Positions 1-61,031 of a DNA stretch of 61,031 nucleotides are shown here, in pieces; position 1 is the first letter of the stretch; each line of letters starts with the position of its first letter. The notes under the pieces are model-generated. The model did not search any database. It had not been told where the DNA came from and was given only the letters and a program-made list of their open reading frames with translations. The position numbers and the translations under genes are program-made. The DNA lies in contig VGRY01000018.1 of the NCBI GenBank assembly GCA_016875195.1, forward strand, positions 1-61,031, written 5' to 3'. This DNA is from Deltaproteobacteria bacterium. Lineage in GTDB: Bacteria > Desulfobacterota > BSN033 > UBA1163.

Positions 1-117
1 ATCACTGTACTATTGGTAGCCTTAGCTGCAAAACGCTCCGGACATGAAGATAAAATTCGTTTCGTTAAATCATTCATCCCTACCCTCTCCCGAGAGGCTT
101 CAAAAACAATTTCGTGA
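1..117 (+). CDS. C-terminal end of an unidentified protein (partial)
   Basis: An open frame runs from base 1 to a TGA at 115-117 and encodes the last 38 residues of a protein that begins outside the window. The tail ends in a charged helix-like stretch (KSFIPTLSREASKTIS) that vaguely recalls the end of IclR-type effector domains, but it is too short to assign. A hairpin with a T-run follows at 129-168, which fits a real gene end. Confidence 0.4.
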   Translation: MTVLLVALAAKRSGHEDKIRFVKSFIPTLSREASKTIS

Positions 118-128
118 AGCCCTATTTT

Positions 129-168
129 CCAAAGGGAGGTGAAAGGAATTCCCCCTTTGGTCTTTTTA
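129..168 (+). terminator. Rho-independent terminator
   Basis: CCAAAGGG at 129-136 pairs with CCCTTTGG at 153-160 and is followed directly by TCTTTTTA. It sits just after the partial gene at the left edge. A second short hairpin (CCCCGT/ACGGGG, 170-186) follows at once. Confidence 0.65.
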
Positions 169-367
169 TCCCCGTAGAAAACGGGGCAAAGGGGGACTAA
201 GGTCGTTGCGACTCGAAACCGGAGGGGATTTTATGATGATTCTTTTGATCCATTGACTCATATATCTCTTCTTTTCAAAAAGCTAAATTGATACCTTAAT
301 TTTAAAAATAGGGAAGTGTCCCTAATTTCAGACGAAGAATTGGGTGAGGGTGTGCGTAAAGTAATAC

Positions 368-396
368 TTGACATTTGTAAATGGATGTAATAAACA
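368..396 (+). promoter_or_regulatory. Sigma-70-type promoter of the first XRE-cupin gene
   Basis: TTGACA at 368-373, a 17-base spacer and TAAACA at 391-396 make a near-consensus promoter. Transcription would start near 403, only a few bases before the ATG at 410, and no Shine-Dalgarno sequence is visible, so the mRNA may be almost leaderless. The TTG at 368, which keeps the frame open upstream, is the -35 box and not a start codon. The promoter of the XRE-cupin gene at 44395 has the same -35, spacer length and -10. Confidence 0.6.
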
Positions 397-409
397 AGAA
401 ACAAACGTC

Positions 410-955
410 ATGAAGACCGTTGGCAATAAGTTGAAATCGCTTCGTGAAAAGGCCCAGCTTTCACTCCGCGAATTGGGAGAAAAGACTGGACTTTCTGCAA
501 GCTTCATATCCCAACTGGAACTCGGACAGGTATCCCCATCATTGGCCTCTCTGGAAAATCTTGCCATCGCTCTCAATATAAACATCACCCATTTTTTTGA
601 CGACCAGACCCGACCCGACACCATTGTAATGAGAAAGGGGGATAGAAGGAGGATCTTCAGTCAGGGGTCAAAGGCCATCATCCAGCCGCTGGCCTATGAA
701 ATCAGCAAGAAAAAGATTGAACCCTTTATGTTGGTTGTGGAGGCAGGTGGAATAAGTGGTGAACACCCCTATTCTTCCCGCCATGAAGAAGAATTCGGGA
801 TTGTCCTTCAGGGGAAGATAAGGTTTACCCTGGAAGAGAAGAAATATATTCTTGAAAACGGGGATAGTGTCTATTTTAATTCCACCAAACCGCATGGATG
901 GAAAAACATTGGAAAGAAAGAGGCGATCATCATCCTGGTTATTCCAGGGTTATGA
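410..955 (+). CDS. XRE-family regulator with C-terminal cupin domain
   Basis: A 181-residue DNA-binding regulator. Residues 5-62 form a Cro/C1-type helix-turn-helix (KSLREKAQLSLRELGEKTGL, then SFISQLELGQVSPS). The second half is a small cupin_2 barrel (GEHPYSSRHEEEFGIVLQG, then GDSVYFNSTKPHGW) that in this family senses a small ligand. The start is placed at ATG 410 because the upstream in-frame TTG lies in the promoter. It is the first of three regulators of this architecture here; the other two head catabolic islands. Its own target is unclear, since the next gene is a Pal-like lipoprotein 48 bases downstream. Acting as a repressor or activator of its own gene is inference. Confidence 0.85.
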   Translation: MKTVGNKLKSLREKAQLSLRELGEKTGLSASFISQLELGQVSPSLASLENLAIALNINITHFFDDQTRPDTIVMRKGDRRRIFSQGSKAIIQPLAYEISKKKIEPFMLVVEAGGISGEHPYSSRHEEEFGIVLQGKIRFTLEEKKYILENGDSVYFNSTKPHGWKNIGKKEAIIILVIPGL

Positions 956-1003
956 ACAAAGTTTAAAGGAAGAAAAAAATCAACTAATAAAAGGAGGTTT
1001 AAG

Positions 1004-1630
1004 ATGAACAGAAAAAGTCTATGGGTCATGGTCCTTATCCTTTGTTTCGGCCTTATCCTGATGGGTTGCCCGAAGAAAACAGTGGTGAAGGATGAGCCTT
1101 CAGCCAAGGCAGAGGCAGCAAGAATCGAGGCCGAACGGAAAGCCCAAGAACAGAAAGAGAGAGAAGCGAAGAGACAAGCGGAAGAAAAGGCAAAAGAGGA
1201 AGCAAGGTTAAGAGAAGAAGCAGCCAAAAGGGAACTGGAAAAAAGCCTCACAGCTAAGAAGACTCCTGGTATGGAGGGGGTCGTCTATGAGAGCAGTCTG
1301 CTCAAACCCATTTATTTCGACTATGACAAATACGATATCCGGCCTGTCGATGCGGAAACATTAAAAGGAAACGCTGCTTTTTTAAAGAAATATCCTACGA
1401 TTAAGATTCAGATCGAAGGTCACTGCGACGAGAGAGGAACCGATGAATATAATCTCGCCCTCGGAGAGAGAAGGGCAAGCAGCACTAAAAAGTACCTTAA
1501 CTCCCTCGGGATTGCACCGGATCGGGTCACCATTATCAGCTTCGGTGAAGAGAAACCCGTAGATTCAGCTCATAATGAAACGGCCTGGTCCAAAAACCGG
1601 AGAGCCCATCCGGTCATCACATCCAAATAA
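1004..1630 (+). CDS. pal: Peptidoglycan-associated lipoprotein (Pal/OmpA family)
   Basis: A 208-residue outer-membrane lipoprotein. The N-terminus is a type II signal peptide with lipobox LMGC at residues 19-22. Residues 30-85 are an Ala/Glu/Lys-rich, probably helical or coiled linker. Residues 100-208 are an OmpA-C domain with the typical peptidoglycan-binding motif GHCDERGTDEYN and the following GERRA. An AAAGGAGG ribosome site precedes ATG 1004. In Tol-Pal systems the protein ties the outer membrane to the cell wall, but no tol genes are nearby, so it may be a Pal paralogue. The Glu/Lys-rich linker is longer than in classical Pal. Confidence 0.85.
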   Translation: MNRKSLWVMVLILCFGLILMGCPKKTVVKDEPSAKAEAARIEAERKAQEQKEREAKRQAEEKAKEEARLREEAAKRELEKSLTAKKTPGMEGVVYESSLLKPIYFDYDKYDIRPVDAETLKGNAAFLKKYPTIKIQIEGHCDERGTDEYNLALGERRASSTKKYLNSLGIAPDRVTIISFGEEKPVDSAHNETAWSKNRRAHPVITSK

Positions 1631-1715
1631 GAAGGCGGAGTCTCTGCCAAGAGACCTGACCATTCTGATTTCGGAAAATCGACCCGGGATGTAACTGCCT
1701 TTTCCCCTATCTCTC

Positions 1716-1744
1716 AGTCCCCCATTCCAAAAGAATGGGGGACT
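1716..1744 (+). terminator. Strong hairpin downstream of pal
   Basis: AGTCCCCCATTC (1716-1727) and GAATGGGGGACT (1733-1744) form a perfect 12-bp stem with a 5-base loop. No T-run follows, so it may act as an mRNA 3'-end stabiliser or processing site and not as a classical terminator. Confidence 0.5.
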
Positions 1745-1843
1745 CCGCTATTTCCAATCTCCAATTTTAATCTAACAAATTGCTCCCGCCTTCCACAAAA
1801 ATAATTTGCTCATCGTTCCCAATTGATTTAAATTTAAGTTAGG

Positions 1844-1870
1844 AGCCCCGTCCACAGGGCGGGGCTTTAA
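1844..1870 (+). terminator. Rho-independent terminator
   Basis: AGCCCCG (1844-1850) pairs with CGGGGCT (1860-1866) and a short T/A tract follows. It would separate pal from the acyl-CoA synthetase gene. Confidence 0.55.
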
Positions 1871-1898
1871 AACCTAAATTCTTAAACCCAAAACCGAG

Positions 1899-1971
1899 AT
1901 CCCGAAACAAGTTCGGGATGACAAAAAGACAAGAACCAAACCCTCATGTCATGCTGAACTTGGTTCAGCAT
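1899..1971. repeat. Two short intergenic palindromes
   Basis: ATCCCGAA-acaag-TTCGGGAT (1899-1919) and ATGCTGAA-cttgg-TTCAGCAT (1951-1971) each form an 8-bp stem with a 5-base loop. They resemble dispersed repeats common in intergenic DNA of many environmental bacteria. Confidence 0.55.
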
Positions 1972-2083
1972 CTGTTTTACTTTTTTCTGTTTTCAGTAGA
2001 GGTATCTTTCATCCCTGTCCATAGGACGGGATTTTCAGATGCCCTTTTAATAAGTCACCCATCTTTAAATAGAAAGGGGTCTC

Positions 2084-3514
2084 ATGGATAAGAAACACAT
2101 AACACTGGATGCCATCTTTAAACCCGGGGCAGTTGCAGTCGTTGGCGCCTCGGACAATCCCGGTAAATTGGGATCTCATGTCATGAGGAGTTTGACTGAA
2201 GGGAAATACTCCGGAAGAATCTTTCCGGTTAATCCTGGAAGGGACGAAATTTTCGGAATTAAAACCTACCTTTCCCTGCTCAAGATTCCCGGGACCATTG
2301 ACCTGGCGATCATCGTCCTCCCAGCCGAGCAGGTGCCTAAAATCATCAACGAGTGCAACGAGAAGGGTGTGAGAGGAATCGTTCTCATCACTGCTGGCTT
2401 CAAAGAGATTGAAGACCAGAAAGGAGAAGCATTGCAAAAGGAGATCACCGACCTGGCAAACCGGTTCGGGATCAAGATCGTCGGGCCAAACACTTTCGGG
2501 ATCACCAACCTCCATCTTCCAATCAATGCTTCGTTTACTCCTGAGTTCTCTTTTATCCCTAAAGGGGGAATCAGTTTCGTCAGTCAGAGCGGCGGGATGT
2601 CCCATTTAATGGCTTTTTTAGCTATGAGAAGTCAGGTGGGGTTTAGTAAAGTCATCGGGTTGGGAAATCGTTGTAACCTGGACTTTGCTGAAATGGTGGA
2701 GTATCTGGAGGGGGATTCAGAGACCCAGGTGATCGCCATGTACCTCGAAGGAATAGATGATCCAAGGAGATTGGTGGAGTTCGCCAAAAGAGGAAACGGT
2801 AAAAAACCGATCGTTGCCTATAAGGTTGGAGTCTCTCAAACCAGTGATCAGGCTTCTCAATTCCACACAGGCTCCCTTGCAGGAAAACACGAGATATACG
2901 AAGCCGCTTTCAGGCAGGCAGGTATTCTAACAGTGAGGAGTTCCGAAGAGCTCCTCGATACGGCCAAGGCCTTAGCACTCTCTGTCCTCCCGAATGGAAA
3001 CAGGGTTGCTGTTCTGTCAGGCCAGGCCGGACCCGGGATGGCAGCCTGTGACGTATGCGAAATGGAAGGCTTGTCCATCCCTCGATTTTCTCCACAAACC
3101 CAGAGAGTAGTAGAAACTCTACTCCCGCCTCTCGCGATCAGAACGAACCCTGTGGATATGGGCCCTGCCTGGTATGACTCCGCTGCCATCAAAGGAACGG
3201 TAGAGGCCGTGCTGGGAGATGATCAGATCGATGCCATCCTATTCTGTATCATGTTCGCCTCAGCGAACAGGGCTGCTGTTGGAACCCTCGCAGAGTCCTT
3301 TCTTAGCATGACTAGAAAAAAACCGATTATCTGTTGTATCTCAGCGCCTGATGGAATCTGGAATCAAGAAGTTAAAAAGATCGAAGAGACAGGGATTCCA
3401 AACTACCCCACACCGGAGAGGGCTGCTAAAGCCCTCGCCAATCTTGTGAGGTATAAGATGATAAGTTCAAAGTTCAAATTTCAAAACCCAAATGCCAAAG
3501 GAATTTCAAATTAA
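2084..3514 (+). CDS. ADP-forming acyl-CoA synthetase, alpha-type subunit
   Basis: A 476-residue protein. Residues 10-140 form a CoA-binding Rossmann domain (VAVVGASDNPGKLG). Residues 150-450 form the two succinyl-CoA-ligase-like domains, including FHTGSLAG, which matches the phosphohistidine loop of ADP-forming acetyl-CoA synthetases. The ATP-grasp (beta) half is not fused and not in the window, so a partner encoded elsewhere is needed. The family converts acyl-CoA, ADP and phosphate to acid, CoA and ATP. The last 16 or so residues are translated from the start of an intergenic palindromic repeat, so the C-terminus appears extended by repeat DNA. It could serve acyl-CoA made by the nearby islands, which is inference. 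Confidence 0.82.
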   Translation: MDKKHITLDAIFKPGAVAVVGASDNPGKLGSHVMRSLTEGKYSGRIFPVNPGRDEIFGIKTYLSLLKIPGTIDLAIIVLPAEQVPKIINECNEKGVRGIVLITAGFKEIEDQKGEALQKEITDLANRFGIKIVGPNTFGITNLHLPINASFTPEFSFIPKGGISFVSQSGGMSHLMAFLAMRSQVGFSKVIGLGNRCNLDFAEMVEYLEGDSETQVIAMYLEGIDDPRRLVEFAKRGNGKKPIVAYKVGVSQTSDQASQFHTGSLAGKHEIYEAAFRQAGILTVRSSEELLDTAKALALSVLPNGNRVAVLSGQAGPGMAACDVCEMEGLSIPRFSPQTQRVVETLLPPLAIRTNPVDMGPAWYDSAAIKGTVEAVLGDDQIDAILFCIMFASANRAAVGTLAESFLSMTRKKPIICCISAPDGIWNQEVKKIEETGIPNYPTPERAAKALANLVRYKMISSKFKFQNPNAKGISN

Positions 3515-3598
3515 AAAACATAATATTTCTTCCTTGATTCAATTTAGCATTTGAGCTTAGGATTTCCTTTGACATTCGAACTTTGACATTTGGCAATT
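3466..3598. repeat. Imperfect inverted repeat overlapping a gene end
   Basis: A left arm rich in TTCAAA and CCAAATGCCAAAGG (from about 3466) is mirrored by CCTTTGACATTCGAACTTTG and neighbours up to about 3598. The left arm supplies the last codons of the acyl-CoA synthetase gene. Similar A/T-rich imperfect palindromes fill the gaps near 30300, 36010-36180 and 45940-46050. Confidence 0.5.
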
Positions 3599-3609
3599 CG
3601 ATTAAGCAG

Positions 3610-4029
3610 ATGGGCTTCTTTAACTCACTTTCCATTCGAATCACTCTGGCGCTCATCGGAGGAATCCTCTATGGACTCCTCACCCACGCTTTAGTTCTAA
3701 CTTTGGATTTACCTCCTCAGGCTGCCATCGGTGCGGTTCTCTTCGTCTTCCTCCTTTACCTCAGCTCAAGGCTCCTCATCCTCTTCTCAGGGATTGATAC
3801 TCCCTATTATTCAAGAGAACGAAAGGGTTTACCATACGAAAACACTGCCTTTTACCAAACCGCCCAATGGGTCGGCAAATTTTATCATTATCATGATTTG
3901 GTTCTTTTCTGTTTTCTGACTCTTGTATCCGTGCTTTTTCTGGCCTCCCTGCTAATGGATGGGTTAGGGAATAAACCTTTTGGAGAAACGATCCGAAATC
4001 TATGGGCTGCCCTGACTCTTCTCTTTTGA
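3610..4029 (+). CDS. Small integral membrane protein of unknown function
   Basis: A 139-residue protein with about three hydrophobic helices: residues 9-30, 35-52, and 98-118. A soluble loop between helices two and three contains GIDTPYYSRERKG and FYQTAQWVGKFYH. The frame is open from 3583, but the nine extra codons derive from the flanking inverted repeat, so ATG 3610 is preferred. The family is not recognised. It lies alone between the acyl-CoA synthetase and the island 1 regulator, on the same strand as both. Confidence 0.5.
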   Translation: MGFFNSLSIRITLALIGGILYGLLTHALVLTLDLPPQAAIGAVLFVFLLYLSSRLLILFSGIDTPYYSRERKGLPYENTAFYQTAQWVGKFYHYHDLVLFCFLTLVSVLFLASLLMDGLGNKPFGETIRNLWAALTLLF

Positions 4030-4039
4030 CTCACCCTGC

Positions 4040-4089
4040 GTCAACTTTTTTGTTGACATTTCCTTCCGTTTTGTTAAATATTAGTCAAC
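4040..4089 (+). promoter_or_regulatory. Promoter and candidate operators of the island 1 regulator
   Basis: TTGACA (4053-4058), a 16-base spacer and TAAATA (4075-4080) form a sigma-70-type promoter. GTCAAC (4040-4045) and GTTGAC (4052-4057) make an inverted repeat over the -35 box, and another GTCAAC (4084-4089) lies just after the -10 box. Three copies of one half-site around the promoter suggest autoregulation by the XRE-cupin protein encoded at 4112. The role is inferred. Confidence 0.5.
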
Positions 4090-4111
4090 TTATTGATAAA
4101 TAGTTAATAAA

Positions 4112-4678
4112 ATGACCCGAAAAAAGTTTGCCAAAAAGATCCGGCAGATCCGGACAGAAAAATTACTGACTCAAGAATGGGTGGCATCGAGGACCGGATT
4201 TTCAAAGGCCTTTATTTCAAAGATTGAAAACGGCATCACCGCTCCTTCCATAGCGAGCCTTTCAAAAATCGCTGTGGCCTTAGGGGTGGGCATATCCACC
4301 CTATTTGATGGAAATACCGAAGAAAATGAAGATCTGGTTATCATAAGGCGAAACCAAAGGAAGGAAGTGGTGGGACCGGGGACAGACATTGGTTTTGCCT
4401 ATGAATCCCTGGCCTATAAAAAGAAAAATAAATCGATCGAGCCTTTTGTGATCAAATACCCTCCGGGCAGTCATGCCCAGAAACTCTTTGAACACGACGG
4501 TGAAGAGATGATTTTCATTCTCCAAGGGAAGATCAAATTCATCTATGGGGATAGAACCTATCTTCTCGGAGCAGGAGACACAGCCTACTTCAACCCGGCT
4601 ATCCCCCATCGGGGAGAAAGCGTCGGAAAGGAAGAAGGGATCGGCCTTTGTGTGTTGGTGCCCCCGAGCAAGAGATGA
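4112..4678 (+). CDS. XRE-cupin regulator heading catabolic island 1
   Basis: A 188-residue regulator: helix-turn-helix at residues 7-62 (RTEKLLTQEWVASRTGF, FISKIENGITAPS) and a cupin_2 domain at about 110-185 (HDGEEMIFILQGKIKF, GDTAYFNPAIPHRG). It is the first gene of a long rightward run. The E1 alpha gene begins within or just after its end, so regulator and enzymes are probably co-transcribed. Half-sites GTCAAC/GTTGAC around its promoter are candidate binding sites. Regulators of this type often respond to the substrate of the adjacent pathway; the ligand is unknown. Confidence 0.85.
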   Translation: MTRKKFAKKIRQIRTEKLLTQEWVASRTGFSKAFISKIENGITAPSIASLSKIAVALGVGISTLFDGNTEENEDLVIIRRNQRKEVVGPGTDIGFAYESLAYKKKNKSIEPFVIKYPPGSHAQKLFEHDGEEMIFILQGKIKFIYGDRTYLLGAGDTAYFNPAIPHRGESVGKEEGIGLCVLVPPSKR

Positions 4679-4689
4679 GAGGAGAAAAA

Positions 4690-5679
4690 TTGAAACCGGT
4701 AATCGACATGAAGAGCATTGGCCTGGAGATGCTGTTATCCCTCTATCGGAAGATGGTGACCATCCGTCAATTTGAGACCCTGGCAGGCGAGATGTTCGCC
4801 GCCGGAAAGATCCCCGGTTTTATTCATCTCTCCATCGGCCAGGAGGCATCCTCCGTCGGTGTTTGCTCCGTCCTCCGGCCAGATGATTACATCACGACCA
4901 CCCATCGAGGCCATGGCCATGTGATCGCAAAAGGAGGGGATCTGAAGAGGATGTTTGCGGAACTGATGGGGCGGAAGACAGGATATTGCAAGGGCAAGGG
5001 TGGATCCATGCATATCGCTGATTTTTCGATTGGGATTTTGGGAGCGAATGGGGTCGTGGCCGGCGGATTTCCCATTGCCGTTGGAGCAGGCCTTTCCATC
5101 AAACTCAGGAAAACGGATCAGGTGGCTGTCTGTTTTTTTGGCGATGGTGCGTCTAATCGTGGGACCTTCCACGAGGCTTTAAACATGGCCGCTATCTGGA
5201 ATCTTCCTATTTTATTCGTTTGTGAAAATAACTGCTATGCATCGACTACACGAACATCCTATGCCTGTTCGATCACTCATATTGCCACCCGGGCAAACGG
5301 CTATAACATCCCGGGACTGAGTGTGGACGGAAATGATATCTTGGCTGTACGCCAGGCCGCAGACGAAGCAATTGCTCGGGCTCGTCGAGGAGAAGGGCCT
5401 GCGTTGCTTGAGAATAAGACTTACCGCCGTCGCGGTCACTTTGAGGGTGATCCCCAAAAATATCGCACCCAAGAAGAGGTTGCAGAATGGGAACGTAAAA
5501 ATGATCCGCTATTCCGTTTTGCCGCTCTTCTGAGGAGGCGAAAGATTTTAACCAGTGAACTTGAAAATGAGATAAAGGAAAAGGTGGACTGTGAATTAAA
5601 AGAAGCAATCAAGTTCGCCGAAGAGAGTGAATTTCCAAAGCCCGAAGAGGCTCTCGACGACATGTTCATCAATCTGTAA
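4690..5679 (+). CDS. TPP-dependent dehydrogenase E1 alpha (acetoin/2-oxoacid type), copy 1
   Basis: Alpha subunit of a thiamine-diphosphate E1, 329 residues from the TTG at 4690, which has GGAG about six bases upstream; an ATG at 4675 overlapping the regulator stop is an alternative. The TPP motif is intact: GDG at residues 151-153 and CENN ending at 181. HRGHGH (72-77) and KGKGGSMH (101-108) are also typical. The length matches AcoA-type subunits better than long PDH E1 alpha. With the next gene it would decarboxylate a 2-oxoacid, or cleave an alpha-hydroxyketone, and load the acyl group on E2. The actual substrate cannot be told from sequence. Confidence 0.88.
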   Translation: MKPVIDMKSIGLEMLLSLYRKMVTIRQFETLAGEMFAAGKIPGFIHLSIGQEASSVGVCSVLRPDDYITTTHRGHGHVIAKGGDLKRMFAELMGRKTGYCKGKGGSMHIADFSIGILGANGVVAGGFPIAVGAGLSIKLRKTDQVAVCFFGDGASNRGTFHEALNMAAIWNLPILFVCENNCYASTTRTSYACSITHIATRANGYNIPGLSVDGNDILAVRQAADEAIARARRGEGPALLENKTYRRRGHFEGDPQKYRTQEEVAEWERKNDPLFRFAALLRRRKILTSELENEIKEKVDCELKEAIKFAEESEFPKPEEALDDMFINL

Positions 5680-5746
5680 TTGAATTGCTGATCCACGGAC
5701 GCACCCTGCGGGAGGCTAACCGACCACGATCAGAGGGGGGGAAACA

Positions 5747-6727
5747 ATGGCAGATAGAGTAATGAGCAGTTCTGCCGCTTTAGCAGAGGCCCTACAGGAA
5801 GAGATGTCTATAGATGAAACAATATTCATCATTGGTGAAGACCTGATCTCCCATGGAGGGATCTTCGGGCAATTTAAAAATCTGTCCGAGAAGTTTCCAG
5901 GACGGGTCATTGACACGCCCATTTCTGAAACCTGCATTATCGGAGCGGGCCTGGGTGCCGCTCTGACTGGCATGCGTCCATTGGTGGATATGCATTTCGC
6001 AGATTTCGTCACCTGCGCCATGGATGAAATTGCCAACCAAACTGCTAAGATACGGTATATGTTTGGCGGACAGGTCAAGGTCCCGTTAGTCATCTGGGCA
6101 CCCGACGGGGCGGGGTTGCGGGCAGCAGCCCACCATTCCCAATCGTTGGAGAGCTGGTTCGTTCACACTCCGGGAATAAAGGTGGTTGTCCCCAGCGAGC
6201 CTGCCGACGTAAAAGGCCTTACAAAGGCCGCGATCCGCGATGATGACCCTGTTATTTTCTTCCAGCACAAAAAGCTTTTTGCCAAGGAGGGCCCTGTGCC
6301 TGAGGGGGAACACATTGTGCCCCTGGGCAAGGCATCGGTGAAACGTTCAGGAGATCATGTCACCCTCATCACCTACGGTTCGGGTCTCTATATGTGCCTG
6401 GAGGCTTCCAACGAGCTCGCCAGGATGGGCATCGAAGCCGAGGTGATCGACCTCAGGACCTTGAAGCCTCTCGATTTCGACACCATCGCCCGATCAGTCA
6501 AAAAGACCAACCGGGCTGTCGTGGTTCATGAGGCATGTCTCTCCGGTGGGTTCGGAGCGGAGGTGGCCGCCAGAATCGGCTCAGAGCTCTTCGATGATCT
6601 CGACGCCCCCGTCATCCGTGTGGCAGCGAAGGATGTTCCCATGCCCTTTTCCCCAACCCTGGAGGACTTTGTTTTACCAAAGGTTGAAGATATCATCAAA
6701 GCCGTGCAACAGGTGACTTATCGTTAA
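5747..6727 (+). CDS. TPP-dependent dehydrogenase E1 beta, copy 1
   Basis: Beta subunit of 326 residues, partner of the preceding E1 alpha (68-base gap). It has the transketolase pyrimidine-binding domain in residues 4-175 (FIIGEDLISHGGIFG; DTPISETCIIGAGLGAA) and the transketolase C-terminal domain in about 195-315 (EVIDLRTLKPLD). A strong purine-rich ribosome site (GAGGGGGGGAAA) precedes ATG 5747. The alpha and beta subunits form the alpha2-beta2 E1 heterotetramer in the cytosol. E3 follows after 13 bases, so the genes are one operon. Confidence 0.88.
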   Translation: MADRVMSSSAALAEALQEEMSIDETIFIIGEDLISHGGIFGQFKNLSEKFPGRVIDTPISETCIIGAGLGAALTGMRPLVDMHFADFVTCAMDEIANQTAKIRYMFGGQVKVPLVIWAPDGAGLRAAAHHSQSLESWFVHTPGIKVVVPSEPADVKGLTKAAIRDDDPVIFFQHKKLFAKEGPVPEGEHIVPLGKASVKRSGDHVTLITYGSGLYMCLEASNELARMGIEAEVIDLRTLKPLDFDTIARSVKKTNRAVVVHEACLSGGFGAEVAARIGSELFDDLDAPVIRVAAKDVPMPFSPTLEDFVLPKVEDIIKAVQQVTYR

Positions 6728-6740
6728 AGGAGTATACCCA

Positions 6741-8153
6741 TTGCAAAACCAACCGAAGAACTTTGATGTGATCATTATTGGAAGTGGACCGGGCGGTTAT
6801 CTTCCAGCCATCTTCTCCGCTCAAAAAGGCCTGTCCGTGGCTGTGGTTGAAAAAGGGGAATGGGGTGGAACCTGTCTCAATCGGGGATGCATCCCAACAA
6901 AGGCCCTCTTGCAGGATGCCTCTCTTTGGGATGCTTTTAATAAAGCCGGATGGATAAGAGATAAAGGCGAAGTTATTTCTTTTTTTAAAAAGGCACTGGA
7001 AAAGAAGAACACAGCTGTCCAACAAGTCGTTTCGGGCCTGCGAAATCTTTTAAACCGTGACCGTATCATCGTTATCGAGGGAGAGGCCTCCTTCCACAAC
7101 CCCCGAACCATAGGTGTCAAGAGAGATGGAAAGGTTGTAGAACGATTGGAGTCGGGTCGGATCCTGATTGCAACCGGGGCAGTGCCAAAGGAATCGGAAC
7201 CCCTCAAAAGGGATGGCCAATGGGTGATAGGGAGTGACGAAGTCCTTTGTATGGAGGATCTTCCATCCACCCTTGCTATTATTGGAGGAGGGAGACGGGG
7301 ATTGGAGTTTGCCACCTTCTTCAATACATTTGGAGTAAACGTAATCCTCATCGAAAAAGAGAATCGCATCCTCCCGAGGATGGACCGGGAGGTTTCCATC
7401 CGGTGCAAGAGCCTGCTCGCAAAAAGAAAGGTGAAGGTCTGGACGGATTCAGAAGTGGTCTCAACGGAAGTCATGGAAAAAAATAAGTCCGTAGGCCTTA
7501 CGATGAGTCAAAGGGGAAAAAAAGAGAGAGTGGAGGTTGAAAAAGTATTGGTGGTGGCTGAGAGGCGTGGAAATATCGATTCTCTTGATTTAGAAAGGGC
7601 TTCTGTTTCTTTAAAAGATGGCTTCATCGGCGTGGACCTTCATATGAGGACATCGTCTCCAGGAGTCTATGCAGCAGGGGATGTCGTAGGAAAGGGGTTC
7701 TTTGCCCATAAGGCTTTCCATGAAGGGAAGATTGCTGTAGAGAATATGCTTGGAAGAGAAAGCCAGGTGGATTACCGGATGATCCCCAATTGCCTCTATG
7801 CTTATCCCGAGGCCTCTTCCATCGGTCTTACAGAGGAAGAGGCCATCCAGGAATATGGTGAAGTCAACATTGGCAAATTCCCATTCATGGCCTGTGGCCG
7901 ATCCATTGCAATGGGAAACCCGGAAGGTATGGTCAAAATCATCTCCGAAAAGAAATACGGTGAGATCCTCGGAGTCCACATCTTTGGCCCTTCGGCTACT
8001 GAATTGATCCATTTAGGGGCCATGGCCATGAAACATGAAATTGGAGCGGAAGAGATAAAAGAGATGATCTTTGCCCATCCCACCTTCTCAGAAGCCTTCT
8101 GGGAGGCTGCCCTCGATACCGATGGGGGAGCAATCCATATGATGAAAGGATAA
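6741..8153 (+). CDS. lpdA: Dihydrolipoamide dehydrogenase (E3), island 1
   Basis: A 470-residue FAD disulfide oxidoreductase that reoxidises dihydrolipoamide on E2 with NAD+. The start is a TTG at 6741 with AAAGGAG upstream. The FAD-binding GSGPGG lies at residues 14-19, and the redox pair is C45 and C50 in GGTCLNRGC. A second GGGRRG NAD-binding loop is at about 181-186. AAGDV is at about 311-315, and the C-terminal HPTFSE carries the catalytic His-Glu region. It sits between E1 beta and E2, so it is dedicated to this complex. A second E3 is encoded in island 2. Confidence 0.9.
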   Translation: MQNQPKNFDVIIIGSGPGGYLPAIFSAQKGLSVAVVEKGEWGGTCLNRGCIPTKALLQDASLWDAFNKAGWIRDKGEVISFFKKALEKKNTAVQQVVSGLRNLLNRDRIIVIEGEASFHNPRTIGVKRDGKVVERLESGRILIATGAVPKESEPLKRDGQWVIGSDEVLCMEDLPSTLAIIGGGRRGLEFATFFNTFGVNVILIEKENRILPRMDREVSIRCKSLLAKRKVKVWTDSEVVSTEVMEKNKSVGLTMSQRGKKERVEVEKVLVVAERRGNIDSLDLERASVSLKDGFIGVDLHMRTSSPGVYAAGDVVGKGFFAHKAFHEGKIAVENMLGRESQVDYRMIPNCLYAYPEASSIGLTEEEAIQEYGEVNIGKFPFMACGRSIAMGNPEGMVKIISEKKYGEILGVHIFGPSATELIHLGAMAMKHEIGAEEIKEMIFAHPTFSEAFWEAALDTDGGAIHMMKG

Positions 8154-8167
8154 TTCGGAGATCGACT

Positions 8168-9346
8168 ATGGCAACGACGGTGATCATGCCCAAACTGGGC
8201 TTGACCATGACAGAAGGAACCATTGAAAAATGGTTAAAGCAGGAAGGGGATCGTGTCGAAAAGGGGGAGCCTCTTGTTGAAATTATTACGGAGAAAATCA
8301 ATTTTCAGTATGAATCCCCGGCCTCCGGTATTCTTCGGAAAATCCTCCATCATGAGGGAGAGACCGTCCCGGTGACAACTCCCATTGCCATCATCGCTGA
8401 AGAAGGAGAAACTATGGCGGAGATAGAAATGGCCAGGCCCGAAGTCCCTGTGGAGGTATCTTTGCCCGTTGCTGTGCAAACACAAAGCAAAGAACCTTCC
8501 GAAAGGATCCTCGCCTCTCCGATTGCCAGGAAGATGGCTCAAGAAAAAGGGATCGACCTTTCTTCCATCAAAGGATCTGGCCCGACGGGAAGGATCATTA
8601 AAATGGATGTCTTGAAGGTCGCCGAAAAAGGAGTGGCCCCTCCCCTGCGGAAGTCTTCCGAAAAATTGATCCCCCTCAAAGGGATCCGAAGAATCATTGC
8701 CAAGCGGATGACGGAAAGTTTTCAGAATGTCCCTCATTTCTACCTCTCCTTAGAAATTGACATGACTTCCTGTCTGGCACTTCATGACCAATTGAGAGAG
8801 GAGGTGGAAAAACGCACTAATCTGCGACTCACCCTGACAGATATCCTCGTGAAAGTGGCAGCCTCAGCCCTGAAAGACCAACCCATCATCAATTCGAGAA
8901 TCGAAGGGGATCAGATTCATTTAATAGAGGAGATCAACATCGGAGTGGCCATTGCTCTCGAGGACGGACTGATTGTTCCCGTCGTCCATGATGCCGATCA
9001 AAAATCATTAACGGAAATCGCCTCCACACTCAGAGGCCTCACCCAAAAAGCAAAAGAGGGGAAACTCTCTCTCCAAGAAGTGGGAGGGGGGACTTTTACC
9101 CTGTCCAACATGGGGATGCTTGGAATCGATAAATTTAACCCGATTATCAACCCTCCCGAATGTTCCATCCTCGGAGTTGGGAGAACGGTTGAGAAGCCCG
9201 TCTTCCATGGGGGCGAAATCAAGGTCAGGCCCATGGCCTGGTTCAATCTGTCTTCAGACCATCGAATCGTCGATGGGGCCACAGCCGCCCAATTCTTAAA
9301 TCGCATAAAGAAAACCGTCGAAAATCCCCCGCTTCTTCTTCTTTGA
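8168..9346 (+). CDS. Dihydrolipoamide acyltransferase (E2), island 1
   Basis: A 392-residue E2 core enzyme. It has one lipoyl domain at residues 1-77, with the lipoylated lysine predicted at K43 in ITEKIN. A peripheral-subunit-binding domain follows at about 116-152 (SPIARKMAQEKGIDL, GSGPTGRI). The catalytic acyltransferase domain covers 170-392 and keeps the active-site DHRIVDG. It transfers the acyl group from lipoate to CoA. A GGAGATCGACT leader gives a normal ribosome site. It lies between two different E1 alpha/beta pairs, so a shared E2 is possible. Confidence 0.9.
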   Translation: MATTVIMPKLGLTMTEGTIEKWLKQEGDRVEKGEPLVEIITEKINFQYESPASGILRKILHHEGETVPVTTPIAIIAEEGETMAEIEMARPEVPVEVSLPVAVQTQSKEPSERILASPIARKMAQEKGIDLSSIKGSGPTGRIIKMDVLKVAEKGVAPPLRKSSEKLIPLKGIRRIIAKRMTESFQNVPHFYLSLEIDMTSCLALHDQLREEVEKRTNLRLTLTDILVKVAASALKDQPIINSRIEGDQIHLIEEINIGVAIALEDGLIVPVVHDADQKSLTEIASTLRGLTQKAKEGKLSLQEVGGGTFTLSNMGMLGIDKFNPIINPPECSILGVGRTVEKPVFHGGEIKVRPMAWFNLSSDHRIVDGATAAQFLNRIKKTVENPPLLLL

Positions 9347-9381
9347 CAGCCGGCGGGGAAGCTGTTGTCGGATAGGGTCGC

Positions 9382-10362
9382 ATGAGTATTCCATTGGATG
9401 AAAATCTCTGTCTGAAGCTCTACGAGCGGATGTTGACCATCCGCATGTTTGAAGAAAAGGCGATTGAACTCTTCGAACACAACCTCATCCGGGGTAATGT
9501 CCATCCCTGTATCGGACAAGAAGCCGTTTCCGCGGGAGTGTGTGCGACTCTGCGACGGGACGACTATATGCTGAACACCCATCGGGGTCACGGCAATTGC
9601 ATTGCCAAAGGGGCCGATTTGAAGCGAATGATGGCCGAACTCCTCGGTAAAGAGACCGGCTATTGCAGAGGAAAGGGTGGCTCCATGCATATCGCCGATT
9701 TCGAGGGAGGAAATCTGGGAGCCAATGGGATTGTGGGCGGAGGCATCCCCATCGCCGTTGGGGCGGGAATCAGCGTCCAGAACAGGGGCACCGATCAAGT
9801 CGTTGTCTGTTTCTTCGGAGATGGCGCAACGAATCAAGGGACCTTCCATGAAAGCCTCAATTTAGCCGCACTCTGGAAGCTTCCGGTTGTTTTTATCTGT
9901 GAGAATAACCAATACGGCCTCTCCACGCCGGTCCGTGAGGCCGTATCCATCTTCCGTATTTCAGACCGGGCAATCGCTTACGGCATTCCCGGGGTGAGCC
10001 TCGATGGAAACGATGTGATCGAAGTTTATACAAAAACCGTGGAAGCCGTGGAAAGAGCAAGAGCAGGAGAGGGACCCGCACTTCTCGATTGCGTCACCTA
10101 TCGTTTCTTTGGCCATTTTACGGGTGATCCCGGCAGGGGGATCAATTATCGATCGAAGGAAGAGATGAATCAATGGCTGGACCGTTGCCCGGTTAAGCAG
10201 TTTAAAGAACAGCTCTTTCGAGAAAAAATCGTGACTGAGGAGACCGGGAAGGCGATCGAAGCGAAGGTAAGGGCCTCCATCGAAGAGGCTGTCCGATTTG
10301 CAAAGGAGAGTCCCTTTCCGTCACCTGAAGAAACTACACAGGACCTGTTTCTTTTGAAATAG
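9382..10362 (+). CDS. TPP-dependent dehydrogenase E1 alpha, copy 2
   Basis: A 326-residue E1 alpha, clearly a paralogue of the subunit at 4690. The TPP motif is intact: GDG at residues 146-148 and CENN ending at 176. HRGHGN and RGKGGSMH are conserved. The same operon thus encodes two E1 alpha/beta pairs but only one E2 and one E3. The two alpha chains differ around the substrate region after CENN (NQYGLSTPVREA here, NCYASTTRTSYA in copy 1). This is consistent with different oxo substrates feeding one core, or with a recent duplication that diverged. The ribosome site before ATG 9382 is weak. Confidence 0.88.
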   Translation: MSIPLDENLCLKLYERMLTIRMFEEKAIELFEHNLIRGNVHPCIGQEAVSAGVCATLRRDDYMLNTHRGHGNCIAKGADLKRMMAELLGKETGYCRGKGGSMHIADFEGGNLGANGIVGGGIPIAVGAGISVQNRGTDQVVVCFFGDGATNQGTFHESLNLAALWKLPVVFICENNQYGLSTPVREAVSIFRISDRAIAYGIPGVSLDGNDVIEVYTKTVEAVERARAGEGPALLDCVTYRFFGHFTGDPGRGINYRSKEEMNQWLDRCPVKQFKEQLFREKIVTEETGKAIEAKVRASIEEAVRFAKESPFPSPEETTQDLFLLK

Positions 10363-10409
10363 CTCTTATCCCTTCCACCTCAACGGGAGAGAGGCAGGGT
10401 ATCAGAAAG

Positions 10410-11390
10410 ATGCCGGAAATTACTTTTGTTGAATCTCTCAGGATGACCCTTAAGGAAGAGATGGAGAGAGATCCTTCTCTCATGCTCATCGGGGAGGATA
10501 TTGGCCGTTACGGGAGCATCTTCGGCGTAACCAAAGGCCTCCTCGAAGAATTCGGGCCTCACCGGATTAGGAGCACCCCGATCTCGGAATCTGCGATCAT
10601 TGGCTCTGCATTGGGGGCAGCAATGACCGGGACCCGCACAATCGCTGAAATCATGTATGTTGACTTCACCACATGCGCAATGGATCAGATCGTCAACCAG
10701 GTCGCCAAGATGCGATACATGTCGGGTGGCAAGGCGAAGATCCCTCTTGTGATTCGAACCCAGGGAGGCGGAGGCAGGGGGAATGCGGCCCAGCATTCCC
10801 AGAGCCTTGAAGCGCTTTTTCTCCATATCCCCGGCCTTAAGATCGTCATGCCATCAACACCCTACGACGCAAGAGGTCTTCTAAAGACGGCCATACGGGA
10901 TGATAACCCTGTCATGTTCATCGAGCATAAACTGCTATATGCGACTAAAGGGTCGGTCCCTGACGGAGAATATCTTATCCCCTTTGGCCAGTCCGATATA
11001 AAAAGAAAAGGTAAGGATGTCACAATCGCTGCGATTTCCTATATGGTCATGAAAGCCTTAAAGGCCGCGCAACGATTGGCAGGAGAAGGGATTGAAGCAG
11101 AGGTCATCGATCTCAGAAGTCTTGTTCCTTTAGACCTTGACTCCATTTTACAATCCGTTCGTAAAACCAATCGGGTTGTGATCGTGCATGAGGGGTGTCG
11201 AAGGAATGGGATAGGAGCCGAAATTTCCTCTCTCATCCAAGAGGAGGCCTTCGATTTTCTCGATGCTCCGGTAGAACGAGTGGGTTCCTTGAATGTCCCC
11301 ATTCCATATGCCGAGCCTCTCGAAAAGGCCGTCATCCCCGATGAGGAGGATATTGTGACCGCTGTGAAGAAAGTCTTATACCGAACTTAA
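10410..11390 (+). CDS. TPP-dependent dehydrogenase E1 beta, copy 2
   Basis: A 326-residue beta subunit that pairs with the E1 alpha at 9382. Conserved landmarks are LIGEDIGRYGSIFG, STPISESAIIGSALGAA and EVIDLRSLVPLD. The gap to the alpha gene is 47 bases. It has the same length as E1 beta copy 1 and aligns end to end by eye, but with many substitutions. Together with copy 1 it gives island 1 two complete E1 enzymes. The zinc alcohol dehydrogenase follows after about 50 bases on the same strand. Confidence 0.88.
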   Translation: MPEITFVESLRMTLKEEMERDPSLMLIGEDIGRYGSIFGVTKGLLEEFGPHRIRSTPISESAIIGSALGAAMTGTRTIAEIMYVDFTTCAMDQIVNQVAKMRYMSGGKAKIPLVIRTQGGGGRGNAAQHSQSLEALFLHIPGLKIVMPSTPYDARGLLKTAIRDDNPVMFIEHKLLYATKGSVPDGEYLIPFGQSDIKRKGKDVTIAAISYMVMKALKAAQRLAGEGIEAEVIDLRSLVPLDLDSILQSVRKTNRVVIVHEGCRRNGIGAEISSLIQEEAFDFLDAPVERVGSLNVPIPYAEPLEKAVIPDEEDIVTAVKKVLYRT

Positions 11391-11440
11391 AGATCCAAAA
11401 GAATATTCCATCAATCAAAGCTTTGATAAAGAGGAAAAAC

Positions 11441-12514
11441 TTGAAAGCCAAAGCGATGGTGCTGGTAGAGCCGGGGCATCTGGAGCTTCAAGAGTTCGAG
11501 GTTCGGCCCCCCTCCCCGGAAGAGGTGCTGATCAGAACACGGGTCACTTCAGTGTGTTCAACGGACATCAAGGTTTTTCATGGTCAAGTAGGGTCCGCAC
11601 GCTATCCGGTCATCATGGGACATGAGTTTACCGGCGAAGTGGTGGAGATCGGGTCTGAAGCATCAAGAAAATACCCAGTGGCGGTTGGAGACCGTGTAAC
11701 CCCCGAGCCCTATATCCCGTGCGGCCACTGTCCCTGGTGTCGAACAGACCATCACTATCACAACTGCCCCACTGTGGGACTTTACGGAATATCCCTAACC
11801 TGTGACCAGCCCCCCCACCTCCTTGGAGGTTACTCGGAATATGTGTATTTGAAAGCTGGAACACTGTTGCATAAACTGGCGCCCGCTACATCCGATCTGG
11901 CTGGAAGCATTTCCTCTGTCGTAGGAAACGGGGTACGCTGGGTTAAGACCTTGGGGCAGATGAGCTTCGGCCAGAGCCTCGTGATCAGCGGGGCTGGCTC
12001 CCAGGGTTTGTGCGCTCTTGCAGCGGCCCGGGAGGCTGGTGTATCTCCCATCGTCATGTTAGGCTTGTCTTCCGACCAGGCACGTTTTGCCCTTGCCAGG
12101 GAGATCGGGGTGGATTATATCATTGAGGTGGACCGTCAGGACCCCCTTCAGATCGTACCAGACCTCATCGGTGGTCCGCCCGATGTGGTGATTGAAACCT
12201 CCAGCGTGCCTTCAGCCATTCAGACCGCCATCAAACTGGTGCGGCGCTCCGGACGGGTTGTATCCATTGGCTTGTCCGGCGGCAAACAGACCCCGATTAC
12301 TTTCGACGATCTCGTCTGGAGGGACATTACAATAGTGTGCGGCAAAGGCCAGGCTGGAAACGTAGCGGATGCCATGCGTCTAATCAATTCCGGGCAGTAC
12401 CCCTTTGATAAGATCAACAATTTTCATTATCCGATATCGGAATTGGGACGCGCCTTGGCTGAAACCGAGCATCCGCCAACCAATTTTATCAAGGGAGCGG
12501 TGGTGTTTAATTAG
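11441..12514 (+). CDS. Zinc-dependent alcohol dehydrogenase (MDR family), island 1
   Basis: A 357-residue medium-chain dehydrogenase. Catalytic zinc ligands C39, H61 and E62 (VIMGHE) are in place, as are the structural-zinc cysteines C94, C97, C100 and C109. The Rossmann half contains SGAGSQGLCAL. The start is taken as TTG 11441 because it has GAGG upstream and aligns with the ATG of the paralogue at 37305; a TTG at 11423 is less likely. MDR enzymes of this group oxidise polyols or secondary alcohols such as sorbitol, threonine or butanediol with NAD(P)+. Here it probably makes the ketone or hydroxyketone used by the E1-E2-E3 complex, which is inference. Confidence 0.87.
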   Translation: MKAKAMVLVEPGHLELQEFEVRPPSPEEVLIRTRVTSVCSTDIKVFHGQVGSARYPVIMGHEFTGEVVEIGSEASRKYPVAVGDRVTPEPYIPCGHCPWCRTDHHYHNCPTVGLYGISLTCDQPPHLLGGYSEYVYLKAGTLLHKLAPATSDLAGSISSVVGNGVRWVKTLGQMSFGQSLVISGAGSQGLCALAAAREAGVSPIVMLGLSSDQARFALAREIGVDYIIEVDRQDPLQIVPDLIGGPPDVVIETSSVPSAIQTAIKLVRRSGRVVSIGLSGGKQTPITFDDLVWRDITIVCGKGQAGNVADAMRLINSGQYPFDKINNFHYPISELGRALAETEHPPTNFIKGAVVFN

Positions 12515-12622
12515 CAAGGAAGGAGGTGATTCAGGGTCGATTAAGGAGGAACAATACGGCTAATGGTAACGAAATTGATTTTAATGACTCTAAAGGTGAA
12601 CACTAAAAGGAGGGCTTAAATA

Positions 12623-13666
12623 ATGAAAAGAAAAAGTGTTGCTCTTATCGTATTGGCTATTCTGTTGGGAATGTTTATCATGGCTGGGCAGAGCCATGCT
12701 CAACAGGTCAAGTGGAAAGGACAAAGTTGCTTCCCGCTGAACAATCCGCTTGGCAAATTGACCATCGCTCTTTGGAAAGAATATGTGGAAAAAATGAGCG
12801 GCGGCAGGCTTGCCATTCAACTCCATGACGCAGGAGAGGTCGTCCCCCCCACAAAAATTTACGATGCGGTGAAGGACGGCCTTCTTGACTTCGGTCTTAA
12901 TACGCCAGCCTGGCAGAAAGGAAAATATCCGGCAGGAGACCTTTACTACACCCTGCCCGGAGGCGTGCTTGAATTTAATGATTTAATTATCTGGCTATAC
13001 GGCGGTGGAGGAAAGGAACTTGCTCAGGAAATGTATAAGGATGAACTCATCGTTCTCCCTCTGGGCCTGACGCCTCCCGAAGAGGTCTGGTCTAAAAAGC
13101 CCATCAAAACCCTGGCGGATATAAAGGGGATGAAGTTGAGAGCCGCAGGGCTGAGCATGGAACTCTGGGAGAAGCTAGGCGCCTCCGTGGTTTTGCTTCC
13201 CGGGGGCGAAGTGATCCCCGCCCTTCAACGCGGATTGATCGATGGAGCGGAATTCCTGGAGGCATCGGCCGATTATACACTCGGTCTCCATGAGGTTTGC
13301 AAATATCGCTTTGGTCCGCCCGTCCATATGTCCAACAATATCTTCCAGTTGATGATTAAGACGAAGTCCTGGAAAGAATTGCCTGCTGATCTGAAGGTCA
13401 TTGTCGAAAGCGCCGCAATGGCTGCGACATTTGATGGATATACGAAGTGGTGGATACAAACCATTGAATTTGACAAAAAGATTCGAGACTATGGAATTGT
13501 AACCACCAAGCTTTCGCCAAAAGATCAGGCCAGAACCAGAGAGCTCACGATGCAAATATTAGATGAAAAATCAAAACAGGATCCCTTCTTCGCCAAGGTC
13601 TGGAAGTCGCAGAGGGAATTTATTCAAAGATACAAACCCTACTACGATTTGACCAAATTCGATTAA
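12623..13666 (+). CDS. dctP: TRAP transporter solute-binding protein (DctP family), island 1
   Basis: A 347-residue periplasmic binding protein. It has a Sec signal peptide of about 26 residues ending SHA and a strong AAAAGGAGGG ribosome site. R173 in MKLRAAG occupies the place of the conserved carboxylate-binding arginine of the family. RGLIDGAEF and the surrounding pattern recall the TakP-like branch that binds 2-oxoacids, unlike the two classical DctP proteins of island 2. It delivers its ligand to the DctQ/DctM permease encoded next. A 6-bp hairpin (13697-13718) lies between this gene and dctQ and could favour higher binding-protein expression. Confidence 0.87.
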   Translation: MKRKSVALIVLAILLGMFIMAGQSHAQQVKWKGQSCFPLNNPLGKLTIALWKEYVEKMSGGRLAIQLHDAGEVVPPTKIYDAVKDGLLDFGLNTPAWQKGKYPAGDLYYTLPGGVLEFNDLIIWLYGGGGKELAQEMYKDELIVLPLGLTPPEEVWSKKPIKTLADIKGMKLRAAGLSMELWEKLGASVVLLPGGEVIPALQRGLIDGAEFLEASADYTLGLHEVCKYRFGPPVHMSNNIFQLMIKTKSWKELPADLKVIVESAAMAATFDGYTKWWIQTIEFDKKIRDYGIVTTKLSPKDQARTRELTMQILDEKSKQDPFFAKVWKSQREFIQRYKPYYDLTKFD

Positions 13667-13771
13667 ACACAAACCCCCATCGATCTTCTTCTCTCTCCCC
13701 CTGTCCGATGGTAGGGGGACAGAGAAGGGGTGATGGGAAAAACCTTTGAGAAAGGGCCCAAAGGAGCATCC

Positions 13772-14275
13772 ATGAAAATCATTGAATATATTGACAAAAT
13801 CAGCGGATGGACAGGAATCATTGCATCCTGGATCATCATCCCTCTCACTTTTTTTGTCGTCTATGAAGTGGTGATGCGTCACTTTTTCAATGCCCCGACG
13901 GGATGGGGTTATGATACGCTATGGATGCTTTATAGCGTCCAGTTCATGATCGGAGGAGCCTATACCCTTCTCAAGAAGGGTCATGTCAGGATAGATATTG
14001 TTTATAATACTCTGTCATCACGAGGGAAGCTCATTTTCGACTCCATTGTTTATGCCATCGTGTTTTTTCTCATCATGATGCTGTTTGCCTGGGCCGGTGT
14101 GAGATTTGCGGCTGAGGCATGGGCCACGAAAGAAAAACTCTCCACAACGAACTGGTTTTTCCCTTCCGGTCCCATTAAGACAATCATTCCCATTGCATTT
14201 TTTCTTCTGAGTCTCCAATCTCTGGCTGAAATCGTTCGAAATATATTAGCTCTCAAAAAGGGGAAGCCATTATGA
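13772..14275 (+). CDS. dctQ: TRAP transporter small permease (DctQ), island 1
   Basis: A 167-residue membrane protein with four predicted helices, at about residues 13-35, 45-65, 86-110 and 130-152. The start is ATG 13772, preceded by AAAGGAG; the frame is open from 13730, but that upstream ATG has no better site. The last four bases overlap the dctM start (ATGA at 14272-14275), so the two permease subunits are translationally coupled. DctQ pairs with DctM in Na+-driven uptake of organic acids. Confidence 0.85.
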   Translation: MKIIEYIDKISGWTGIIASWIIIPLTFFVVYEVVMRHFFNAPTGWGYDTLWMLYSVQFMIGGAYTLLKKGHVRIDIVYNTLSSRGKLIFDSIVYAIVFFLIMMLFAWAGVRFAAEAWATKEKLSTTNWFFPSGPIKTIIPIAFFLLSLQSLAEIVRNILALKKGKPL

Positions 14276-15603
14276 ATCTTGATCAGATTGCTGCGGTGGT
14301 CATGTTTTTGCTGCTCCTGACTATGGTGATTGGGGGAGTGCATCTGGCCTTTTCTTTGATGTTCGTTGGCGTTCTTTTTGGCATTCTATTTCAGGGCCTT
14401 GCTATTTTTCCCATGTCCATGTTGCAGGTGTTCGACGTGATGGAGAGTGAGATTCTGATTGCGGTTCCTCTCTTCGTTTTTATGGGGACAATTCTCGAAA
14501 AAAGCGGGGTGGCGGAAAAGGTATTTCAAGGGCTTTATGAACTCTTCGGCCCGGTGAGGGGAGGGCTTGCCATTGCCACCATTGTCACCTGTACGATTTT
14601 TGCCGCTTGCACGGGCGTCATCGCCGCTACGGTGACCACCATGACTTTATTGGCCATTCCCTCTATGCTCAAAAGAAAATATGACAAAGGGTTGGCCACA
14701 GGAGTCATCTGCGCCGGAGGAAGCCTAGGGATCCTCATTCCTCCGAGTGTGATGCTGGTCATGTACGGACCTCTGGCGAATCTGTCGGTGGCGAAACTTT
14801 TTGCGGCCGCACTTTTCCCTGGGCTCCTTCTGTCTTTCCTGTTTTTATCCTATATCCTGATGCGGACATGGCTTCGACCGCAGACCGCACCGGCCATTCC
14901 CGCAGAGGAAAGACCTCCCATTGGTTTAAAGCTAATTAGAAATACGGCGTTTCAAATGCTTCCCTCCTTTTTCCTCATTGTCGGTGTCTTGGGGTCTATT
15001 ATTGCTGGGATTGCCACTCCAACAGAGGCATCGGGGATAGGAGCTTTTTTTGCCCTGATCCTCGCCGCTTTCTATCGTAAATTGACCCTGAAGTATGTCA
15101 AAGAAGCCGCCCATACCACCCTGATCGTTACGGCCATGGTCTTTTTCATCATTGTAGGCGCTGGAATTTTTAATGTCGTATTTCTCTACTTAGGAGGAGG
15201 GGCGTTGGTTAAGAGCGCCTTAATGAGCCTCCCTTTGGGCAAATGGTTCATCCTGGCCACCATGATGTTCATCCTCTTCATCGGAGGTTTTTTTATATCC
15301 TGGCAAGGGCTCCTCTATATGCTCGTCCCCATCTTCCTGCCTGTCGTCTCCGCATTGGGATTTGATCAATTGTGGTTTGCATTGCTTGTCTGTGTGAACC
15401 TTCAGATGTCCTTCCTGACACCTCCTTTTGCCTATGCGATCTTCTTTGTGAAGGGAGCTTCCCCTCCTGAGATTACCACGTGGGATATTTACCGGGGGGT
15501 TGTTCCCTTCGTGATTCTACAAGCGATTGGTCTTATCATATGTATTGCCTATCCCGAAATCATTTTATGGCTTCCCCGGGTTACGCTTGGAGGAGGAAGG
15601 TGA
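14272..15603 (+). CDS. dctM: TRAP transporter large permease (DctM), island 1
   Basis: A 443-residue polytopic protein with about 11-12 helices. Typical DctM signatures are PLFVFMGTILEKSG near residues 64-77 and GGSLGILIPPSVMLVMYG near 149-166. It forms the cation-coupled transport channel with DctQ and takes substrate from the binding protein encoded at 12623. Start overlap with dctQ supports co-expression. It is followed by an SDR gene after about 38 bases, so transport and oxidation genes are in one run. Confidence 0.9.
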   Translation: MNLDQIAAVVMFLLLLTMVIGGVHLAFSLMFVGVLFGILFQGLAIFPMSMLQVFDVMESEILIAVPLFVFMGTILEKSGVAEKVFQGLYELFGPVRGGLAIATIVTCTIFAACTGVIAATVTTMTLLAIPSMLKRKYDKGLATGVICAGGSLGILIPPSVMLVMYGPLANLSVAKLFAAALFPGLLLSFLFLSYILMRTWLRPQTAPAIPAEERPPIGLKLIRNTAFQMLPSFFLIVGVLGSIIAGIATPTEASGIGAFFALILAAFYRKLTLKYVKEAAHTTLIVTAMVFFIIVGAGIFNVVFLYLGGGALVKSALMSLPLGKWFILATMMFILFIGGFFISWQGLLYMLVPIFLPVVSALGFDQLWFALLVCVNLQMSFLTPPFAYAIFFVKGASPPEITTWDIYRGVVPFVILQAIGLIICIAYPEIILWLPRVTLGGGR

Positions 15604-15641
15604 GGATGACTTTGCAAGTTTATGAATGAAAGGAAATGAAC

Positions 15642-16442
15642 ATGGGTGAGCGTTTAAAAAATAAAGTGGCCATCGTTACAGGAGCCGGATCGATTGGGCC
15701 GGGATGGGGAAACGGCAAGGCAACGGCAGTCTTGTTCGCACGTGAGGGAGCAAAGATTTTTGCCATAGATATTAACCCAGTCGCAGCCGAGGAGACAAAA
15801 TCGATTATTGATCAGGAAGGAGGGGTCTGCACGATTGCAAAGGTGGATGTTTCGAATCCGGAGGATGTTAAATCTATGGTCGATCAATGCCTGAAGACCT
15901 ATGGCCGGATCGATATTTTGCATAATAACGTCGGCATCGTCGTATTGGGCGGACCGGTGGACACAAGCGAAGAAACTTGGGACCGCGTCATGAGCGTTAA
16001 CCTCAAGAGCATGTTCTTAACGTGCAAATACGCACTTCCCCACATGGAGAGACAGGGGGGAGGGGTGATTATCAATATTTCGTCGGTGGCCGCCATTCGT
16101 TATACAGGCATCCCCTACATTACCTACTATGCGAGCAAGGCAGGAATTCTCGGATTGACGCAGGGTATTGCTATGCAATATGCCGCTAAGAACATTCGTG
16201 CCAACTGCATTTTGCCAGGACTGATGGATACACCGCTGATTCGAGAACCGCTGAAAGATTTTTATGCCGCCGGGGATGTGGAAAAAATGATTGAAATCCG
16301 TAATAAACAATGCCCAACGGGCAAGATGGGAGATGCCTGGGACGTTGCTTATGCGGCTTTATTCCTTGCTTCGGATGAGGCCAAATATATCACCGGGACA
16401 CAGCTCATTGTCGATGGAGGCCTCACAAGTAAATTAATCTGA
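15642..16442 (+). CDS. Short-chain dehydrogenase/reductase (SDR), island 1
   Basis: A 266-residue classical-type SDR. The active-site NISS and YYASKAG (Ser-Tyr-Lys) are present, and the end VDGGL is typical. The nucleotide loop is enlarged: TGAGSIGPGWGNGKA in place of TGxxxGIG. The SDR at 38971 has a still longer loop at the same place, so these two are probably orthologous members of both islands. ATG 15642 is preferred over ATG 15636 because the AAAGGA site is well spaced only for the former. It probably oxidises a hydroxy intermediate with NAD(P)+. It converges with the reductoisomerase gene, with 11 bases between stops. Confidence 0.85.
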   Translation: MGERLKNKVAIVTGAGSIGPGWGNGKATAVLFAREGAKIFAIDINPVAAEETKSIIDQEGGVCTIAKVDVSNPEDVKSMVDQCLKTYGRIDILHNNVGIVVLGGPVDTSEETWDRVMSVNLKSMFLTCKYALPHMERQGGGVIINISSVAAIRYTGIPYITYYASKAGILGLTQGIAMQYAAKNIRANCILPGLMDTPLIREPLKDFYAAGDVEKMIEIRNKQCPTGKMGDAWDVAYAALFLASDEAKYITGTQLIVDGGLTSKLI

Positions 16443-16453
16443 AGTTTAGATGG

Positions 16454-17512
16454 CTAGGCTTTCTTCTTCCAGTTTTCCGGGCGAAGTTCCCGAACCTTCG
16501 CTCCTGCCCGCCACATTTCAGAATTTCCCATTTCGGCCAATTCTGCATTCAGTTTTTCCCGATAGTCGGGTTGACTGTTCTTTTCCAGCACGATTTTTGC
16601 TTCGGCCCCATTGGCAACACGTTCATAAAGGTCCGAAAACAGCGGAGCAACGGCTTCCCGGAATTTACCCTTCCAGTCCAAAGCGCCCCGTTGAGCGGTT
16701 GTGCTGCAGTTCGCATATAACCAATCCATCCCTTTTTCGGCGGCGAGTCTAATTAAACTCTGGGTAAATTCTTCGACCGTCTCATTAAAAGCTTCACTGG
16801 GGCTATGGTCATGTTTTCTAAGCTCACGATACTGCGCTTCCATGATCCCGGCAATCGCCCCCATGAGAACGCCTCTCTCTCCCACCAAATCGCTATAGAC
16901 TTCTTTTTCAAAGGTAGTGAGGAACAGATATCCTGATCCAATGGCAATACCCAATGCAAGCACCCTCTCTTCTGCCTTCCCTGTATAATCCTGGAAGATT
17001 GCATAGCTGCTATTAATCCCACTCCCATCAAGGAAATTGCGCCTCAAAGAAAGTCCGGACCCCTTAGGGGCTACCATGATGACATCAACATTTCCTGGAG
17101 GAATAACACTCGTCAACTCTTTGTAAGTAATAGAAAAACCATGAGAGAAAAAGAGGGCCTTGCCTTCAGTAAGATGAGGTTTGACGGTTGGCCAGAATGC
17201 TTTTTGACCTGCATCGGATAGCAGATATTGAATGATCGTTCCTTTCGATGCAGCTTCATCCAAGGGAAATAATGTCACTCCTGGGACCCAACCATCTTTC
17301 ATGGCTTTATCCCAGGAAGAAGTATTTTGACGTTGACCGATGATCACACGAAAACCATTGTCCCGCATGTTGAGACTCTGCCCGGGGCCTTGCACTCCGT
17401 ATCCTAATACTGCAATAGTCTCCTCTCTAAGAACTTCCTTCGCCTTAGAAAGTGGAAATTCTTCACGGGTAACGACCTTTTCTTCCACTCCACCGAAGTT
17501 AATCATGGTCAT
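16454..17512 (-). CDS. ilvC: Ketol-acid reductoisomerase (KARI), fungal/Bacteroidetes-like
   Basis: A 352-residue acetohydroxyacid isomeroreductase. The N-terminal Rossmann domain has GYGVQGPGQ at residues 37-45. The knotted helical domain keeps metal- and substrate-site motifs SGYLF, GERGVLMGAI, SPSEAFNETVEE and CSTTAQRGALDW. From memory, the PGQ loop, the long C-terminus (NSQPDYREKL, LRPENW) and other stretches match the fungal Ilv5 and Bacteroidetes clade more than the usual bacterial enzyme. A good AAGGAGG site precedes ATG 17512. No ilvB, ilvN, ilvD or leu genes are nearby. It could serve valine/isoleucine synthesis from an isolated locus, or act on a hydroxy-oxo acid of island 1. Confidence 0.88.
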   Translation of the reverse strand: MTMINFGGVEEKVVTREEFPLSKAKEVLREETIAVLGYGVQGPGQSLNMRDNGFRVIIGQRQNTSSWDKAMKDGWVPGVTLFPLDEAASKGTIIQYLLSDAGQKAFWPTVKPHLTEGKALFFSHGFSITYKELTSVIPPGNVDVIMVAPKGSGLSLRRNFLDGSGINSSYAIFQDYTGKAEERVLALGIAIGSGYLFLTTFEKEVYSDLVGERGVLMGAIAGIMEAQYRELRKHDHSPSEAFNETVEEFTQSLIRLAAEKGMDWLYANCSTTAQRGALDWKGKFREAVAPLFSDLYERVANGAEAKIVLEKNSQPDYREKLNAELAEMGNSEMWRAGAKVRELRPENWKKKA

Positions 17513-17639
17513 AATCGATCCTCCTTAGGTCATAAATATTTTAAGTTTAATTTAAAAAATAGAAAAAAACAACTCCATGAACCGCCTGGCGCTTTATTTA
17601 GTTTTAACTTTCTCTAAAATATGGTAGATTATTGAAGAA

Positions 17640-17873
17640 ATGAGGAATTGTGACTCCGATTGGAAAAGACGTCAGATGGATTGCAATCAGGACAAAAGAG
17701 TGAATGGCCATTGGATTAAGACTGGAGGTCTACTGATAGACCTCACGAGTATGGAGAGAGGTCTTCTAGAGAAGAAGAGATATCAACAGGAGGTCTGGGA
17801 GTATATTGAGTATCGGGAGAGCCTCGTCAAATGGCCTCAACTGAACGAACGGATAAGAGGAGGTGTACAGTGA
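17640..17873 (+). CDS. Small protein of unknown function, coupled to a 4Fe-4S protein
   Basis: A 77-residue frame (65 residues if ATG 17676 is used). Its stop overlaps the GTG start of the next gene (GTGA at 17870-17873), a coupling that supports real translation. The C-terminal half is charged and helix-like (ERGLLEKKRYQQEVWEYIEY). The ribosome site before ATG 17640 is weak (GAAGAA). The family is not recognised, and the frame could be a leader whose translation only opens the downstream site. Confidence 0.4.
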   Translation: MRNCDSDWKRRQMDCNQDKRVNGHWIKTGGLLIDLTSMERGLLEKKRYQQEVWEYIEYRESLVKWPQLNERIRGGVQ

Positions 17874-18640
17874 AAGGAAAAATTAAGGAATTTGCTATGG
17901 GTATTGGAATAGATGATGTTGGAATAGCCTCGGTAAAGGACTACAAAAGCCCTAAATCTCCGAATCTGGAGTCCATCTTTCCAGGGGCGAAATCGCTCGT
18001 CGTTCTCGCCTACAAGGCTCTCTCAAATTGTGAGAGCAGCAATATGCAGATCGCAATGGGGGGCCGGCTCGACGAGTTAGAATTCACCCGCTCCTCCAAC
18101 TACAGGATGGCGCGTTTTTTAGAGAAAGAATTAAAGGCAAAAGCCATGACCGTGCCACCTTCCTATCCTCTCTATATGAGCTATGAAACCAAGGGCACGA
18201 TTGGCGACATCTCATTGCGCCATGCCGCCGTTGCCGCTGGCCTGGGAAATTTTGGGAGACACAATCTCGTCATTCATCCCAAGTTGGGATCGAGAGCGCT
18301 TTTTACTGCAATGGTGACCGACCTCGATTTACCTTCAGATCCACCTGTCACTGAAAAACTCTGCACCGATTGCAATATCTGTGTTGAGAGTTGCCCTGCA
18401 GGTGCGCTTAACGAAGAAGGCAAAACCGATGATATGAAATGCCTTAAAAATAGCCAGCCCTATGGCATCGGAACCGCCATCCGTTTCTGGTCTAAATTTG
18501 CTGAAAGCACAACCGAAGATCAGAAAAAGATGGTTAAGGATGTCAACTTCTGGCGTCTCTATCAGGCGAGCTTCATCGGATTTCAGTACTTCTGTTTCAA
18601 CTGTTTTAAATCCTGCCCTGTCGGTCAAAATGGAAAATAA
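17870..18640 (+). CDS. 4Fe-4S ferredoxin-type protein, QueG-like
   Basis: A 256-residue protein from the GTG at 17870, which has GAGGAGGT six bases upstream; the frame extends to 17831 but without a ribosome site. The C-terminal part has a 4Fe-4S cluster motif, CTDCNICVESCPAG, and a later CFNCFKSCPVG that can complete a second cluster. The N-terminal 150 residues resemble the reductase part of epoxyqueuosine reductase-like and reductive-dehalogenase-related iron-sulfur proteins (RHAAVAAGLGNFGRHNL). It lacks the length of true QueG. No signal peptide is visible, so it is likely cytosolic. A DUF6599-like gene follows eight bases later and probably shares the transcript. Confidence 0.75.
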   Translation: MKGKIKEFAMGIGIDDVGIASVKDYKSPKSPNLESIFPGAKSLVVLAYKALSNCESSNMQIAMGGRLDELEFTRSSNYRMARFLEKELKAKAMTVPPSYPLYMSYETKGTIGDISLRHAAVAAGLGNFGRHNLVIHPKLGSRALFTAMVTDLDLPSDPPVTEKLCTDCNICVESCPAGALNEEGKTDDMKCLKNSQPYGIGTAIRFWSKFAESTTEDQKKMVKDVNFWRLYQASFIGFQYFCFNCFKSCPVGQNGK

Positions 18641-18648
18641 CGGCTAAA

Positions 18649-19575
18649 ATGAAAGTTTTCCTGTACTCACTTCTTGCGATTTGGGTGGTGTTGGTCACAA
18701 CCGAATGCCCTACCCTATCCGCAGAGAAGGAAGGAAGGCAGGTGACAATGAAGAGACTGCTTCCCCAGAAAGTTGAAGATTATATAGCAGATGGAAAAGA
18801 TGAGTTTTATGATCGCAACTCGTCCTTCCGTTATATGAATGGTGCGGCAGAACTGTATCGTTCCTATGCCTTCAAACTTCTGGTGGTTCGGAAATATGTC
18901 AAAACGAACCAACCTCCCATCCTGGTAGAGTTTTTTGATATGGATTCTCCGGCGGAGGCCTTTGGAATTTTCTCTTATGAAACAGGAGAGGAAGATGTCA
19001 AAATCGGTCAGGGGTCCGATTACGGAGGTGGGCTGCTCCGTTTCTGGAAAGGAAAATACTTTGCCAATGTCTTTGCAGAAAGAGAAACCCCCACCACCAA
19101 AAAAGATATCCTGGTTATCGGCGAAGCTATAGCAAGAAATATTAATCAGGGTGGCTTGAAACCAAAACTCATCCAATTCTTGCCCGAAGAAGACCTTTCG
19201 GAAAGAACCCTCCGCTATTTTCATCTTCATCTGGTGTTAAATCACCACTACTTCCTTTCCCATCAGAACATTCTTCGTTTGGGGAATCGGACAAACGGGA
19301 TTCTGGCAACCTATCTTCCACAACAGACAAAAGAAAAAATCTTTCTCCTTTTAGTTCAATATTCCACTAAGAACCTGGCCGAAAGCGCTTTCCAAAGTTT
19401 TGTGAAAGCTTATATGCCTGAATCATCGGCTTCGAGAACGATCAAGACAGAGAACGGGAAATGGACCTCCGCTAAAATCCACCAGCAGTATATTCTGGTG
19501 GTTTTCGACGCTTCCACTGTCGAAAAAGCAGAGCAATTGATTCAGATGGTCGTGAAGAAATTGTCTGTAAAATAG
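18649..19575 (+). CDS. Exported DUF6599-like protein
   Basis: A 308-residue protein with an N-terminal hydrophobic signal of about 25 residues (VFLYSLLAIWVVLVTT). The mature part begins with LLPQKVEDYIADGK and contains FRYMNGAAELYRSYAF and FFDMDSPAEAFGIFSYE, features I associate from memory with DUF6599. The biochemical role is unknown. In related genomes such proteins occur near DUF362 and ferredoxin-type proteins, as here. The start ATG 18649 has no clear ribosome site but lies eight bases after the previous stop, so coupling is likely. Confidence 0.6.
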   Translation: MKVFLYSLLAIWVVLVTTECPTLSAEKEGRQVTMKRLLPQKVEDYIADGKDEFYDRNSSFRYMNGAAELYRSYAFKLLVVRKYVKTNQPPILVEFFDMDSPAEAFGIFSYETGEEDVKIGQGSDYGGGLLRFWKGKYFANVFAERETPTTKKDILVIGEAIARNINQGGLKPKLIQFLPEEDLSERTLRYFHLHLVLNHHYFLSHQNILRLGNRTNGILATYLPQQTKEKIFLLLVQYSTKNLAESAFQSFVKAYMPESSASRTIKTENGKWTSAKIHQQYILVVFDASTVEKAEQLIQMVVKKLSVK

Positions 19576-19589
19576 AGTTGCGTCTAATG

Positions 19590-19690
19590 GCAACGGAGAC
19601 GATGCCCGTATCGTCTATAAATGGTTACGTCCGTCGTTTTCAGCTCTTATAACATTACCGTAATTCCAAATTCTTTAACATTACCGAAAG
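19590..19690. repeat. Intergenic repeat unit with hairpin
   Basis: GACGAT-gcccgt-ATCGTC forms a small hairpin near 19599-19616, followed by TAAATGGTTACG. The block resembles one arm of the large inverted repeat at 52319-52440. A further short direct repeat, AACATTACCG, occurs twice before 19690. Confidence 0.4.
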
Positions 19691-19699
19691 GGAAAGACA

Positions 19700-20590
19700 A
19701 TGAAGAATAACCGAACTATTACAAGGCGTGACTTCTTAAGGGACACAGTTTATTCCGCTCTTGGAGCCACACTCGGTTCAACCCTCGGTAAGGAGGTCCG
19801 AGCCGAAGAGAAAGTCAAAGTCGTCCTTATCCGTGACGAGAATGTGATCGATTCGCAGGGAAATATCAGTCCCCAGATCATCCAGAAGATGCTCGACGAA
19901 GGAGTCTGTGAATTCCTCGGAGAAAAAGACCCCATTCAGGCCTGGAAGAAATTGATTAAGCCCACGGATATGATAGGCATCAAAAGCAACGTCTGGTTCC
20001 ATCTACCCACTCCCGAAGGACTGGAAGCAGCCATTGTGAAGCGTGTGATGGATGCCGGAGTTCCCAAAAAGAATATTGGGATTGATGATCGGGGGGTCTT
20101 GAACAATCCAATTTTTAAGTCTTCAACCGCTCTAATTAATGTCCGTCCATTACGTACCCATCATTGGTCAGGAATCGGCGGGTGTATCAAAAATTATGTC
20201 ATGTTTGTTTCAACCCCCTGGCTTTACCACGGAGAGGCATGCTCTCCTCTTGCTTCAATTTGGAACAAGCCGATTGTCAGAGGTAAAACACGGCTTAATA
20301 TCCTCAGTTTAATCCGAACCCAATTCTACAACCGGGGGGCCCACCACTTCGACAGACGGTTCGTCTCTGAATACAAAGGGCTTCTTATCGGAAACGATCC
20401 TGTGGCGCTCGATGCCGTGGGCGCCCGCCTGCTTCAACTTCAACGGATCGCCCATTTTGGAGAGGACAGGCCCCTCGATACAACTCCAAAACACATCTTC
20501 GCAGCGGACGAAAAATATAAACTCGGGGTGAGCGACCTTCGCCGCATCGAGATAGTCAAACTGGGTTGGACCGAAGGGACATTGATTTAA
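19700..20590 (+). CDS. Tat-exported DUF362 protein
   Basis: A 296-residue protein with a twin-arginine signal (TRRDFLRD at residues 8-15, then an Ala/Gly-rich hydrophobic stretch to about residue 34). The mature part matches DUF362: GIKSNVW, then NVRPLRTHHWSGIGGCIKNY, and near the end GNDPVALDAVGARLL. DUF362 proteins are often iron-sulfur-linked, but this one lacks a C-terminal ferredoxin motif. The Tat signal implies folding, perhaps with a cofactor, before export. GAAAGGG gives the ribosome site. It follows the DUF6599-like gene on the same strand after a 124-base gap. Confidence 0.8.
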   Translation: MKNNRTITRRDFLRDTVYSALGATLGSTLGKEVRAEEKVKVVLIRDENVIDSQGNISPQIIQKMLDEGVCEFLGEKDPIQAWKKLIKPTDMIGIKSNVWFHLPTPEGLEAAIVKRVMDAGVPKKNIGIDDRGVLNNPIFKSSTALINVRPLRTHHWSGIGGCIKNYVMFVSTPWLYHGEACSPLASIWNKPIVRGKTRLNILSLIRTQFYNRGAHHFDRRFVSEYKGLLIGNDPVALDAVGARLLQLQRIAHFGEDRPLDTTPKHIFAADEKYKLGVSDLRRIEIVKLGWTEGTLI

Positions 20591-20701
20591 GAAAAGCATT
20601 TTTGCTAATGAATTCTAAATATGTTTGTTTTTAGCTCATAGAGGAATGCACCGCTTTAATTAAAAAACCGAAAATGTTATGATAAGAAAGAGGATCATTG
20701 C

Positions 20702-20989
20702 TTGGCTATAATTCATAAGATCCGGGAAAAAGTAGAAGAACAAAACTTTGAATTCACTATTCCCCACTTTTTTGAAGAAATGGCTAACGATAATCTTGCT
20801 TTCGCCGATGTTTAAATGGCAATTGCTAAGGGACAAATAACTCGCAAATTCACCCGAGATCCAAGAGGAACCCGCTATGAAGTAGTCGGACCTGCAAGAG
20901 ATGGGCGAATAATTGGTGTTATATGTAGAATCAAGAGCACGGGGAAACTATTATTTATCACTACCTACGCCTTGGAGGAAGAAAAATGA
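20702..20989 (+). pseudogene. DUF4258-like toxin gene interrupted by an in-frame TAA
   Basis: From TTG 20702 the frame reads KIREKVEEQNFEFTIPHF, stops at TAA 20813-20815, and continues at once from ATG 20816 in the same frame with KGQITRKFTRDPRGTRYEVV to TGA 20987-20989. Joined, the 95 codons resemble DUF4258 proteins, which are commonly paired with YgiT-type zinc-finger antitoxins as toxin-antitoxin modules. The stop overlaps the antitoxin start (ATGA). One base change, for example from GAA to TAA, would explain the break; TAA-ATG adjacency could also allow re-initiation. Confidence 0.65.
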
Positions 20990-21264
20990 TGAAAAAAAAG
21001 ATAAATTATAACTATGGAGAATGTGAGATTTGCAATACCCAGATGAAGGAGGAATCTATTAAGCAAGACTTCTGGATTCGGGGTAAGCTTATCGTTGTGG
21101 AGGATGTCCCCGCAGGAGTATGTCCTAAATGTGGTGAGAAGGTGGTTAAAGCAGATGTGGGACAATCCATTTTTAGGTTAATAGAAAGTTCCGAGCGGAT
21201 TGCAAAAGCTCCGAAAATTTCTGTCCCCAAGATTAAATTCGTTGTAGAGGAAGCAAGAATATAG
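20986..21264 (+). CDS. YgiT-type zinc-finger antitoxin-like protein
   Basis: A 92-residue protein. Two CxxC pairs, CEIC near residue 11 and CPKCGEKV near 47, form a zinc finger typical of YgiT/MqsA-type N-terminal domains. The C-terminal part (KAPKISVPKIKFVVEEA) is short, with no full helix-turn-helix, so DNA binding is uncertain. The gene overlaps the stop of the DUF4258-like frame by four bases, as is usual for this module. With a broken toxin the pair is probably decaying, or the antitoxin is retained alone. Confidence 0.7.
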   Translation: MMKKKINYNYGECEICNTQMKEESIKQDFWIRGKLIVVEDVPAGVCPKCGEKVVKADVGQSIFRLIESSERIAKAPKISVPKIKFVVEEARI

Positions 21265-21690
21265 GTAACTCATTCTTTATCATCACATTGTATAGCTTTT
21301 ACCTCACTAAAATTTTTCCCACAATAAAACCTCCTTTTTAAATTTACTGTAGTGAAACCTAAAACTTATTGTTATCAAATAGTAGTGCCCCCACTTTTGC
21401 TTTTAAAAGGGGACTTCTACAAAAGCAGATAAATACTCCACTAAAAGGTCGTCTTTCCGGCGAAGGCCGGAATCCAGTAATTTCAAGACCTTCTGGATGT
21501 CCAGATTTAATCGGGGCATGACACAAAAAGTGCATTTATAAACAGACTCTAATTAAACCCTAATCTTTTCAAACTGTTCCCCTCTGCCTCTCTTTTTTCT
21601 GGAACCAAATCCATCCCCCTGTTGTCTTTAAGAATAAAACTGCCCCCAATCAATGAGGGCGCTACAATCCAAACGCAGGAGGTTTCCAAC
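21265..21690. other. Intergenic region with one palindrome, no gene
   Basis: The only clear structure is TTCCGGC-gaag-GCCGGAA at 21455-21472, part of a dispersed repeat unit (CCGGAATCCAG) common in environmental genomes. The frame of the next gene is open from 21622, but its signal peptide and ribosome site place the start at 21691. Confidence 0.5.
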
Positions 21691-23139
21691 ATGAAAAAGT
21701 TAATTATTGTCATCACTCTCATCACTTTCATCTTTTCTATCCAGATAGGGTATGCCCTGAACCGCACAGGGATTCAGGGTTCCACATCACCACTCACCAG
21801 CACCTTGAAAGATCAGCAGGATGTGGCGATCACCATCTACAATTCGAATATCGGACTGGTCAAGGACACACGGCTCATCGAATTGAAGCCGGGAATCCAT
21901 GAACTGAAATTTATGGATGTGGCAGGAAAGATTGACCCCACCACGGTCCACATCAAATCCCTGATCAATGGATCGAGCCTCGATGTCCTTGAACAGAATT
22001 ATGAGTATGATCTCCTCAGTCCGCAGAAACTTCTTGAGAAGTACGTGGGGCAGAAGGTTCAGCTCGGGATATATAATAACGAGACGAAAAAAGAAGAGTT
22101 CATCGAGGCAACCCTTCTTTCCACCCAGGGTGGCAATATCTTTCAAATCGGCGATAAGATCCATATCGGCCATTATGGTAGGGTTCTTCTTTCAAAGATC
22201 CCTGAAAACCTCATCCCTCAACCTACGCTCATCTGGATGCTTGAAAATAGGCTTTCAAGACCCCAGAAAGTGGAGGCATCTTACCTTACCTCTGGAATCA
22301 ACTGGAAGGCTGATTATGTGGCTGTATTGAATAAACTGGATACAATGACGGACATGACTGGCTGGGTCACGATTGACAACCGGAGCGGAGCGACTTACCA
22401 GAATGCCTTGCTCAAACTGGTAGCGGGCGATATCCATAGAGTGCAGGGAGATATGAGAATGGATTATGCCAGGCCCATGGCTGCGGCAAAAGAGGCTTCC
22501 AGTCAACAGTTCAAAGAAGAGTCCTTTTTTGAATACCATCTCTATACCCTGGACCGCAGGACAACCATCAAAGATAATCAGACCAAGCAGATGTCCCTGC
22601 TTGATGCCAATCAGGTCCCAGTTAAAAAACTATTCCTCTTCTCGGGTCAACCACACTACTATTACTCCCGATATGATCAAAGGACGAACAAGCAGAAAGT
22701 CGGTGTCTTCCTCGAATTGGAAAACACAAAAAAGAATAACCTCGGGATACCTCTCCCAAAAGGAACGGTCAGGGTTTACAAAGAAGACAAGGATGGGAGC
22801 CTCCAGTTTGTGGGCGAGGACCGGATCGATCATACGCCAAAGGACGAAAAGTTCAAGATTAAGATCGGAGAGGCTTTTGATGTGGTGGGAGAAAGGGTCC
22901 AGACAGAATATAAACACCTGGGCTGGAATCTTTATGAGGTGGCTTTTGAAGTCAGCTTAAGGAATCACAAAAAAGAGGATATCAAGGTCTTAGTGGAAGA
23001 ACCGATTCCCGGCGACTGGGAGATGCTCTCAAACACCCACTCTTATGAAAAGCTGAGTGCCCACCAGATCCGTTTCAATGTGCCCGTAGATAAAGACAAA
23101 GAAGTGAAAGTGAAGTATAGGATCAGGTTCAAGTATTAA
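21691..23139 (+). CDS. Exported DUF4139 domain protein
   Basis: A 482-residue protein starting at ATG 21691, preceded by AGGAGGTTTC. It has a Sec signal of about 22 residues. The mature protein matches DUF4139 proteins: N-terminal VAITIYNSNIGLVKDTR, middle SYLTSGINWKADYVAVLN, and C-terminal beta-rich SLRNHKKEDIKVLVEEPIPGDW. These are beta-sandwich, cell-surface or periplasmic proteins of unknown activity. No partner genes are close: a terminator follows at 23155-23205. The gene stands alone between repeats. Confidence 0.78.
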   Translation: MKKLIIVITLITFIFSIQIGYALNRTGIQGSTSPLTSTLKDQQDVAITIYNSNIGLVKDTRLIELKPGIHELKFMDVAGKIDPTTVHIKSLINGSSLDVLEQNYEYDLLSPQKLLEKYVGQKVQLGIYNNETKKEEFIEATLLSTQGGNIFQIGDKIHIGHYGRVLLSKIPENLIPQPTLIWMLENRLSRPQKVEASYLTSGINWKADYVAVLNKLDTMTDMTGWVTIDNRSGATYQNALLKLVAGDIHRVQGDMRMDYARPMAAAKEASSQQFKEESFFEYHLYTLDRRTTIKDNQTKQMSLLDANQVPVKKLFLFSGQPHYYYSRYDQRTNKQKVGVFLELENTKKNNLGIPLPKGTVRVYKEDKDGSLQFVGEDRIDHTPKDEKFKIKIGEAFDVVGERVQTEYKHLGWNLYEVAFEVSLRNHKKEDIKVLVEEPIPGDWEMLSNTHSYEKLSAHQIRFNVPVDKDKEVKVKYRIRFKY

Positions 23140-23154
23140 GAGTTTTGAGCTCGG

Positions 23155-23205
23155 GGTTCGGAGTTCGGAGTGGCTCGTCCAAACCTCTGAACTCCGAACC
23201 TTTTA
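23155..23205 (+). terminator. Long-stem terminator after the DUF4139 gene
   Basis: The arm at 23155-23170 (GGTTCGGAGTTCGGAG) pairs over 16 positions, with one G-U, with 23185-23200 (CTCTGAACTCCGAACC). A T-run follows at 23201-23204. Confidence 0.6.
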
Positions 23206-23462
23206 CAAAAAGATTGGAATTTAACTGTCCTGACCAACATTTTAATTGATGGACAGTGTTAAGATAACCCTTGTTTCAGGTTGCACCTACTCTGCAGCCA
23301 AGGGTTGCCTTATGAATTGCGTATTACTGGCGGAAATGCGCATCCAGATTCAAGAAATGATATCTATGGCGTAACTTCTTCAATGATCCGGAAACAACCG
23401 GAGATATAGAAGCAATTTATCATAGAAGTAGAAAATTGGCCTTTTTTGGAAAAAACCTCTCA
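23206..23462. other. Intergenic region, no gene seen
   Basis: Convergent intergenic DNA between the DUF4139 terminator and the end of the NTF2-like gene. A short open stretch near 23310-23408 (containing RITGGNAHPDSRND) lacks a start and is not called. Confidence 0.4.
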
Positions 23463-23984
23463 TCATCCCTTCTTCCATTCCTTTAGCAACTTTACCGCAC
23501 GTTCCCCATTTCCTCGATTGTAAATAAATCGTCCTTCACTTGTAAACAACCTTGTCCGGTCAGCAGGATAATTTTCAGTAACCCAAGGCAGAAAACCCTG
23601 CAAGGCTTCTATTATCTTTTTTATTGCGCTCTCATCCGCTTTTGCTGAGAATTTTTGAATCCGACCTCCACGAAATTCCAAGACACAAATAGGAAGGTCA
23701 AGCTTCTTGAAGCCAATAGCCTTAAGGCGGTCATTTTTTTCAATCAAACAGCCTTTGACAGTATCTCCATCAATCTGGAAGCGGGAAAAAGCCAATTTTG
23801 TATGAACGCCCGCATCATATTCAAAAACATTCCGAATTTGATCCTTGCCTTCTACCCGATACAACCCCACAAGTTCAAATTCAGCATCGTCATTGAAAAA
23901 TGCCATTATCTTTTCTACTGCATGCTGGTTCGCTGACACAAAAAATGCTTCCACAAGATTGAGGAGTCCTTTCGGGTCATCCAT
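23463..23984 (-). CDS. NTF2-like (SnoaL-type) protein
   Basis: A 173-residue protein. The first 115 residues look like an NTF2-like alpha+beta barrel (LVEAFFVSANQHAVEKIMAF, DDAEFELVGLYRVEGKDQIR, then VLEFRGGRIQKF). The C-terminal 55 residues are extra and charged, ending in ERAVKLLKEWKKG. CAGGAGG precedes ATG 23984. No signal peptide is visible. NTF2-like folds serve as small-molecule isomerases, cyclases or binding scaffolds; the function here is unknown. It is a single gene on the minus strand. A separate NTF2-like fragment lies at 26166-26312. Confidence 0.6.
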   Translation of the reverse strand: MDDPKGLLNLVEAFFVSANQHAVEKIMAFFNDDAEFELVGLYRVEGKDQIRNVFEYDAGVHTKLAFSRFQIDGDTVKGCLIEKNDRLKAIGFKKLDLPICVLEFRGGRIQKFSAKADESAIKKIIEALQGFLPWVTENYPADRTRLFTSEGRFIYNRGNGERAVKLLKEWKKG

Positions 23985-24249
23985 ATTTGCCTCCTGCCCG
24001 TAATTGGTCGGTGACTTCGGTTAAAATCCTTTTACAGCAAATGTGCCCCTGCCCGCACTTCATCAAGATTTCTAAATTAAAAAGTATATTCAAAGCTCGA
24101 TTACCAATTAAAATCTACACTCCTTGGAAAAACCTGTCAAATCTCACTTTCAGGAAGAAATTGAGCACAATGCTTGACAATACCTGTATGGACAATATGA
24201 ATCTCACCAACCTTACCTATCTTTACTTAAAAGTAACCTCATGTGATTA

Positions 24250-25674
24250 TCACCCTATCTTCATCCTCTCTATTCCTGCAAATACTTTGTAGTAGTTTGC
24301 CGTGGGGAAGTTCTCGGAGAGGTTGCTCAGGCCAATTAGAGAAGCAATCTTCATGAGCCGTGCTGCACGGTTCCCCGGGTCGTTTTCCAGGACCATCTCG
24401 CATAGCTCCAGGGTTGCCTGGTGGCGACCGGCCTGCTGTGCCTTCTCGGCGTGGGCCAGGATTTTGTCCGCCGATCCTGCTATCGCAAGAATTTCAGCCC
24501 CGAGCTCTTTGTGTGTCAGGGGCGAGAGGTTGATAGGATTGCCATCGAACCACCCCACATAAGCCTCATAGATGCTCCTGACACAGTAAGGGATGTAACC
24601 ATAGCGTTCCTTCAGGTAGGGAAGGCCAGCAAGATTCGACGGTAGCGCAGCCATTCTGATTGCCGCCTCCGGAGGCAAGAATTCACTTACTGCCTTGAGG
24701 GTTTGATCATGCACGTGTCGGATTGCGTCCCGGTAGTTCGTCAAAACCGTTTTGATCGTCTCCCGGCCTTCGATCGGCAACCCATGTGCGGGAAGGAGAA
24801 TGTGAGGCTCGAAGGCAAGGGCTTTGTCCTGAGCCACAGCCCAATCAAGGGCAGGTCTGTTCGAGGTGCCCCGGATCGTGTACAGGTTTGGAAAGCTTGC
24901 ATAGAAATTGTCTGCACAGCAGACGACCCCATATTCAGGAATGCCAACAATAATTTGGTCAGGTGTCTCTCCTGGCGCATGGACGAGTTCGAAGGTGATA
25001 CCGCCTAACCGGATGGTGTATTTATCCGCAAAGGTTTCAGTGGGCCAGATAAGGTCCTCCGGTTTGAGGAGTTCCCAGTTCAACGGCGACTTGTATGGCT
25101 TGGGATAGTCAAAGACCATTGAATTCCGCTCCTTCCACGGTTGGTTTATCGCGAACATAGCTCCAGCCCGCAATTGACCGCCCTTCCCCCTTGCCTCCTG
25201 AAGTTTGACCTCCTCCATGAATCGGCTGTGCGCAATGATCTTAACCCCTTCCCCGTAGCATGCCTTTGTCCCCCGGAAATGGTCCCCGTGATTATGAGTA
25301 TAAATGACATACTTTACTGGCTTGTCTGTTGCCTTTCGAAATTCGGCCATCATCTGTTGTGCGCCAGTGAGTGTCTCTGTTGTATCAACGATAACAAGCC
25401 CCTCCTTCGTCTCGATCATGATCATATTGGTAAGGGCATACCCAGTGGCAATATAGACGCCGTCCCTGAGCTTCAGTACCTGCGGTCCAGGTGCCTTTGC
25501 GATGGTCTCGTTTGCCACGTCCCGATCCTTCGAGAAAGGAAGGCTTGCCGGTGGCGTATACTCGTACGCATCAGCCGATTGTTTTAATGTCGCAGGCTGG
25601 AGGCCTGTGAGTGCGAGAGTAGAAATACCTGCCGTTCCCGCTTTCAAGAAATGCCGCCGAGAAATCTTTTTCAT
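24250..25674 (-). CDS. Tat-exported metallo-beta-lactamase-fold hydrolase, alkylsulfatase-like
   Basis: A 474-residue exported enzyme. The N-terminus is a Tat signal (SRRHFLKAG at residues 5-13). The metallo-beta-lactamase domain covers about 60-310, with the metal motif HNHGDH at residues 127-132. Residues 340-474 resemble the dimerisation region of SDS/alkyl sulfatases (IYEAYVGWFDGNP), including a helical repeat-like part (AEKAQQAGRHQATLELCE). The substrate could be a sulfate ester, lactone or similar; the sterol-carrier-like C-terminal domain of full alkyl sulfatases is absent. AAGGAGG precedes ATG 25674. The ABM-domain gene lies 14 bases upstream, so the two form an operon. Confidence 0.82.
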   Translation of the reverse strand: MKKISRRHFLKAGTAGISTLALTGLQPATLKQSADAYEYTPPASLPFSKDRDVANETIAKAPGPQVLKLRDGVYIATGYALTNMIMIETKEGLVIVDTTETLTGAQQMMAEFRKATDKPVKYVIYTHNHGDHFRGTKACYGEGVKIIAHSRFMEEVKLQEARGKGGQLRAGAMFAINQPWKERNSMVFDYPKPYKSPLNWELLKPEDLIWPTETFADKYTIRLGGITFELVHAPGETPDQIIVGIPEYGVVCCADNFYASFPNLYTIRGTSNRPALDWAVAQDKALAFEPHILLPAHGLPIEGRETIKTVLTNYRDAIRHVHDQTLKAVSEFLPPEAAIRMAALPSNLAGLPYLKERYGYIPYCVRSIYEAYVGWFDGNPINLSPLTHKELGAEILAIAGSADKILAHAEKAQQAGRHQATLELCEMVLENDPGNRAARLMKIASLIGLSNLSENFPTANYYKVFAGIERMKIG

Positions 25675-25688
25675 GATATCCTCCTTTC

Positions 25689-26015
25689 TTATATATGAGA
25701 GCCTTTTCGCTCCACCATGATTTCATAGTGCTGCGACCGCTCATCGAAATGGGAGAGCACTGCTCTCGCCTTCTCTGGGACGACTGCAATTTCATAATCC
25801 TCTCCCGCAAACTCACGAACAGCCCCCAATGAATCAAACAACATAATCGTGACAAACTCTATCTCTTCTCCCACTTCACGCCGGAGTAGCTGAATCCCCT
25901 TAAACCCGCGAATGTGCCGGTTCTCGATTCCGACGAAGATCTCCTCCTTAAGCATTGCCTCATACTTTTCTGCATTCCCACGACTTGTCCACCCATGCCA
26001 TATCCGACTGATCAT
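25689..26015 (-). CDS. Antibiotic-biosynthesis-monooxygenase (ABM) domain protein
   Basis: A 108-residue ferredoxin-like alpha+beta barrel protein of the ABM superfamily (MISRIWHGWTSRGNAEKYEAM at the start and IRGFKGIQLLRREVG in the middle). Members include small monooxygenases, haem-degrading enzymes and many of unknown role; no diagnostic catalytic residue can be assigned. GAGAGGAG lies upstream of ATG 26015. It is the first gene of a two-gene minus-strand unit with the Tat-exported hydrolase. Confidence 0.7.
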   Translation of the reverse strand: MISRIWHGWTSRGNAEKYEAMLKEEIFVGIENRHIRGFKGIQLLRREVGEEIEFVTIMLFDSLGAVREFAGEDYEIAVVPEKARAVLSHFDERSQHYEIMVERKGSHI

Positions 26016-26165
26016 CTTTCGATATTCTCCTCTCTCCCAGCTTTGGGGTCACCCATGTTGTTGGCTACGAAGGCGGAAGTGGAACACGAGCAGGCACTGA
26101 AGACGGTCGGCTGCAAGTGATTGTTTGCTCCACAACTTATCTCCACATTCGGTTACTCCAGCAGG

Positions 26166-26312
26166 TCACCCGAGTTCGCGCTGAAGGTGCGGGCCGTCAG
26201 ATCCAAACCACCCGTAGCTGTATTTTTCCTTGATCTTGCAGTCGGCATCGAAGTGGAATACATCTATGCCCTGCCAACCGAACCTCTCTCGGCCGATCAG
26301 GCCTGCATACGC
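26166..26312 (-). pseudogene. C-terminal fragment of an NTF2/SnoaL-like gene
   Basis: On the minus strand, 48 codons ending at TGA 26166-26168 read AYAGLIGRERFGWQGIDVF, then HFDADCKIKEKYSYGWFG. The WxGxDxFHFDxDxKI pattern is characteristic of SnoaL-like proteins. The reading breaks off exactly where a GCAGCCTTGGGGTCA tandem repeat begins, so the 5' part was lost there. Confidence 0.6.
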
Positions 26313-26313
26313 A

Positions 26314-26347
26314 GCAGCCTTGGGGTCACAGCAGCCTTGGGGTCAGA
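26314..26347. repeat. 17-bp tandem repeat at a gene break
   Basis: GCAGCCTTGGGGTCACA (26314-26330) is repeated as GCAGCCTTGGGGTCAGA (26331-26347). A shorter TTGGGGTCA occurs at about 26042. The second copy runs into an A/T-rich stretch (CTTAATTATTGAG). Confidence 0.6.
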
Positions 26348-26483
26348 CTTAATTATTGAGATTTTTTTATATTCTGATGTAATAACAAGACAATTTAAAT
26401 CCAACCCCATGCATTATTAGTTATCACGAAACACTTATCTTTAAATACATATAGACTGAATGATGAAGAGAGAAATGAGCAGA

Positions 26484-26565
26484 GCCTCCAAAGGGATGAT
26501 GCCCCCCTGGAGGCTTCAACTTGGCACCTTTTGGAATTTTTCCCTCATTACAATCTCCAAAAGGC
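26484..26565. other. Two-hairpin structured intergenic segment
   Basis: GCCTCCA (26484-26490) pairs with TGGAGGC (26508-26514), and CCTTTTGG (26527-26534) pairs with CCAAAAGG (26558-26565). Read on the minus strand they lie about 120-200 bases after the AlaX-like stop, where they could form a 3' structure or a small RNA. No T-run is evident. Confidence 0.35.
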
Positions 26566-26683
26566 TATAGGTTAGGTTGTTAGTTTAATTGGGACTTGGG
26601 TAGGTATTGTTACAAAGATAAATATCATAAAAAAATTAAACAAGTCAATCAAAAAATAGTTTAAAAACAGTGACAGGGTTCCT

Positions 26684-27346
26684 TTATAATTTTCCCTTTG
26701 TGGGGTTATCCATCAAATAGATTTCTACTCTTTCTTTCCCTTTCCCGGGATTTTTGCGCTTTAACTCGATCTCTCCAATTTCGCCCGTTCTCTTTAAGTG
26801 AGTTCCCCCGCAGGGGATACGTGCAAAACCGACAATCTCCCAGTATCGCTCCTCTGTTTCTTCATTGCTGAAAGCGCTGATAATTTCGGAGTTCGATCCG
26901 ATGATACGAAGGGCTTCCTTCTGAATGGCTGGCAGTATATTTGAAATATTTCCGCCCCATTCAAAATCTATCCTCGCCTTATCCGCAGCGATGTGAGCCC
27001 CAACTTTCTTAATCGATTTAAAATTCCGACACATCAATTCCAAGACGATCTCGGCGGCAAAATGTAACCGCATTAATTGGTATCGTCTTTCCCAATCGAT
27101 TTTAATGCTTACCGGGTCCCCCTTCTTTAACCCATGACCTTGCTCAAGCGTATAGATGATTTCCTTACCTTCGGTTCGAGCTTGAAGAACACGACAATTA
27201 CCAATGGTCCCGGTATCGCTCTCCTGACCTCCGGAGAAAGCAAAAAAGATCGTCTGCTCAAGAGTAATCTCATCGCCTTTAACACCGGTAACATAGGTTT
27301 CAAGCTGTGTTAAATAAGGATCATCCCAAAATATCTTCTTTGTCAT
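26684..27346 (-). CDS. AlaX-like alanyl-tRNA editing domain protein with altered metal motif
   Basis: A 220-residue stand-alone relative of the AlaRS editing domain. The N-terminal barrel has FFAFSGGQESDTG (residues 34-46). The metal site is expected as HxxxH plus CxxxH: here it reads H95-F-A-A-E99 and C179-G-G-T-H183, so the second histidine is glutamate. Family members remove serine or glycine from mis-charged tRNA-Ala. It may still bind metal through Glu, or may have changed function. The ribosome site is weak. It lies 158 bases after the island 2 E3 gene on the same strand, with a palindrome between them, so it may be a separate unit. Confidence 0.75.
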   Translation of the reverse strand: MTKKIFWDDPYLTQLETYVTGVKGDEITLEQTIFFAFSGGQESDTGTIGNCRVLQARTEGKEIIYTLEQGHGLKKGDPVSIKIDWERRYQLMRLHFAAEIVLELMCRNFKSIKKVGAHIAADKARIDFEWGGNISNILPAIQKEALRIIGSNSEIISAFSNEETEERYWEIVGFARIPCGGTHLKRTGEIGEIELKRKNPGKGKERVEIYLMDNPTKGKL

Positions 27347-27432
27347 GAGAAATAACCGAATGGATCATTCAGCTAATGGAGAGATTTAATTTCCGAGAAA
27401 AGAGAAAAAGTTCGATCCGAATTGTTCCATGA

Positions 27433-27454
27433 TTCTTAACAATTATGTTAAGAA
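27433..27454. promoter_or_regulatory. Perfect palindrome upstream of the AlaX-like gene
   Basis: TTCTTAACA-atta-TGTTAAGAA is a perfect 9-bp inverted repeat (27433-27454) lying between the end of the E3 gene and the AlaX-like start. It could be an operator or a weak transcript-end hairpin; no T-run follows on either strand. Confidence 0.4.
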
Positions 27455-27504
27455 ATTGAGAATGAACACAACCACTCACCGTCCTATCTATATGCTTACC
27501 TAAC

Positions 27505-28890
27505 TTACCAGTTTTTCAGCGAATGGAGGGCTTCGTTTTTAAGATCCCAGACGGCTTCTCCAATCGACTCGGACAGGGAAGGATGGGGCAGGATGGCTGC
27601 ACCTAACATATCCACTGTAAGCTCATGTTTCATGGCCAGAGAAGCCATGGAGATCAGTTCTGTGGCTTGAGGCCCAAGAAGATGGACTCCCAATATCTCC
27701 CCGTATTTCTTACTTGATACCACTTTAACAATCCCATCTTCTTCCGATAGGGTTTGAGACCGACCTGCCCCTGCAAATGGGAATTTTCCAACCAGAACCT
27801 CCTGCTCTTTTTCCGCTTCCTCCTGGGTCATCCCGATGCTTGCAACCTCAGGGTTGGAATAGACACAAAATGGGATTTGATTGCTATTGTACGAAACCTT
27901 TTTGCCCGTCAGGCGGTCGATCAGGGAAAGTCCTGTCGCCAGGGCATGATGCGCTGAAAGGGATTGGCCGATCACATCTCCGACTGCAAAAACTCCTCGT
28001 ACAGTGGTCTCCAAATTCTCATTGACAGAAACAAACCCATCTTTGGTTTGGACCCCGGCTCCCTCAAGGTTCAGGGTTGCAATCTCTGCCTTCCTTGTCC
28101 CCGGTATTAGAACTTTCTCAGCCTCAATCTTTTCAACTCCTTTTCTTCCTTCTACGGTCAGGATGAGGGATTCACCTGACATATCGATACCAGTGACCTT
28201 TGTGCTGTTAAGAATCTTAATTCCTTGCCGGTTCATGATGGCGCGAAGACGTATGGATATCTCACGGTCCATCTTGGGAAGAATCTGGGCCTCTTTTTCA
28301 ATTAAAGTCACCTTCACATTGAAACTGTTAAAAAAAGTAGCAAACTCAATGCCTCTCCTCCCTCCTCCAATGATGATGATGCTTTTAGGGAGAGCCTTGA
28401 GATTGAGGACGTCGTCTGTGCCGATAACCTTCTCCCCATCTACCTTCAGTATAGGATCTGCTTCAGATTTGGCTCCAGTTGCAATGATAATCGACTTCCC
28501 CTGAATCTCCTCTTTAGATTGATCCGGCTTGTTCACTAGGATAGTATGAGGATTAATAAAAGAAGCCTTCCCTTTGATTACGTCAACCTGATGGGCAGCA
28601 AGGAGTCTCTGGATTCCACTTACTACTTTATTCACCACTTCATCTTTGGCGTCGATGATTTTTTCAAAGTGGAAAGGAATAGATTGGTCCCCAAAAACCG
28701 GTGATTGGACGACTGAGGAGTATAGATGGGCATAATAGAGCAAAGTCTTCGTCGGGATACATCCCCTGTTTAAGCAGGTTCCTCCCAATCGATCCTGCTC
28801 AATGACAGCAACTTTGAATCCCCTTTGAATTCCCCGGATCGCAGCTGAATAACCCCCGGGTCCTCCACCAATGATGATCAGGTCTTTCAA
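27505..28890 (-). CDS. lpdA: Dihydrolipoamide dehydrogenase (E3), island 2
   Basis: A 461-residue E3, paralogous to the one at 6741. FAD-binding GGGPGG is at residues 8-13, redox cysteines are C39 and C44 (GGTCLNRGC), the NAD-binding loop is GGGRRG, and the C-terminal HPSLSES carries the catalytic-base region. The start is a TTG at 28890 with a strong GGAGGGAGG site. It is the last enzyme gene of island 2; an imperfect hairpin (28917-28985) separates it from E2. It reoxidises the lipoyl groups of the E2 encoded at 29030-30262. Confidence 0.9.
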   Translation of the reverse strand: MKDLIIIGGGPGGYSAAIRGIQRGFKVAVIEQDRLGGTCLNRGCIPTKTLLYYAHLYSSVVQSPVFGDQSIPFHFEKIIDAKDEVVNKVVSGIQRLLAAHQVDVIKGKASFINPHTILVNKPDQSKEEIQGKSIIIATGAKSEADPILKVDGEKVIGTDDVLNLKALPKSIIIIGGGRRGIEFATFFNSFNVKVTLIEKEAQILPKMDREISIRLRAIMNRQGIKILNSTKVTGIDMSGESLILTVEGRKGVEKIEAEKVLIPGTRKAEIATLNLEGAGVQTKDGFVSVNENLETTVRGVFAVGDVIGQSLSAHHALATGLSLIDRLTGKKVSYNSNQIPFCVYSNPEVASIGMTQEEAEKEQEVLVGKFPFAGAGRSQTLSEEDGIVKVVSSKKYGEILGVHLLGPQATELISMASLAMKHELTVDMLGAAILPHPSLSESIGEAVWDLKNEALHSLKNW

Positions 28891-28916
28891 GGTGATTCCT
28901 CCCTCCTGGAAATGAA

Positions 28917-28985
28917 GGGTTCAAGGATTCAAGGGGTCGGGGGGATCCAAGTGAATTATATTTAACCCCTTGGTCCTTTGAATCC
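28917..28985. repeat. Imperfect inverted repeat between E2 and E3 genes
   Basis: GGGTTCAAGGATTCAAGGGG (from 28917) is mirrored by CCCCTTGGTCCTTTGAATCCC (to 28985). In the mRNA it would form a long interrupted hairpin just before the E3 ribosome site. Confidence 0.45.
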
Positions 28986-29029
28986 CATTCCTTTAAGTCT
29001 GAAGTCCAATGTCTGAATCACAGTAATAA

Positions 29030-30262
29030 TTAAAGAAGCAAGATACTGGGGTTTTGCAGGATTTTTTCAAGACCCATCAGGAATTGCCCGATGGGTTCTG
29101 CATCCATCACCCGGTGGTCTCCCGTAAGACAGAGATAGGCCATCTCTCCAATGGTAATCTGTCCGTCCTTCACGATAGGTCTCTGCCGAGTTCGCGTGAT
29201 CCCGAGGACAGCTGACTCCGGTGGATTGAGAATGGGTGTAAAAATGTCAATCCCAACATTTCCCACATTCGAAATGGTGATCGTACCCCCTGTAATCTCC
29301 CCAATTTTCAAGTTTCCTTCCGAAGCCTTCTTTAACAGACTTTCCCAATCCCTTGCGATCTGAGCCAAAGATTTCGCATGGGCATTAAAAATAACAGGAA
29401 TGACAATCCCATCTTTTACCCCAACCACCACCCCAACATGAACCTTTCGAGAAATATAAATTTTATCCCCATCGATTCTCGAGTTGATAATGGGAACGGC
29501 TTTGACTGCCAATGCCACCGCCTTTACAAAGAGGGGGGTCAAGGCTAAACGAATCCCATATTGTTTCTCGAATTCAGGCATAATCGATTTCCTGAATTTT
29601 AAAATATCGGTAAGGTCCACTTCCCGGGTAAGGGTCCCCTGAGGCGCTTTTATACTCTCCAGAGTTCTTCGGGCAATCACCTTCCGGGTTTGACTCATCG
29701 TGACGATTTCACCATCGAATGACTTATCCTCAACTTGCGGTGCTATTCCCCTAGTTGCCGCTGGAGCATTTGATCTGGCCTCAATAAAAGCCATCACATC
29801 TTCCTTGACGATTCTCCCCTCAGGACCGGTCCCTCTGATCTTTGCGAGATCAATCCCATGTTCTTTGGCCATCTTCTTTGCCAGAGGAGAGGCAGTCACC
29901 TCAGAAGATTCCATCGGAGGAATGGAAACCTCTTTCGATTCTTGCATCATGATTAGTGTCGTGGGTCTCTCCTCCTTCAGTGCTCCCTGGGCTATCACGG
30001 CATCAATGGCTGTTTGACCTTCTCCCTCTACTGTGATCACCGCCAAGAGACCGGTAATCTTCACTACCTCTCCTTCTTTGGCGACAATCTTTGCAAGGAT
30101 TCCTGCGGCAGCAGATTCCACGACATTCGTTATTTTCTCTGTCTCTATCTCCACAAGGAGATCTCCTTTTTCGACACTATCCCCTTCAGAGACGAGCCAC
30201 TTCACAACTTTTCCTTCTTCCATCTGCATTCCCCAAATGGGGAGATAAACACCTACTGCCAT
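29030..30262 (-). CDS. Dihydrolipoamide acyltransferase (E2), island 2
   Basis: A 410-residue E2 from ATG 30262, placed by GGAGGA six bases upstream (the frame extends to 30289). The lipoyl domain covers residues 1-76 with the lipoyl lysine at K43 (ETEKIT). The subunit-binding domain is at about 127-163 (SPLAKKMAKEHGIDL). The catalytic domain follows and ends with the active-site DHRVMDAE, where the usual glycine after the aspartate is alanine. The lipoyl-domain entry YLPIWGMQMEEG is unusual but keeps the fold. It works with the E1 encoded at 30535-32566 and the E3 at 27505. Confidence 0.88.
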   Translation of the reverse strand: MAVGVYLPIWGMQMEEGKVVKWLVSEGDSVEKGDLLVEIETEKITNVVESAAAGILAKIVAKEGEVVKITGLLAVITVEGEGQTAIDAVIAQGALKEERPTTLIMMQESKEVSIPPMESSEVTASPLAKKMAKEHGIDLAKIRGTGPEGRIVKEDVMAFIEARSNAPAATRGIAPQVEDKSFDGEIVTMSQTRKVIARRTLESIKAPQGTLTREVDLTDILKFRKSIMPEFEKQYGIRLALTPLFVKAVALAVKAVPIINSRIDGDKIYISRKVHVGVVVGVKDGIVIPVIFNAHAKSLAQIARDWESLLKKASEGNLKIGEITGGTITISNVGNVGIDIFTPILNPPESAVLGITRTRQRPIVKDGQITIGEMAYLCLTGDHRVMDAEPIGQFLMGLEKILQNPSILLL

Positions 30263-30416
30263 AATCATTCCTCCGCGATCAAGCACCAAATAACAAGCAC
30301 CAAATCCCAGATAATTTCCAATTACCCAAATTCGAAAACTAACCGAAGACTTTGTAATTCGACCATCGGCACTTGGATTTTATTTGGATTTTGAAATTTG
30401 GCGTTTCTCTTCATAG

Positions 30417-30536
30417 AGTGAACGACTTTGAAAAGTAGTCATTGCGAGGAGCTAAGCGACGTGGCAATCTCATGAGATTGCTTCACTACGTTCGCAATGA
30501 CACATGGTGGACGTCAATTTATTTAAGTCGTTCACT
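30417..30536. repeat. Nested palindromic element A, at the end of E1 beta
   Basis: The inner core runs from GTCATTGCGA (30438-30447) to TCGCAATGAC (30492-30501). It is flanked by an outer 12-bp inverted repeat: AGTGAACGACTT (30417-30428) and AAGTCGTTCACT (30525-30536). The outer right arm overlaps the E1 beta stop codon (30535-30537). Elements B (49105-49238) and C (57210-57331) share the inner core but have different outer arms. Confidence 0.7.
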
Positions 30537-31503
30537 ATAGTATGCTCTTTACAGCTTCAATTATCTTCGATTCATTCGGTAGATATCTCCCCTCTAATGG
30601 AGGGCTGAAGGGAACAGGACTGTCAATGGCTGCAACCCGCCGAACCGGGGCATCCAGACGGTCCATCCACTCCTCTGCCGCAACCGCAGCGATCTCAGCT
30701 CCGTAGCCTCCGGTCTTCCTTCCTTCTTCAACAATGACGAGCCTCGAAGTTTTCTTAAGGGAGTTAAATATTGTTTTCTTATCCAGAGGTTTCAAAGTTC
30801 GTAGATCGATCACTTCAGCTTCAATGCCTTCTTTCTCCAGCATTTGAGCGGCCATCATGGACTGGTGGGTTGACCAGGAAGTCCCGAGGATTGTCACATC
30901 TTTTCCTTCCCGCCAAACCTTGGCTTCCCCAATTGGGATCGAATACTCCTCTTCTGGGACCTCTCCCTTCATGGCCAGAATCTTTCGGTGCTCGAAAAAG
31001 AGAACTGGATTATCATCCTCGATGGCCGATTTCAACAGCCCTTTGGCATCATAGGGAGTTGAAGGACACACAATTTTAATCCCCGGAGGATTCAAGAAGG
31101 AAGCCTCCAAACTTTGAGAATGAGAATATGCCCCTGATCCTCGAGTTCCATATAAAACCTCGACAACAAGAGGAATCTTTAACTGGCCGCCAGTGACATA
31201 GTGCCAGGAGGCGGCCTGGGTGGCAATCTGATCCATGGCGAGATAGAGATACTCAGCGAACATGATTTCAACAATGGGTCTCATGCCTGTCATGGCTGCA
31301 CCAATGGCTGCACCCACAAAGGCCGATTCGCAGATGGGTGTGTCAATGATGCGTTTATCTCCAAACTCATCCCAGAGAAACTTCGTTGTCCCAAAGATAC
31401 TCACCTTTACATCCTCTCCAAGGATGATGACACGTTCATCCCGCCTCATGGCCTGCCGGAATCCCTCCCGAACCGCTTCAATAAATGTCAACTCTCTCGC
31501 CAT
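30535..31503 (-). CDS. TPP-dependent dehydrogenase E1 beta, island 2
   Basis: A 322-residue E1 beta. The pyrimidine domain has IILGEDVKVSIFG and DTPICESAFVGAAIGAA; the C-terminal domain has EVIDLRTLKPLD. The ribosome site is GAGGAATGAA. It lies 103 bases after the E1 alpha gene. It probably pairs with that E1 alpha, whose metal motif is altered (GEG). The stop codon lies inside the outer arm of a palindromic element, which stretches the gap to E2 to 272 bases and may reduce read-through or mark a processing point. Confidence 0.88.
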   Translation of the reverse strand: MARELTFIEAVREGFRQAMRRDERVIILGEDVKVSIFGTTKFLWDEFGDKRIIDTPICESAFVGAAIGAAMTGMRPIVEIMFAEYLYLAMDQIATQAASWHYVTGGQLKIPLVVEVLYGTRGSGAYSHSQSLEASFLNPPGIKIVCPSTPYDAKGLLKSAIEDDNPVLFFEHRKILAMKGEVPEEEYSIPIGEAKVWREGKDVTILGTSWSTHQSMMAAQMLEKEGIEAEVIDLRTLKPLDKKTIFNSLKKTSRLVIVEEGRKTGGYGAEIAAVAAEEWMDRLDAPVRRVAAIDSPVPFSPPLEGRYLPNESKIIEAVKSIL

Positions 31504-31606
31504 TTCATTCCTCCACTATAAAACCAGGTGTTAAGTATCAACTGCACTTTAAACCTTTCATCGGTTTGGTCGCCTCAAACCTCATTCCTCAAACCTCAAA
31601 CATTTT

Positions 31607-32566
31607 TCACGCATATACTCCTTTTAATGCTTCATCAGGATCAGGATAAGGACTCTTCTCCAAATGCTGGATGGCCTCTTCCATTTCAGATTCAGCCTCC
31701 TGATAGATTTTTTTATCCATTTCCTCTGAGAGGACTCCCGATTTCATCAGATATGCCTTACACCTTTGAATGGGGTCTTTTTGCTTCCAGATCTCAACCT
31801 CTTCTTTTTTCCGGTAAACACATGGGTCTCCTGTGTGATGGGGTGCGATCCGGTAAGTCATGAATTCAATGAGAGTTGGTCCCCCTCCGGATCTTGCCCG
31901 TTCAATAGCTTCGGTCATTGCTTCGCAGACAGCCACCAAGTCATTTCCATCTTCAACGGTCTTCCAGGCTATACCATAACCTGCTCCTCGTGGGCCGATG
32001 TGTTCTGTTGATGTGGTCTCCCGGTAAGGGTGGTATTCGGTGAAACGGTTATTGACACAGGCAAAGATCACAGGAAGTTTCCAGAGGGACATCATATTCA
32101 TGCAAGGATGAAAATCTGCCTGCTCGGCTGTGCCTTCTCCAAAATACTTCACAACGACCTGATCGGTCCCTCTGTTTCGAATCGATATCCCAACACCAAC
32201 CGCAAACGGGAAGTCTGAGCCCAGACTTCCCACCAGTCCCAGCAGCCCATTCTCAGCATCGCAGAGATGGAGTCCCCCTTTCCCTTTGGACAAACCTGTG
32301 GTGCGTCCTCCATACTCTGCAAAAATATTCTTCAACTTCATCCCTTTTCCCAGGTACTCCGGCATTCCCCGATGGGTTCCAAAGAGATAATCATCTTTCT
32401 TTAGAAGTCCTGAAACCCCTACCCCAGCTGCCTCCTGGCCTAAACTCAAATGGGTATAGACAGGCAGCCTCTTTTGATGAAAGAGAGCTTCGTGTTTCTC
32501 TTCGGCAAGCCGGGTAAGAATCATCACCTTATACAAATCGAGGATCTTCGTTAATGGAATTTTCAT
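31607..32566 (-). CDS. TPP-dependent dehydrogenase E1 alpha, island 2 (GEG variant)
   Basis: A 319-residue E1 alpha. The usual TPP/Mg motif GDG...NN is GEG (residues 143-145) followed by NN (172-173), so the metal-binding aspartate is glutamate. THRGMPEYLGKG replaces the THRGHGH block of island 1, and KGKGGLHLCD replaces KGKGGSMHIAD. Length and overall fold are otherwise typical. These changes suggest a distinct subfamily with another substrate. AGGAGG precedes ATG 32566, ten bases after the DUF296 gene. Loss of activity cannot be excluded, but the intact operon argues against it. Confidence 0.85.
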   Translation of the reverse strand: MKIPLTKILDLYKVMILTRLAEEKHEALFHQKRLPVYTHLSLGQEAAGVGVSGLLKKDDYLFGTHRGMPEYLGKGMKLKNIFAEYGGRTTGLSKGKGGLHLCDAENGLLGLVGSLGSDFPFAVGVGISIRNRGTDQVVVKYFGEGTAEQADFHPCMNMMSLWKLPVIFACVNNRFTEYHPYRETTSTEHIGPRGAGYGIAWKTVEDGNDLVAVCEAMTEAIERARSGGGPTLIEFMTYRIAPHHTGDPCVYRKKEEVEIWKQKDPIQRCKAYLMKSGVLSEEMDKKIYQEAESEMEEAIQHLEKSPYPDPDEALKGVYA

Positions 32567-32575
32567 TGAAACCTC

Positions 32576-33091
32576 CTATTCCGTTTCAGGGGTTAACGCC
32601 TTCATCCCCAACTGCGGATCAAGTCTTCTCACAATTCTGGCGCCTTCATGACCTATGATCGTAAAATCGACGGTTGCCAGTACAGGATTTCCTCCGGGTA
32701 GCTTTTGGCCGTCTGGCATCACTGTTCCTTCCCTAAAAAAATGACCTCCCCAAACCCTTGCATCCCGGTCCATCACGGTCCCATGAAAATGGTAGAAGAT
32801 CTCCCCACCCTCATCCAGGATGATAGGACCCTGTATGGTCAGCAATTCAAGGGGACCCTCAAGGATGGTTGGTGCATCATAGCCTGCCCCCATCAGCCCT
32901 CCGGGTTTAGGTTTGATATAAATGAAACTGGCCTGTCTGAGGCTTCCGACACAGGAAACAAGATTTCCCGATTTTAATCCTGATTCCCTAAAGGCATCCT
33001 CGATTCCCTGAATGAAGTCATGCCCGGGCAACACACGGCCGATCAGTATTTTCCCACTTTTTCCAACTTTATAAATGATGCTATTTTCCAT
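32576..33091 (-). CDS. DUF296/PPC-domain protein
   Basis: A 171-residue protein whose core matches the PPC (DUF296) domain: GRVLPGHDFIQGIEDAFRE, then SCVGSLRQASF, and IFYHFHGTVMD with the HxH pair. ATG 33091 is chosen over GTG 33100 because GAGG is well spaced. In plants the domain accompanies AT-hooks; in bacteria it stands alone, forms trimers and is of unknown function, possibly binding a small metabolite. Its position between TRAP dctM and E1 alpha, with a ten-base gap to the latter, ties it to island 2 metabolism. Confidence 0.78.
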   Translation of the reverse strand: MENSIIYKVGKSGKILIGRVLPGHDFIQGIEDAFRESGLKSGNLVSCVGSLRQASFIYIKPKPGGLMGAGYDAPTILEGPLELLTIQGPIILDEGGEIFYHFHGTVMDRDARVWGGHFFREGTVMPDGQKLPGGNPVLATVDFTIIGHEGARIVRRLDPQLGMKALTPETE

Positions 33092-33131
33092 AAATTTCAC
33101 CTCAAATCATTTCTTTTTTCGACCCCACTTT

Positions 33132-34418
33132 CTATTTTATTAAAAAATTGGGTAGCCACATCACAATAAATGGGATATAGGTAGACATAGCCAATACCAG
33201 AAAAAGAGCAATTAAAAAAGGAACCAACTCTTTCAGCATTTCCCCTAACTTCACATTTGCCATGGAAGAAGAAAGGTAGAGCAAAATTCCCACGGGGGGA
33301 GTCACCAGGCCAATCATTAAATTCAATACGACCACAAGACCGAAATGAACCAGGTCGATCCCTAACTCCTGGACCAATGGAATCAAAATGGGGACAAGGA
33401 TCAGCATCGCTGTTACAGGATCAAGGAAACACCCCCAGAAAAGGAAAAAAAGATTAATGATGGATAAGATGACCCATTTATTCGTTGATATGGATTGAAA
33501 CAGTTTCACCAAGACACTACCCAGCCCCATATTGGCAATGACCCAACAGAATAGACCGGTGGTGGCGATAATAATCATGATGGTTGCGGTATTGACCATC
33601 GTTTGACCGAATATCCGGGGAAGGTCTTTCACATTGATTTCACGGTAGACGAAACACCCGACGAGCAGTCCATAGACGACGGCAATAGCTCCAGCCTCGG
33701 TGGGTGTCACAATTCCAATGATGATGCCCCCTAAAATAATGGCTGGCATCATCAGGGCAGGGGCTGCATCTATGAAAGAGCGTAAAAGTTGTTTAAAGGT
33801 TGCTCGTGGATTCGCCGGATAGTTCCTCCGATAACTGATATGAAAGGAAACGACAAGAAGGTAAACCCCCATTAAAATACCCGGGATGGCCCCTGCCAGG
33901 AAGAGCTTTCCAATCGAAACCTGTGTCAGAAGTCCGTAAACCACCATGGGGATACTCGGCGGAATGATAGGACCAATGGTTGCAGAGGCCGCTGTCAGAG
34001 CCGCCACATAGGGGGCTGGATAGCCGTTCTTCTTCATGGTGGGAATAAGGACCGAACCGATGGCCGAGGCATCGGCCACTGCAGAACCAGAGACACCCGC
34101 AAAAATCATGGAGGAGATGATCGTCACATGGGAAAGTCCTCCTCGAACATGCCCAATCAACGCCTCAGCAAATCTTACCAATCTGGCTGTTATTCCCCCC
34201 TCGTTCATCAAGTCTCCAGCAAGAAAATAGAATGGGAGTGCGAGGAGGTCATAGACAGCTAATCCTCGAACGTAAGATTGAGGAAGAACCATCAAAGGAA
34301 GATCAAAGAGAAGAGCGAAAACCAGGCAGGTGATCCCCATGGCCAAAAAGATCTCCAAACCCAAACCCATAAGGATGAGCATGGGGGCAAGGAGTATGCC
34401 GAATTGTAAAAACTCCAT
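33132..34418 (-). CDS. dctM: TRAP transporter large permease (DctM), island 2 set b
   Basis: A 428-residue polytopic permease with family signatures LPFYFLAGDLMNEGGI near residues 56-71 and ATIGPIIPPSIPMVVYG near 144-160. It forms the channel with the DctQ at 34459 (40-base gap). It aligns along its length with the DctM at 40901, more closely by eye than with the one in island 1. The cargo is probably a carboxylate, by analogy with the binding protein at 34963. Confidence 0.9.
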   Translation of the reverse strand: MEFLQFGILLAPMLILMGLGLEIFLAMGITCLVFALLFDLPLMVLPQSYVRGLAVYDLLALPFYFLAGDLMNEGGITARLVRFAEALIGHVRGGLSHVTIISSMIFAGVSGSAVADASAIGSVLIPTMKKNGYPAPYVAALTAASATIGPIIPPSIPMVVYGLLTQVSIGKLFLAGAIPGILMGVYLLVVSFHISYRRNYPANPRATFKQLLRSFIDAAPALMMPAIILGGIIIGIVTPTEAGAIAVVYGLLVGCFVYREINVKDLPRIFGQTMVNTATIMIIIATTGLFCWVIANMGLGSVLVKLFQSISTNKWVILSIINLFFLFWGCFLDPVTAMLILVPILIPLVQELGIDLVHFGLVVVLNLMIGLVTPPVGILLYLSSSMANVKLGEMLKELVPFLIALFLVLAMSTYIPFIVMWLPNFLIK

Positions 34419-34458
34419 TCCTTATTCTCCTCTACCCCGTTAGCAAGTTGAAGACTTT

Positions 34459-34950
34459 CTAACAGGATTTACTCTTTAATACAGTTAGGCTCTTCCAATC
34501 AGAAGAGATCGATCTCAGAAGATAATAGACCATTAAGACACATCCTACCGGGACACTATAATTCATGACGTTTCTCGAAACACCGGGTAAGCTGAAGAGA
34601 GTCATGAAGGCCGAAGATTCAATGAGCGTTTTGCTCATCCATGCGATCATTCCCAGAAAAATGATGGCTAAGCCATATAAGGTGAGGCGGAGCATCAAGA
34701 CACTCTTTGGGTTGATCTTTTCTTCCAAAATTTTAACCCTAAGGTGGTTCTGTTGTTTTATTGCCAGACATGCCCCCCACCAAACCGCCCAAAGTAGAAT
34801 AATGATGCTAATTTCTTCAGCCCATGTAAATGAGGCGTTGAACACATATCGGGCAACAACCTGGACAAAGCAGATACCCACCACAGCTCCCAATGCAACC
34901 GAAAGAAGATAAAAAATGAGTTTATCAATAACTTGATTGATTCGGGTCAT
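34459..34950 (-). CDS. dctQ: TRAP transporter small permease (DctQ), island 2 set b
   Basis: A 163-residue protein with four predicted membrane helices. Typical DctQ features are FTWAEEISIIILLWAVWWGA (residues 39-58) and the charged QQNHLRVKIL loop. GGGGAG precedes ATG 34950. It is 12 bases from the upstream dctP gene, in the usual P-Q-M order. Confidence 0.85.
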   Translation of the reverse strand: MTRINQVIDKLIFYLLSVALGAVVGICFVQVVARYVFNASFTWAEEISIIILLWAVWWGACLAIKQQNHLRVKILEEKINPKSVLMLRLTLYGLAIIFLGMIAWMSKTLIESSAFMTLFSLPGVSRNVMNYSVPVGCVLMVYYLLRSISSDWKSLTVLKSKSC

Positions 34951-34962
34951 CTGGATCTCCCC

Positions 34963-35973
34963 TTATTTGAAAGCTTTTATCTTGGCATGGAGCCCCTGCT
35001 CCCAGATCTTGCCTTCATTCTTAAGGACCTCTTTTTCAGCCAACTCCATCCATGGCTTGAGGTCCGGTCGGATAATTTCAACTCCCGCTTTTTTTAAGCC
35101 TTCGACTGCCTCCTCTTCTTGCTTTGCAGTAAAGTCGTTAACATAAACTTCTGTCTCTTCGACTGATTTCAAAAAAGCCGTTTGGATATCTTTGGGTAGA
35201 GATTCCCATCTTTTTATGTGCATCCAGGCTCCCATTCCCGAACGCATATAATCAATGGCAGTGAAGTATTTTTGAATCTCGTGGTATTTGGCAGCAAACG
35301 TCATGGTAATATCCTGGTCCATTCCCATAACCATTCCTGATTTTAAAGATGAATAAAGCTCGCTTGCAGTGACCGGTGTGGGATTGGCTCCCCACGCTTT
35401 ATAAGCAGCCACAAAAGGAGGAACCTCTGGAACCCTGAGTTTTAATCCTTTGATGTCATCAGGGGTGGCAACCCTCTTATTGGTCGTTGTGAATCCTCGT
35501 GGAGTGCGGTCACCCACAAACCCGAGATATTTCACATTAGCTGCTTTTTCAACTTTAGCCATCAAGGTTTTAAATAGATCAGATTTGCAGAACTTCTGAA
35601 AATGTTTCTGAGATTCAAAAAGATAGGGGAAGATCATGATCATAAAATTTTTCGGGTCGGGTTCTACCATGAACGCTGCTGAAATATCTTGCACGAAAAG
35701 ATCGATAGCCCCTGTTTTCATCTGTGCCCAGTGTTCATGGAGCCCGCCAAACTGGGAATTTCCAAAAACCTTGACTTCAACCTTACCCCCTGTATTGATC
35801 CCGACACGCTCAGCCAATTTTTTCGATGAGACATCATGGGTGGTAGGACCTGGGGGGGCAACATGCCCCAGTTTGAGGTTTATATCTGCTGCGAGAGAAA
35901 AGAACGGAAAAACAAGAAGACTTACGAATAAAATAACCAACCCTGCTGACCTTAAAACACTCTTCCTTTTCAT
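34963..35973 (-). CDS. dctP: TRAP solute-binding protein (DctP), island 2 set b
   Basis: A 336-residue periplasmic binding protein with a signal peptide of about 29 residues (FFSLAAD). R180 in LKLRVPE is the conserved ligand carboxylate-binding arginine. ASELYSSLKSGMVMGMD is the typical following block. A strong AGGAGGTG site precedes ATG 35973. It is a classical DctP, so an organic acid or possibly a sulfonate ligand is expected. It is the first gene of the second transporter set, after a 258-base gap full of A/T-rich palindromic sequence, which may contain its own promoter. Confidence 0.88.
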   Translation of the reverse strand: MKRKSVLRSAGLVILFVSLLVFPFFSLAADINLKLGHVAPPGPTTHDVSSKKLAERVGINTGGKVEVKVFGNSQFGGLHEHWAQMKTGAIDLFVQDISAAFMVEPDPKNFMIMIFPYLFESQKHFQKFCKSDLFKTLMAKVEKAANVKYLGFVGDRTPRGFTTTNKRVATPDDIKGLKLRVPEVPPFVAAYKAWGANPTPVTASELYSSLKSGMVMGMDQDITMTFAAKYHEIQKYFTAIDYMRSGMGAWMHIKRWESLPKDIQTAFLKSVEETEVYVNDFTAKQEEEAVEGLKKAGVEIIRPDLKPWMELAEKEVLKNEGKIWEQGLHAKIKAFK

Positions 35974-35989
35974 AAAACACCTCCTAAAG

Positions 35990-36231
35990 TATTTTTTGAT
36001 AAGACCCTATACAAAATTATTCGAAATTTTAATTTCGAAATTCGAATATCGAAATCCGAAACAATTATCGAATTTTATAATGTTCCAATGTCTCAAACAA
36101 AACCGTTTTGAATTTCGAATTTCTGACATTCGAATTTGTTTCGATATTCGGATTTCGTGCTTCGAATTTTAAAACCAGAAATCCAAACTTAAAAAAGTTA
36201 GAGAAAAATTCCCAGATTCTAATGATAAGTG
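35990..36231. repeat. A/T-rich imperfect palindromes upstream of dctP
   Basis: TTCGAAATTCGAATATCGAAA and related units recur in both orientations between about 36015 and 36175. The sequence is low in complexity and non-coding. It separates the dehydrogenase gene from the TRAP set b genes and may hold a promoter, but no clean -35/-10 pair was found. Confidence 0.45.
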
Positions 36232-37305
36232 TCAATCAAACACAACCGCTCCTTTAATAAAACCATCAGGAGGATGGGCAGTTTCCTCTAAGGCTTTAGG
36301 TAATTCCTCAAGAGGATAGGTCACATTGTTTATCTTCTCGATGGCATATTTTCGAGAATTGATGATGCGCATCGCATCCTTCACATTTCCTGCCTGTGCA
36401 TGATCCGCCAAGAGAGTGACCCCTTTTGCCACCAAAAGATCAAACTGGATCGGTGTCTCCTTACCGCCGGAAAGGCCGATGGTGACAACACGACCGATTG
36501 GTTTGACGAGGTTGAGTGCAGTCTGGATGGCAGAAGGAACCCCTGAAGTTTCAACCACCACATCTGGAAAACCACCAAGAATCTCTGGAACAACCTTAAG
36601 CGGATCTTCCTTTTCGATGTTGATTGTGAAATCCACTCCAAATTCTTTAGCCAGTTTAAACCGTGCATCATCTCGACTTAACCCGAGAATGGCGATCGGA
36701 CCCACTCCACATTCTCTTGCAACAATCAGGGTAGCCAATCCCTGAGAGCCTACTCCGCTGATGACCAAACTCTGGCCGAATGTCATTTGACCCAGGGTTT
36801 TTACCCAACGGACCCCATTCCCAATAACAGAGCTTAATGAAGCCGCCTTGTCCGGCACACCCTCTGCAACTTGATGAACAAGAGACCCAGGGAGGAGATA
36901 CATGAACTCGGAATATCCACCGAAGAGAAAGGGGGGTTGGTCCGCAGTCAATGTCAAACCATAAACCCTCATCGGCCGACATTTATGATAATAGAATTCT
37001 GTTCGACACCATTGGCAGTGTCCGCAGGGGATCATCGGCTCTACAGTAATTCGATCTCCTCGCTTAAGGTGATAATGATCTGATGCTTCTTGATCAATCT
37101 CAGCCACTTGGCCTACCAGCTCATGACCCATGATCACCGGGAATGCCACATAAGGGGTATGTCCCCATAGGATTTTTGGATCTGACGCGCAAACCGATGT
37201 CGTCGTTAACTTTAGGAGGATCTGCCCCTTTAAAGGAGTCTCGACTTCAAACTCCTTCATTTCCATCTTCCCAGGCTCAACCACAACCATTGCTTTTGAT
37301 TTCAT
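36232..37305 (-). CDS. Zinc-dependent alcohol dehydrogenase (MDR family), island 2
   Basis: A 357-residue paralogue of the enzyme at 11441, with identical spacing of all zinc ligands: C39, H61, E62 for catalysis and C94, C97, C100, C109 for structure. The cofactor-binding stretch is SGVGSQGLATL. AAGGAG precedes ATG 37305. Both islands thus carry the same dehydrogenase type beside a TRAP system and an E1-E2-E3 complex. It probably oxidises a secondary alcohol or polyol acid taken up by the TRAP system. The duplicated-domain protein lies 18 bases upstream. Confidence 0.87.
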   Translation of the reverse strand: MKSKAMVVVEPGKMEMKEFEVETPLKGQILLKLTTTSVCASDPKILWGHTPYVAFPVIMGHELVGQVAEIDQEASDHYHLKRGDRITVEPMIPCGHCQWCRTEFYYHKCRPMRVYGLTLTADQPPFLFGGYSEFMYLLPGSLVHQVAEGVPDKAASLSSVIGNGVRWVKTLGQMTFGQSLVISGVGSQGLATLIVARECGVGPIAILGLSRDDARFKLAKEFGVDFTINIEKEDPLKVVPEILGGFPDVVVETSGVPSAIQTALNLVKPIGRVVTIGLSGGKETPIQFDLLVAKGVTLLADHAQAGNVKDAMRIINSRKYAIEKINNVTYPLEELPKALEETAHPPDGFIKGAVVFD

Positions 37306-37323
37306 GGATGCTCCTTAAAAAAA

Positions 37324-38142
37324 TCATAAGCTGTTTAACAAACTCTTTGCTGCATCCTGGACTTTCATTCCGGTTTTTACCCCCAATGTTGATGCTAATC
37401 CATTGGCTACTGATATCAGCCCGGTTTCCCAGGCATCCCTCGCATGCCCAATCATGGCTGTCATGCAGTCAATGGCAGCGGCAGGCACCTCGAACTTGTC
37501 ATAGGCCGGTAAGGCGGAGATTCCCTGATTTTCCTTACCCTTACCGGCATCGTTAAGAAAAATGGATTTGAGATTTAAATCTTTCGTCCATTCTAAAGTC
37601 GTATGCGCGCAATGGGAACCGCAGACCACCACACACTCGCGATGACTTTCATTTAAAAAAGAAATTGAGTCAGCTAACACGATTCGTCGGTTGCCAATTT
37701 GGTAAACCACCTCAGTCGTATAAAGGAATGTGGAGGATGTCTTTGCCTGAATCATTTTTTGACAGGCTTCTGCTACCCTCATCCCAACCCTGACCCCTGA
37801 TTTTTCGGCCAGAGAATTGACAGCGGAAACGATTCCGGAGGCATAATGATCTTCTCCGTCTCCAATACGGGCACTCATACAATCAACCGTAGCGCCTAAA
37901 ATGCTCATCACCTCAAATACATGTAGACATGAAATGCCTGCCTGATTCTTTCCGACCCCGGCGTCATTTAGAAAAACTCCAAAAGGAAGATATCTCGACA
38001 TGTGTCGTGCAGTGGTCTCTGCGCCATGGGATCCGGCCACAACGATTTGTCCTGTCTCGTCTGGACTCATGGAGGCAGCCGAATCCATCACGATGATCTT
38101 CCCCCACTCCTCTACAACGACAACTCTCTTCTTTGCGATCAT
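37324..38142 (-). CDS. Unrecognised protein made of two tandem copies of one domain
   Basis: A 272-residue protein from ATG 38142 (the frame stays open to 38250, inside the preceding SDR). It consists of two homologous halves offset by about 138 residues. Shared motifs: GSH (38-40 and 175-177), FLNDAG (57-62 and 195-200), GIS (69-71 and 207-209), DCM (87-89 and 225-227), then an IG and GMxV near the end of each half. I do not recognise the family. Conserved Gly-Ser-His, Asn-Asp and Cys suggest an active or binding site per half. There is no signal peptide. It lies between an SDR (ten bases upstream) and the zinc dehydrogenase, so it likely acts in the same pathway. Confidence 0.75.
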   Translation of the reverse strand: MIAKKRVVVVEEWGKIIVMDSAASMSPDETGQIVVAGSHGAETTARHMSRYLPFGVFLNDAGVGKNQAGISCLHVFEVMSILGATVDCMSARIGDGEDHYASGIVSAVNSLAEKSGVRVGMRVAEACQKMIQAKTSSTFLYTTEVVYQIGNRRIVLADSISFLNESHRECVVVCGSHCAHTTLEWTKDLNLKSIFLNDAGKGKENQGISALPAYDKFEVPAAAIDCMTAMIGHARDAWETGLISVANGLASTLGVKTGMKVQDAAKSLLNSL

Positions 38143-38152
38143 TCCTTTCCTA

Positions 38153-38971
38153 TCATCCTCCTTGCAGCAGTAGACCTCCATCAACAGCAAGGATCTGACC
38201 CGTGATATACTTCGCTTCCTCAGAAACGAGGAAAAGCGAAGCCGTAGCAATATCCCAGGGTTCTCCCATATGCTTCATCGGTACCCTTTCGTTACGGTCC
38301 TTTCTCATCTTTTCAATATCCCCTCCATACAGGGGAAGGATCTCTTTATAAATGGGAGGAGAATCGATCATTCCAGGCATAATACAGTTGACTCGAATAC
38401 CCAGAGATGCAAATTCTGCCGCCAGGCACTTTGTAAAGGTATTAATGGCTGCCTTTGAAATGGTATAGATGAAAAGCTTCGGATAAGCGTGTAGGACCGC
38501 CCCTACGGATGAAATGTTAAGTATCGTCCCGCTTCCCTGTTTCACCATTTGTGGCAGAACAGCCCGGCAGGTATGAAACAGGCCTTTAAGGTTCACATTC
38601 ATCACTCTGTCCCAATCTTCTTCATCTGCCTCCAAGATTCCGCATGCTTTGCGTGGACCAATTCCCACATTGTTGTGGAGAGTATCAATCCGGCCATAGA
38701 TCTTAAGACACTCTTCTGCCATCGCATTGCAATCTTTAGGACGGGATATATCCGCCTGAAAAATCGAACATGTCCCTCCTTCCGCTTCGACCATCTGCTT
38801 TGTCTCTAGTGCAGAGTCTAAGCGGTTATCAACCGCCAGGATGGATGCTCCTTCCCTCGCAAAAACAATCGCAGTCGCCCTGCCGTTCCCAATGGGAGGT
38901 CGATCCTGTGGACCTGGAACAGAGCCCGCTCCGGTTACAATGGCCACTTTCCCCTTCAAGCGACTACCCAT
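38153..38971 (-). CDS. SDR oxidoreductase with extended nucleotide loop, island 2
   Basis: A 272-residue SDR from ATG 38971, chosen for its GAGGAGG site; the frame upstream to 39070 is translated from an intergenic palindrome. Active-site NISSVG and YTISKAA are present. The nucleotide loop is very long: TGAGSVPGPQDRPPIGNGRA. It is probably the counterpart of the island 1 SDR at 15642, which shares the GNGxA ending, LHNNVGI and the C-terminal VDGGL. It presumably oxidises a hydroxyl group of the imported substrate with NAD(P)+. The duplicated-domain gene follows after ten bases. Confidence 0.85.
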   Translation of the reverse strand: MGSRLKGKVAIVTGAGSVPGPQDRPPIGNGRATAIVFAREGASILAVDNRLDSALETKQMVEAEGGTCSIFQADISRPKDCNAMAEECLKIYGRIDTLHNNVGIGPRKACGILEADEEDWDRVMNVNLKGLFHTCRAVLPQMVKQGSGTILNISSVGAVLHAYPKLFIYTISKAAINTFTKCLAAEFASLGIRVNCIMPGMIDSPPIYKEILPLYGGDIEKMRKDRNERVPMKHMGEPWDIATASLFLVSEEAKYITGQILAVDGGLLLQGG

Positions 38972-39000
38972 TGTTAATCCTCCTCTCCACCCGGAGACTG

Positions 39001-39104
39001 TGCCGTAATTCCGTTCATGGTTCGAGAACCTCACCACGAACGGAATGTGGCATGTTAAAAAATCAATCACTTAGCCGTTCGTCCTGAGCATGTCGAAGGA
39101 CGAA
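39001..39104. repeat. Two intergenic hairpins upstream of an SDR gene
   Basis: ATTCCGTTC (39008-39016) pairs with GAACGGAAT (39038-39046), extended by TGCC/GGCA at the ends (39001-39052). TTCGTCCT (39078-39085) pairs with AGGACGAA (39097-39104). Both resemble dispersed palindromes common in environmental genomes. They lie between two SDR genes of island 2. Confidence 0.55.
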
Positions 39105-39154
39105 TGTCTAATTACGACACAGCCTCCCATTACAATGGTGATATTCTCCCTGAA

Positions 39155-39973
39155 TTAGTTCCCCCGATATTTCTTATTTCTCAAAAATTCCTTTCTGGCC
39201 CGGACATACGTTTCCCAATCCTGCATCCCCAAGGAAATACCGCCATCCACATCAATCGTTGAACCCGTGATCATCCTCGATTTTTCGGATGCCAGAAAGA
39301 CGACTGCATTGGCGATGTCTTCTGGTTTCACCAAATCCTTCAGAGGGGTTCGACTTCTCACGGATTCCCTCATCTCAATTGTGGAGTGGGCCTCTACAAG
39401 CGGAGTCATCGTCACTCCTGGGCAGATAGCATTGACATTGATTTTGTGAGGTCCAAGCTCGAAGGCAAGATGCCGTGTAAAACCTAAGACCGCTGCTTTC
39501 GAAGCAGTATAATCCGCTCCCCCATGATAGCTCATGGTTTTGCCGGCGAGTGAGGCAATATTAATGATCTTGCCGCCTCCTCTGGCCTTCAATGTGGGGA
39601 TCACTGCCCTTGAGCAGTTAAAGACTCCTCCAAGATTAATGTCAAGTATTTTGTCCCATTCGGCCTTGTCCATGTCTTCAACCATCATGGGCCGTCCAGT
39701 CCCGGCATTGTTCACCAGGATATCGATTCCTCCCCATTCGGTCACAACTTTGGCGACCATGGTAATCACTTCACCTTCTACAGCCACATTGGCCTGAACG
39801 GCCATCGCTCTGGGACCTATCGTTCTAACCTCTCTCGCAGTGCTTTCAGCCCAATCGAGATTCAGATCATTGCAGACGAGATCCCCCCCTTCCCGGGCTA
39901 ACGCAAGAGCGGTTGCTTTTCCAATTCCCTGCCCTGCTCCTGTAACAAGCGCGATTTTCCCACGAAACTCCAT
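39155..39973 (-). CDS. SDR oxidoreductase (classical), island 2, copy 2
   Basis: A 272-residue classical SDR: TGAGQGIGKA (residues 11-20), NNAG, and the active-site Ser/Tyr/Lys in NIASLAG and YTASKAA. The C-terminus DVDGGISLGMQDWE is followed by a basic tail. GGGAGG lies upstream of ATG 39973. It is a close paralogue of the next upstream SDR (40023-40826): both contain GGADYTASK and an end of the type DVDGG. Two near-twin SDRs may act on different stereoisomers, as in enantiomer-specific diol pathways, which is inference. Confidence 0.87.
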   Translation of the reverse strand: MEFRGKIALVTGAGQGIGKATALALAREGGDLVCNDLNLDWAESTAREVRTIGPRAMAVQANVAVEGEVITMVAKVVTEWGGIDILVNNAGTGRPMMVEDMDKAEWDKILDINLGGVFNCSRAVIPTLKARGGGKIINIASLAGKTMSYHGGADYTASKAAVLGFTRHLAFELGPHKINVNAICPGVTMTPLVEAHSTIEMRESVRSRTPLKDLVKPEDIANAVVFLASEKSRMITGSTIDVDGGISLGMQDWETYVRARKEFLRNKKYRGN

Positions 39974-40022
39974 ATTGCCTCCCTGTCTCCAAATCAGAGA
40001 TATATTGATGGAGCAGTGCCCA

Positions 40023-40826
40023 TCAGGTCTGGCTTGCCTTCATTCTTCTCTCAATATCTTCAGGATAATTTCCAAAGCCTAAAAGTTGTCCTCCATCCAC
40101 ATCGAGAATATGCCCGGTGATCATTTTCGCTCGGTCACTGGCCAGAAAGAGTACGGCTTCTGCCTGGTCTTCAGGGCTGCACCACCGCCCAAGGGGTACC
40201 CTCGCTGCAATCTTCTCCTTAACGTCTTGCGGCGCCTTCTCGTCTGTCATCTTTGTCAGTGTGGCGCCCGGGCAGACCACATTCACATTGATCCCGTAGT
40301 AAGCCAATTCATAAGCGAGGTGATGGCTCAACCCAACTACCCCGTATTTGGAAGCCGTATAGTCCGCCCCTCCCAGGAAACTCATTCTTCGAGCAGCGAG
40401 AGAAGCAATATTGACAATTTTCCCCCTCCGTCTTTCAATCATCGTGGGAATCACTGTCTGACAACAGAGAAAGACTCCTTTTAAATTGATGGCCATTACC
40501 TGATCCCACACCTGTTCTGGAATATCTTTCACAATAAGAGAGGACCCACCAATCCCAGCATTATTCACAAGGATGTCAATCGTTCCGAAACGTTTTAATA
40601 TTTCATCCCCCATGGATTTGACTTCGCTTTTGTTTGACACATCGGCTTTGAAGGGAAGAGACTTTCTTCCCATTGCCTCAATCTTGCGTGCCACACTTAT
40701 TGCATCATCGAGGTGGATATCATTGACAACGACATGGGCGCCCTCGCGAGCAAACGTAAGAGCAATCGCCTCTCCGATTCCTCTCCCAGCTCCTGTGACA
40801 ATCGCAATTTGATCTTTAAGCTCCAT
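40023..40826 (-). CDS. SDR oxidoreductase (classical), island 2, copy 1
   Basis: A 267-residue classical SDR with TGAGRGIGEA (residues 11-20), NNAGIGG and the active-site residues in NIASLAA and YTASKYG. The C-terminus has LDVDGGQLLGFGNYPEDIE. It follows the TRAP set a dctM gene by 75 bases and precedes its near twin by 49. AAAGGAT is the probable ribosome site. With the SDR at 38971 it makes three SDRs in this island. Confidence 0.87.
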   Translation of the reverse strand: MELKDQIAIVTGAGRGIGEAIALTFAREGAHVVVNDIHLDDAISVARKIEAMGRKSLPFKADVSNKSEVKSMGDEILKRFGTIDILVNNAGIGGSSLIVKDIPEQVWDQVMAINLKGVFLCCQTVIPTMIERRRGKIVNIASLAARRMSFLGGADYTASKYGVVGLSHHLAYELAYYGINVNVVCPGATLTKMTDEKAPQDVKEKIAARVPLGRWCSPEDQAEAVLFLASDRAKMITGHILDVDGGQLLGFGNYPEDIERRMKASQT

Positions 40827-40900
40827 TTTAGATCCTTTAAATTTCTTTATCTTTCATTGGTAATTGATCATTGTTAATTGTTAATTTTCCAATGTTGTTT

Positions 40901-42199
40901 CTATTTCCCTCCCATCAGCAGATTGGGTAACCACAATACCACCTGTGGGAAAAAGGTGGACGTCACAAGCGCAAAGACCAAGGCCAGGATAAAAACCCAG
41001 GATTCCCTGACGACCTTTCCAAAATCAGCATTTGCAATGGTGCTCGTCAGGTAGGCTAAGAAGCAAACCGGCGGGGTAATTAACCCAACCATCAAGTTAA
41101 GAATGATGATCACCCCAAAATGGACGGGATCGATTCCCACCTTCTCAATCAAAGGCATCAGCATTGGAACGACGACGACCAATCCGGTATTGGGATCAAG
41201 CAGACAGCCCCAGATGAGAAAAAAGATGTTTAGAATTGCCAAGACGACCCATTTATTTGTGGAAATGGAGGTAAAAAAATTGTAGAGGATCTCCCCTGCT
41301 CCCATGGAAGCAATCAACCAGCTGAAGACACCGCTCGAAGCCAGAATAATCATAATGTATGAAGAACCAATCATCGATTCTTTGAAAATTCTTGGAATAT
41401 CCTTCCAATGAAGCTCCCTATAGACAAAAAGTCCTACAACAAGGGCATAAAAAACAGCCACCACCCCTGCCTCAGTAGGTGTAACCACACCTAATACAAT
41501 CCCGAAGATAATGATCAAAGGCATGATCAACGCAAAAGACGAGCTCAGGAACGTCCATACAATTTGCCGGAACGTTGCTCTCTGTCTGGCAGGGAAATTT
41601 CTCTTCTTGCTAATGAAATAAGAGGCGATGATGAGATAGAGGCCCATGAGGATTCCGGGGATAGCTCCCCCCAAAAAGAGTCTCCCAATAGAGACATTGA
41701 CTAAAAGGCCATAGATGACCATTGGGATGCTGGGCGGGATGATGGGTCCAATGGTGGCGGCTGCCGCTACAACCGCAGCAGAGTATTCCGCAGGATAACC
41801 ATCCTTCTTCATCGCAGGAATCAGGACAGAACCGGTAGCAGAGGCATCCGCTATCGCCGATCCTGAAACGCCTGCCATGATCATGTTGGCAATGATACTG
41901 ACATGGGAGAGTCCTCCCTTGATATGACCAACAAGAGAAGCAGCAAAATCGACCAGCCTCTTCGTAATCCCTCCGGTGTTCATAAGATCACCAGCCAGAA
42001 AGAAAAATGGGATGGCAAGAAAACCGAAAGAATCAAGCATACCGACCATATTATTGGGAATAACAATGAATGGAACCTTATGATGGAAGATCAGGATATA
42101 AATAACAGAAGAAAAACCCATACTGAGAAAAATGGGCACTCCGAGAAAAGCAAAGATCAAAAAGGGAATAAGAAGGATGAGGAGGGGAAGGATTTCCAC
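40901..42199 (-). CDS. dctM: TRAP transporter large permease (DctM), island 2 set a
   Basis: A 432-residue polytopic permease. The start is a GTG at 42199, directly after the dctQ stop (TAA at 42200-42202), with GAGGAGG inside the end of dctQ, so translation is coupled. Signatures are IPFFFLAGDLMNTGG and ATIGPIIPPSIPMVIYG. It is the first of two DctM proteins of island 2. Two complete TRAP systems in one island suggest two substrates, or one substrate and a product or counter-solute. Confidence 0.9.
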   Translation of the reverse strand: MEILPLLILLIPFLIFAFLGVPIFLSMGFSSVIYILIFHHKVPFIVIPNNMVGMLDSFGFLAIPFFFLAGDLMNTGGITKRLVDFAASLVGHIKGGLSHVSIIANMIMAGVSGSAIADASATGSVLIPAMKKDGYPAEYSAAVVAAAATIGPIIPPSIPMVIYGLLVNVSIGRLFLGGAIPGILMGLYLIIASYFISKKRNFPARQRATFRQIVWTFLSSSFALIMPLIIIFGIVLGVVTPTEAGVVAVFYALVVGLFVYRELHWKDIPRIFKESMIGSSYIMIILASSGVFSWLIASMGAGEILYNFFTSISTNKWVVLAILNIFFLIWGCLLDPNTGLVVVVPMLMPLIEKVGIDPVHFGVIIILNLMVGLITPPVCFLAYLTSTIANADFGKVVRESWVFILALVFALVTSTFFPQVVLWLPNLLMGGK

Positions 42200-42694
42200 T
42201 TAGCCCCTCCTCTTTTCTATTTTCTGAATTGTAAGATCCCTTAAATCTCCAACGATGATCGGGATGAAGAGGAGGATCATCAGAACCGCGCTCACCGGCG
42301 CAGCAGCGAACATCACTCCTCTCGGGATGGGCATAGAAATCAGGTCCATCCCTTCGACCGACTGGATAACTTCGATACCCTTAATCCCAACGATAAGGAG
42401 AAAGAGGAGGGTAAAAAGATCGATGAAGATCAGAAGGATTCTTCGTGTCTTCACAGAAAGCCGTTCGCTGACAAGGGTGATCCTCAGGTGGGCCTTCCGG
42501 TGGATACCGATCACAGTACCCAGCCAGACAGCCCAGATCATGAGGAGAATATCGAGTTCATGAGCCCAGACTAAAGAGTGCCTCAAAACATATCGACTAA
42601 AAACCTGGGCGAGGGCCGTGGCTGCAATAATCATGAAAAGAGTCCCAACCATGTATTCAAGAATCCTTGCGACAACAGCGGTTACCTTTTTCAT
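42200..42694 (-). CDS. dctQ: TRAP transporter small permease (DctQ), island 2 set a
   Basis: A 164-residue protein with four predicted helices and typical block SLVWAHELDILLMIWAVWLG (residues 40-59), followed by HRKAHLRI. It partners the DctM encoded immediately downstream. The 52-base gap to dctP has no strong hairpin. Confidence 0.85.
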   Translation of the reverse strand: MKKVTAVVARILEYMVGTLFMIIAATALAQVFSRYVLRHSLVWAHELDILLMIWAVWLGTVIGIHRKAHLRITLVSERLSVKTRRILLIFIDLFTLLFLLIVGIKGIEVIQSVEGMDLISMPIPRGVMFAAAPVSAVLMILLFIPIIVGDLRDLTIQKIEKRRG

Positions 42695-42746
42695 GGTTTT
42701 TCCGAATTGACGTAATCGGGACCGGCTTCTTAACCTTAACCCAAAC

Positions 42747-43733
42747 TTACTTTACAGCCTGGATCTTATCAAAAAGCCCTTTCTCCCAGAGATCTCCTTC
42801 GAATTTCTTATTCGCCTCGGCCGCAAGTTTCTTGAAGGGACCGAGATCAGGATAAATAATTTCCATGCCGTTCTTTTTCAAGATATCGATCGACTCGTCC
42901 ACTGAATCGTTTGTCCATTTGGTCGCCCACTTCTCTGTATCTCCGGCTGCCTCTTGAAAGATTCTCTTTTGATCAGGATTGAGCTTGTTCCAGTGTTCCG
43001 CCGCCATAAGGACAATCAACCCACTCCGAACGTAATCCACCACGATGACATACTTTTGCACCTCATAATATTTGGCCTGAGCGACGGAATCAAACCCATT
43101 GTCCTGACCTTCAACGACCCCTTGTTTCAGCGCCGTGTAGAGTTCGGAAGCTGCAAGCGGGGTGGGTGCCGTTCCCCAGGCTTTCATTGTTTCCATAATG
43201 ATTTTGATTTCTGGAACACGAATCTTCAATCCTTTAAGATCCTCCAACTTTGTTACGCGGCGATTGGTGGTGGTGATCTGTCTTGGGGCGCGGTCACTCA
43301 CGTACCCGATGTACTTGAACCCCCCTTCTTTCTCCACCTTTTCGACCATCTCTTTGTACACCGGAGAAGCCAAGGTTTTCCTCAGGTGGTCTTGATCCCT
43401 AAAGACGTAGGGTGCAAAGATGACGTTAAAATCCTTTCCTCCTTTTGCTATAGCAAGAGAAGCAAGATCACACAGGATCATGTCAACCTGTCCGGTTTTG
43501 ATTCCGGCCAAGATCTGAGGAAGGCTGCCGAGTTGTCCTCCCCCAAACCATTTGATCTGGAACTGGTTATTCGTTTTTTGTGCAATGATTTGTCCGTACT
43601 TCTCCGCGATGGGGCCCCAGACCGGAGGAGGAGCTACGAACGCCATTTTCCAGACCGTCTGGGCCGGAGTTTGTGAAACAAACAGGATGGAAAAAACAAA
43701 AAACATAGAAATAAATAGATTCAACTTTTTCAT
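42747..43733 (-). CDS. dctP: TRAP solute-binding protein (DctP), island 2 set a
   Basis: A 328-residue periplasmic protein from ATG 43733 with AAAGGAGG nine bases upstream (a TTG at 43739 is less likely). The signal peptide ends near residue 24 (QTPAQ). R172 in LKIRVPE is the conserved carboxylate-binding arginine, followed by ASELYTALKQGVVEGQ. It resembles the DctP at 34963 more than the island 1 protein. It lies 50 bases after the regulator gene, so the operon probably starts at the regulator promoter. Confidence 0.88.
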   Translation of the reverse strand: MKKLNLFISMFFVFSILFVSQTPAQTVWKMAFVAPPPVWGPIAEKYGQIIAQKTNNQFQIKWFGGGQLGSLPQILAGIKTGQVDMILCDLASLAIAKGGKDFNVIFAPYVFRDQDHLRKTLASPVYKEMVEKVEKEGGFKYIGYVSDRAPRQITTTNRRVTKLEDLKGLKIRVPEIKIIMETMKAWGTAPTPLAASELYTALKQGVVEGQDNGFDSVAQAKYYEVQKYVIVVDYVRSGLIVLMAAEHWNKLNPDQKRIFQEAAGDTEKWATKWTNDSVDESIDILKKNGMEIIYPDLGPFKKLAAEANKKFEGDLWEKGLFDKIQAVK

Positions 43734-43783
43734 AACCAAATTCCTCCTTTCTAAATTTTGGTTAATTGTGCCCCTATCTTAAC

Positions 43784-44395
43784 TTAACCTGTGGTTTGAA
43801 AAGTCCCGATCCGGGTGCCTGGAATGAGATGGACATTGATCGTTCGGGTCTGTTTTTTACTCAGGCTCTTCCCTCCATGCGGAATTTCCCCGATAAAATA
43901 GGCCGCATCCCCCTTATTCAAAGTATATTTCTTCTCTCCGAGCGTTAATTCTAGTTTCCCTTCCAAGACATAAATAAACTCCTGCCCGTCATGTCTAGCC
44001 AAGGGAAAATCCTCGTCGGGGCCTGCAAACTCTGTGACAATACATGGCTCCATGAAGGGATTTTCCATCCCTTCAACAAGAAGCTCTAATCCATAGATGA
44101 CTTTCTTCTTATCTCCCCTTTTGGAATAAGTCATTTTCCGATTTCCCTGCCGGGTGATGACATATCCCCGGTCCTCTTCCTTCTTAAAGAAATAACTGAG
44201 GTCAACCTTGAGGATATCGGAGATGGTTTGTAAGGTAGGAATGGACGGCATGAGAAGACCGTTTTCGATCCTTGAAAAGAGAGGGGGGGAAAGGTTAGTA
44301 GCCGCGGCAAGTTGTTTCAGGCTGAGGCCCATCGATTTTCGAAGACCTTTCAGCCTTCCTCCGATTCTCAGGGCCAAATCGTTTTTTCCCCTCAT
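43784..44395 (-). CDS. XRE-cupin regulator heading catabolic island 2
   Basis: A 203-residue regulator from ATG 44395, which has GGAAAGGAG upstream. The frame is open to 44488, but that TTG is the -35 box of the promoter. The helix-turn-helix covers residues 11-66 (LRKSMGLSLKQLAAATNL, LFSRIENGLLMPS); the cupin_2 domain covers about 125-195 (RHDGQEFIYVLEGKLEL, GDAAYFIGEIPHGG). It is the third regulator of this kind in the window and the first gene of island 2, as the one at 4112 is of island 1. Confidence 0.85.
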   Translation of the reverse strand: MRGKNDLALRIGGRLKGLRKSMGLSLKQLAAATNLSPPLFSRIENGLLMPSIPTLQTISDILKVDLSYFFKKEEDRGYVITRQGNRKMTYSKRGDKKKVIYGLELLVEGMENPFMEPCIVTEFAGPDEDFPLARHDGQEFIYVLEGKLELTLGEKKYTLNKGDAAYFIGEIPHGGKSLSKKQTRTINVHLIPGTRIGTFQTTG

Positions 44396-44459
44396 TCTTT
44401 CTCCTTTCCAGAAAAGGGATGGCAGGAACCTCATGAGAGAATTGCTTATTTGTAAATTC

Positions 44460-44523
44460 TGTTTATCAAAACGCAAATATTTTGTCAAGACATTTTTTAA
44501 CTAATTATAAATTTGTTTTATAA
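44460..44523 (-). promoter_or_regulatory. Promoter and candidate operator of the island 2 regulator
   Basis: On the minus strand TTGACA (44488-44483), a 17-base spacer and TAAACA (44465-44460) form a sigma-70-type promoter, with the same boxes and spacing as the promoter at 368-396. Upstream lies TTATAA-N7-TTATAA (44505-44523), a symmetric A/T-rich site that could be an operator. The leader before ATG 44395 would be about 58 bases. Confidence 0.55.
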
Positions 44524-44586
44524 ATAGTAAAATTTCCTTAAATACCGCGAGGATTGAAGGAAGGCTGAAAATAAATAGGAATAAAC

Positions 44587-45936
44587 TTACAAGACCGGAG
44601 CCTGTTTCTCTTCCATGCCTTTCTGTTCGTTCACGGTCCAGAGGAGGATTCCGCCGACGACGAAAAAGAGAAGCACAGAGAGGATGCCCGATTGGACGCT
44701 TCCGGTGATGGCGATTAGGATGCCGTAGATGAGAGGACCGAAGACAGAGGCAAACTTTCCTGAGACGGCAAAGAATCCGAAGAATTCAGCGCTGTTGGCA
44801 TCAGGAGTGAAAATCCCCTGAAGGGAACGGGAGGCTGCCTGGCTTCCTCCCAATACAATCCCGGTTAATACTCCTAAGATCCAGTATTCTGTTTTAGGAT
44901 CCCAGAAGATCCCCAGTTGAAAAGCCCAGACGACGATAAGCGACCAGATGATTAGGGAGAGCATAATCGTCCTCTTGTTTCCTATACCATCGGCTAAAAA
45001 ACCAAAGATCAGAGATCCAACGAAGGCGATCCCCTGAACCATCAGGAAGAAGAGGATGATCTCGCCGGTTTCCATCCCGATCACCTGCGCCCCAAAGATG
45101 GACGCCATGACAATGACGGTCTCGATCCCTTCGTTGTAAATCAAATAGGCCACCAGAAACTTGGTCAACTCCCTGAAGGTTCTGATGCGCTTGAAGGTAT
45201 GGCGGAGCCGAAGGTAACCTTCCTGAAAATAATTTTTCCCGTGAGCGAGGGGAATTTTCTGCGCTCTCTCTTTTAAAAAGAGGAAGGTCGGAAGAGAGAA
45301 GACAAACCACCAGAGAGACACCGAGAGAAAACAATCTTGAACGGTAAAGGCCCCCTCTTGAAACCCAAGAAGCCCGGGATATTTCAACATTACGAGGTTG
45401 ACGGCCAAGAGCGCTCCTCCACCGATATATCCCAACGCCCATCCGAACCCTGAGATGCGCCCGATATGTTCATCGTCAGAGATCTCTGGGAGGAAAGCGT
45501 TGTAATAGACATTTCCTCCTGCAAAACCGATATTGGCGATGATGAAGAAGATCGCCCCCCGCCAGTAATTTCCTTCATGGACAAAATAGAGAAGCCCGGT
45601 GGAGATGACAGCGACATAGCAGAAGACCATGAGAAACCGCTTCTTTGAAGCTGAGGCATCTGCCACGGCTCCTAAAAACGGGGCGAGGATGGCGGAGATC
45701 ACCATGCTGATTGACACAGAAAACGTAAAGAAGGAAGCGCCGTGAAGACGAAACCCGAGGAGTTCAACCCCTTTCTCTCCTCCGGCAACCACGGTCGCAA
45801 AGTAATGATTGAAGATGACGGCGAGAATCGTCGTGGCAAAGGCCGAGTTGGCAAAATCATACATGCCCCAGCCGAGAATTTCGCGCTTTTGGACGAAGGG
45901 GGAAGGTTGAGGTGTTGGGGAGTTATCTAAAAGCAC
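44587..45936 (-). CDS. MFS transporter, Atg22/UMF1 type
   Basis: A 449-residue membrane protein with about 12 helices. The family signature GWGMYDFANSAFATTI is at residues 22-37, and GRISGFGWALGYIGGG at about 158-173 is also typical. Bacterial members of the UMF1/Atg22 group are poorly characterised; the fungal relative effluxes amino acids from the vacuole. GTG 45936 is the first in-frame start but has no clear ribosome site, so the true start is uncertain. It stands alone between island 2 and the ABC genes. Confidence 0.82.
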   Translation of the reverse strand: MLLDNSPTPQPSPFVQKREILGWGMYDFANSAFATTILAVIFNHYFATVVAGGEKGVELLGFRLHGASFFTFSVSISMVISAILAPFLGAVADASASKKRFLMVFCYVAVISTGLLYFVHEGNYWRGAIFFIIANIGFAGGNVYYNAFLPEISDDEHIGRISGFGWALGYIGGGALLAVNLVMLKYPGLLGFQEGAFTVQDCFLSVSLWWFVFSLPTFLFLKERAQKIPLAHGKNYFQEGYLRLRHTFKRIRTFRELTKFLVAYLIYNEGIETVIVMASIFGAQVIGMETGEIILFFLMVQGIAFVGSLIFGFLADGIGNKRTIMLSLIIWSLIVVWAFQLGIFWDPKTEYWILGVLTGIVLGGSQAASRSLQGIFTPDANSAEFFGFFAVSGKFASVFGPLIYGILIAITGSVQSGILSVLLFFVVGGILLWTVNEQKGMEEKQAPVL

Positions 45937-46062
45937 AATGTAAATTGTAAAATTGGCAATGAAAAATTAGCAGTGAAGGAAATTGCACATCGATCATTAT
46001 TCTTTATCTGGATTTCCCCTTGCTAATTGATCATTGCTAATTGATCATTTTGCAATGATCAG
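45937..46062. repeat. A/T-rich intergenic palindromic sequence
   Basis: Short units such as AATTGATCATT, TTGCAATGATCA and AAAATTGGCAATGAAAAATT recur in both directions. Similar material lies at about 40850-40890. No gene is present. Confidence 0.4.
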
Positions 46063-47028
46063 TTATACGGTACGTATCTCCTGCCTCATAAAGACGAGAT
46101 AGCAGATTCCGAAGCAGAGAAGCGTGATCGCCACAATTGAAATGAGATGCGGAATGACGATGAAGATGCTTTCCAGAAGGGGAAGGGGACTCTGGAACCG
46201 GCTCATGGAAAACCTCTCCAGGGGACCCATCAGAATCAAGGATCTTGTGGTCTTTCTCATCGGATCGAGGATCGTGGTGGTGGCATCGCTGTATAGGGTC
46301 ATCGGAGAAAAGGAAGAGATCACTCTCTGGACCCGTTCATGCCGGATTAGCATCTCTGCATCAACTCCGGAGGCCTTCTGGCTGACTGGAGCCACCACAT
46401 CGGACAGGACACTTGCCCCCAGGCTCACGAAGAAAGAGAAGAAGATCCAGACAGCAAGGGACGCCAGGGCTGAGGTGGCTGTGCTCCGGAAAACCACCGA
46501 GAAAAGGATCGATATCCCCAACCAGAAGGAGATGTAAAGAAGGCTGATGATGACGTAGATAAACAGACGCGACACCTCTTCCACCCCTGGCACCACTCCG
46601 ATCAACCGGATGCCGAGGCCCGAGATGAGGAGAACCGTAGCCACTAGGATGATCGCAATGATGGCTGCACCGGAGAGAAATTTGGCATTGATGATCGAGT
46701 CCCGAAAGATCGGCTGGGATACCAATTTCGACAGGGTTCTTGAAACCCGCTCCCGGTTGATCGAATCAAACCCTAAAAAGATGCCCAGCAGCGGGCCGAA
46801 AAAACCGATAAACTGAACGAAGGAAAACAGTTTTCCCGTCGAGGTGAAAAGGAGCAAAAAGAGGAGCGTGGGCTTGGCCATCCCCTTCAATTCCTCCTGG
46901 ATCGCCATCCCGATCATGGAAGTAATGATCACTCCCACCATTACGATGAGCGCTGAAATGAGGAGGAACCGAAGGCTGTTGAAATGATCCCCCATCTCTT
47001 TTCTGAATATCGTTAAGATCCCGTGCAC
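46063..47028 (-). CDS. ABC-2-type transporter permease
   Basis: A 321-residue membrane protein with about six helices. The start is a GTG at 47028, with AAGGAGG upstream that overlaps the end of the ATPase gene. Features are GFFGPLLGIFLGFDSINRER (residues 73-92) and a long extracytoplasmic loop between helices four and five. It pairs with the ATPase encoded immediately upstream. ABC-2 permeases of this NosY-like type export or assemble a range of substrates; the cargo is unknown. Confidence 0.82.
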   Translation of the reverse strand: MHGILTIFRKEMGDHFNSLRFLLISALIVMVGVIITSMIGMAIQEELKGMAKPTLLFLLLFTSTGKLFSFVQFIGFFGPLLGIFLGFDSINRERVSRTLSKLVSQPIFRDSIINAKFLSGAAIIAIILVATVLLISGLGIRLIGVVPGVEEVSRLFIYVIISLLYISFWLGISILFSVVFRSTATSALASLAVWIFFSFFVSLGASVLSDVVAPVSQKASGVDAEMLIRHERVQRVISSFSPMTLYSDATTTILDPMRKTTRSLILMGPLERFSMSRFQSPLPLLESIFIVIPHLISIVAITLLCFGICYLVFMRQEIRTV

Positions 47029-47029
47029 C

Positions 47030-47770
47030 TTAGGCCTCCTTAAAGTACTTCATGTAGATCTCTTCAAGCGTATAATCCTGCTGGTTCAATCCAAGTTTCT
47101 TCTTTGCCAGTTCCTCAATGGGACCCATGGCCACCAGATTCCCGTGGATCATGATTCCCACGCGGTCACAGATCCTCTGGACCTGGTCGAGCAGATGAGA
47201 GGAAAGAAAGATGGTGATCTTCTTCTCCCGGCTCAGGGAATGGATGAGATCGAGCATTCGGTTCGTTCCGTCAGGATCGAGGCCGATGGTGGGTTCGTCA
47301 AGGAAGATTAATTTCGGTTCTTTGATTAAAACCTCCGCTATCCCGAGCCTCTGCCTCATTCCTTTCGAAAAGGTCCCCACCTTTTTTGTTGACTCCTCTG
47401 CAAGGCCAACCATCTCCAGCCAGTAATCGATCCTCTTTTCCGAAACCTCATGAGGGATCCGGTTCAGTTGGGAGATAAATCGGAGATTCTGTCTTGCATC
47501 CATATCATCGTAGAAACCGACATTCTCAGGCAGGTAGCCCACCCTCTCCTTCACCTTAAACGGGTCGCGGGCCGGGTCAAACCCGATAACCTTTGCTTTT
47601 CCGGAGGTGGGCTCAGTGAGGCCGAGAAACATGAGGATCGTTGTTGTCTTGCCCGCTCCATTCGGCCCTAAGAATCCGAAAATCTCCCCCTCCTTAATCC
47701 CAAGGTTGAGTTGATTCACTGCGGTTTGAGCCCCGTATTTTTTCGTCAAATCCTCTGTTTCGACAATCAT
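47030..47770 (-). CDS. ABC transporter ATP-binding protein
   Basis: A 246-residue ATPase from ATG 47770; the longer frame overlaps the preceding gene and is not needed. Walker A is GPNGAGKTT, the signature is FSKGMRQRLGIAE, and Walker B is LIFLDEPTIGLD, followed by the H-loop SSHLL. It is of the CcmA/NosF-like type that energises ABC-2 permeases. Gene order NEW3 protein, ATPase, permease with tight spacing marks one operon. Confidence 0.88.
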   Translation of the reverse strand: MIVETEDLTKKYGAQTAVNQLNLGIKEGEIFGFLGPNGAGKTTTILMFLGLTEPTSGKAKVIGFDPARDPFKVKERVGYLPENVGFYDDMDARQNLRFISQLNRIPHEVSEKRIDYWLEMVGLAEESTKKVGTFSKGMRQRLGIAEVLIKEPKLIFLDEPTIGLDPDGTNRMLDLIHSLSREKKITIFLSSHLLDQVQRICDRVGIMIHGNLVAMGPIEELAKKKLGLNQQDYTLEEIYMKYFKEA

Positions 47771-47783
47771 CTCTTCTTTCACC

Positions 47784-49004
47784 TTAACGCCTCCCCAGCC
47801 AAATGAAGAGACCGCACAGACCGGCGATGACAAAGAGGATAATTCCAATGCCAATCCATCCCCAGGCTGTTGAAGCCCTTACCGTTGTTCTAATTTCAAC
47901 GGTCTTGCTGCTCCCCTTCTCGCCATCCACCATCAACCCAACCGAGTAATCGCCGACCAGCGCTTCCTTGGCTGGCGTGATGGTCACTTCCACCTGTTTC
48001 AATGCATTGGGCTCCAGGGCTTCGATCTTTTCAGGATTGAACTTTACCTCCCAGTTTTCAGGTTTAAAGGAGGAGAAACTGACATTGCGATTGACAGCGG
48101 AGCCAGTGTTCTTGACGAAGAGAGAGACAATGGCCGGTTTTCCCACCATCGTCTCCAGAGACAGGATTCCGGTCGGTGTCCCCGCATCCAGTTTAAATAT
48201 GCCGGTGAGCACCACCATTAATTTCGCCTCTGCCTTCTGCTCTCCGGAACTGATCCTAACCATCACAGGATAATCTCCTGACTTTGCCTCGCGGGCAGGG
48301 GACACTTCAACAGCAACGGTCTGGCTCTGCCCAGCCTTCATCCGCAGGCTCGAAATCTGCTTGGCCTCATAGGCGGGTTTGAAGTTGATCTCCCATTTCT
48401 CAGGGCCGACAGCAGCAAGATTAAAGGTTCGATCGCTTTCGCTCTTATTCATCACTTCGAGAGAAAACTCGAACTTCGCATCGGTCTGGCCTCTAAGGAC
48501 AGGATAGGAAGTGGTGATCTGGATGTCATCCGACCCGGGGGTTCTCTCCTGCACATTGACCGTTAACTTATGGGTGGATTTAAATTTCGCGTCGGCCGTC
48601 TGGGCGTCAAACTGGAAGGTATAGGTTCCCGGCCCCAGGGATTTCTCAGGTTCCAGGTTGAGGGAAAGATTCCTCGATTTGCCATTGGTCACGTACATAC
48701 CGGCCACGAGAAAACTCCCGCCTTTCATGGTTGCCTTCCATCCCTTTGGAACGGTCGAGATTGTCACATCGATCGTTTCATCTGCCCGGCCTTTATTTTC
48801 GAGCGTCAGATCCATCCGAACGGTCTCTCCTTTTGCAACCGATACCGTAGAAAATTCCGAATAGACGGCAATCCCACGCTCCGGCCTCGTGTCCTTCTTC
48901 TCCTTTTCCTCCGCAGCAAAAACCAAAGCAGAAGAGAGAAGAGTAATGCACATCATCGCAATTAGTAAAAACAAACCTTGCTTCATTCTCATCCGGCTCA
49001 TCAT
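47784..49004 (-). CDS. NEW3-domain membrane-anchored protein
   Basis: A 406-residue protein with a signal sequence (FLLIAMMCITLLSSALVF), several immunoglobulin-like NEW3-type repeats, and a C-terminal helix (WIGIGIILFVIAGLCGLFIW) followed by GRR. Repeat-type phrases are LTLENKGRADETID, FVKNTGSAVNRNV and GWKATMKGGSF. It is a probable periplasmic protein anchored in the inner membrane. Such proteins occur next to ABC-2 transporters and may act as the substrate-facing component. A strong GGAGGAGG site precedes ATG 49004. Confidence 0.8.
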   Translation of the reverse strand: MMSRMRMKQGLFLLIAMMCITLLSSALVFAAEEKEKKDTRPERGIAVYSEFSTVSVAKGETVRMDLTLENKGRADETIDVTISTVPKGWKATMKGGSFLVAGMYVTNGKSRNLSLNLEPEKSLGPGTYTFQFDAQTADAKFKSTHKLTVNVQERTPGSDDIQITTSYPVLRGQTDAKFEFSLEVMNKSESDRTFNLAAVGPEKWEINFKPAYEAKQISSLRMKAGQSQTVAVEVSPAREAKSGDYPVMVRISSGEQKAEAKLMVVLTGIFKLDAGTPTGILSLETMVGKPAIVSLFVKNTGSAVNRNVSFSSFKPENWEVKFNPEKIEALEPNALKQVEVTITPAKEALVGDYSVGLMVDGEKGSSKTVEIRTTVRASTAWGWIGIGIILFVIAGLCGLFIWLGRR

Positions 49005-49104
49005 CCTACCTCCTCCATCTATTTCTTAAAGCTTTTTTTAAAAGGATTTTTGTCCAGTTAATTTAACCAGCTATAGGCTGCCTGTCAAGTGGCCTACCTT
49101 CCCT

Positions 49105-49238
49105 AAATCCCGATTTAGGGAATTGTCATTGCGAACGAAGTGAAGCAATCTCGGCTTTTCCGATGAGATTGCCACGCACCTTTCAGGTGCTCGCAATGAC
49201 GGAATAGGAAAAGGGTTTCTATTTCTAAATCGGGATTT
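49105..49238. repeat. Nested palindromic element B
   Basis: The inner core runs from GTCATTGCGA (49125-49134) to TCGCAATGAC (49191-49200). Outer arms are AAATCCCGATTTAG (49105-49118) and CTAAATCGGGATTT (49225-49238), an exact 14-bp inverted repeat. The right arm includes the stop codon and last four sense codons of the threonine-synthase-like gene. Confidence 0.7.
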
Positions 49239-50343
49239 GGGCTTTCTCTACAGCCTTTAACCCCGTTCCCGTCAGGCTCGATACGATCACCTCTTTCCCC
49301 TTCTTCCCTTTTAAGTACTTCATAAGTCCAGCTATAGTGGCTGCCGAAGTGGGCTCAATAAAATAACCTCTTCGACCCATCTCCCTTAAGGCTGGCCCAA
49401 TCTCTTTCTCTGTCACGGTCAGAATCTCTCCCCCGGTTTCCCGAATCGCCTTCAGGATTTGCTTTCCTCGAACGGGTTCCGCAATAGCAATCCCCTCTGC
49501 CAGGGTCTCACTCTTCCTGATGCTCTGGGGTTCATACAACCCCCTTACAAAACCCAAAAATAGCGGGGCGCAGGCTGCTGACTGAATTCCGACCAACTTA
49601 GGAATTTTTTTAACCCTTCCTGCCTCTTTCATCTCCCTGAACCCGATGTAAGCTCCCAATAGAAGCGTCCCATGCCCAACAGGAAGGATGAGTGTATCCG
49701 GCGGTTTCCATTCCATTTGTTCCCATATTTCAAACGCAAAGGTCTTCGTTCCGTGGAGAAAGAAGGGATTCCAGCAATGACTGGCATAAAAGGCTTTTTT
49801 AGCCGCCTCCATCGTTACATGGGCTGTCTTCTCCCTCGAGCCCTCAATCTTCCTTAAATTCGCCCTATATGTTTGAATCTGAACCAACTTCCCGGAAGAA
49901 GTCACTTCAGGCACATAGATATCACACCCGATCCCTGCTCTGGCACAGTAGGCTGCAATCGCTGCACCGGCATTGCCTGAGGAGTCTTCAACCACCTTCC
50001 TAACGCCAAGCTCCCTGGCCTTGCTGATGAGCACCGTTGCTCCCCGGTCTTTGTAGGAACCCGTTGGCAAGAGGTAATCGATCTTCATCCATACGCTGTG
50101 ACCACCCAGATCCATCTCTTCAAGTGGAGTAAATCCCTCTCCCAGGGAGACAATCGATTTATCTTTTTTAATCGGTATAGCTTCTCTGTAACGCCAAAGG
50201 TCCGGTTTTCTTTTCAGGATGGTCTGGATGGGAAATTTGGGGCTGAATTCAAGGTCAAGGGGCGAACCGCAGTCGCATTGCCATCGGGTGGGGTCAATGG
50301 GATAGGAACGATCACATTCCGAGCATTTAAATGTTTCGGTCAT
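49225..50343 (-). CDS. Threonine-synthase-like PLP-dependent enzyme
   Basis: A 372-residue PLP fold-type II enzyme. An N-terminal zinc ribbon (C7, C10, C23, C25) precedes the catalytic domain. The PLP lysine is K98 in GSYKDRGA, and SSGNAGAAIAAY binds the phosphate region. These features match the short ThrC group, which converts O-phosphohomoserine to threonine, but related enzymes make diaminopropionate or act as dehydratases. No other threonine genes are nearby. The ribosome site before ATG 50343 is unclear. The last codons lie in an inverted repeat arm of element B. Confidence 0.78.
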   Translation of the reverse strand: MTETFKCSECDRSYPIDPTRWQCDCGSPLDLEFSPKFPIQTILKRKPDLWRYREAIPIKKDKSIVSLGEGFTPLEEMDLGGHSVWMKIDYLLPTGSYKDRGATVLISKARELGVRKVVEDSSGNAGAAIAAYCARAGIGCDIYVPEVTSSGKLVQIQTYRANLRKIEGSREKTAHVTMEAAKKAFYASHCWNPFFLHGTKTFAFEIWEQMEWKPPDTLILPVGHGTLLLGAYIGFREMKEAGRVKKIPKLVGIQSAACAPLFLGFVRGLYEPQSIRKSETLAEGIAIAEPVRGKQILKAIRETGGEILTVTEKEIGPALREMGRRGYFIEPTSAATIAGLMKYLKGKKGKEVIVSSLTGTGLKAVEKAQIPI

Positions 50344-50414
50344 TTGTAAATTGGAATTTAGATATTATTTGGGACTTGGGATTTGGTATTTATCAACTAT
50401 GCCCTTTGTCTTTT

Positions 50415-52229
50415 TTATTCAACCCCGGGGAACATAACCCGAAAAGTGGTTTGGCCCTTCCCGGATTCCATCTCCATTTTTCCTCCCATGCGTTTGACCA
50501 GGCGGGTGGTGATATGGAGCCCCCTGCCCTTCCCTTCACCCTGGAGGTAACGTTCCTTATCTTCCTCTGAGATCTGACCGGTATTCGAAATTTCTGCCAC
50601 AGCCCATTCCCCATCTCGATATGACCGGACGGAAAGGCTTCCTCCCTCTGCAGGGATAGCATTGGAGGCATTGTTGAGAAGATTGTCCAGAACTCTTTCG
50701 ATATGAAGAGGGTAACATCGAATCCACAACGAAGGCTCTAATGCTCCTTCGTACAACCGGACATTATCCCGTTTCAGCTCCATCAAGCTCTCTTCGTTGA
50801 TCATGGCACGCATCTTCAATTTATCTGAAAGGTTCACCATTTCTTCTCTACCCTCTCCATGGAGGGTCAGGGCCAACTCCTGGATACGAGATGTCTCTTT
50901 CAGGATGATCTCGAGGGCTTGATTGATCTTCTCTTTTTTAGTGGGATACTCGCCGTCGGCCAGTATCTTTTGAACTCGTTTGGCAAATCCGGCTGCTGCA
51001 ATGGCCGGATTTTTAAAATCGTGGAGAATGTCATCCATCTTCTCCAGCCTCAGCCCTTTCATCAACTCCTTGCCGAAGAGGGCAAAAATCTCGATCTCCT
51101 CATCCGTAAACCCTGGATGCTGGGCCTGGGCATCGAACGTGAGAAAATATTGGACCTTTCCGTTGACTACCAGCGGAATATAGAGGACGGAATGAATCTG
51201 CTGAATTTCGAGAAACCGCTTCAGGTCTGGAGGGAGAAGACGGCTTCTCTGCGGATTGAGGATGTGAACGTAAGTCGGGTAAATCTTCTCGTTTTCAAAA
51301 TCGCCGAATGGACCCGTTTGGTCCACGATGGTGTGAATATAGGGTGATTCGGACACCTCAAAAATCTTGCCGATTCCATGGTGAACCTCGGGGAACCCCG
51401 CTTCCAAGACGGCTTGCTGACGGTCCTCCATGACGGAGAAGAGAGAACATCGCTGGATCCTCATGATATCGGCTAACTCCGGGATGACAAGATTGAAAAC
51501 CTCCTTCATCTTCACCCCTCCCCGTTTTCCAAGCTTCAGAAAGATCTGCTCCACGATCCTGTCTTTCGTCGTGCTCAATTTCTGAAGATCCATGATCCGT
51601 TTGCGGGCAACGACATAACTCACCCTTTTAGCCAGCATCTCTGCAATTCTGACCTCCAGTGGAGTAAACTCTTTCCCTTCTTCTCTAAAATAGATTTGAA
51701 GGCAACCTTCTGTATCCACATCTTTCAGAGAAAATCGTGGGATGGAGATCGGAAGAGCCAGCATCGAGTGGATGCCCTGCTTTTCAACTTTCATTTTATC
51801 CTTATACCTTTCCTCTTTTAGGATACTCGGGATAATGAAACTCCTGCGGTTCTTCACCACATCGCCGGCGATCGTATCTTCAAAAGGAATAGCTTGTTCA
51901 CGGTTTTCGCTTTCCCTGGGATAAGATCCAAAAGAGACCATCTCTTCTTTTCTCGGGTTATAGATTCGAATACTCGCGGCTTCCGCCCGGAGAAACTCTA
52001 CCACATTCATGGCCAGGGCCTCGAGAATCTCCTTTTCCGTGAAGGAAGGGTTAATATCGAGAATCGTGTCGGCCTGATGAATGACCTGATCGATATAATG
52101 AAAGATAGCTTTATCCTTGACCAGGTTGACGACCATGGTCACTTCGTCATAGGAGAGGTCGCACCCCTTCTCCTTTAATTGAACGAGGATCGATTCAATC
52201 AATTCTTGGTCTACCTGATAGGGACCCAT
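50415..52229 (-). CDS. GAF-domain sensor histidine kinase
   Basis: A 604-residue soluble sensor kinase. Residues 60-200 form a first GAF domain (AASIRIYNPRKEEMVSFG) and residues 235-390 a second one (IQRCSLFSVMEDRQQAVL). A short dimerisation region follows with a candidate H-box, ILHDFKNP near residue 404, then an HATPase domain at about 500-600 with the N-box NLLNNASNAIP and G-box GKGRGLHI. The H-box is unlike the usual HELR pattern. No membrane helix and no partner response regulator are present in the window. It probably senses a cytosolic signal. Confidence 0.82.
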   Translation of the reverse strand: MGPYQVDQELIESILVQLKEKGCDLSYDEVTMVVNLVKDKAIFHYIDQVIHQADTILDINPSFTEKEILEALAMNVVEFLRAEAASIRIYNPRKEEMVSFGSYPRESENREQAIPFEDTIAGDVVKNRRSFIIPSILKEERYKDKMKVEKQGIHSMLALPISIPRFSLKDVDTEGCLQIYFREEGKEFTPLEVRIAEMLAKRVSYVVARKRIMDLQKLSTTKDRIVEQIFLKLGKRGGVKMKEVFNLVIPELADIMRIQRCSLFSVMEDRQQAVLEAGFPEVHHGIGKIFEVSESPYIHTIVDQTGPFGDFENEKIYPTYVHILNPQRSRLLPPDLKRFLEIQQIHSVLYIPLVVNGKVQYFLTFDAQAQHPGFTDEEIEIFALFGKELMKGLRLEKMDDILHDFKNPAIAAAGFAKRVQKILADGEYPTKKEKINQALEIILKETSRIQELALTLHGEGREEMVNLSDKLKMRAMINEESLMELKRDNVRLYEGALEPSLWIRCYPLHIERVLDNLLNNASNAIPAEGGSLSVRSYRDGEWAVAEISNTGQISEEDKERYLQGEGKGRGLHITTRLVKRMGGKMEMESGKGQTTFRVMFPGVE

Positions 52230-52318
52230 CTCTTTACCGCCTTTTAAAAACTCTCAGCAATCCTTTATGACGGACCGTCGCTATCGAACCATGAAAATTG
52301 ATCAGGTTCTTAGATTTC

Positions 52319-52440
52319 GGTTACGGTTACGATGCCCGTTTCGTAAATCGTTAAATGGTTACGGTTAGGTGTAAAGAATTAATAGACTACAACCGTAACC
52401 TTTTATTAACGATACGGGCCTCGTTACCCTTACCGTTAGA
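52319..52440. repeat. Large imperfect inverted repeat
   Basis: The left arm (52319-52369) contains GGTTACGATGCCCGTTTCGT and AAATGGTTACGGTTAGG. The right arm (52391-52440) mirrors these as AACCGTAACC and ACGATACGGGCCTCGTTACC. A single related arm lies at about 19590-19640. No protein is encoded. The element sits between the ketosynthase and histidine kinase genes. Confidence 0.55.
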
Positions 52441-52510
52441 CCTTTATTTTCTATGCAATATTATATACTTTCTATCAGAAGTGTCAATCTAAAATGGAGG
52501 AAGATTTGGA

Positions 52511-53839
52511 TTATGAAGAATGAGAATCCTCAAATTTCTTGATCAAGATGGTGCTGTTGACCCCTCCGAAGCCGGCGGAGATGGAGAGTCCTATTCTCAC
52601 TTCTTTCTTCCGGGCTTCGTTGGGAACATAGTCCAGGTCGCATTCCGGGTCTGGAAATTCGTAGTTGAGGGTGGGATGAATGATCCCCCTTTCAATTGTT
52701 AAAAGAGTGGCAATCGCCTCAACTCCTCCAGCCGCTCCCAGCAGGTGGCCTGTGATTGATTTGGTGGAACTGATGGGAATCTCGTAGGCCTTCTTCCCAA
52801 AGACCTCTTTGATCATCCTCGTCTCCACCTTGTCGTTGAGCGGAGTGGAGGTCCCGTGGGGGTTGATATAATCGACCTCTTCCGGAGAGATATCTCCCAT
52901 GAGAAGACTCTCGCGTACTGCCTTGCCTAAAGCTGTCCCATCAGGATCGGGTTCGGTAAGGTGAAAGGCATCTGCTGTCATCCCGAATCCGATCACCTCT
53001 CCATAGATATAGGCCCCTCTTCTCTGGGCATGTTCCAACTCTTCGAAGACGAGCACCCCTGCTCCTTCGGCCATGACAAAACCATCGCGCTCGCGATCAA
53101 ACGGCCGGCAGGCTCGCTGAGGTTCATCATTCCTGGTCGACATCGCCCTGAGGACATCAAACCCGCTAAAGACATAGGGAGTGAGACAAGCATCCGACCC
53201 GCCAGTCACCACGACATCCTCCATCCCCCCCTGGATCTGAAGGAAACCATTGCCCATGGCATGTGTCGCTGAAGCACAGGCCGTTGAGAGAGCAAACGCA
53301 GTTCCGCGGATCGAAAAATATTGGGCGATATGGGAGGTGATGGCACTCAGGTAAATATTAGGCAGTGCAAAAGGAGAGATGCCCCTGGTTCCCCTCGATA
53401 GAAAACGCTCGTGATAATGCTCCAGGATCTCCATCGACTCAACGCTCACTCCAAGAATCACTCCTATTCTAAATGGATCAATCCCTTTGAGTTGATATTC
53501 ACTTTTCAGCTCTTGGGGATTGTCCATCCCTGCTTCCCTCTTTTCAATTGGAATACCTGCATCTTCAAGGGCAAGTTTTGTGGCCGCAACCGCAAACTGT
53601 GAGGTTCTGCCAAAATATTTCGAATGTTTCGACTTCTCGACATATTGACTCAGGTCGAATCCTTCGATGGGCGCTCCGATCTGGCAACGGTATTGGCTCA
53701 TGTCACGATTTGGAAACTCAATCCGTTTGAAAGAGGTTTTTCCATGGATCAGGCTTTCCCAGTAGGCTTCTTTTCCAATCCCGATGGGTGTGATAGGCCC
53801 GATCCCAGTGATAACGACACGTCTCTTCTTATTTCCCAA
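52511..53839 (-). CDS. Beta-ketoacyl-ACP synthase II-like (FabF family)
   Basis: A 442-residue ketosynthase with an intact triad: C188 in STACAS, H328 in NPHGTST and H364 in SITGHLLG, with K360 before it. It elongates acyl-ACP with malonyl-ACP. A stretch of extra residues around 100-120 (REAGMDNPQELKSEYQLKG) makes it longer than FabF of about 412. The start is a TTG at 53839 with GGGAG upstream. No acp, fabG or fabD genes are nearby, so it is either a second KAS II or part of an isolated lipid or polyketide function. Confidence 0.82.
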   Translation of the reverse strand: MGNKKRRVVITGIGPITPIGIGKEAYWESLIHGKTSFKRIEFPNRDMSQYRCQIGAPIEGFDLSQYVEKSKHSKYFGRTSQFAVAATKLALEDAGIPIEKREAGMDNPQELKSEYQLKGIDPFRIGVILGVSVESMEILEHYHERFLSRGTRGISPFALPNIYLSAITSHIAQYFSIRGTAFALSTACASATHAMGNGFLQIQGGMEDVVVTGGSDACLTPYVFSGFDVLRAMSTRNDEPQRACRPFDRERDGFVMAEGAGVLVFEELEHAQRRGAYIYGEVIGFGMTADAFHLTEPDPDGTALGKAVRESLLMGDISPEEVDYINPHGTSTPLNDKVETRMIKEVFGKKAYEIPISSTKSITGHLLGAAGGVEAIATLLTIERGIIHPTLNYEFPDPECDLDYVPNEARKKEVRIGLSISAGFGGVNSTILIKKFEDSHSS

Positions 53840-53932
53840 ATCGATCTCCCTTCAAGGATGTACTGCTATTTTATCGTTTGGCCTTTCTTTGTCAAGGCGA
53901 AAAGAATTATTTTCGCTGACAGTATAGCTCTT

Positions 53933-55063
53933 TTAAGAGGATCGTTTCAATAATCGCAGGATGTTCCGGCTGAATATTTTCTGGCGGTCTTGCTGACTCA
54001 ACCCCATATCATCAACACTCATTTTCGCATCCATCGTAAAAGCCTTTCCCCCGGTTGAATCCATCGGACCATCCGAGCCAAACAGGATGCGGTCCGGACC
54101 GAAAAAGTTGTAAGCCATCTTAAGAATCAGTGGCTCGTAACCTTGCGTTGCCGTGTCACAGTAAAACTTTTTGAAATGATTGATATAGGGATGAGAAATA
54201 GAAGTGGGCTGCTTCTTCCCTGTGTTTTGTTCGAAGTACTCCCAGCCATATTGCATCCGCTTCGCAAACAAGGGAACAAGCGCTCCGTGATGATGAATAA
54301 TTAGCTTCAAATTGGGATAACGCTCGTAAACACCGCTAAAGACGAGCCTGACCATTGCCGTAGAGCTATCGAGTAACCAGGATAGAGTTTGCCAGACCTG
54401 ATATTGCGAGATCTTTTCCCCTGCATAGTCAGGGTACTCCGGAGGGCGAGAAGGATGAATCCAGAGTGGAACGTCCAGCTCAGCCGCCTTCCTGTAGAGA
54501 TGCTCATAGTCAGGATGGTCAGGCGGTTTCACCGTAGGCCCAACCACAAAAAATCCTCCCACAAGTTTTAATGTGTGGACAGCCCGTTCAAACTCTGTAA
54601 TCATGATTTCGGGGTTGGTCGTCGGTAGAAGAGCGACTCCTGAAAATCGATCCGGCCGTTTATGCACAATCGCTGCTAACTCATCATTAAAGAGCCGGGC
54701 TGCCTCTGCACATTGCTTCGGATTTGAGTGGACAGAGGGCATCGTTTCCAGCCAGGGAAGCGGGACCAGGATACTGAGATCGATGCCACAACCGTCCATG
54801 AGGGCAAGTCGTTTATCCACGTTAATCAGAGTCGGGGTATTGGCGAAAAGACTTCTAAACAGATGCGGATAGGTATTGCTGGCCTTTTCCAGAAATTCAA
54901 TGACGCCCATAACAGAAAAGTGGCAATAGGCATCTATTCGGTACTCATTTTCCAGTGTAACTCCCTTCCTCTGGTCTGCTTTTGGGGAAGAAGGAGCTGT
55001 CAATCCTACTCCAAGCGCTCCGGACGCCCATAAAACCTTCTTTAAGAAATCTCTTCGTTCCAT
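53933..55063 (-). CDS. Tat-exported amidohydrolase-family protein
   Basis: A 376-residue protein from ATG 55063 (GGAGG upstream). The Tat-type signal has RRDFLKK at residues 3-9. The mature part is an amidohydrolase_2 (PF04909-like) barrel: IDAYCHF where HxH is usual, LWIHPSRPPEYPDY, LIIHHHGALVP and the late LFGSDGPMDS with the catalytic aspartate. The first metal motif is thus reduced to one histidine. Relatives are decarboxylases or hydrolases of aromatic or cyclic acids. The frame also reaches ATG 55108, which overlaps the stop of the alpha/beta hydrolase, so the two genes are closely linked. Confidence 0.78.
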   Translation of the reverse strand: MERRDFLKKVLWASGALGVGLTAPSSPKADQRKGVTLENEYRIDAYCHFSVMGVIEFLEKASNTYPHLFRSLFANTPTLINVDKRLALMDGCGIDLSILVPLPWLETMPSVHSNPKQCAEAARLFNDELAAIVHKRPDRFSGVALLPTTNPEIMITEFERAVHTLKLVGGFFVVGPTVKPPDHPDYEHLYRKAAELDVPLWIHPSRPPEYPDYAGEKISQYQVWQTLSWLLDSSTAMVRLVFSGVYERYPNLKLIIHHHGALVPLFAKRMQYGWEYFEQNTGKKQPTSISHPYINHFKKFYCDTATQGYEPLILKMAYNFFGPDRILFGSDGPMDSTGGKAFTMDAKMSVDDMGLSQQDRQKIFSRNILRLLKRSS

Positions 55064-55104
55064 ACCACCTCCACTTTTTAAAGTTAGTTGTACCTCATTT
55101 TGGT

Positions 55105-56031
55105 TCATTTTTCGAGGAAAGATAGGATGGCCTCATTCACCTCTTTGGGCGTTTCCCACATGGGGATGTGGCCACTTTCCTTTACCACATGAATGACGGA
55201 ACCCCTGATCGCCTGATGCAGTTTTTCCCCGACGGAAGGGGGAAAGATGAGGTCATCCTCTCCCCAGATGAGAAGCGTAGGTTGGCGGATGAGGCCAACG
55301 GAATCCTTGAACCTCATGGCTTCTTGCGCATGATAAAGCGTTGAATAGAGAACCCAGGTGCTTCCTTTGATGCTGGAAAGTTGATATTGACGGCTCACGA
55401 TCTCAGGCGTGATCTGCTGGATGCCAGAAATACATTCCTGGAGAATCCACTTGATCGACCTCTCGCTTCGACTTCCGATAATAAGATAGGGAAGAAGAGG
55501 AATACGTTTTAGAGCAAACAGTGTCTTAAACGAATCATTGCTGGCCTGATGCAGGATATCCGGCGGCATGCAATCGATCAGGATCAAACGACTGACCCGC
55601 TCGGGAAATGAGATCGCCGTTGCCCAGGCGATCCCACCTCCCATCGAATTTCCAATCAGGGTGGCCTTCTCGATGCCAACCCCATCCATGAATGCTTTCA
55701 TAAAATGGATATAGGTCTCGGCATCATAATCGATTTTGGGTCTGTCCGAAAAACCATGGCCGATCAGATCGATGGCATAGACCCGAAAGGATCGGGAGAG
55801 AACCTCGATCTGTTTTTCCCATATCCACATGCCGGCGCCAAAGCCATGAATCAGCAACAGTGGTTCCCCCTCTCCTTTCACTACATAAAAAATGGTGTGG
55901 CCTTGAACCTGAATGGTCTGGGGCGATAGGGAGGGATTCCACTCGATTCTGTCCGGACGGATCAGGGGCGTCCGCCTCCTTCCTAAAAAGGGAGCAAATA
56001 AGACGGAAAGGGCCCAGCGGATGGAAATCAT
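55105..56031 (-). CDS. Alpha/beta-hydrolase
   Basis: A 308-residue alpha/beta-hydrolase fold enzyme. HGFGAG near residue 62 forms the oxyanion-hole region, and the nucleophile is S129 in GNSMGG. The acid is in IWGEDDLIFP and the base histidine in ESGHIPMWE. The N-terminal 45 residues include a hydrophobic stretch (WALSVLFAPFLG) that may anchor it to the membrane. The substrate is unknown, an ester or C-C bond of a diketone. It precedes the amidohydrolase gene, with possible ATGA overlap. Confidence 0.8.
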   Translation of the reverse strand: MISIRWALSVLFAPFLGRRRTPLIRPDRIEWNPSLSPQTIQVQGHTIFYVVKGEGEPLLLIHGFGAGMWIWEKQIEVLSRSFRVYAIDLIGHGFSDRPKIDYDAETYIHFMKAFMDGVGIEKATLIGNSMGGGIAWATAISFPERVSRLILIDCMPPDILHQASNDSFKTLFALKRIPLLPYLIIGSRSERSIKWILQECISGIQQITPEIVSRQYQLSSIKGSTWVLYSTLYHAQEAMRFKDSVGLIRQPTLLIWGEDDLIFPPSVGEKLHQAIRGSVIHVVKESGHIPMWETPKEVNEAILSFLEK

Positions 56032-56105
56032 TGAAAAGCGATATGTGATCTTCGATTTATGATTGTTGACGTTTGATTTACAAACCTGAAATTAAAACCT
56101 GGCAA

Positions 56106-57200
56106 TTACCGCTTCTTCTCTCTCTTCTTGAACAATCCCTCAAACAACCCTGCCCCTCCTTCTGATTCTCCAGCCCCCACTGATTTGATCGGAAGTCCAA
56201 GGACTTCTGCAAAGGAGAATGCCATTTGCGTCAAGAAAGCATCTTGAAGGTCAAACCGGGGATCATCCATATTCCCCTTTACATGGAATTTCACTTTGAC
56301 CCTGTTTCCTTTATCCTTTAAGAGAGAAGCAAGTGTCTTTGCAGGAAGATAGAATACCGTTCCTTCTTCCTTGATTTGAAGGTCAGCGAGTTCCATGTGG
56401 CCGGGGGCGTTTATCCTTTGGCTCTTGATTGTAACCGTTGCATCCATATTCATGTGCCCGGACTCAATCTCCGCTGATACCCTTTTCCGGTAGTAAGGTT
56501 CGAAAGTCTTTAACTCAACCTCTCCCATTTTTAATAAGACCTCCATATCCAAACTCGCTAAGTCAACCCAACCCTTGGCAAAAATCTCCCCTGATTTAGC
56601 AACCCCCTTTATCTTCCCCTTCAACTCAATGGGAGATTGGGAGGAGACAGAAGGATACCGGATATTCTCTAATTTCAGGTCTATGTCTCTTAAACGGATC
56701 TGCCCGGGAGTCTCGCCCGCCTTCATATCATCAAAATCGATTGAGCCTTTCTCAATCCGGAACCGGTCAATCCTTATAGGAATGGTCTCCTTTTCCTTTT
56801 TGACTTCCCTGTGGGAAGCCTCTCCGCTCTTCTCTTCTTTTGGAATCGATACCCATGGACCGATGGTGATCCCATCCCGCGTTCGATAGAAAAAGAAAGA
56901 AGGGCTTAAAATGGCCCACTCCCGAATATGCAATCTCTTTTTTAAAAAGGAACGGAGGTCAGGGTAAATCTTCATCTCCTCAACTCCGAGGAAGGTTTTT
57001 TTAGTGCGCGGATCCTCAAATCGAATTCCATGGATGGAGAGGTGGGTTGCCTTGACCTGGACCTGTTCAATGGTGAATCCAGGTCCAATCATCTTCTGAA
57101 TCTGAGCCTGAAGGAATTTCACGGCATAGAAGGAGAGCGCAAGATAGCCTCCCGCAAAGACAAGGATAACAACCCCTGCAATGGCGAGCCACTTTTTCAT
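56106..57200 (-). CDS. AsmA-like membrane-anchored protein
   Basis: A 364-residue protein from ATG 57200. Residues 4-26 are a membrane anchor (WLAIAGVVILVFAGGYLAL). The rest is a beta-rich AsmA/DUF748-type periplasmic chain (FTIEQVQVKATHLSIHGI, IRIDRFRIEKGSIDFDD). It ends with a basic KKREKKR. Longer upstream residues in the open frame are translated from palindromic element C, so that extension is rejected. AsmA-like proteins are thought to help lipid traffic between membranes. No clear ribosome site is seen. Confidence 0.7.
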   Translation of the reverse strand: MKKWLAIAGVVILVFAGGYLALSFYAVKFLQAQIQKMIGPGFTIEQVQVKATHLSIHGIRFEDPRTKKTFLGVEEMKIYPDLRSFLKKRLHIREWAILSPSFFFYRTRDGITIGPWVSIPKEEKSGEASHREVKKEKETIPIRIDRFRIEKGSIDFDDMKAGETPGQIRLRDIDLKLENIRYPSVSSQSPIELKGKIKGVAKSGEIFAKGWVDLASLDMEVLLKMGEVELKTFEPYYRKRVSAEIESGHMNMDATVTIKSQRINAPGHMELADLQIKEEGTVFYLPAKTLASLLKDKGNRVKVKFHVKGNMDDPRFDLQDAFLTQMAFSFAEVLGLPIKSVGAGESEGGAGLFEGLFKKREKKR

Positions 57201-57209
57201 AGGTATTAT

Positions 57210-57331
57210 TACAAACGAAATATGTCGTGTGTCATTGCGAGGAGCAGAGCGACGAAGCAATCCCAATAAAAATCGAGATTGCCACGCCCTCCAGGCTCGC
57301 AATGACTGTAACAATATTTACTTCGTTTGTA
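57210..57331. repeat. Nested palindromic element C
   Basis: The inner core runs from GTCATTGCGA (57231-57240) to TCGCAATGAC (57297-57306). Outer arms TACAAACGAA (57210-57219) and TTCGTTTGTA (57322-57331) form a 10-bp inverted repeat with further partial matches. It lies directly upstream of the AsmA-like gene. Confidence 0.65.
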
Positions 57332-57389
57332 TTAGTTCGGAGTTATGAATTCGAATTCCGCATTCCGCAATTTGCAATCCGCAATGGAA

Positions 57390-58532
57390 TTATGGTTTCT
57401 TAATCAAAGAAAACTCCTCTTTCTTCTTCTCATAGGCTTCTGACAGAAGGGCGAAGATCGATTTCACTACAAGCTGAAAAAGGAAAGGGTTGGGTTGAAT
57501 TACATTCGGAGCCTTTTTAAGATCAATCGCAACCGCTAACGAAACTTTGGCCTCTTCCTCTCTTCCGGATTTAAAAAGATAATAGGCCATATCTTCCATT
57601 CTTCTCCGGTAAAGAGACCTCTTCTCCTCCGGAAAGAGGTCAGAAAGCGCCCTCTGATAGATCTCCTGAAACCTGGCCTCTTTCTGGGGCTGATTCAGAA
57701 CCAGCTTCGACTCCTCCGCTTCCCATACCTCATTGGCATAAGGCCGGATCTCTTCCTCTCTAATCTTCCAGGAGCCGAATAAGTCGGTTTTCAGGAGATC
57801 ACCCCCTCTATTCAAAACCCGTTCGTCCCCCTCGATCTCGTCTGTCTCCATCATGGAATAGACCGGAGACTGCTCATACTCCTTCTTTATGCTTTCGACC
57901 TCTTTTCTCAACTGGATATATTCTTGTAAAGGACTCTTTCCTTGATCCAGGGCGAGTTGGTTGGCCTGAGCGAAGAGATACCCTACATAAGAAGGTTCCA
58001 TTGCTATCAGTGAAAAGGGGCCCCCTTTCTGAATCTCCTCAAAAAATGGCTTGAACCTTTTACGGGTCATCTCCCCACCTGAAAAATCGACCAATCCCTC
58101 AGTATCGCCGACGATCCCCTGCATCACGGTCAATCCCTTTCCGGCATGGGGAATGACGAGCACCAGAAATCTCCGTCCGAGAAAATCAAAAGGGCCTCCG
58201 AATCCCCGGGGTGGTTCTGTTTGCAACGGCCTGAAAACAGGACCTTCCTTTCCCGCCGAGACCTCTTCTACGATGATCCCTTTGCTTTTTAATCGATAAA
58301 GTGATCGTTTGATGGCTTTCCGGATTTTTTTATCGCATGGAACCTCAAGCAATTGTTGGAGGAGACGGGCCATTTCAAGAGATGGGAGGGCTGACAGTTC
58401 CTCAATCATCCGGACTGCAGCCTCAGGTTCTTTGTCTAAAATCGGACGAAGTGTCTGAAGGATCTCCCCTTCCCGCCTTCCCTCGCGAATATCAAATTTT
58501 ACTTTTTCAATCATCGTTTGAATTTCTTCCAA
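57390..58532 (-). CDS. Unknown protein, mainly helical
   Basis: A 380-residue protein from a TTG at 58532 with AGGAG upstream. The first 95 residues look like helical repeats (IRMIEELSALPSLEMARLLQ-type pattern, then KKIRKAIKRSLYRLKSKGI). The middle has a beta-containing segment around GRRFLVLVIPHAGKGLTVMQG and DTEGLVDFSGGEMTRKRFK. The C-terminal third is helical and charged. No signal or membrane segment is visible. The family is not recognised. It is 20 bases downstream of the UbiA-type gene on the same strand and may share its transcript. Confidence 0.6.
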   Translation of the reverse strand: MEEIQTMIEKVKFDIREGRREGEILQTLRPILDKEPEAAVRMIEELSALPSLEMARLLQQLLEVPCDKKIRKAIKRSLYRLKSKGIIVEEVSAGKEGPVFRPLQTEPPRGFGGPFDFLGRRFLVLVIPHAGKGLTVMQGIVGDTEGLVDFSGGEMTRKRFKPFFEEIQKGGPFSLIAMEPSYVGYLFAQANQLALDQGKSPLQEYIQLRKEVESIKKEYEQSPVYSMMETDEIEGDERVLNRGGDLLKTDLFGSWKIREEEIRPYANEVWEAEESKLVLNQPQKEARFQEIYQRALSDLFPEEKRSLYRRRMEDMAYYLFKSGREEEAKVSLAVAIDLKKAPNVIQPNPFLFQLVVKSIFALLSEAYEKKKEEFSLIKKP

Positions 58533-58552
58533 TGTGGTCTCCTATGGTTAAA

Positions 58553-59470
58553 TTATACGATGCTCTGTTGAATCGTTAAAATCATAGTGATGGAGAGATT
58601 GACTAAAAGTGTGTTTCTGCAGAGAAGCTCTAGTCTCTTTGTCTCACGATAGGCCTCTTGCCAGGCCATCCAGAGATTCCAGAGGATAAGAACAGTGGGG
58701 ATGGCTGAAAGGACAAATAGCCAGGGATATTTTCCGAACATTATCAGAATCTTAATGAAGAAGAGGCCGGTCAAAATGGATAGACCCATATAGAGGTCAG
58801 TCATCCTCTCCTTTCCGAATCGAACCACCAGGGTTCGTTTACCAATGGCATGGTCCGCCTCTTGGTCTGAAAATTCATTGATTAAGATCACATTGAAGAT
58901 GGACAATCCTACTGGGATGGAAAGCAAAAAAATCTGATGACTGAAAAAACCGGTGAAAAGATAAAATCCTGTGGCAATCGGTAGCCAGCCATAACAGAAC
59001 CCAATGAGGATTTCTCCTATTCCCCGGTAAGCCCATCGGAAAGGCCTTCCAGAATAGAAAAAACCGGAAAAGATGCCCACTCCTCCGAGGATGAGGGTGT
59101 AGGGACCGGTCTGGTATTGGAAATAGATATAAAGACCGCTCAGAATCCCTCCCATAAGGCATCCATAACCGAGAAGAAGCGAAACCCGGGCTGGAAGAAC
59201 ACCGTCGACCAGCACCCTTGATCCTCCTGAAAATCGGTTGAACTCCTGATTGATGCGGTCACCCTCTAAATCATTCCACTCACCCAGGTAGTAGGTCATC
59301 CACATGATGAGAATGACAGTAAAGGAAGCAAGCAGATAGAGGTCCAGAGAACCCTGATAACCCCATCGCCACGCGAGAACAAATCCAAGAATCAGAGGGA
59401 GTATCCCTACCGAAAGAAAAGGAACTCTCGAAAGTTTCCACCAGGCTGCAAGGTATAATTTCAGATTCAT
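58553..59470 (-). CDS. UbiA-family prenyltransferase
   Basis: A 305-residue membrane protein with about eight helices. The first prenyl-diphosphate motif reads NDLEGDRIN near residues 66-74, and the second region reads NEFSDQEADHAIGKRTL. These match UbiA enzymes of the MenA-like branch, which attach a polyprenyl chain to 1,4-dihydroxy-2-naphthoate for menaquinone, but quinone or haem relatives cannot be excluded. The start is ATG 59470; an in-frame TTG at 59488 is possible. No other quinone genes are nearby. Confidence 0.8.
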   Translation of the reverse strand: MNLKLYLAAWWKLSRVPFLSVGILPLILGFVLAWRWGYQGSLDLYLLASFTVILIMWMTYYLGEWNDLEGDRINQEFNRFSGGSRVLVDGVLPARVSLLLGYGCLMGGILSGLYIYFQYQTGPYTLILGGVGIFSGFFYSGRPFRWAYRGIGEILIGFCYGWLPIATGFYLFTGFFSHQIFLLSIPVGLSIFNVILINEFSDQEADHAIGKRTLVVRFGKERMTDLYMGLSILTGLFFIKILIMFGKYPWLFVLSAIPTVLILWNLWMAWQEAYRETKRLELLCRNTLLVNLSITMILTIQQSIV

Positions 59471-59518
59471 GTTAATCAAATAGAACAAAATTGTTCAAAA
59501 TTCAACCTGGTAAAAAGA

Positions 59519-59560
59519 GAAGGGCGACCACCTTCATTTCGAAGATGATCGCCCTTCAAG
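59519..59560 (-). terminator. Terminator after the two tiny membrane-protein genes
   Basis: GAAGGGCGA and TCGCCCTTC (within 59519-59558) form a long stem with additional inner pairing. On the minus strand it is followed by TCTTTTT. It ends the unit of small genes at 59614-59900. Confidence 0.65.
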
Positions 59561-59613
59561 GTTAGAGGTTAAAGGAGGCTGGGGATTGAAGCCTTTAGTA
59601 CAAAAAGGAGGTT

Positions 59614-59766
59614 CTAAAAAATCCGGAACAACCTTCCAAAAAAGTAGGAGACGAAGAACACGTTCGTAAAGATCAATACCCACTCGGCCACTCTTTTAGG
59701 ATTGATCTCAACTTTCCTCACTCTTTCTTCAATATGATAAACGCCTGTGATCTGACTTGCATCCAT
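59614..59766 (-). CDS. Tiny membrane protein, 50 residues
   Basis: The minus-strand frame from ATG 59766 to TAG 59614-59616 encodes 50 residues: a soluble, charged N-terminal half (YHIEERVRKVEINPKRVAEW) and one hydrophobic helix (VLIFTNVFFVSYFFG), ending in RLFRIF. AAGGTG is about five bases upstream. It lies 17 bases after another tiny membrane-protein gene and before a good terminator, which supports expression. The family is unknown. Confidence 0.55.
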   Translation of the reverse strand: MDASQITGVYHIEERVRKVEINPKRVAEWVLIFTNVFFVSYFFGRLFRIF

Positions 59767-59783
59767 ATTTCACCTTGTCCCCA

Positions 59784-59900
59784 TTAACTTTCAAGATATG
59801 TTTTTGCCACTCGCAGAAGGCCAAATGCACAAAAAACGATCAAACAAATAGTAATGAAGTTTACAGATGCCAGCTCAATAACCATCGAATTCATTCTCAT
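59784..59900 (-). CDS. Tiny membrane protein, 38 residues
   Basis: The minus-strand frame from ATG 59900 to TAA 59784-59786 encodes 38 residues dominated by one helix (VNFITICLIVFCAFGLL) and a short basic end (RVAKTYLES). AGGAGAGGAG is directly upstream. Together with the 50-residue gene it forms a compact two-gene unit. It may be a small subunit of a membrane complex encoded elsewhere; the family is unknown. Confidence 0.5.
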   Translation of the reverse strand: MRMNSMVIELASVNFITICLIVFCAFGLLRVAKTYLES

Positions 59901-60296
59901 CTCCTCTCCTACTCAACAACGTTTGATAATATCAAAAGCAAATACCATACCAAACAAGCTAACGTTCTTTAATTTACTAACACATTGAATTAAATGAAGA
60001 ATTTAAATCAGAGTATAATAACAAGAAGAAGAATCAGAGAACAAAAATGTCAAACATGTCTTTATCATTTCGTAAAAAATCATAATTTATTGAAATCAAA
60101 AAAGAATTGTTAATTGACAAAAAGTCATTCAAGTTCATTTTTGGTCAATGCGGTAAAATTCGGTAAACTGAACTTATAAGGTTGGACAATTAAGGTGAAT
60201 TATATGCTGGAATATAAAAGGATTGTTTGCCTGATTGTCATCATTGCCTATCTCTGTTATTCTATCTGTCAACGACTGAGTAAAATCCTTTCATAC
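59901..60296. other. A/T-rich region upstream of the tiny genes
   Basis: No convincing gene. A plus-strand frame from ATG 60204 to TAA 60357 (51 residues, with a hydrophobic helix) has AAGGTG upstream, but its 3' half is antisense to a transposase remnant. GCGGTAAAATTCGGTAAAC near 60150 is a short direct repeat of CGGTAAA. Confidence 0.35.
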
Positions 60297-60590
60297 CTAC
60301 CTTATACCCACAGCAAAAGCCAACTCCTTATCACAGTTGATGAGATTGTAAGAGAATAAGAGGGTATGGAAATAGGCCTCGTTGGCTGCAAAATGTTTCG
60401 TGGGAATTTTTCCTAAGGGATAGTCCCATTTGAGTTCTTTGTTAATCAGTTCGACGCCGGCTCAGCCATTGTTGTGGGCGACAATGGAGAGAGAGCCAAA
60501 AGTGACAGGGGTGGTTCCCTGTAAAATGAGATGAGAATGTAGGACTCCATCGGGAGCGATCTTGGTAATAGGCGGATTGCTCCTAAGCAT
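60297..60590 (-). pseudogene. C-terminal remnant of a transposase (IS1380/IS4-like)
   Basis: On the minus strand the frame from 60590 reads ITKIAPDGVLHSHLILQG, meets a TGA at 60464-60462, and continues in the same frame with ELINKELKWDYPLGKIPTKH, FAANEAYFHTLLFSYNLI and a TAG at 60299-60297. The pattern KELKWDYPLGKIP...ANEAYF...YNLI is typical of the end of DDE transposases of the IS1380/IS4 type. The 5' part is missing and the stop breaks the frame. Confidence 0.6.
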
Positions 60591-60630
60591 TTTGTTTTGA
60601 CAGGGTTTTCCTTATTTTTAGCGAGCTCTT

Positions 60631-61031
60631 TTACTTTTTCCTGCGATACGATCTCCCTTCAAAGGTAATAAACCTTCCATTCATGCTGAGGCGGTCGAGG
60701 ATGGCCGTGGCAGTCACGGCATCAAAGATCTTTCCCCAATCCGAGGGGACAAGATTGGTGGTCACGAGTGTGGTGGCCACTTCGGTTCGTTTAGAAATGA
60801 TCTGGAAGAGGGCATCGGCTTGTTCCTTGGAGGGGAAGGCGTAGCCCAGTTCATCGAGGCAAAGGATAGGGACTTTGGCATAGAAATCGATGAGGGTATA
60901 GAGGTTTTTGGCTTTGGAGAGTTTGGCGGTCAGATCAAAGAGGGAGACAAAGACGGTCTGATAGCCTTTGAGAATCGCATCATGGCAAATCGCCGTAGCG
61001 ATGTGAGATTTACCGACCCCTGCGGGACCGA
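60631..61031 (-). CDS. istB: IstB-like ATP-binding protein of an IS21-type element (partial)
   Basis: The frame enters from the right edge and ends at TAA 60633-60631. It starts within the Walker A region (GPAGVGKSHIATAI), continues with KNLYTLIDFYAKVPILCLDE (Walker B), then DALFQIISKRTEVA, TTNLVPSDW, and the end RLSMNGRFITFEGRSYRRKK. This is the AAA+ transposition helper of IS21 elements; the istA transposase would lie beyond the window. The downstream end of the element abuts a decayed transposase. Confidence 0.85.
   Translation of the reverse strand, partial: GPAGVGKSHIATAICHDAILKGYQTVFVSLFDLTAKLSKAKNLYTLIDFYAKVPILCLDELGYAFPSKEQADALFQIISKRTEVATTLVTTNLVPSDWGKIFDAVTATAILDRLSMNGRFITFEGRSYRRKK

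Follow-up and report, generated by a model that had tools for sequence, protein, structure and literature searches.

Two separately placed gene islands combining TRAP importers, alcohol dehydrogenases and E1-E2-E3 complexes in a Desulfobacterota genome

The stretch of DNA analysed here (the window) is contig VGRY01000018.1 of a Deltaproteobacteria bacterium (assembly GCA_016875195.1), 61,031 nucleotides long. It carries two gene islands on opposite strands, A (about 4.1-17.5 kb) and B (27.5-44.5 kb), in which we called ORFs of 120 aa or more. Both contain one XRE-cupin regulator, one or two TRAP importers, a zinc MDR dehydrogenase, a long-loop SDR and the E1 alpha, E1 beta, E2 and E3 subunits of a dehydrogenase complex; domain profiles thereby recovered, at approximately the same coordinates, the genes that a preliminary description of the locus had assigned to both islands. 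That description saw them as mirrored and built on the same plan; the gene set is indeed shared, but only the strands are opposite, as the gene order differs, and so does the number of E1 alpha/beta pairs (two in A, 4648-6727 and 9382-11390) and of TRAP P-Q-M systems (one in A, 12623-15603; two in B, 43739-40901 and 35973-33132). The enlarged-loop SDR it reported is present, whereas its several SDRs per island hold for B, with three, and not for A, with one. B also has a PCC (DUF296) protein and a tandem DUF1805-like protein.

Island A begins on the plus strand with the XRE-cupin regulator (4112..4678; HTH_3 50.8 bits, Cupin_2 54.1 bits) and E1 alpha 1 (4648..5679; E1_dh 313 bits), whose loops read THRGHGH..KG and GHFEGDP. 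Then come E1 beta 1 (5747..6727; Transket_pyr, Transketolase_C), the E3 dihydrolipoyl dehydrogenase (6741..8153; Pyr_redox_2, Pyr_redox_dim), an E2 with lipoyl, E3-binding and catalytic domains (8168..9346; 2-oxoacid_dh 286 bits), E1 alpha 2 (9382..10362; NCBIfam PDH_E1_alph_y 374.8 bits, below the cut-off of 393.85), E1 beta 2 (10410..11390; NCBIfam NF006667 415 bits) and the zinc MDR (11423..12514; ADH_N, ADH_zinc_N). The importer follows, with DctP (12623..13666), DctQ (13730..14275; PF04290 80.5 bits) and DctM (14272..15603; TIGR00786 306.7 bits, above the cut-off of 268.45), and the series ends with the long-loop SDR (15636..16442; domain profile; loop TGAGSIGPGWGNGKA). By sequence, DctP falls on the lactate/2-oxoacid branch: its closest relatives in a PDB sequence search were lactate- and ketoacid-binding TRAP proteins (best match 2zzv, E 6e-38; 7ug8, ketoacid-binding), and TTHA0766 bears a lactate-binding name in PDB 7e9y. 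On the minus strand, and forming one insert with A, lies a divergent ketol-acid reductoisomerase (KARI; 16454..17512; TIGR00465 304 bits). We considered KARI as part of the A pathway and set it aside: contig C32 of the same genome holds a KARI with a stronger match, and in two other genomes (G010, G011) the divergent type is the sole KARI found, so that its task may be no more than the synthesis of branched-chain amino acids.

Island B is read from the minus strand, starting with its XRE-cupin regulator (43784..44488; HTH_3, Cupin_2). The first TRAP system consists of DctP (42747..43739; PF03480 204 bits), DctQ (42200..42694; PF04290 90.8 bits) and DctM (40901..42199; PF06808 405.6 bits), and is followed by SDR 1 (40023..40826) and SDR 2 (39155..39973), both recognised by domain profile, and by the long-loop SDR (38153..38971; ATG start inferred), which is 51% identical to the A SDR and whose loop, TGAGSVPGPQDRPPIGNGRA, is longer. 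Next are the tandem DUF1805-like protein (37324..38142; ATG start inferred; PF08827 32.6 bits over a short stretch, cut-off 29.5) and the zinc MDR (36232..37305; domain profile and zinc-site alignment with the A MDR). The second TRAP system comprises a SiaP-like DctP (34963..35973; NF037995 154.7 bits), DctQ (34459..34950) and DctM (33132..34418; PF06808 405.1 bits). In all three systems P, Q and M adjoin and pass family cut-offs, with the exception of this second DctQ, recognised by position and 29% identity to the first. The PCC protein (32576..33100; PF03479 59.5 bits) precedes E1 alpha (31607..32566; E1_dh 246 bits), whose loops are replaced (THRGMPEYLGKG, GEG, PHHTGDP), E1 beta (30535..31503; NF006667 344.5 bits), E2 (29030..30289; recognised by 42% identity to the A E2) and E3 (27505..28890; TIGR01350 465 bits, above the cut-off of 408.8). 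The two halves of the DUF1805-like protein align with each other; a PDB sequence search returned nothing at E 0.1, an AlphaFold single-sequence model (pLDDT 35.5) was of no use for its fold, and titles in the DUF1805 literature showed no link to catabolism.

The islands occupy separate sites within a gene order that congeneric species share without carrying the islands. Left of A, a plus-strand gene for a CoA-binding, acyl-CoA-synthetase-like protein (2084..3514; CoA_binding, Succ_CoA_lig) has orthologues 73-85% identical in 8/9 other genus genomes (one partial); since it persists in members without A, we counted it as backbone and rejected it as the final energy-conserving step of A. On the right, a plus-strand 4Fe-4S protein gene (17831..18640) adjoins, in G002 and G004, which lack A, the gene of a 148-aa membrane protein. 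B is bordered by minus-strand genes for an AlaX-like protein (26684..27346) and an MFS transporter (44587..45936), which adjoin each other without B in G002 and G006; the transporter is present in all ten genus genomes, this one included. Comparison of the border stretches with one another showed no direct or inverted repeat reaching 11 bases.

Are A and B copies of one island? The preliminary description derived both from a common ancestor, with later divergence in substrate, and we compared their genes in trees of seven genes (built by a “quick” method from sequences gathered by similarity from the phylum and from plasmids; several long branches were flagged, and nearer relatives may be missing from the sample), followed by AU tests for six of them (all but E3), whose p values are optimistic because the tested groups were named after viewing the trees. 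Duplication finds some support in the MDRs, 59% identical and both inside a 6-row clade (support 99), in the A SDR and the long-loop B SDR, both inside a 7-row clade (99), and in E2, where A and B come together with a weak support of 85. Even there, an A-group plus B alone is disfavoured for MDR (p 0.02), and the A SDR groups with SDRs of alphaproteobacteria (98), even if A plus B alone is not rejected (p 0.058). A single A-plus-B clade is rejected for E1 alpha (p 0.0004 and 4e-5), E1 beta (p 0.006, 0.017) and DctM (p 0.0006), and the unlike TRAP number and gene order and the separate genomic sites also speak against duplication, which we hold to be largely refuted and very improbable. Specific A-B kinship seems, from these trees, limited to MDR and SDR, those of E2 and E3 deciding neither way, and the window's three XRE-cupins resemble one another equally little (32-34%). 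A and B appear as separate mosaics, not as copies of one island, a case of look-alike islands in one genome that can be built separately from shared parts.

The core of the plan is known. Acetoin/2,3-butanediol operons, including that of Pelobacter, join E1 alpha/beta-E2-E3 with an SDR and an MDR, and the Pelobacter MDR and SDR butanediol dehydrogenases have opposite stereospecificity (PMC3543383; our literature comparisons also draw on PMC8427195 and PMC11131964). Two plasmid operons (L185 and L189) served for comparison: one of Acinetobacter (E1a-E1b-E2-E3-SDR-MDR, with SDR and MDR annotated as acetoin reductase and 2,3-butanediol dehydrogenase, respectively) and one of Paracoccus (E1a-E1b-E2-SDR-MDR plus a sigma-54 regulator). 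A and B each contain the whole series E1a, E1b, E2, E3, MDR and SDR; they differ from these operons in adding TRAP, in B the PCC protein, and an XRE-cupin, the latter heading both islands where a sigma-54 AcoR-type activator might be expected. The claim that no named pathway has exactly this set must thus be narrowed: the E1-E2, SDR and MDR core is that of acetoin/2,3-butanediol operons, but those come without TRAP. Our literature searches found no acetoin dehydrogenase together with a TRAP transporter, nor, by title or abstract start among the matches listed, the island set in the acetoin/butanediol literature.

The enzymes themselves are more distant. In the two MDRs the expected Cys/His/Glu of both zinc sites align, bearing out the identical zinc-ligand positions first noticed, and we take these residues to bind zinc. 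The MDRs score 150.4 and 143.6 bits against the L-threonine 3-dehydrogenase model TIGR00692, far from its cut-off of 458.35, and the three SDRs scanned (all but B SDR 2) miss the BudC cut-off of 270 (A SDR 193.8, B SDR 1 219.2, B long-loop SDR 176.4). The A MDR is 30% identical to the Paracoccus operon MDR and has no match at 1e-10 to that of Acinetobacter; the B MDR matches neither; the island SDRs are 27-36% identical to the annotated butanediol-operon SDRs. To judge from sequence, these MDRs and SDRs do not appear to be members of the butanediol dehydrogenase families. Among the E1s, A E1 alpha 1 carries RGHGH and GHFEGD loops as in acetoin-operon E1 alphas, GHFEGD being common to it and the Acinetobacter, Paracoccus and Klebsiella operons (the Klebsiella E1-E2-E3 operon groups with the other two), and E1 alpha 2 matches in part (RGHGN, GHFTGD). 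RGHGH occurs in 32 of the 41 aligned rows and GHFEGD in 21, so that the loops mark a wide group and not acetoin enzymes alone, and the A E1s are not united in a single clade with the acetoin/butanediol-operon E1s. B E1 alpha and its closest relative (L156) lack GHFEGD, the loop being replaced at a position that is presumably next to the active site; B may thus point to an E1 subtype with a rebuilt loop there. Its GEG recurs in the BCKDH chain compared. PDH and BCKDH complexes share with the islands the E1/E2/E3 families and domain make-up, but none of the island E1 alphas passes the NCBIfam PDH equivalog model TIGR03182 (366.1, 374.8 for A E1 alpha 2, and 268.8 bits; cut-off 393.85), and the island complexes stand beside TRAP and alcohol dehydrogenase genes.

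The co-occurrence search proposed in the preliminary description showed that the A-type set recurs, in some cases incompletely, in five other genomes (L028, L029, L166, L063/L074 and L031). Type 1 E1 alpha/beta, E2, DctP and DctM are 75-88% identical to those of A (L031 DctM partial) and DctQ, where present, 59-83%. The MDR is full only in L028, L029 and L063, against a 141-residue piece in L031 and a 28-residue remnant in L166 (G014), where the SDR is also split over two frames, so that the plan can be dispensed with, unless the draft is faulty at this locus; the second E1 pair is found only in L029 and a PCC gene in L028, L166 and L063, while the SDRs of L063 and L031 belong to a different type. 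The islands of L028 and L029 also adjoin an acyl-CoA-synthetase-like gene. For B, judged by three of its genes, no orthologue appeared among 394 further genomes from the phylum. MDRs of the close clade (56% identity or more) stand beside E1 alpha/beta and E2 at six of seven loci (A, B, L028, L029, L063/L074, L031), whereas distant MDRs of this phylum do so in none of 23 neighbourhoods (39 matches sampled, five close and 34 distant, with 23 of the latter inspected), bearing in mind that some stretches were short (from 4.8 kb) and an E1 could be missed. This adjacency is more than chance. The count from the E1 side is less favourable to the plan: a DctM match lay in only four of 19 neighbourhoods and a close-MDR piece in two. 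Against a strict link between close MDRs and E1 stand the distant MDR-like genes (24-29%) lying close to E1 in three of the 19 (L156, L161, L171) and a 40% identical MDR adjoining E1 in a haloarchaeon. The plan itself is favoured by a plasmid from a haloarchaeon on which MDR-E1b-E1a-E2 neighbour TRAP, SDR and E3.

We consider it an even call that the separately placed islands A and B are TRAP-coupled catabolic cassettes on the acetoin/2,3-butanediol plan, performing diol or hydroxy-acid oxidation and cleavage. As a plan, the uptake-oxidation-cleavage route first proposed is favoured by the recurrence of the gene set. TRAP would import an organic acid bearing hydroxyl groups in A and some other anionic compound of polyol type in B; MDR and SDR could oxidise opposite-handed secondary hydroxyls, turning a vicinal diol into an alpha-hydroxyketone, or else a hydroxy acid into an oxoacid; the thiamine-lipoate E1/E2/E3 would cleave the product, yielding NADH, an acyl-CoA and one further fragment, either an aldehyde or CO2; and the XRE-cupins would sense small pathway molecules. 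The first E1 of A looks like that of an acetoin dehydrogenase, which makes alpha-hydroxyketone cleavage the likelier step there, and with its replaced E1 alpha loops B probably acts on a different substrate.

A less probable but serious reading is an ordinary 2-hydroxy-acid route, where TRAP takes up a 2-hydroxy or 2-oxo acid, MDR/SDR yields the 2-oxoacid and a plain 2-oxoacid dehydrogenase gives acyl-CoA and CO2. The nearest relatives of the A DctP fit it, as they also fit the main reading; B E1 alpha fits it in lacking GHFEGD and carrying the GEG of the BCKDH chain. It needs no aldehyde dehydrogenase, and none was recognised among the called island ORFs, nor were acoX or AcoR, which counts against the main reading. 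The GHFEGD loop of A E1 alpha 1 and the sub-cut-off PDH scores in both islands weigh against the 2-hydroxy-acid route, and a pair of differently folded dehydrogenases in each island would be better suited to stereoisomeric diols. The MDR/SDR pair might also act on both enantiomers of a diol sulfonate, for instance dihydroxypropanesulfonate (DHPS), like the zinc enzyme HpsP and the SDR HpsO, an enantiomer-specific pair that a Roseobacteraceae operon joins with transporters and a regulator (PMC11131964). There the chemistry is other, a primary hydroxyl being oxidised, the passages considered here name no E1-E2-E3 cleavage complex, and the called island ORFs included no recognisable hpsN-like or sulfolyase gene; we regard this reading as extremely unlikely.

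Returning to TRAP-coupled cassettes, a bolder version, unlikely as a whole, is an undescribed pathway class: anionic vicinal diols, or 2-hydroxy acids with a branched chain, would come in by TRAP and be cleaved in the manner of acetoin dehydrogenase. The KARI linked to A would then run in reverse, from 2,3-dihydroxyisovalerate to acetolactate and on to acetoin; the B complex, its E1 a new subtype with the His-Gly-His loop replaced, would cleave a different substrate, and the PCC and tandem DUF1805 proteins would be working parts there. Apart from this version, the islands would give a testable organic-acid route in uncultured relatives of Syntrophaceae, and they place PCC/DUF296 and tandem DUF1805-like proteins, families without known function, in catabolic clusters recurring in bacteria and haloarchaea. 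Literature joining DUF296 and TRAP concerned mostly plants among the matches listed.

Islands A (about 4.1-17.5 kb, plus strand) and B (27.5-44.5 kb, minus strand) follow the acetoin-operon plan in a variant that is coupled to TRAP importers and recurs elsewhere; it stands twice in the window, by separate placement. Island B is distinctive for an unusual E1 and for two proteins of function not assigned, one of the PCC (DUF296) family and one DUF1805-like. The window is a complete contig (G000:C18, 61,031 bases); the draft genome it belongs to spans 4.08 Mb at 87% completeness and contains 35 DctM-family (TRAP) matches, so that TRAP genes by themselves are unremarkable there. Pfam and NCBIfam bore out the earlier gene calls for the proteins scanned, DctQ2 and E2 of island B being assigned by similarity. 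Island A runs XRE-cupin regulator, E1a1, E1b1, E3, E2, E1a2, E1b2, zinc alcohol dehydrogenase (MDR), DctP, DctQ, DctM and short-chain dehydrogenase (SDR), followed by a ketol-acid reductoisomerase on the minus strand. Island B runs XRE-cupin, DctPQM, SDR1, SDR2, SDR3, a tandem DUF1805-like protein, MDR, a further DctPQM, PCC, E1a, E1b, E2 and E3. A scan of named genomes placed the window MDR closest to those of a Syntrophaceae draft genome, an uncultured bacterium and Dethiosulfatarculus.

Identity between the islands is 59% for MDR, 51% for SDR, 49-52% for E1b, 42-43% for E1a, 44% for E3, 42% for E2, 32% for XRE-cupin and 25-30% for DctM; a third XRE-cupin of the window (368-955) is equally close to both, at 33-34%. 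The MDRs of A, B and the loci L028, L029, L030 and L063 form a single clade (support 99), and the A SDR and B SDR3 fall in a seven-row clade (99) with alphaproteobacterial plasmid SDRs that adjoin TRAP genes, the A SDR grouping with these (98). The E1a and E1b trees place A1, A2 and B in three clades, B pairing with genome G296, and DctM of A is separate from those of B. AU tests covered E1a, E1b, DctM, MDR, SDR and E2, and gave, for groups defined after the trees had been inspected and hence with optimistic p values, 0.0004 (A1+B) and 4e-5 (A2+B) for E1a, 0.006 and 0.017 for E1b, 0.0006 for DctM (A+B), 0.02 for MDR constrained to the A group plus B alone, and 0.058, not rejected, for SDR constrained likewise; in the E2 tree, A and B are already together (support 85). 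These clade splits and tests make the islands look like mosaics sharing two dehydrogenase families and a plan. The preliminary description, which saw two uptake-oxidation-cleavage islands descended from one ancestor, is confirmed in its gene set and half right in its interpretation: matching MDR and SDR genes lie in shared clades, but a joint clade is rejected for E1a, E1b and DctM, and the islands were placed separately.

Insertion sites were compared in other genomes of the genus (five of nine for site A, four of nine for site B). G002 (L215) has neither island, its synthetase-like gene, 148-aa membrane protein and 4Fe-4S protein being followed by DUF4139 and, further on, AlaX, MFS and ABC genes; both islands are also missing from G004 (L216), where AlaX was not seen, and from both sites of G007 (L217, L219). 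G006 (L214) lacks B, and a different TRAP occupies site A there and likewise in G008 (L218), this lone TRAP system showing that the site changes repeatedly. Aligning the flanking DNA with G002 and with G006 gave the same limits for B, about 27465 and 44581; the right-hand border of A falls near 17734-17739, its left border being less sharp. L028 and L029 also have their A-type islands next to this synthetase-like gene, so that A may represent an ancient locus that many relatives have lost; for island B, gain seems likelier than loss. Orthologues of the synthetase-like gene (window 2084-3514) carry internal stop codons in G009, G007, G003 and G005.

The search brought up no orthologue of the complete island B; in the phylum sample, its best E1a match outside the window reaches 51% identity (G296), and no other MDR more than 60% identical to that of B was found. 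A-type islands (DctP/DctM with type 1 E1) recur in L028 (G015), L029 (G010), L166 (G014) and L063/L074 (G078), and partially in L031 (judged by length and content to be the contig of L164, G393). PCC stands alongside E1 in island B, L028, L166, L063 and L168. In L166, the MDR is cut to a 28-residue remnant and the SDR is split over two frames, which suggests island decay in G014 unless the draft is faulty. Seven loci carry a close MDR (A, B, L028, L029, L030, L063 and L031, the last as a 141-residue piece), and E1ab and E2 adjoin it at six; the exception is L030, with just 3.2 kb of flank on one side. Distant MDR matches number 34 among 395 phylum genomes, and E1 was near none in the 23 neighbourhoods examined. 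Seen from the E1 side, the linkage is weaker: among 19 neighbourhoods, an MDR-like gene (24-29% identity) occurs in three (L156, L161, L171), a piece of close MDR in two (L164, L166) and DctM in only four (L157, L164, L166, L168). A haloarchaeal Natronosalvus plasmid carries MDR-E1b-E1a-E2 plus E3, TRAP and SDR; some 14 kb from this set lies a DUF1805-like gene. On a Thermus thermophilus plasmid (L151), E1a and E1b lie immediately upstream of TRAP DctP, a small gene and DctM.

In composition, A and B resemble acetoin/2,3-butanediol operons. The paper on Pelobacter carbinolicus (PMC3543383), from which the word "trap" is absent, describes acoABCSL with budX, an MDR, inside the cluster, together with two butanediol dehydrogenases of the SDR family, (R)-hydroxyls being MDR substrates and (S)-hydroxyls SDR substrates. 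In P. putida, co-transcription of acoX, acoA-C homologues and an R,R-butanediol dehydrogenase is reported (PMC8427195). An Acinetobacter plasmid operon (L185) holds E1a, E1b, E2, E3, acetoin reductase (SDR) and 2,3-butanediol dehydrogenase (MDR), and a Paracoccus one (L189) E1a, E1b, acetoin E2, SDR, a small gene, 2,3-butanediol dehydrogenase and a sigma-54 regulator, E3 not being among its listed genes. The MDRs and SDRs of A and B, however, fail the butanediol dehydrogenase cut-off or identity.

The E1a loops, which we take to sit near cofactor and substrate, bear on the chemistry. GHFEGD occurs in 21 of 41 aligned rows, including A E1a1, L185, L189 and a Klebsiella operon (L186) that groups with L185 and has no gene annotated acetoin; RGHGH occurs in 32, and its first His in 38, the three rows lacking it being B, its relative L156 and L061 of the same genome. 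B E1a has the loops THRGMPEYLGKG, GEG and PHHTGDP, L156 has THRAWPEYIGKG, GEG and SHFTGD, and GEG is found in one further row (L174). The human PDH chain reads YRAHGF/GHSMSD and the BCKDH chain YREAGV/GHHNTSDD, in a database entry possibly mutated. We infer that the first E1 of A carries out acetoin-type cleavage and that the E1 of B has an altered specificity. The row counts show these loops to be spread over a broad group that extends beyond acetoin enzymes; the acetoin-type step is accordingly rated slightly lower, its chances standing about even in our best reading, and a 2-oxoacid dehydrogenase rises slightly as a less probable but serious alternative.

On the import side, A DctP is nearest to lactate-binding TTHA0766 and ketoacid-binding proteins; in the alignments it keeps the KLR arginine and one acidic residue, but not the position of a glutamine in 4pet and 7ug8, all three being presumably functional positions. 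Both B DctPs are nearest to a general and sialic-acid-type branch, a placement that says little about ligand.

In the phylum sample, the B DUF1805-like protein (37324-38142) has its best single-domain match in G060 (48%) and its best match across the tandem in G077 (36%). Tandem-length relatives recur in catabolic clusters (L044, L050, L043, L046, L047, L070); DUF1805-like genes of two haloarchaea adjoin genes for RuBisCO-like proteins and four-carbon acid sugar kinases, and those of Rhizobium, Rhodococcus and Aminobacter are close to TRAP, SDR or CoA-ester genes. PCC (32576-33100) recurs by TRAP with long-loop SDR, MDR or E1 in L043, L048, L049 (in these three by annotation), L121 and L168. 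Between the islands, an alkyl-sulfatase-type metallo-beta-lactamase (24250-25674, minus strand; Alkyl_sulf_dimr 113 bits) has, as judged by eye, a twin-arginine-like signal, and an IstB-like ATPase fragment, also judged by eye, lies at the contig end (60631-61029, minus strand). Elsewhere in the genome, contig G000:C62 (L060) bears another cluster with two E1ab pairs, two E2 and one E3, in which inspection by eye also points to two kinases of the FGGY type and a LipB-like gene.
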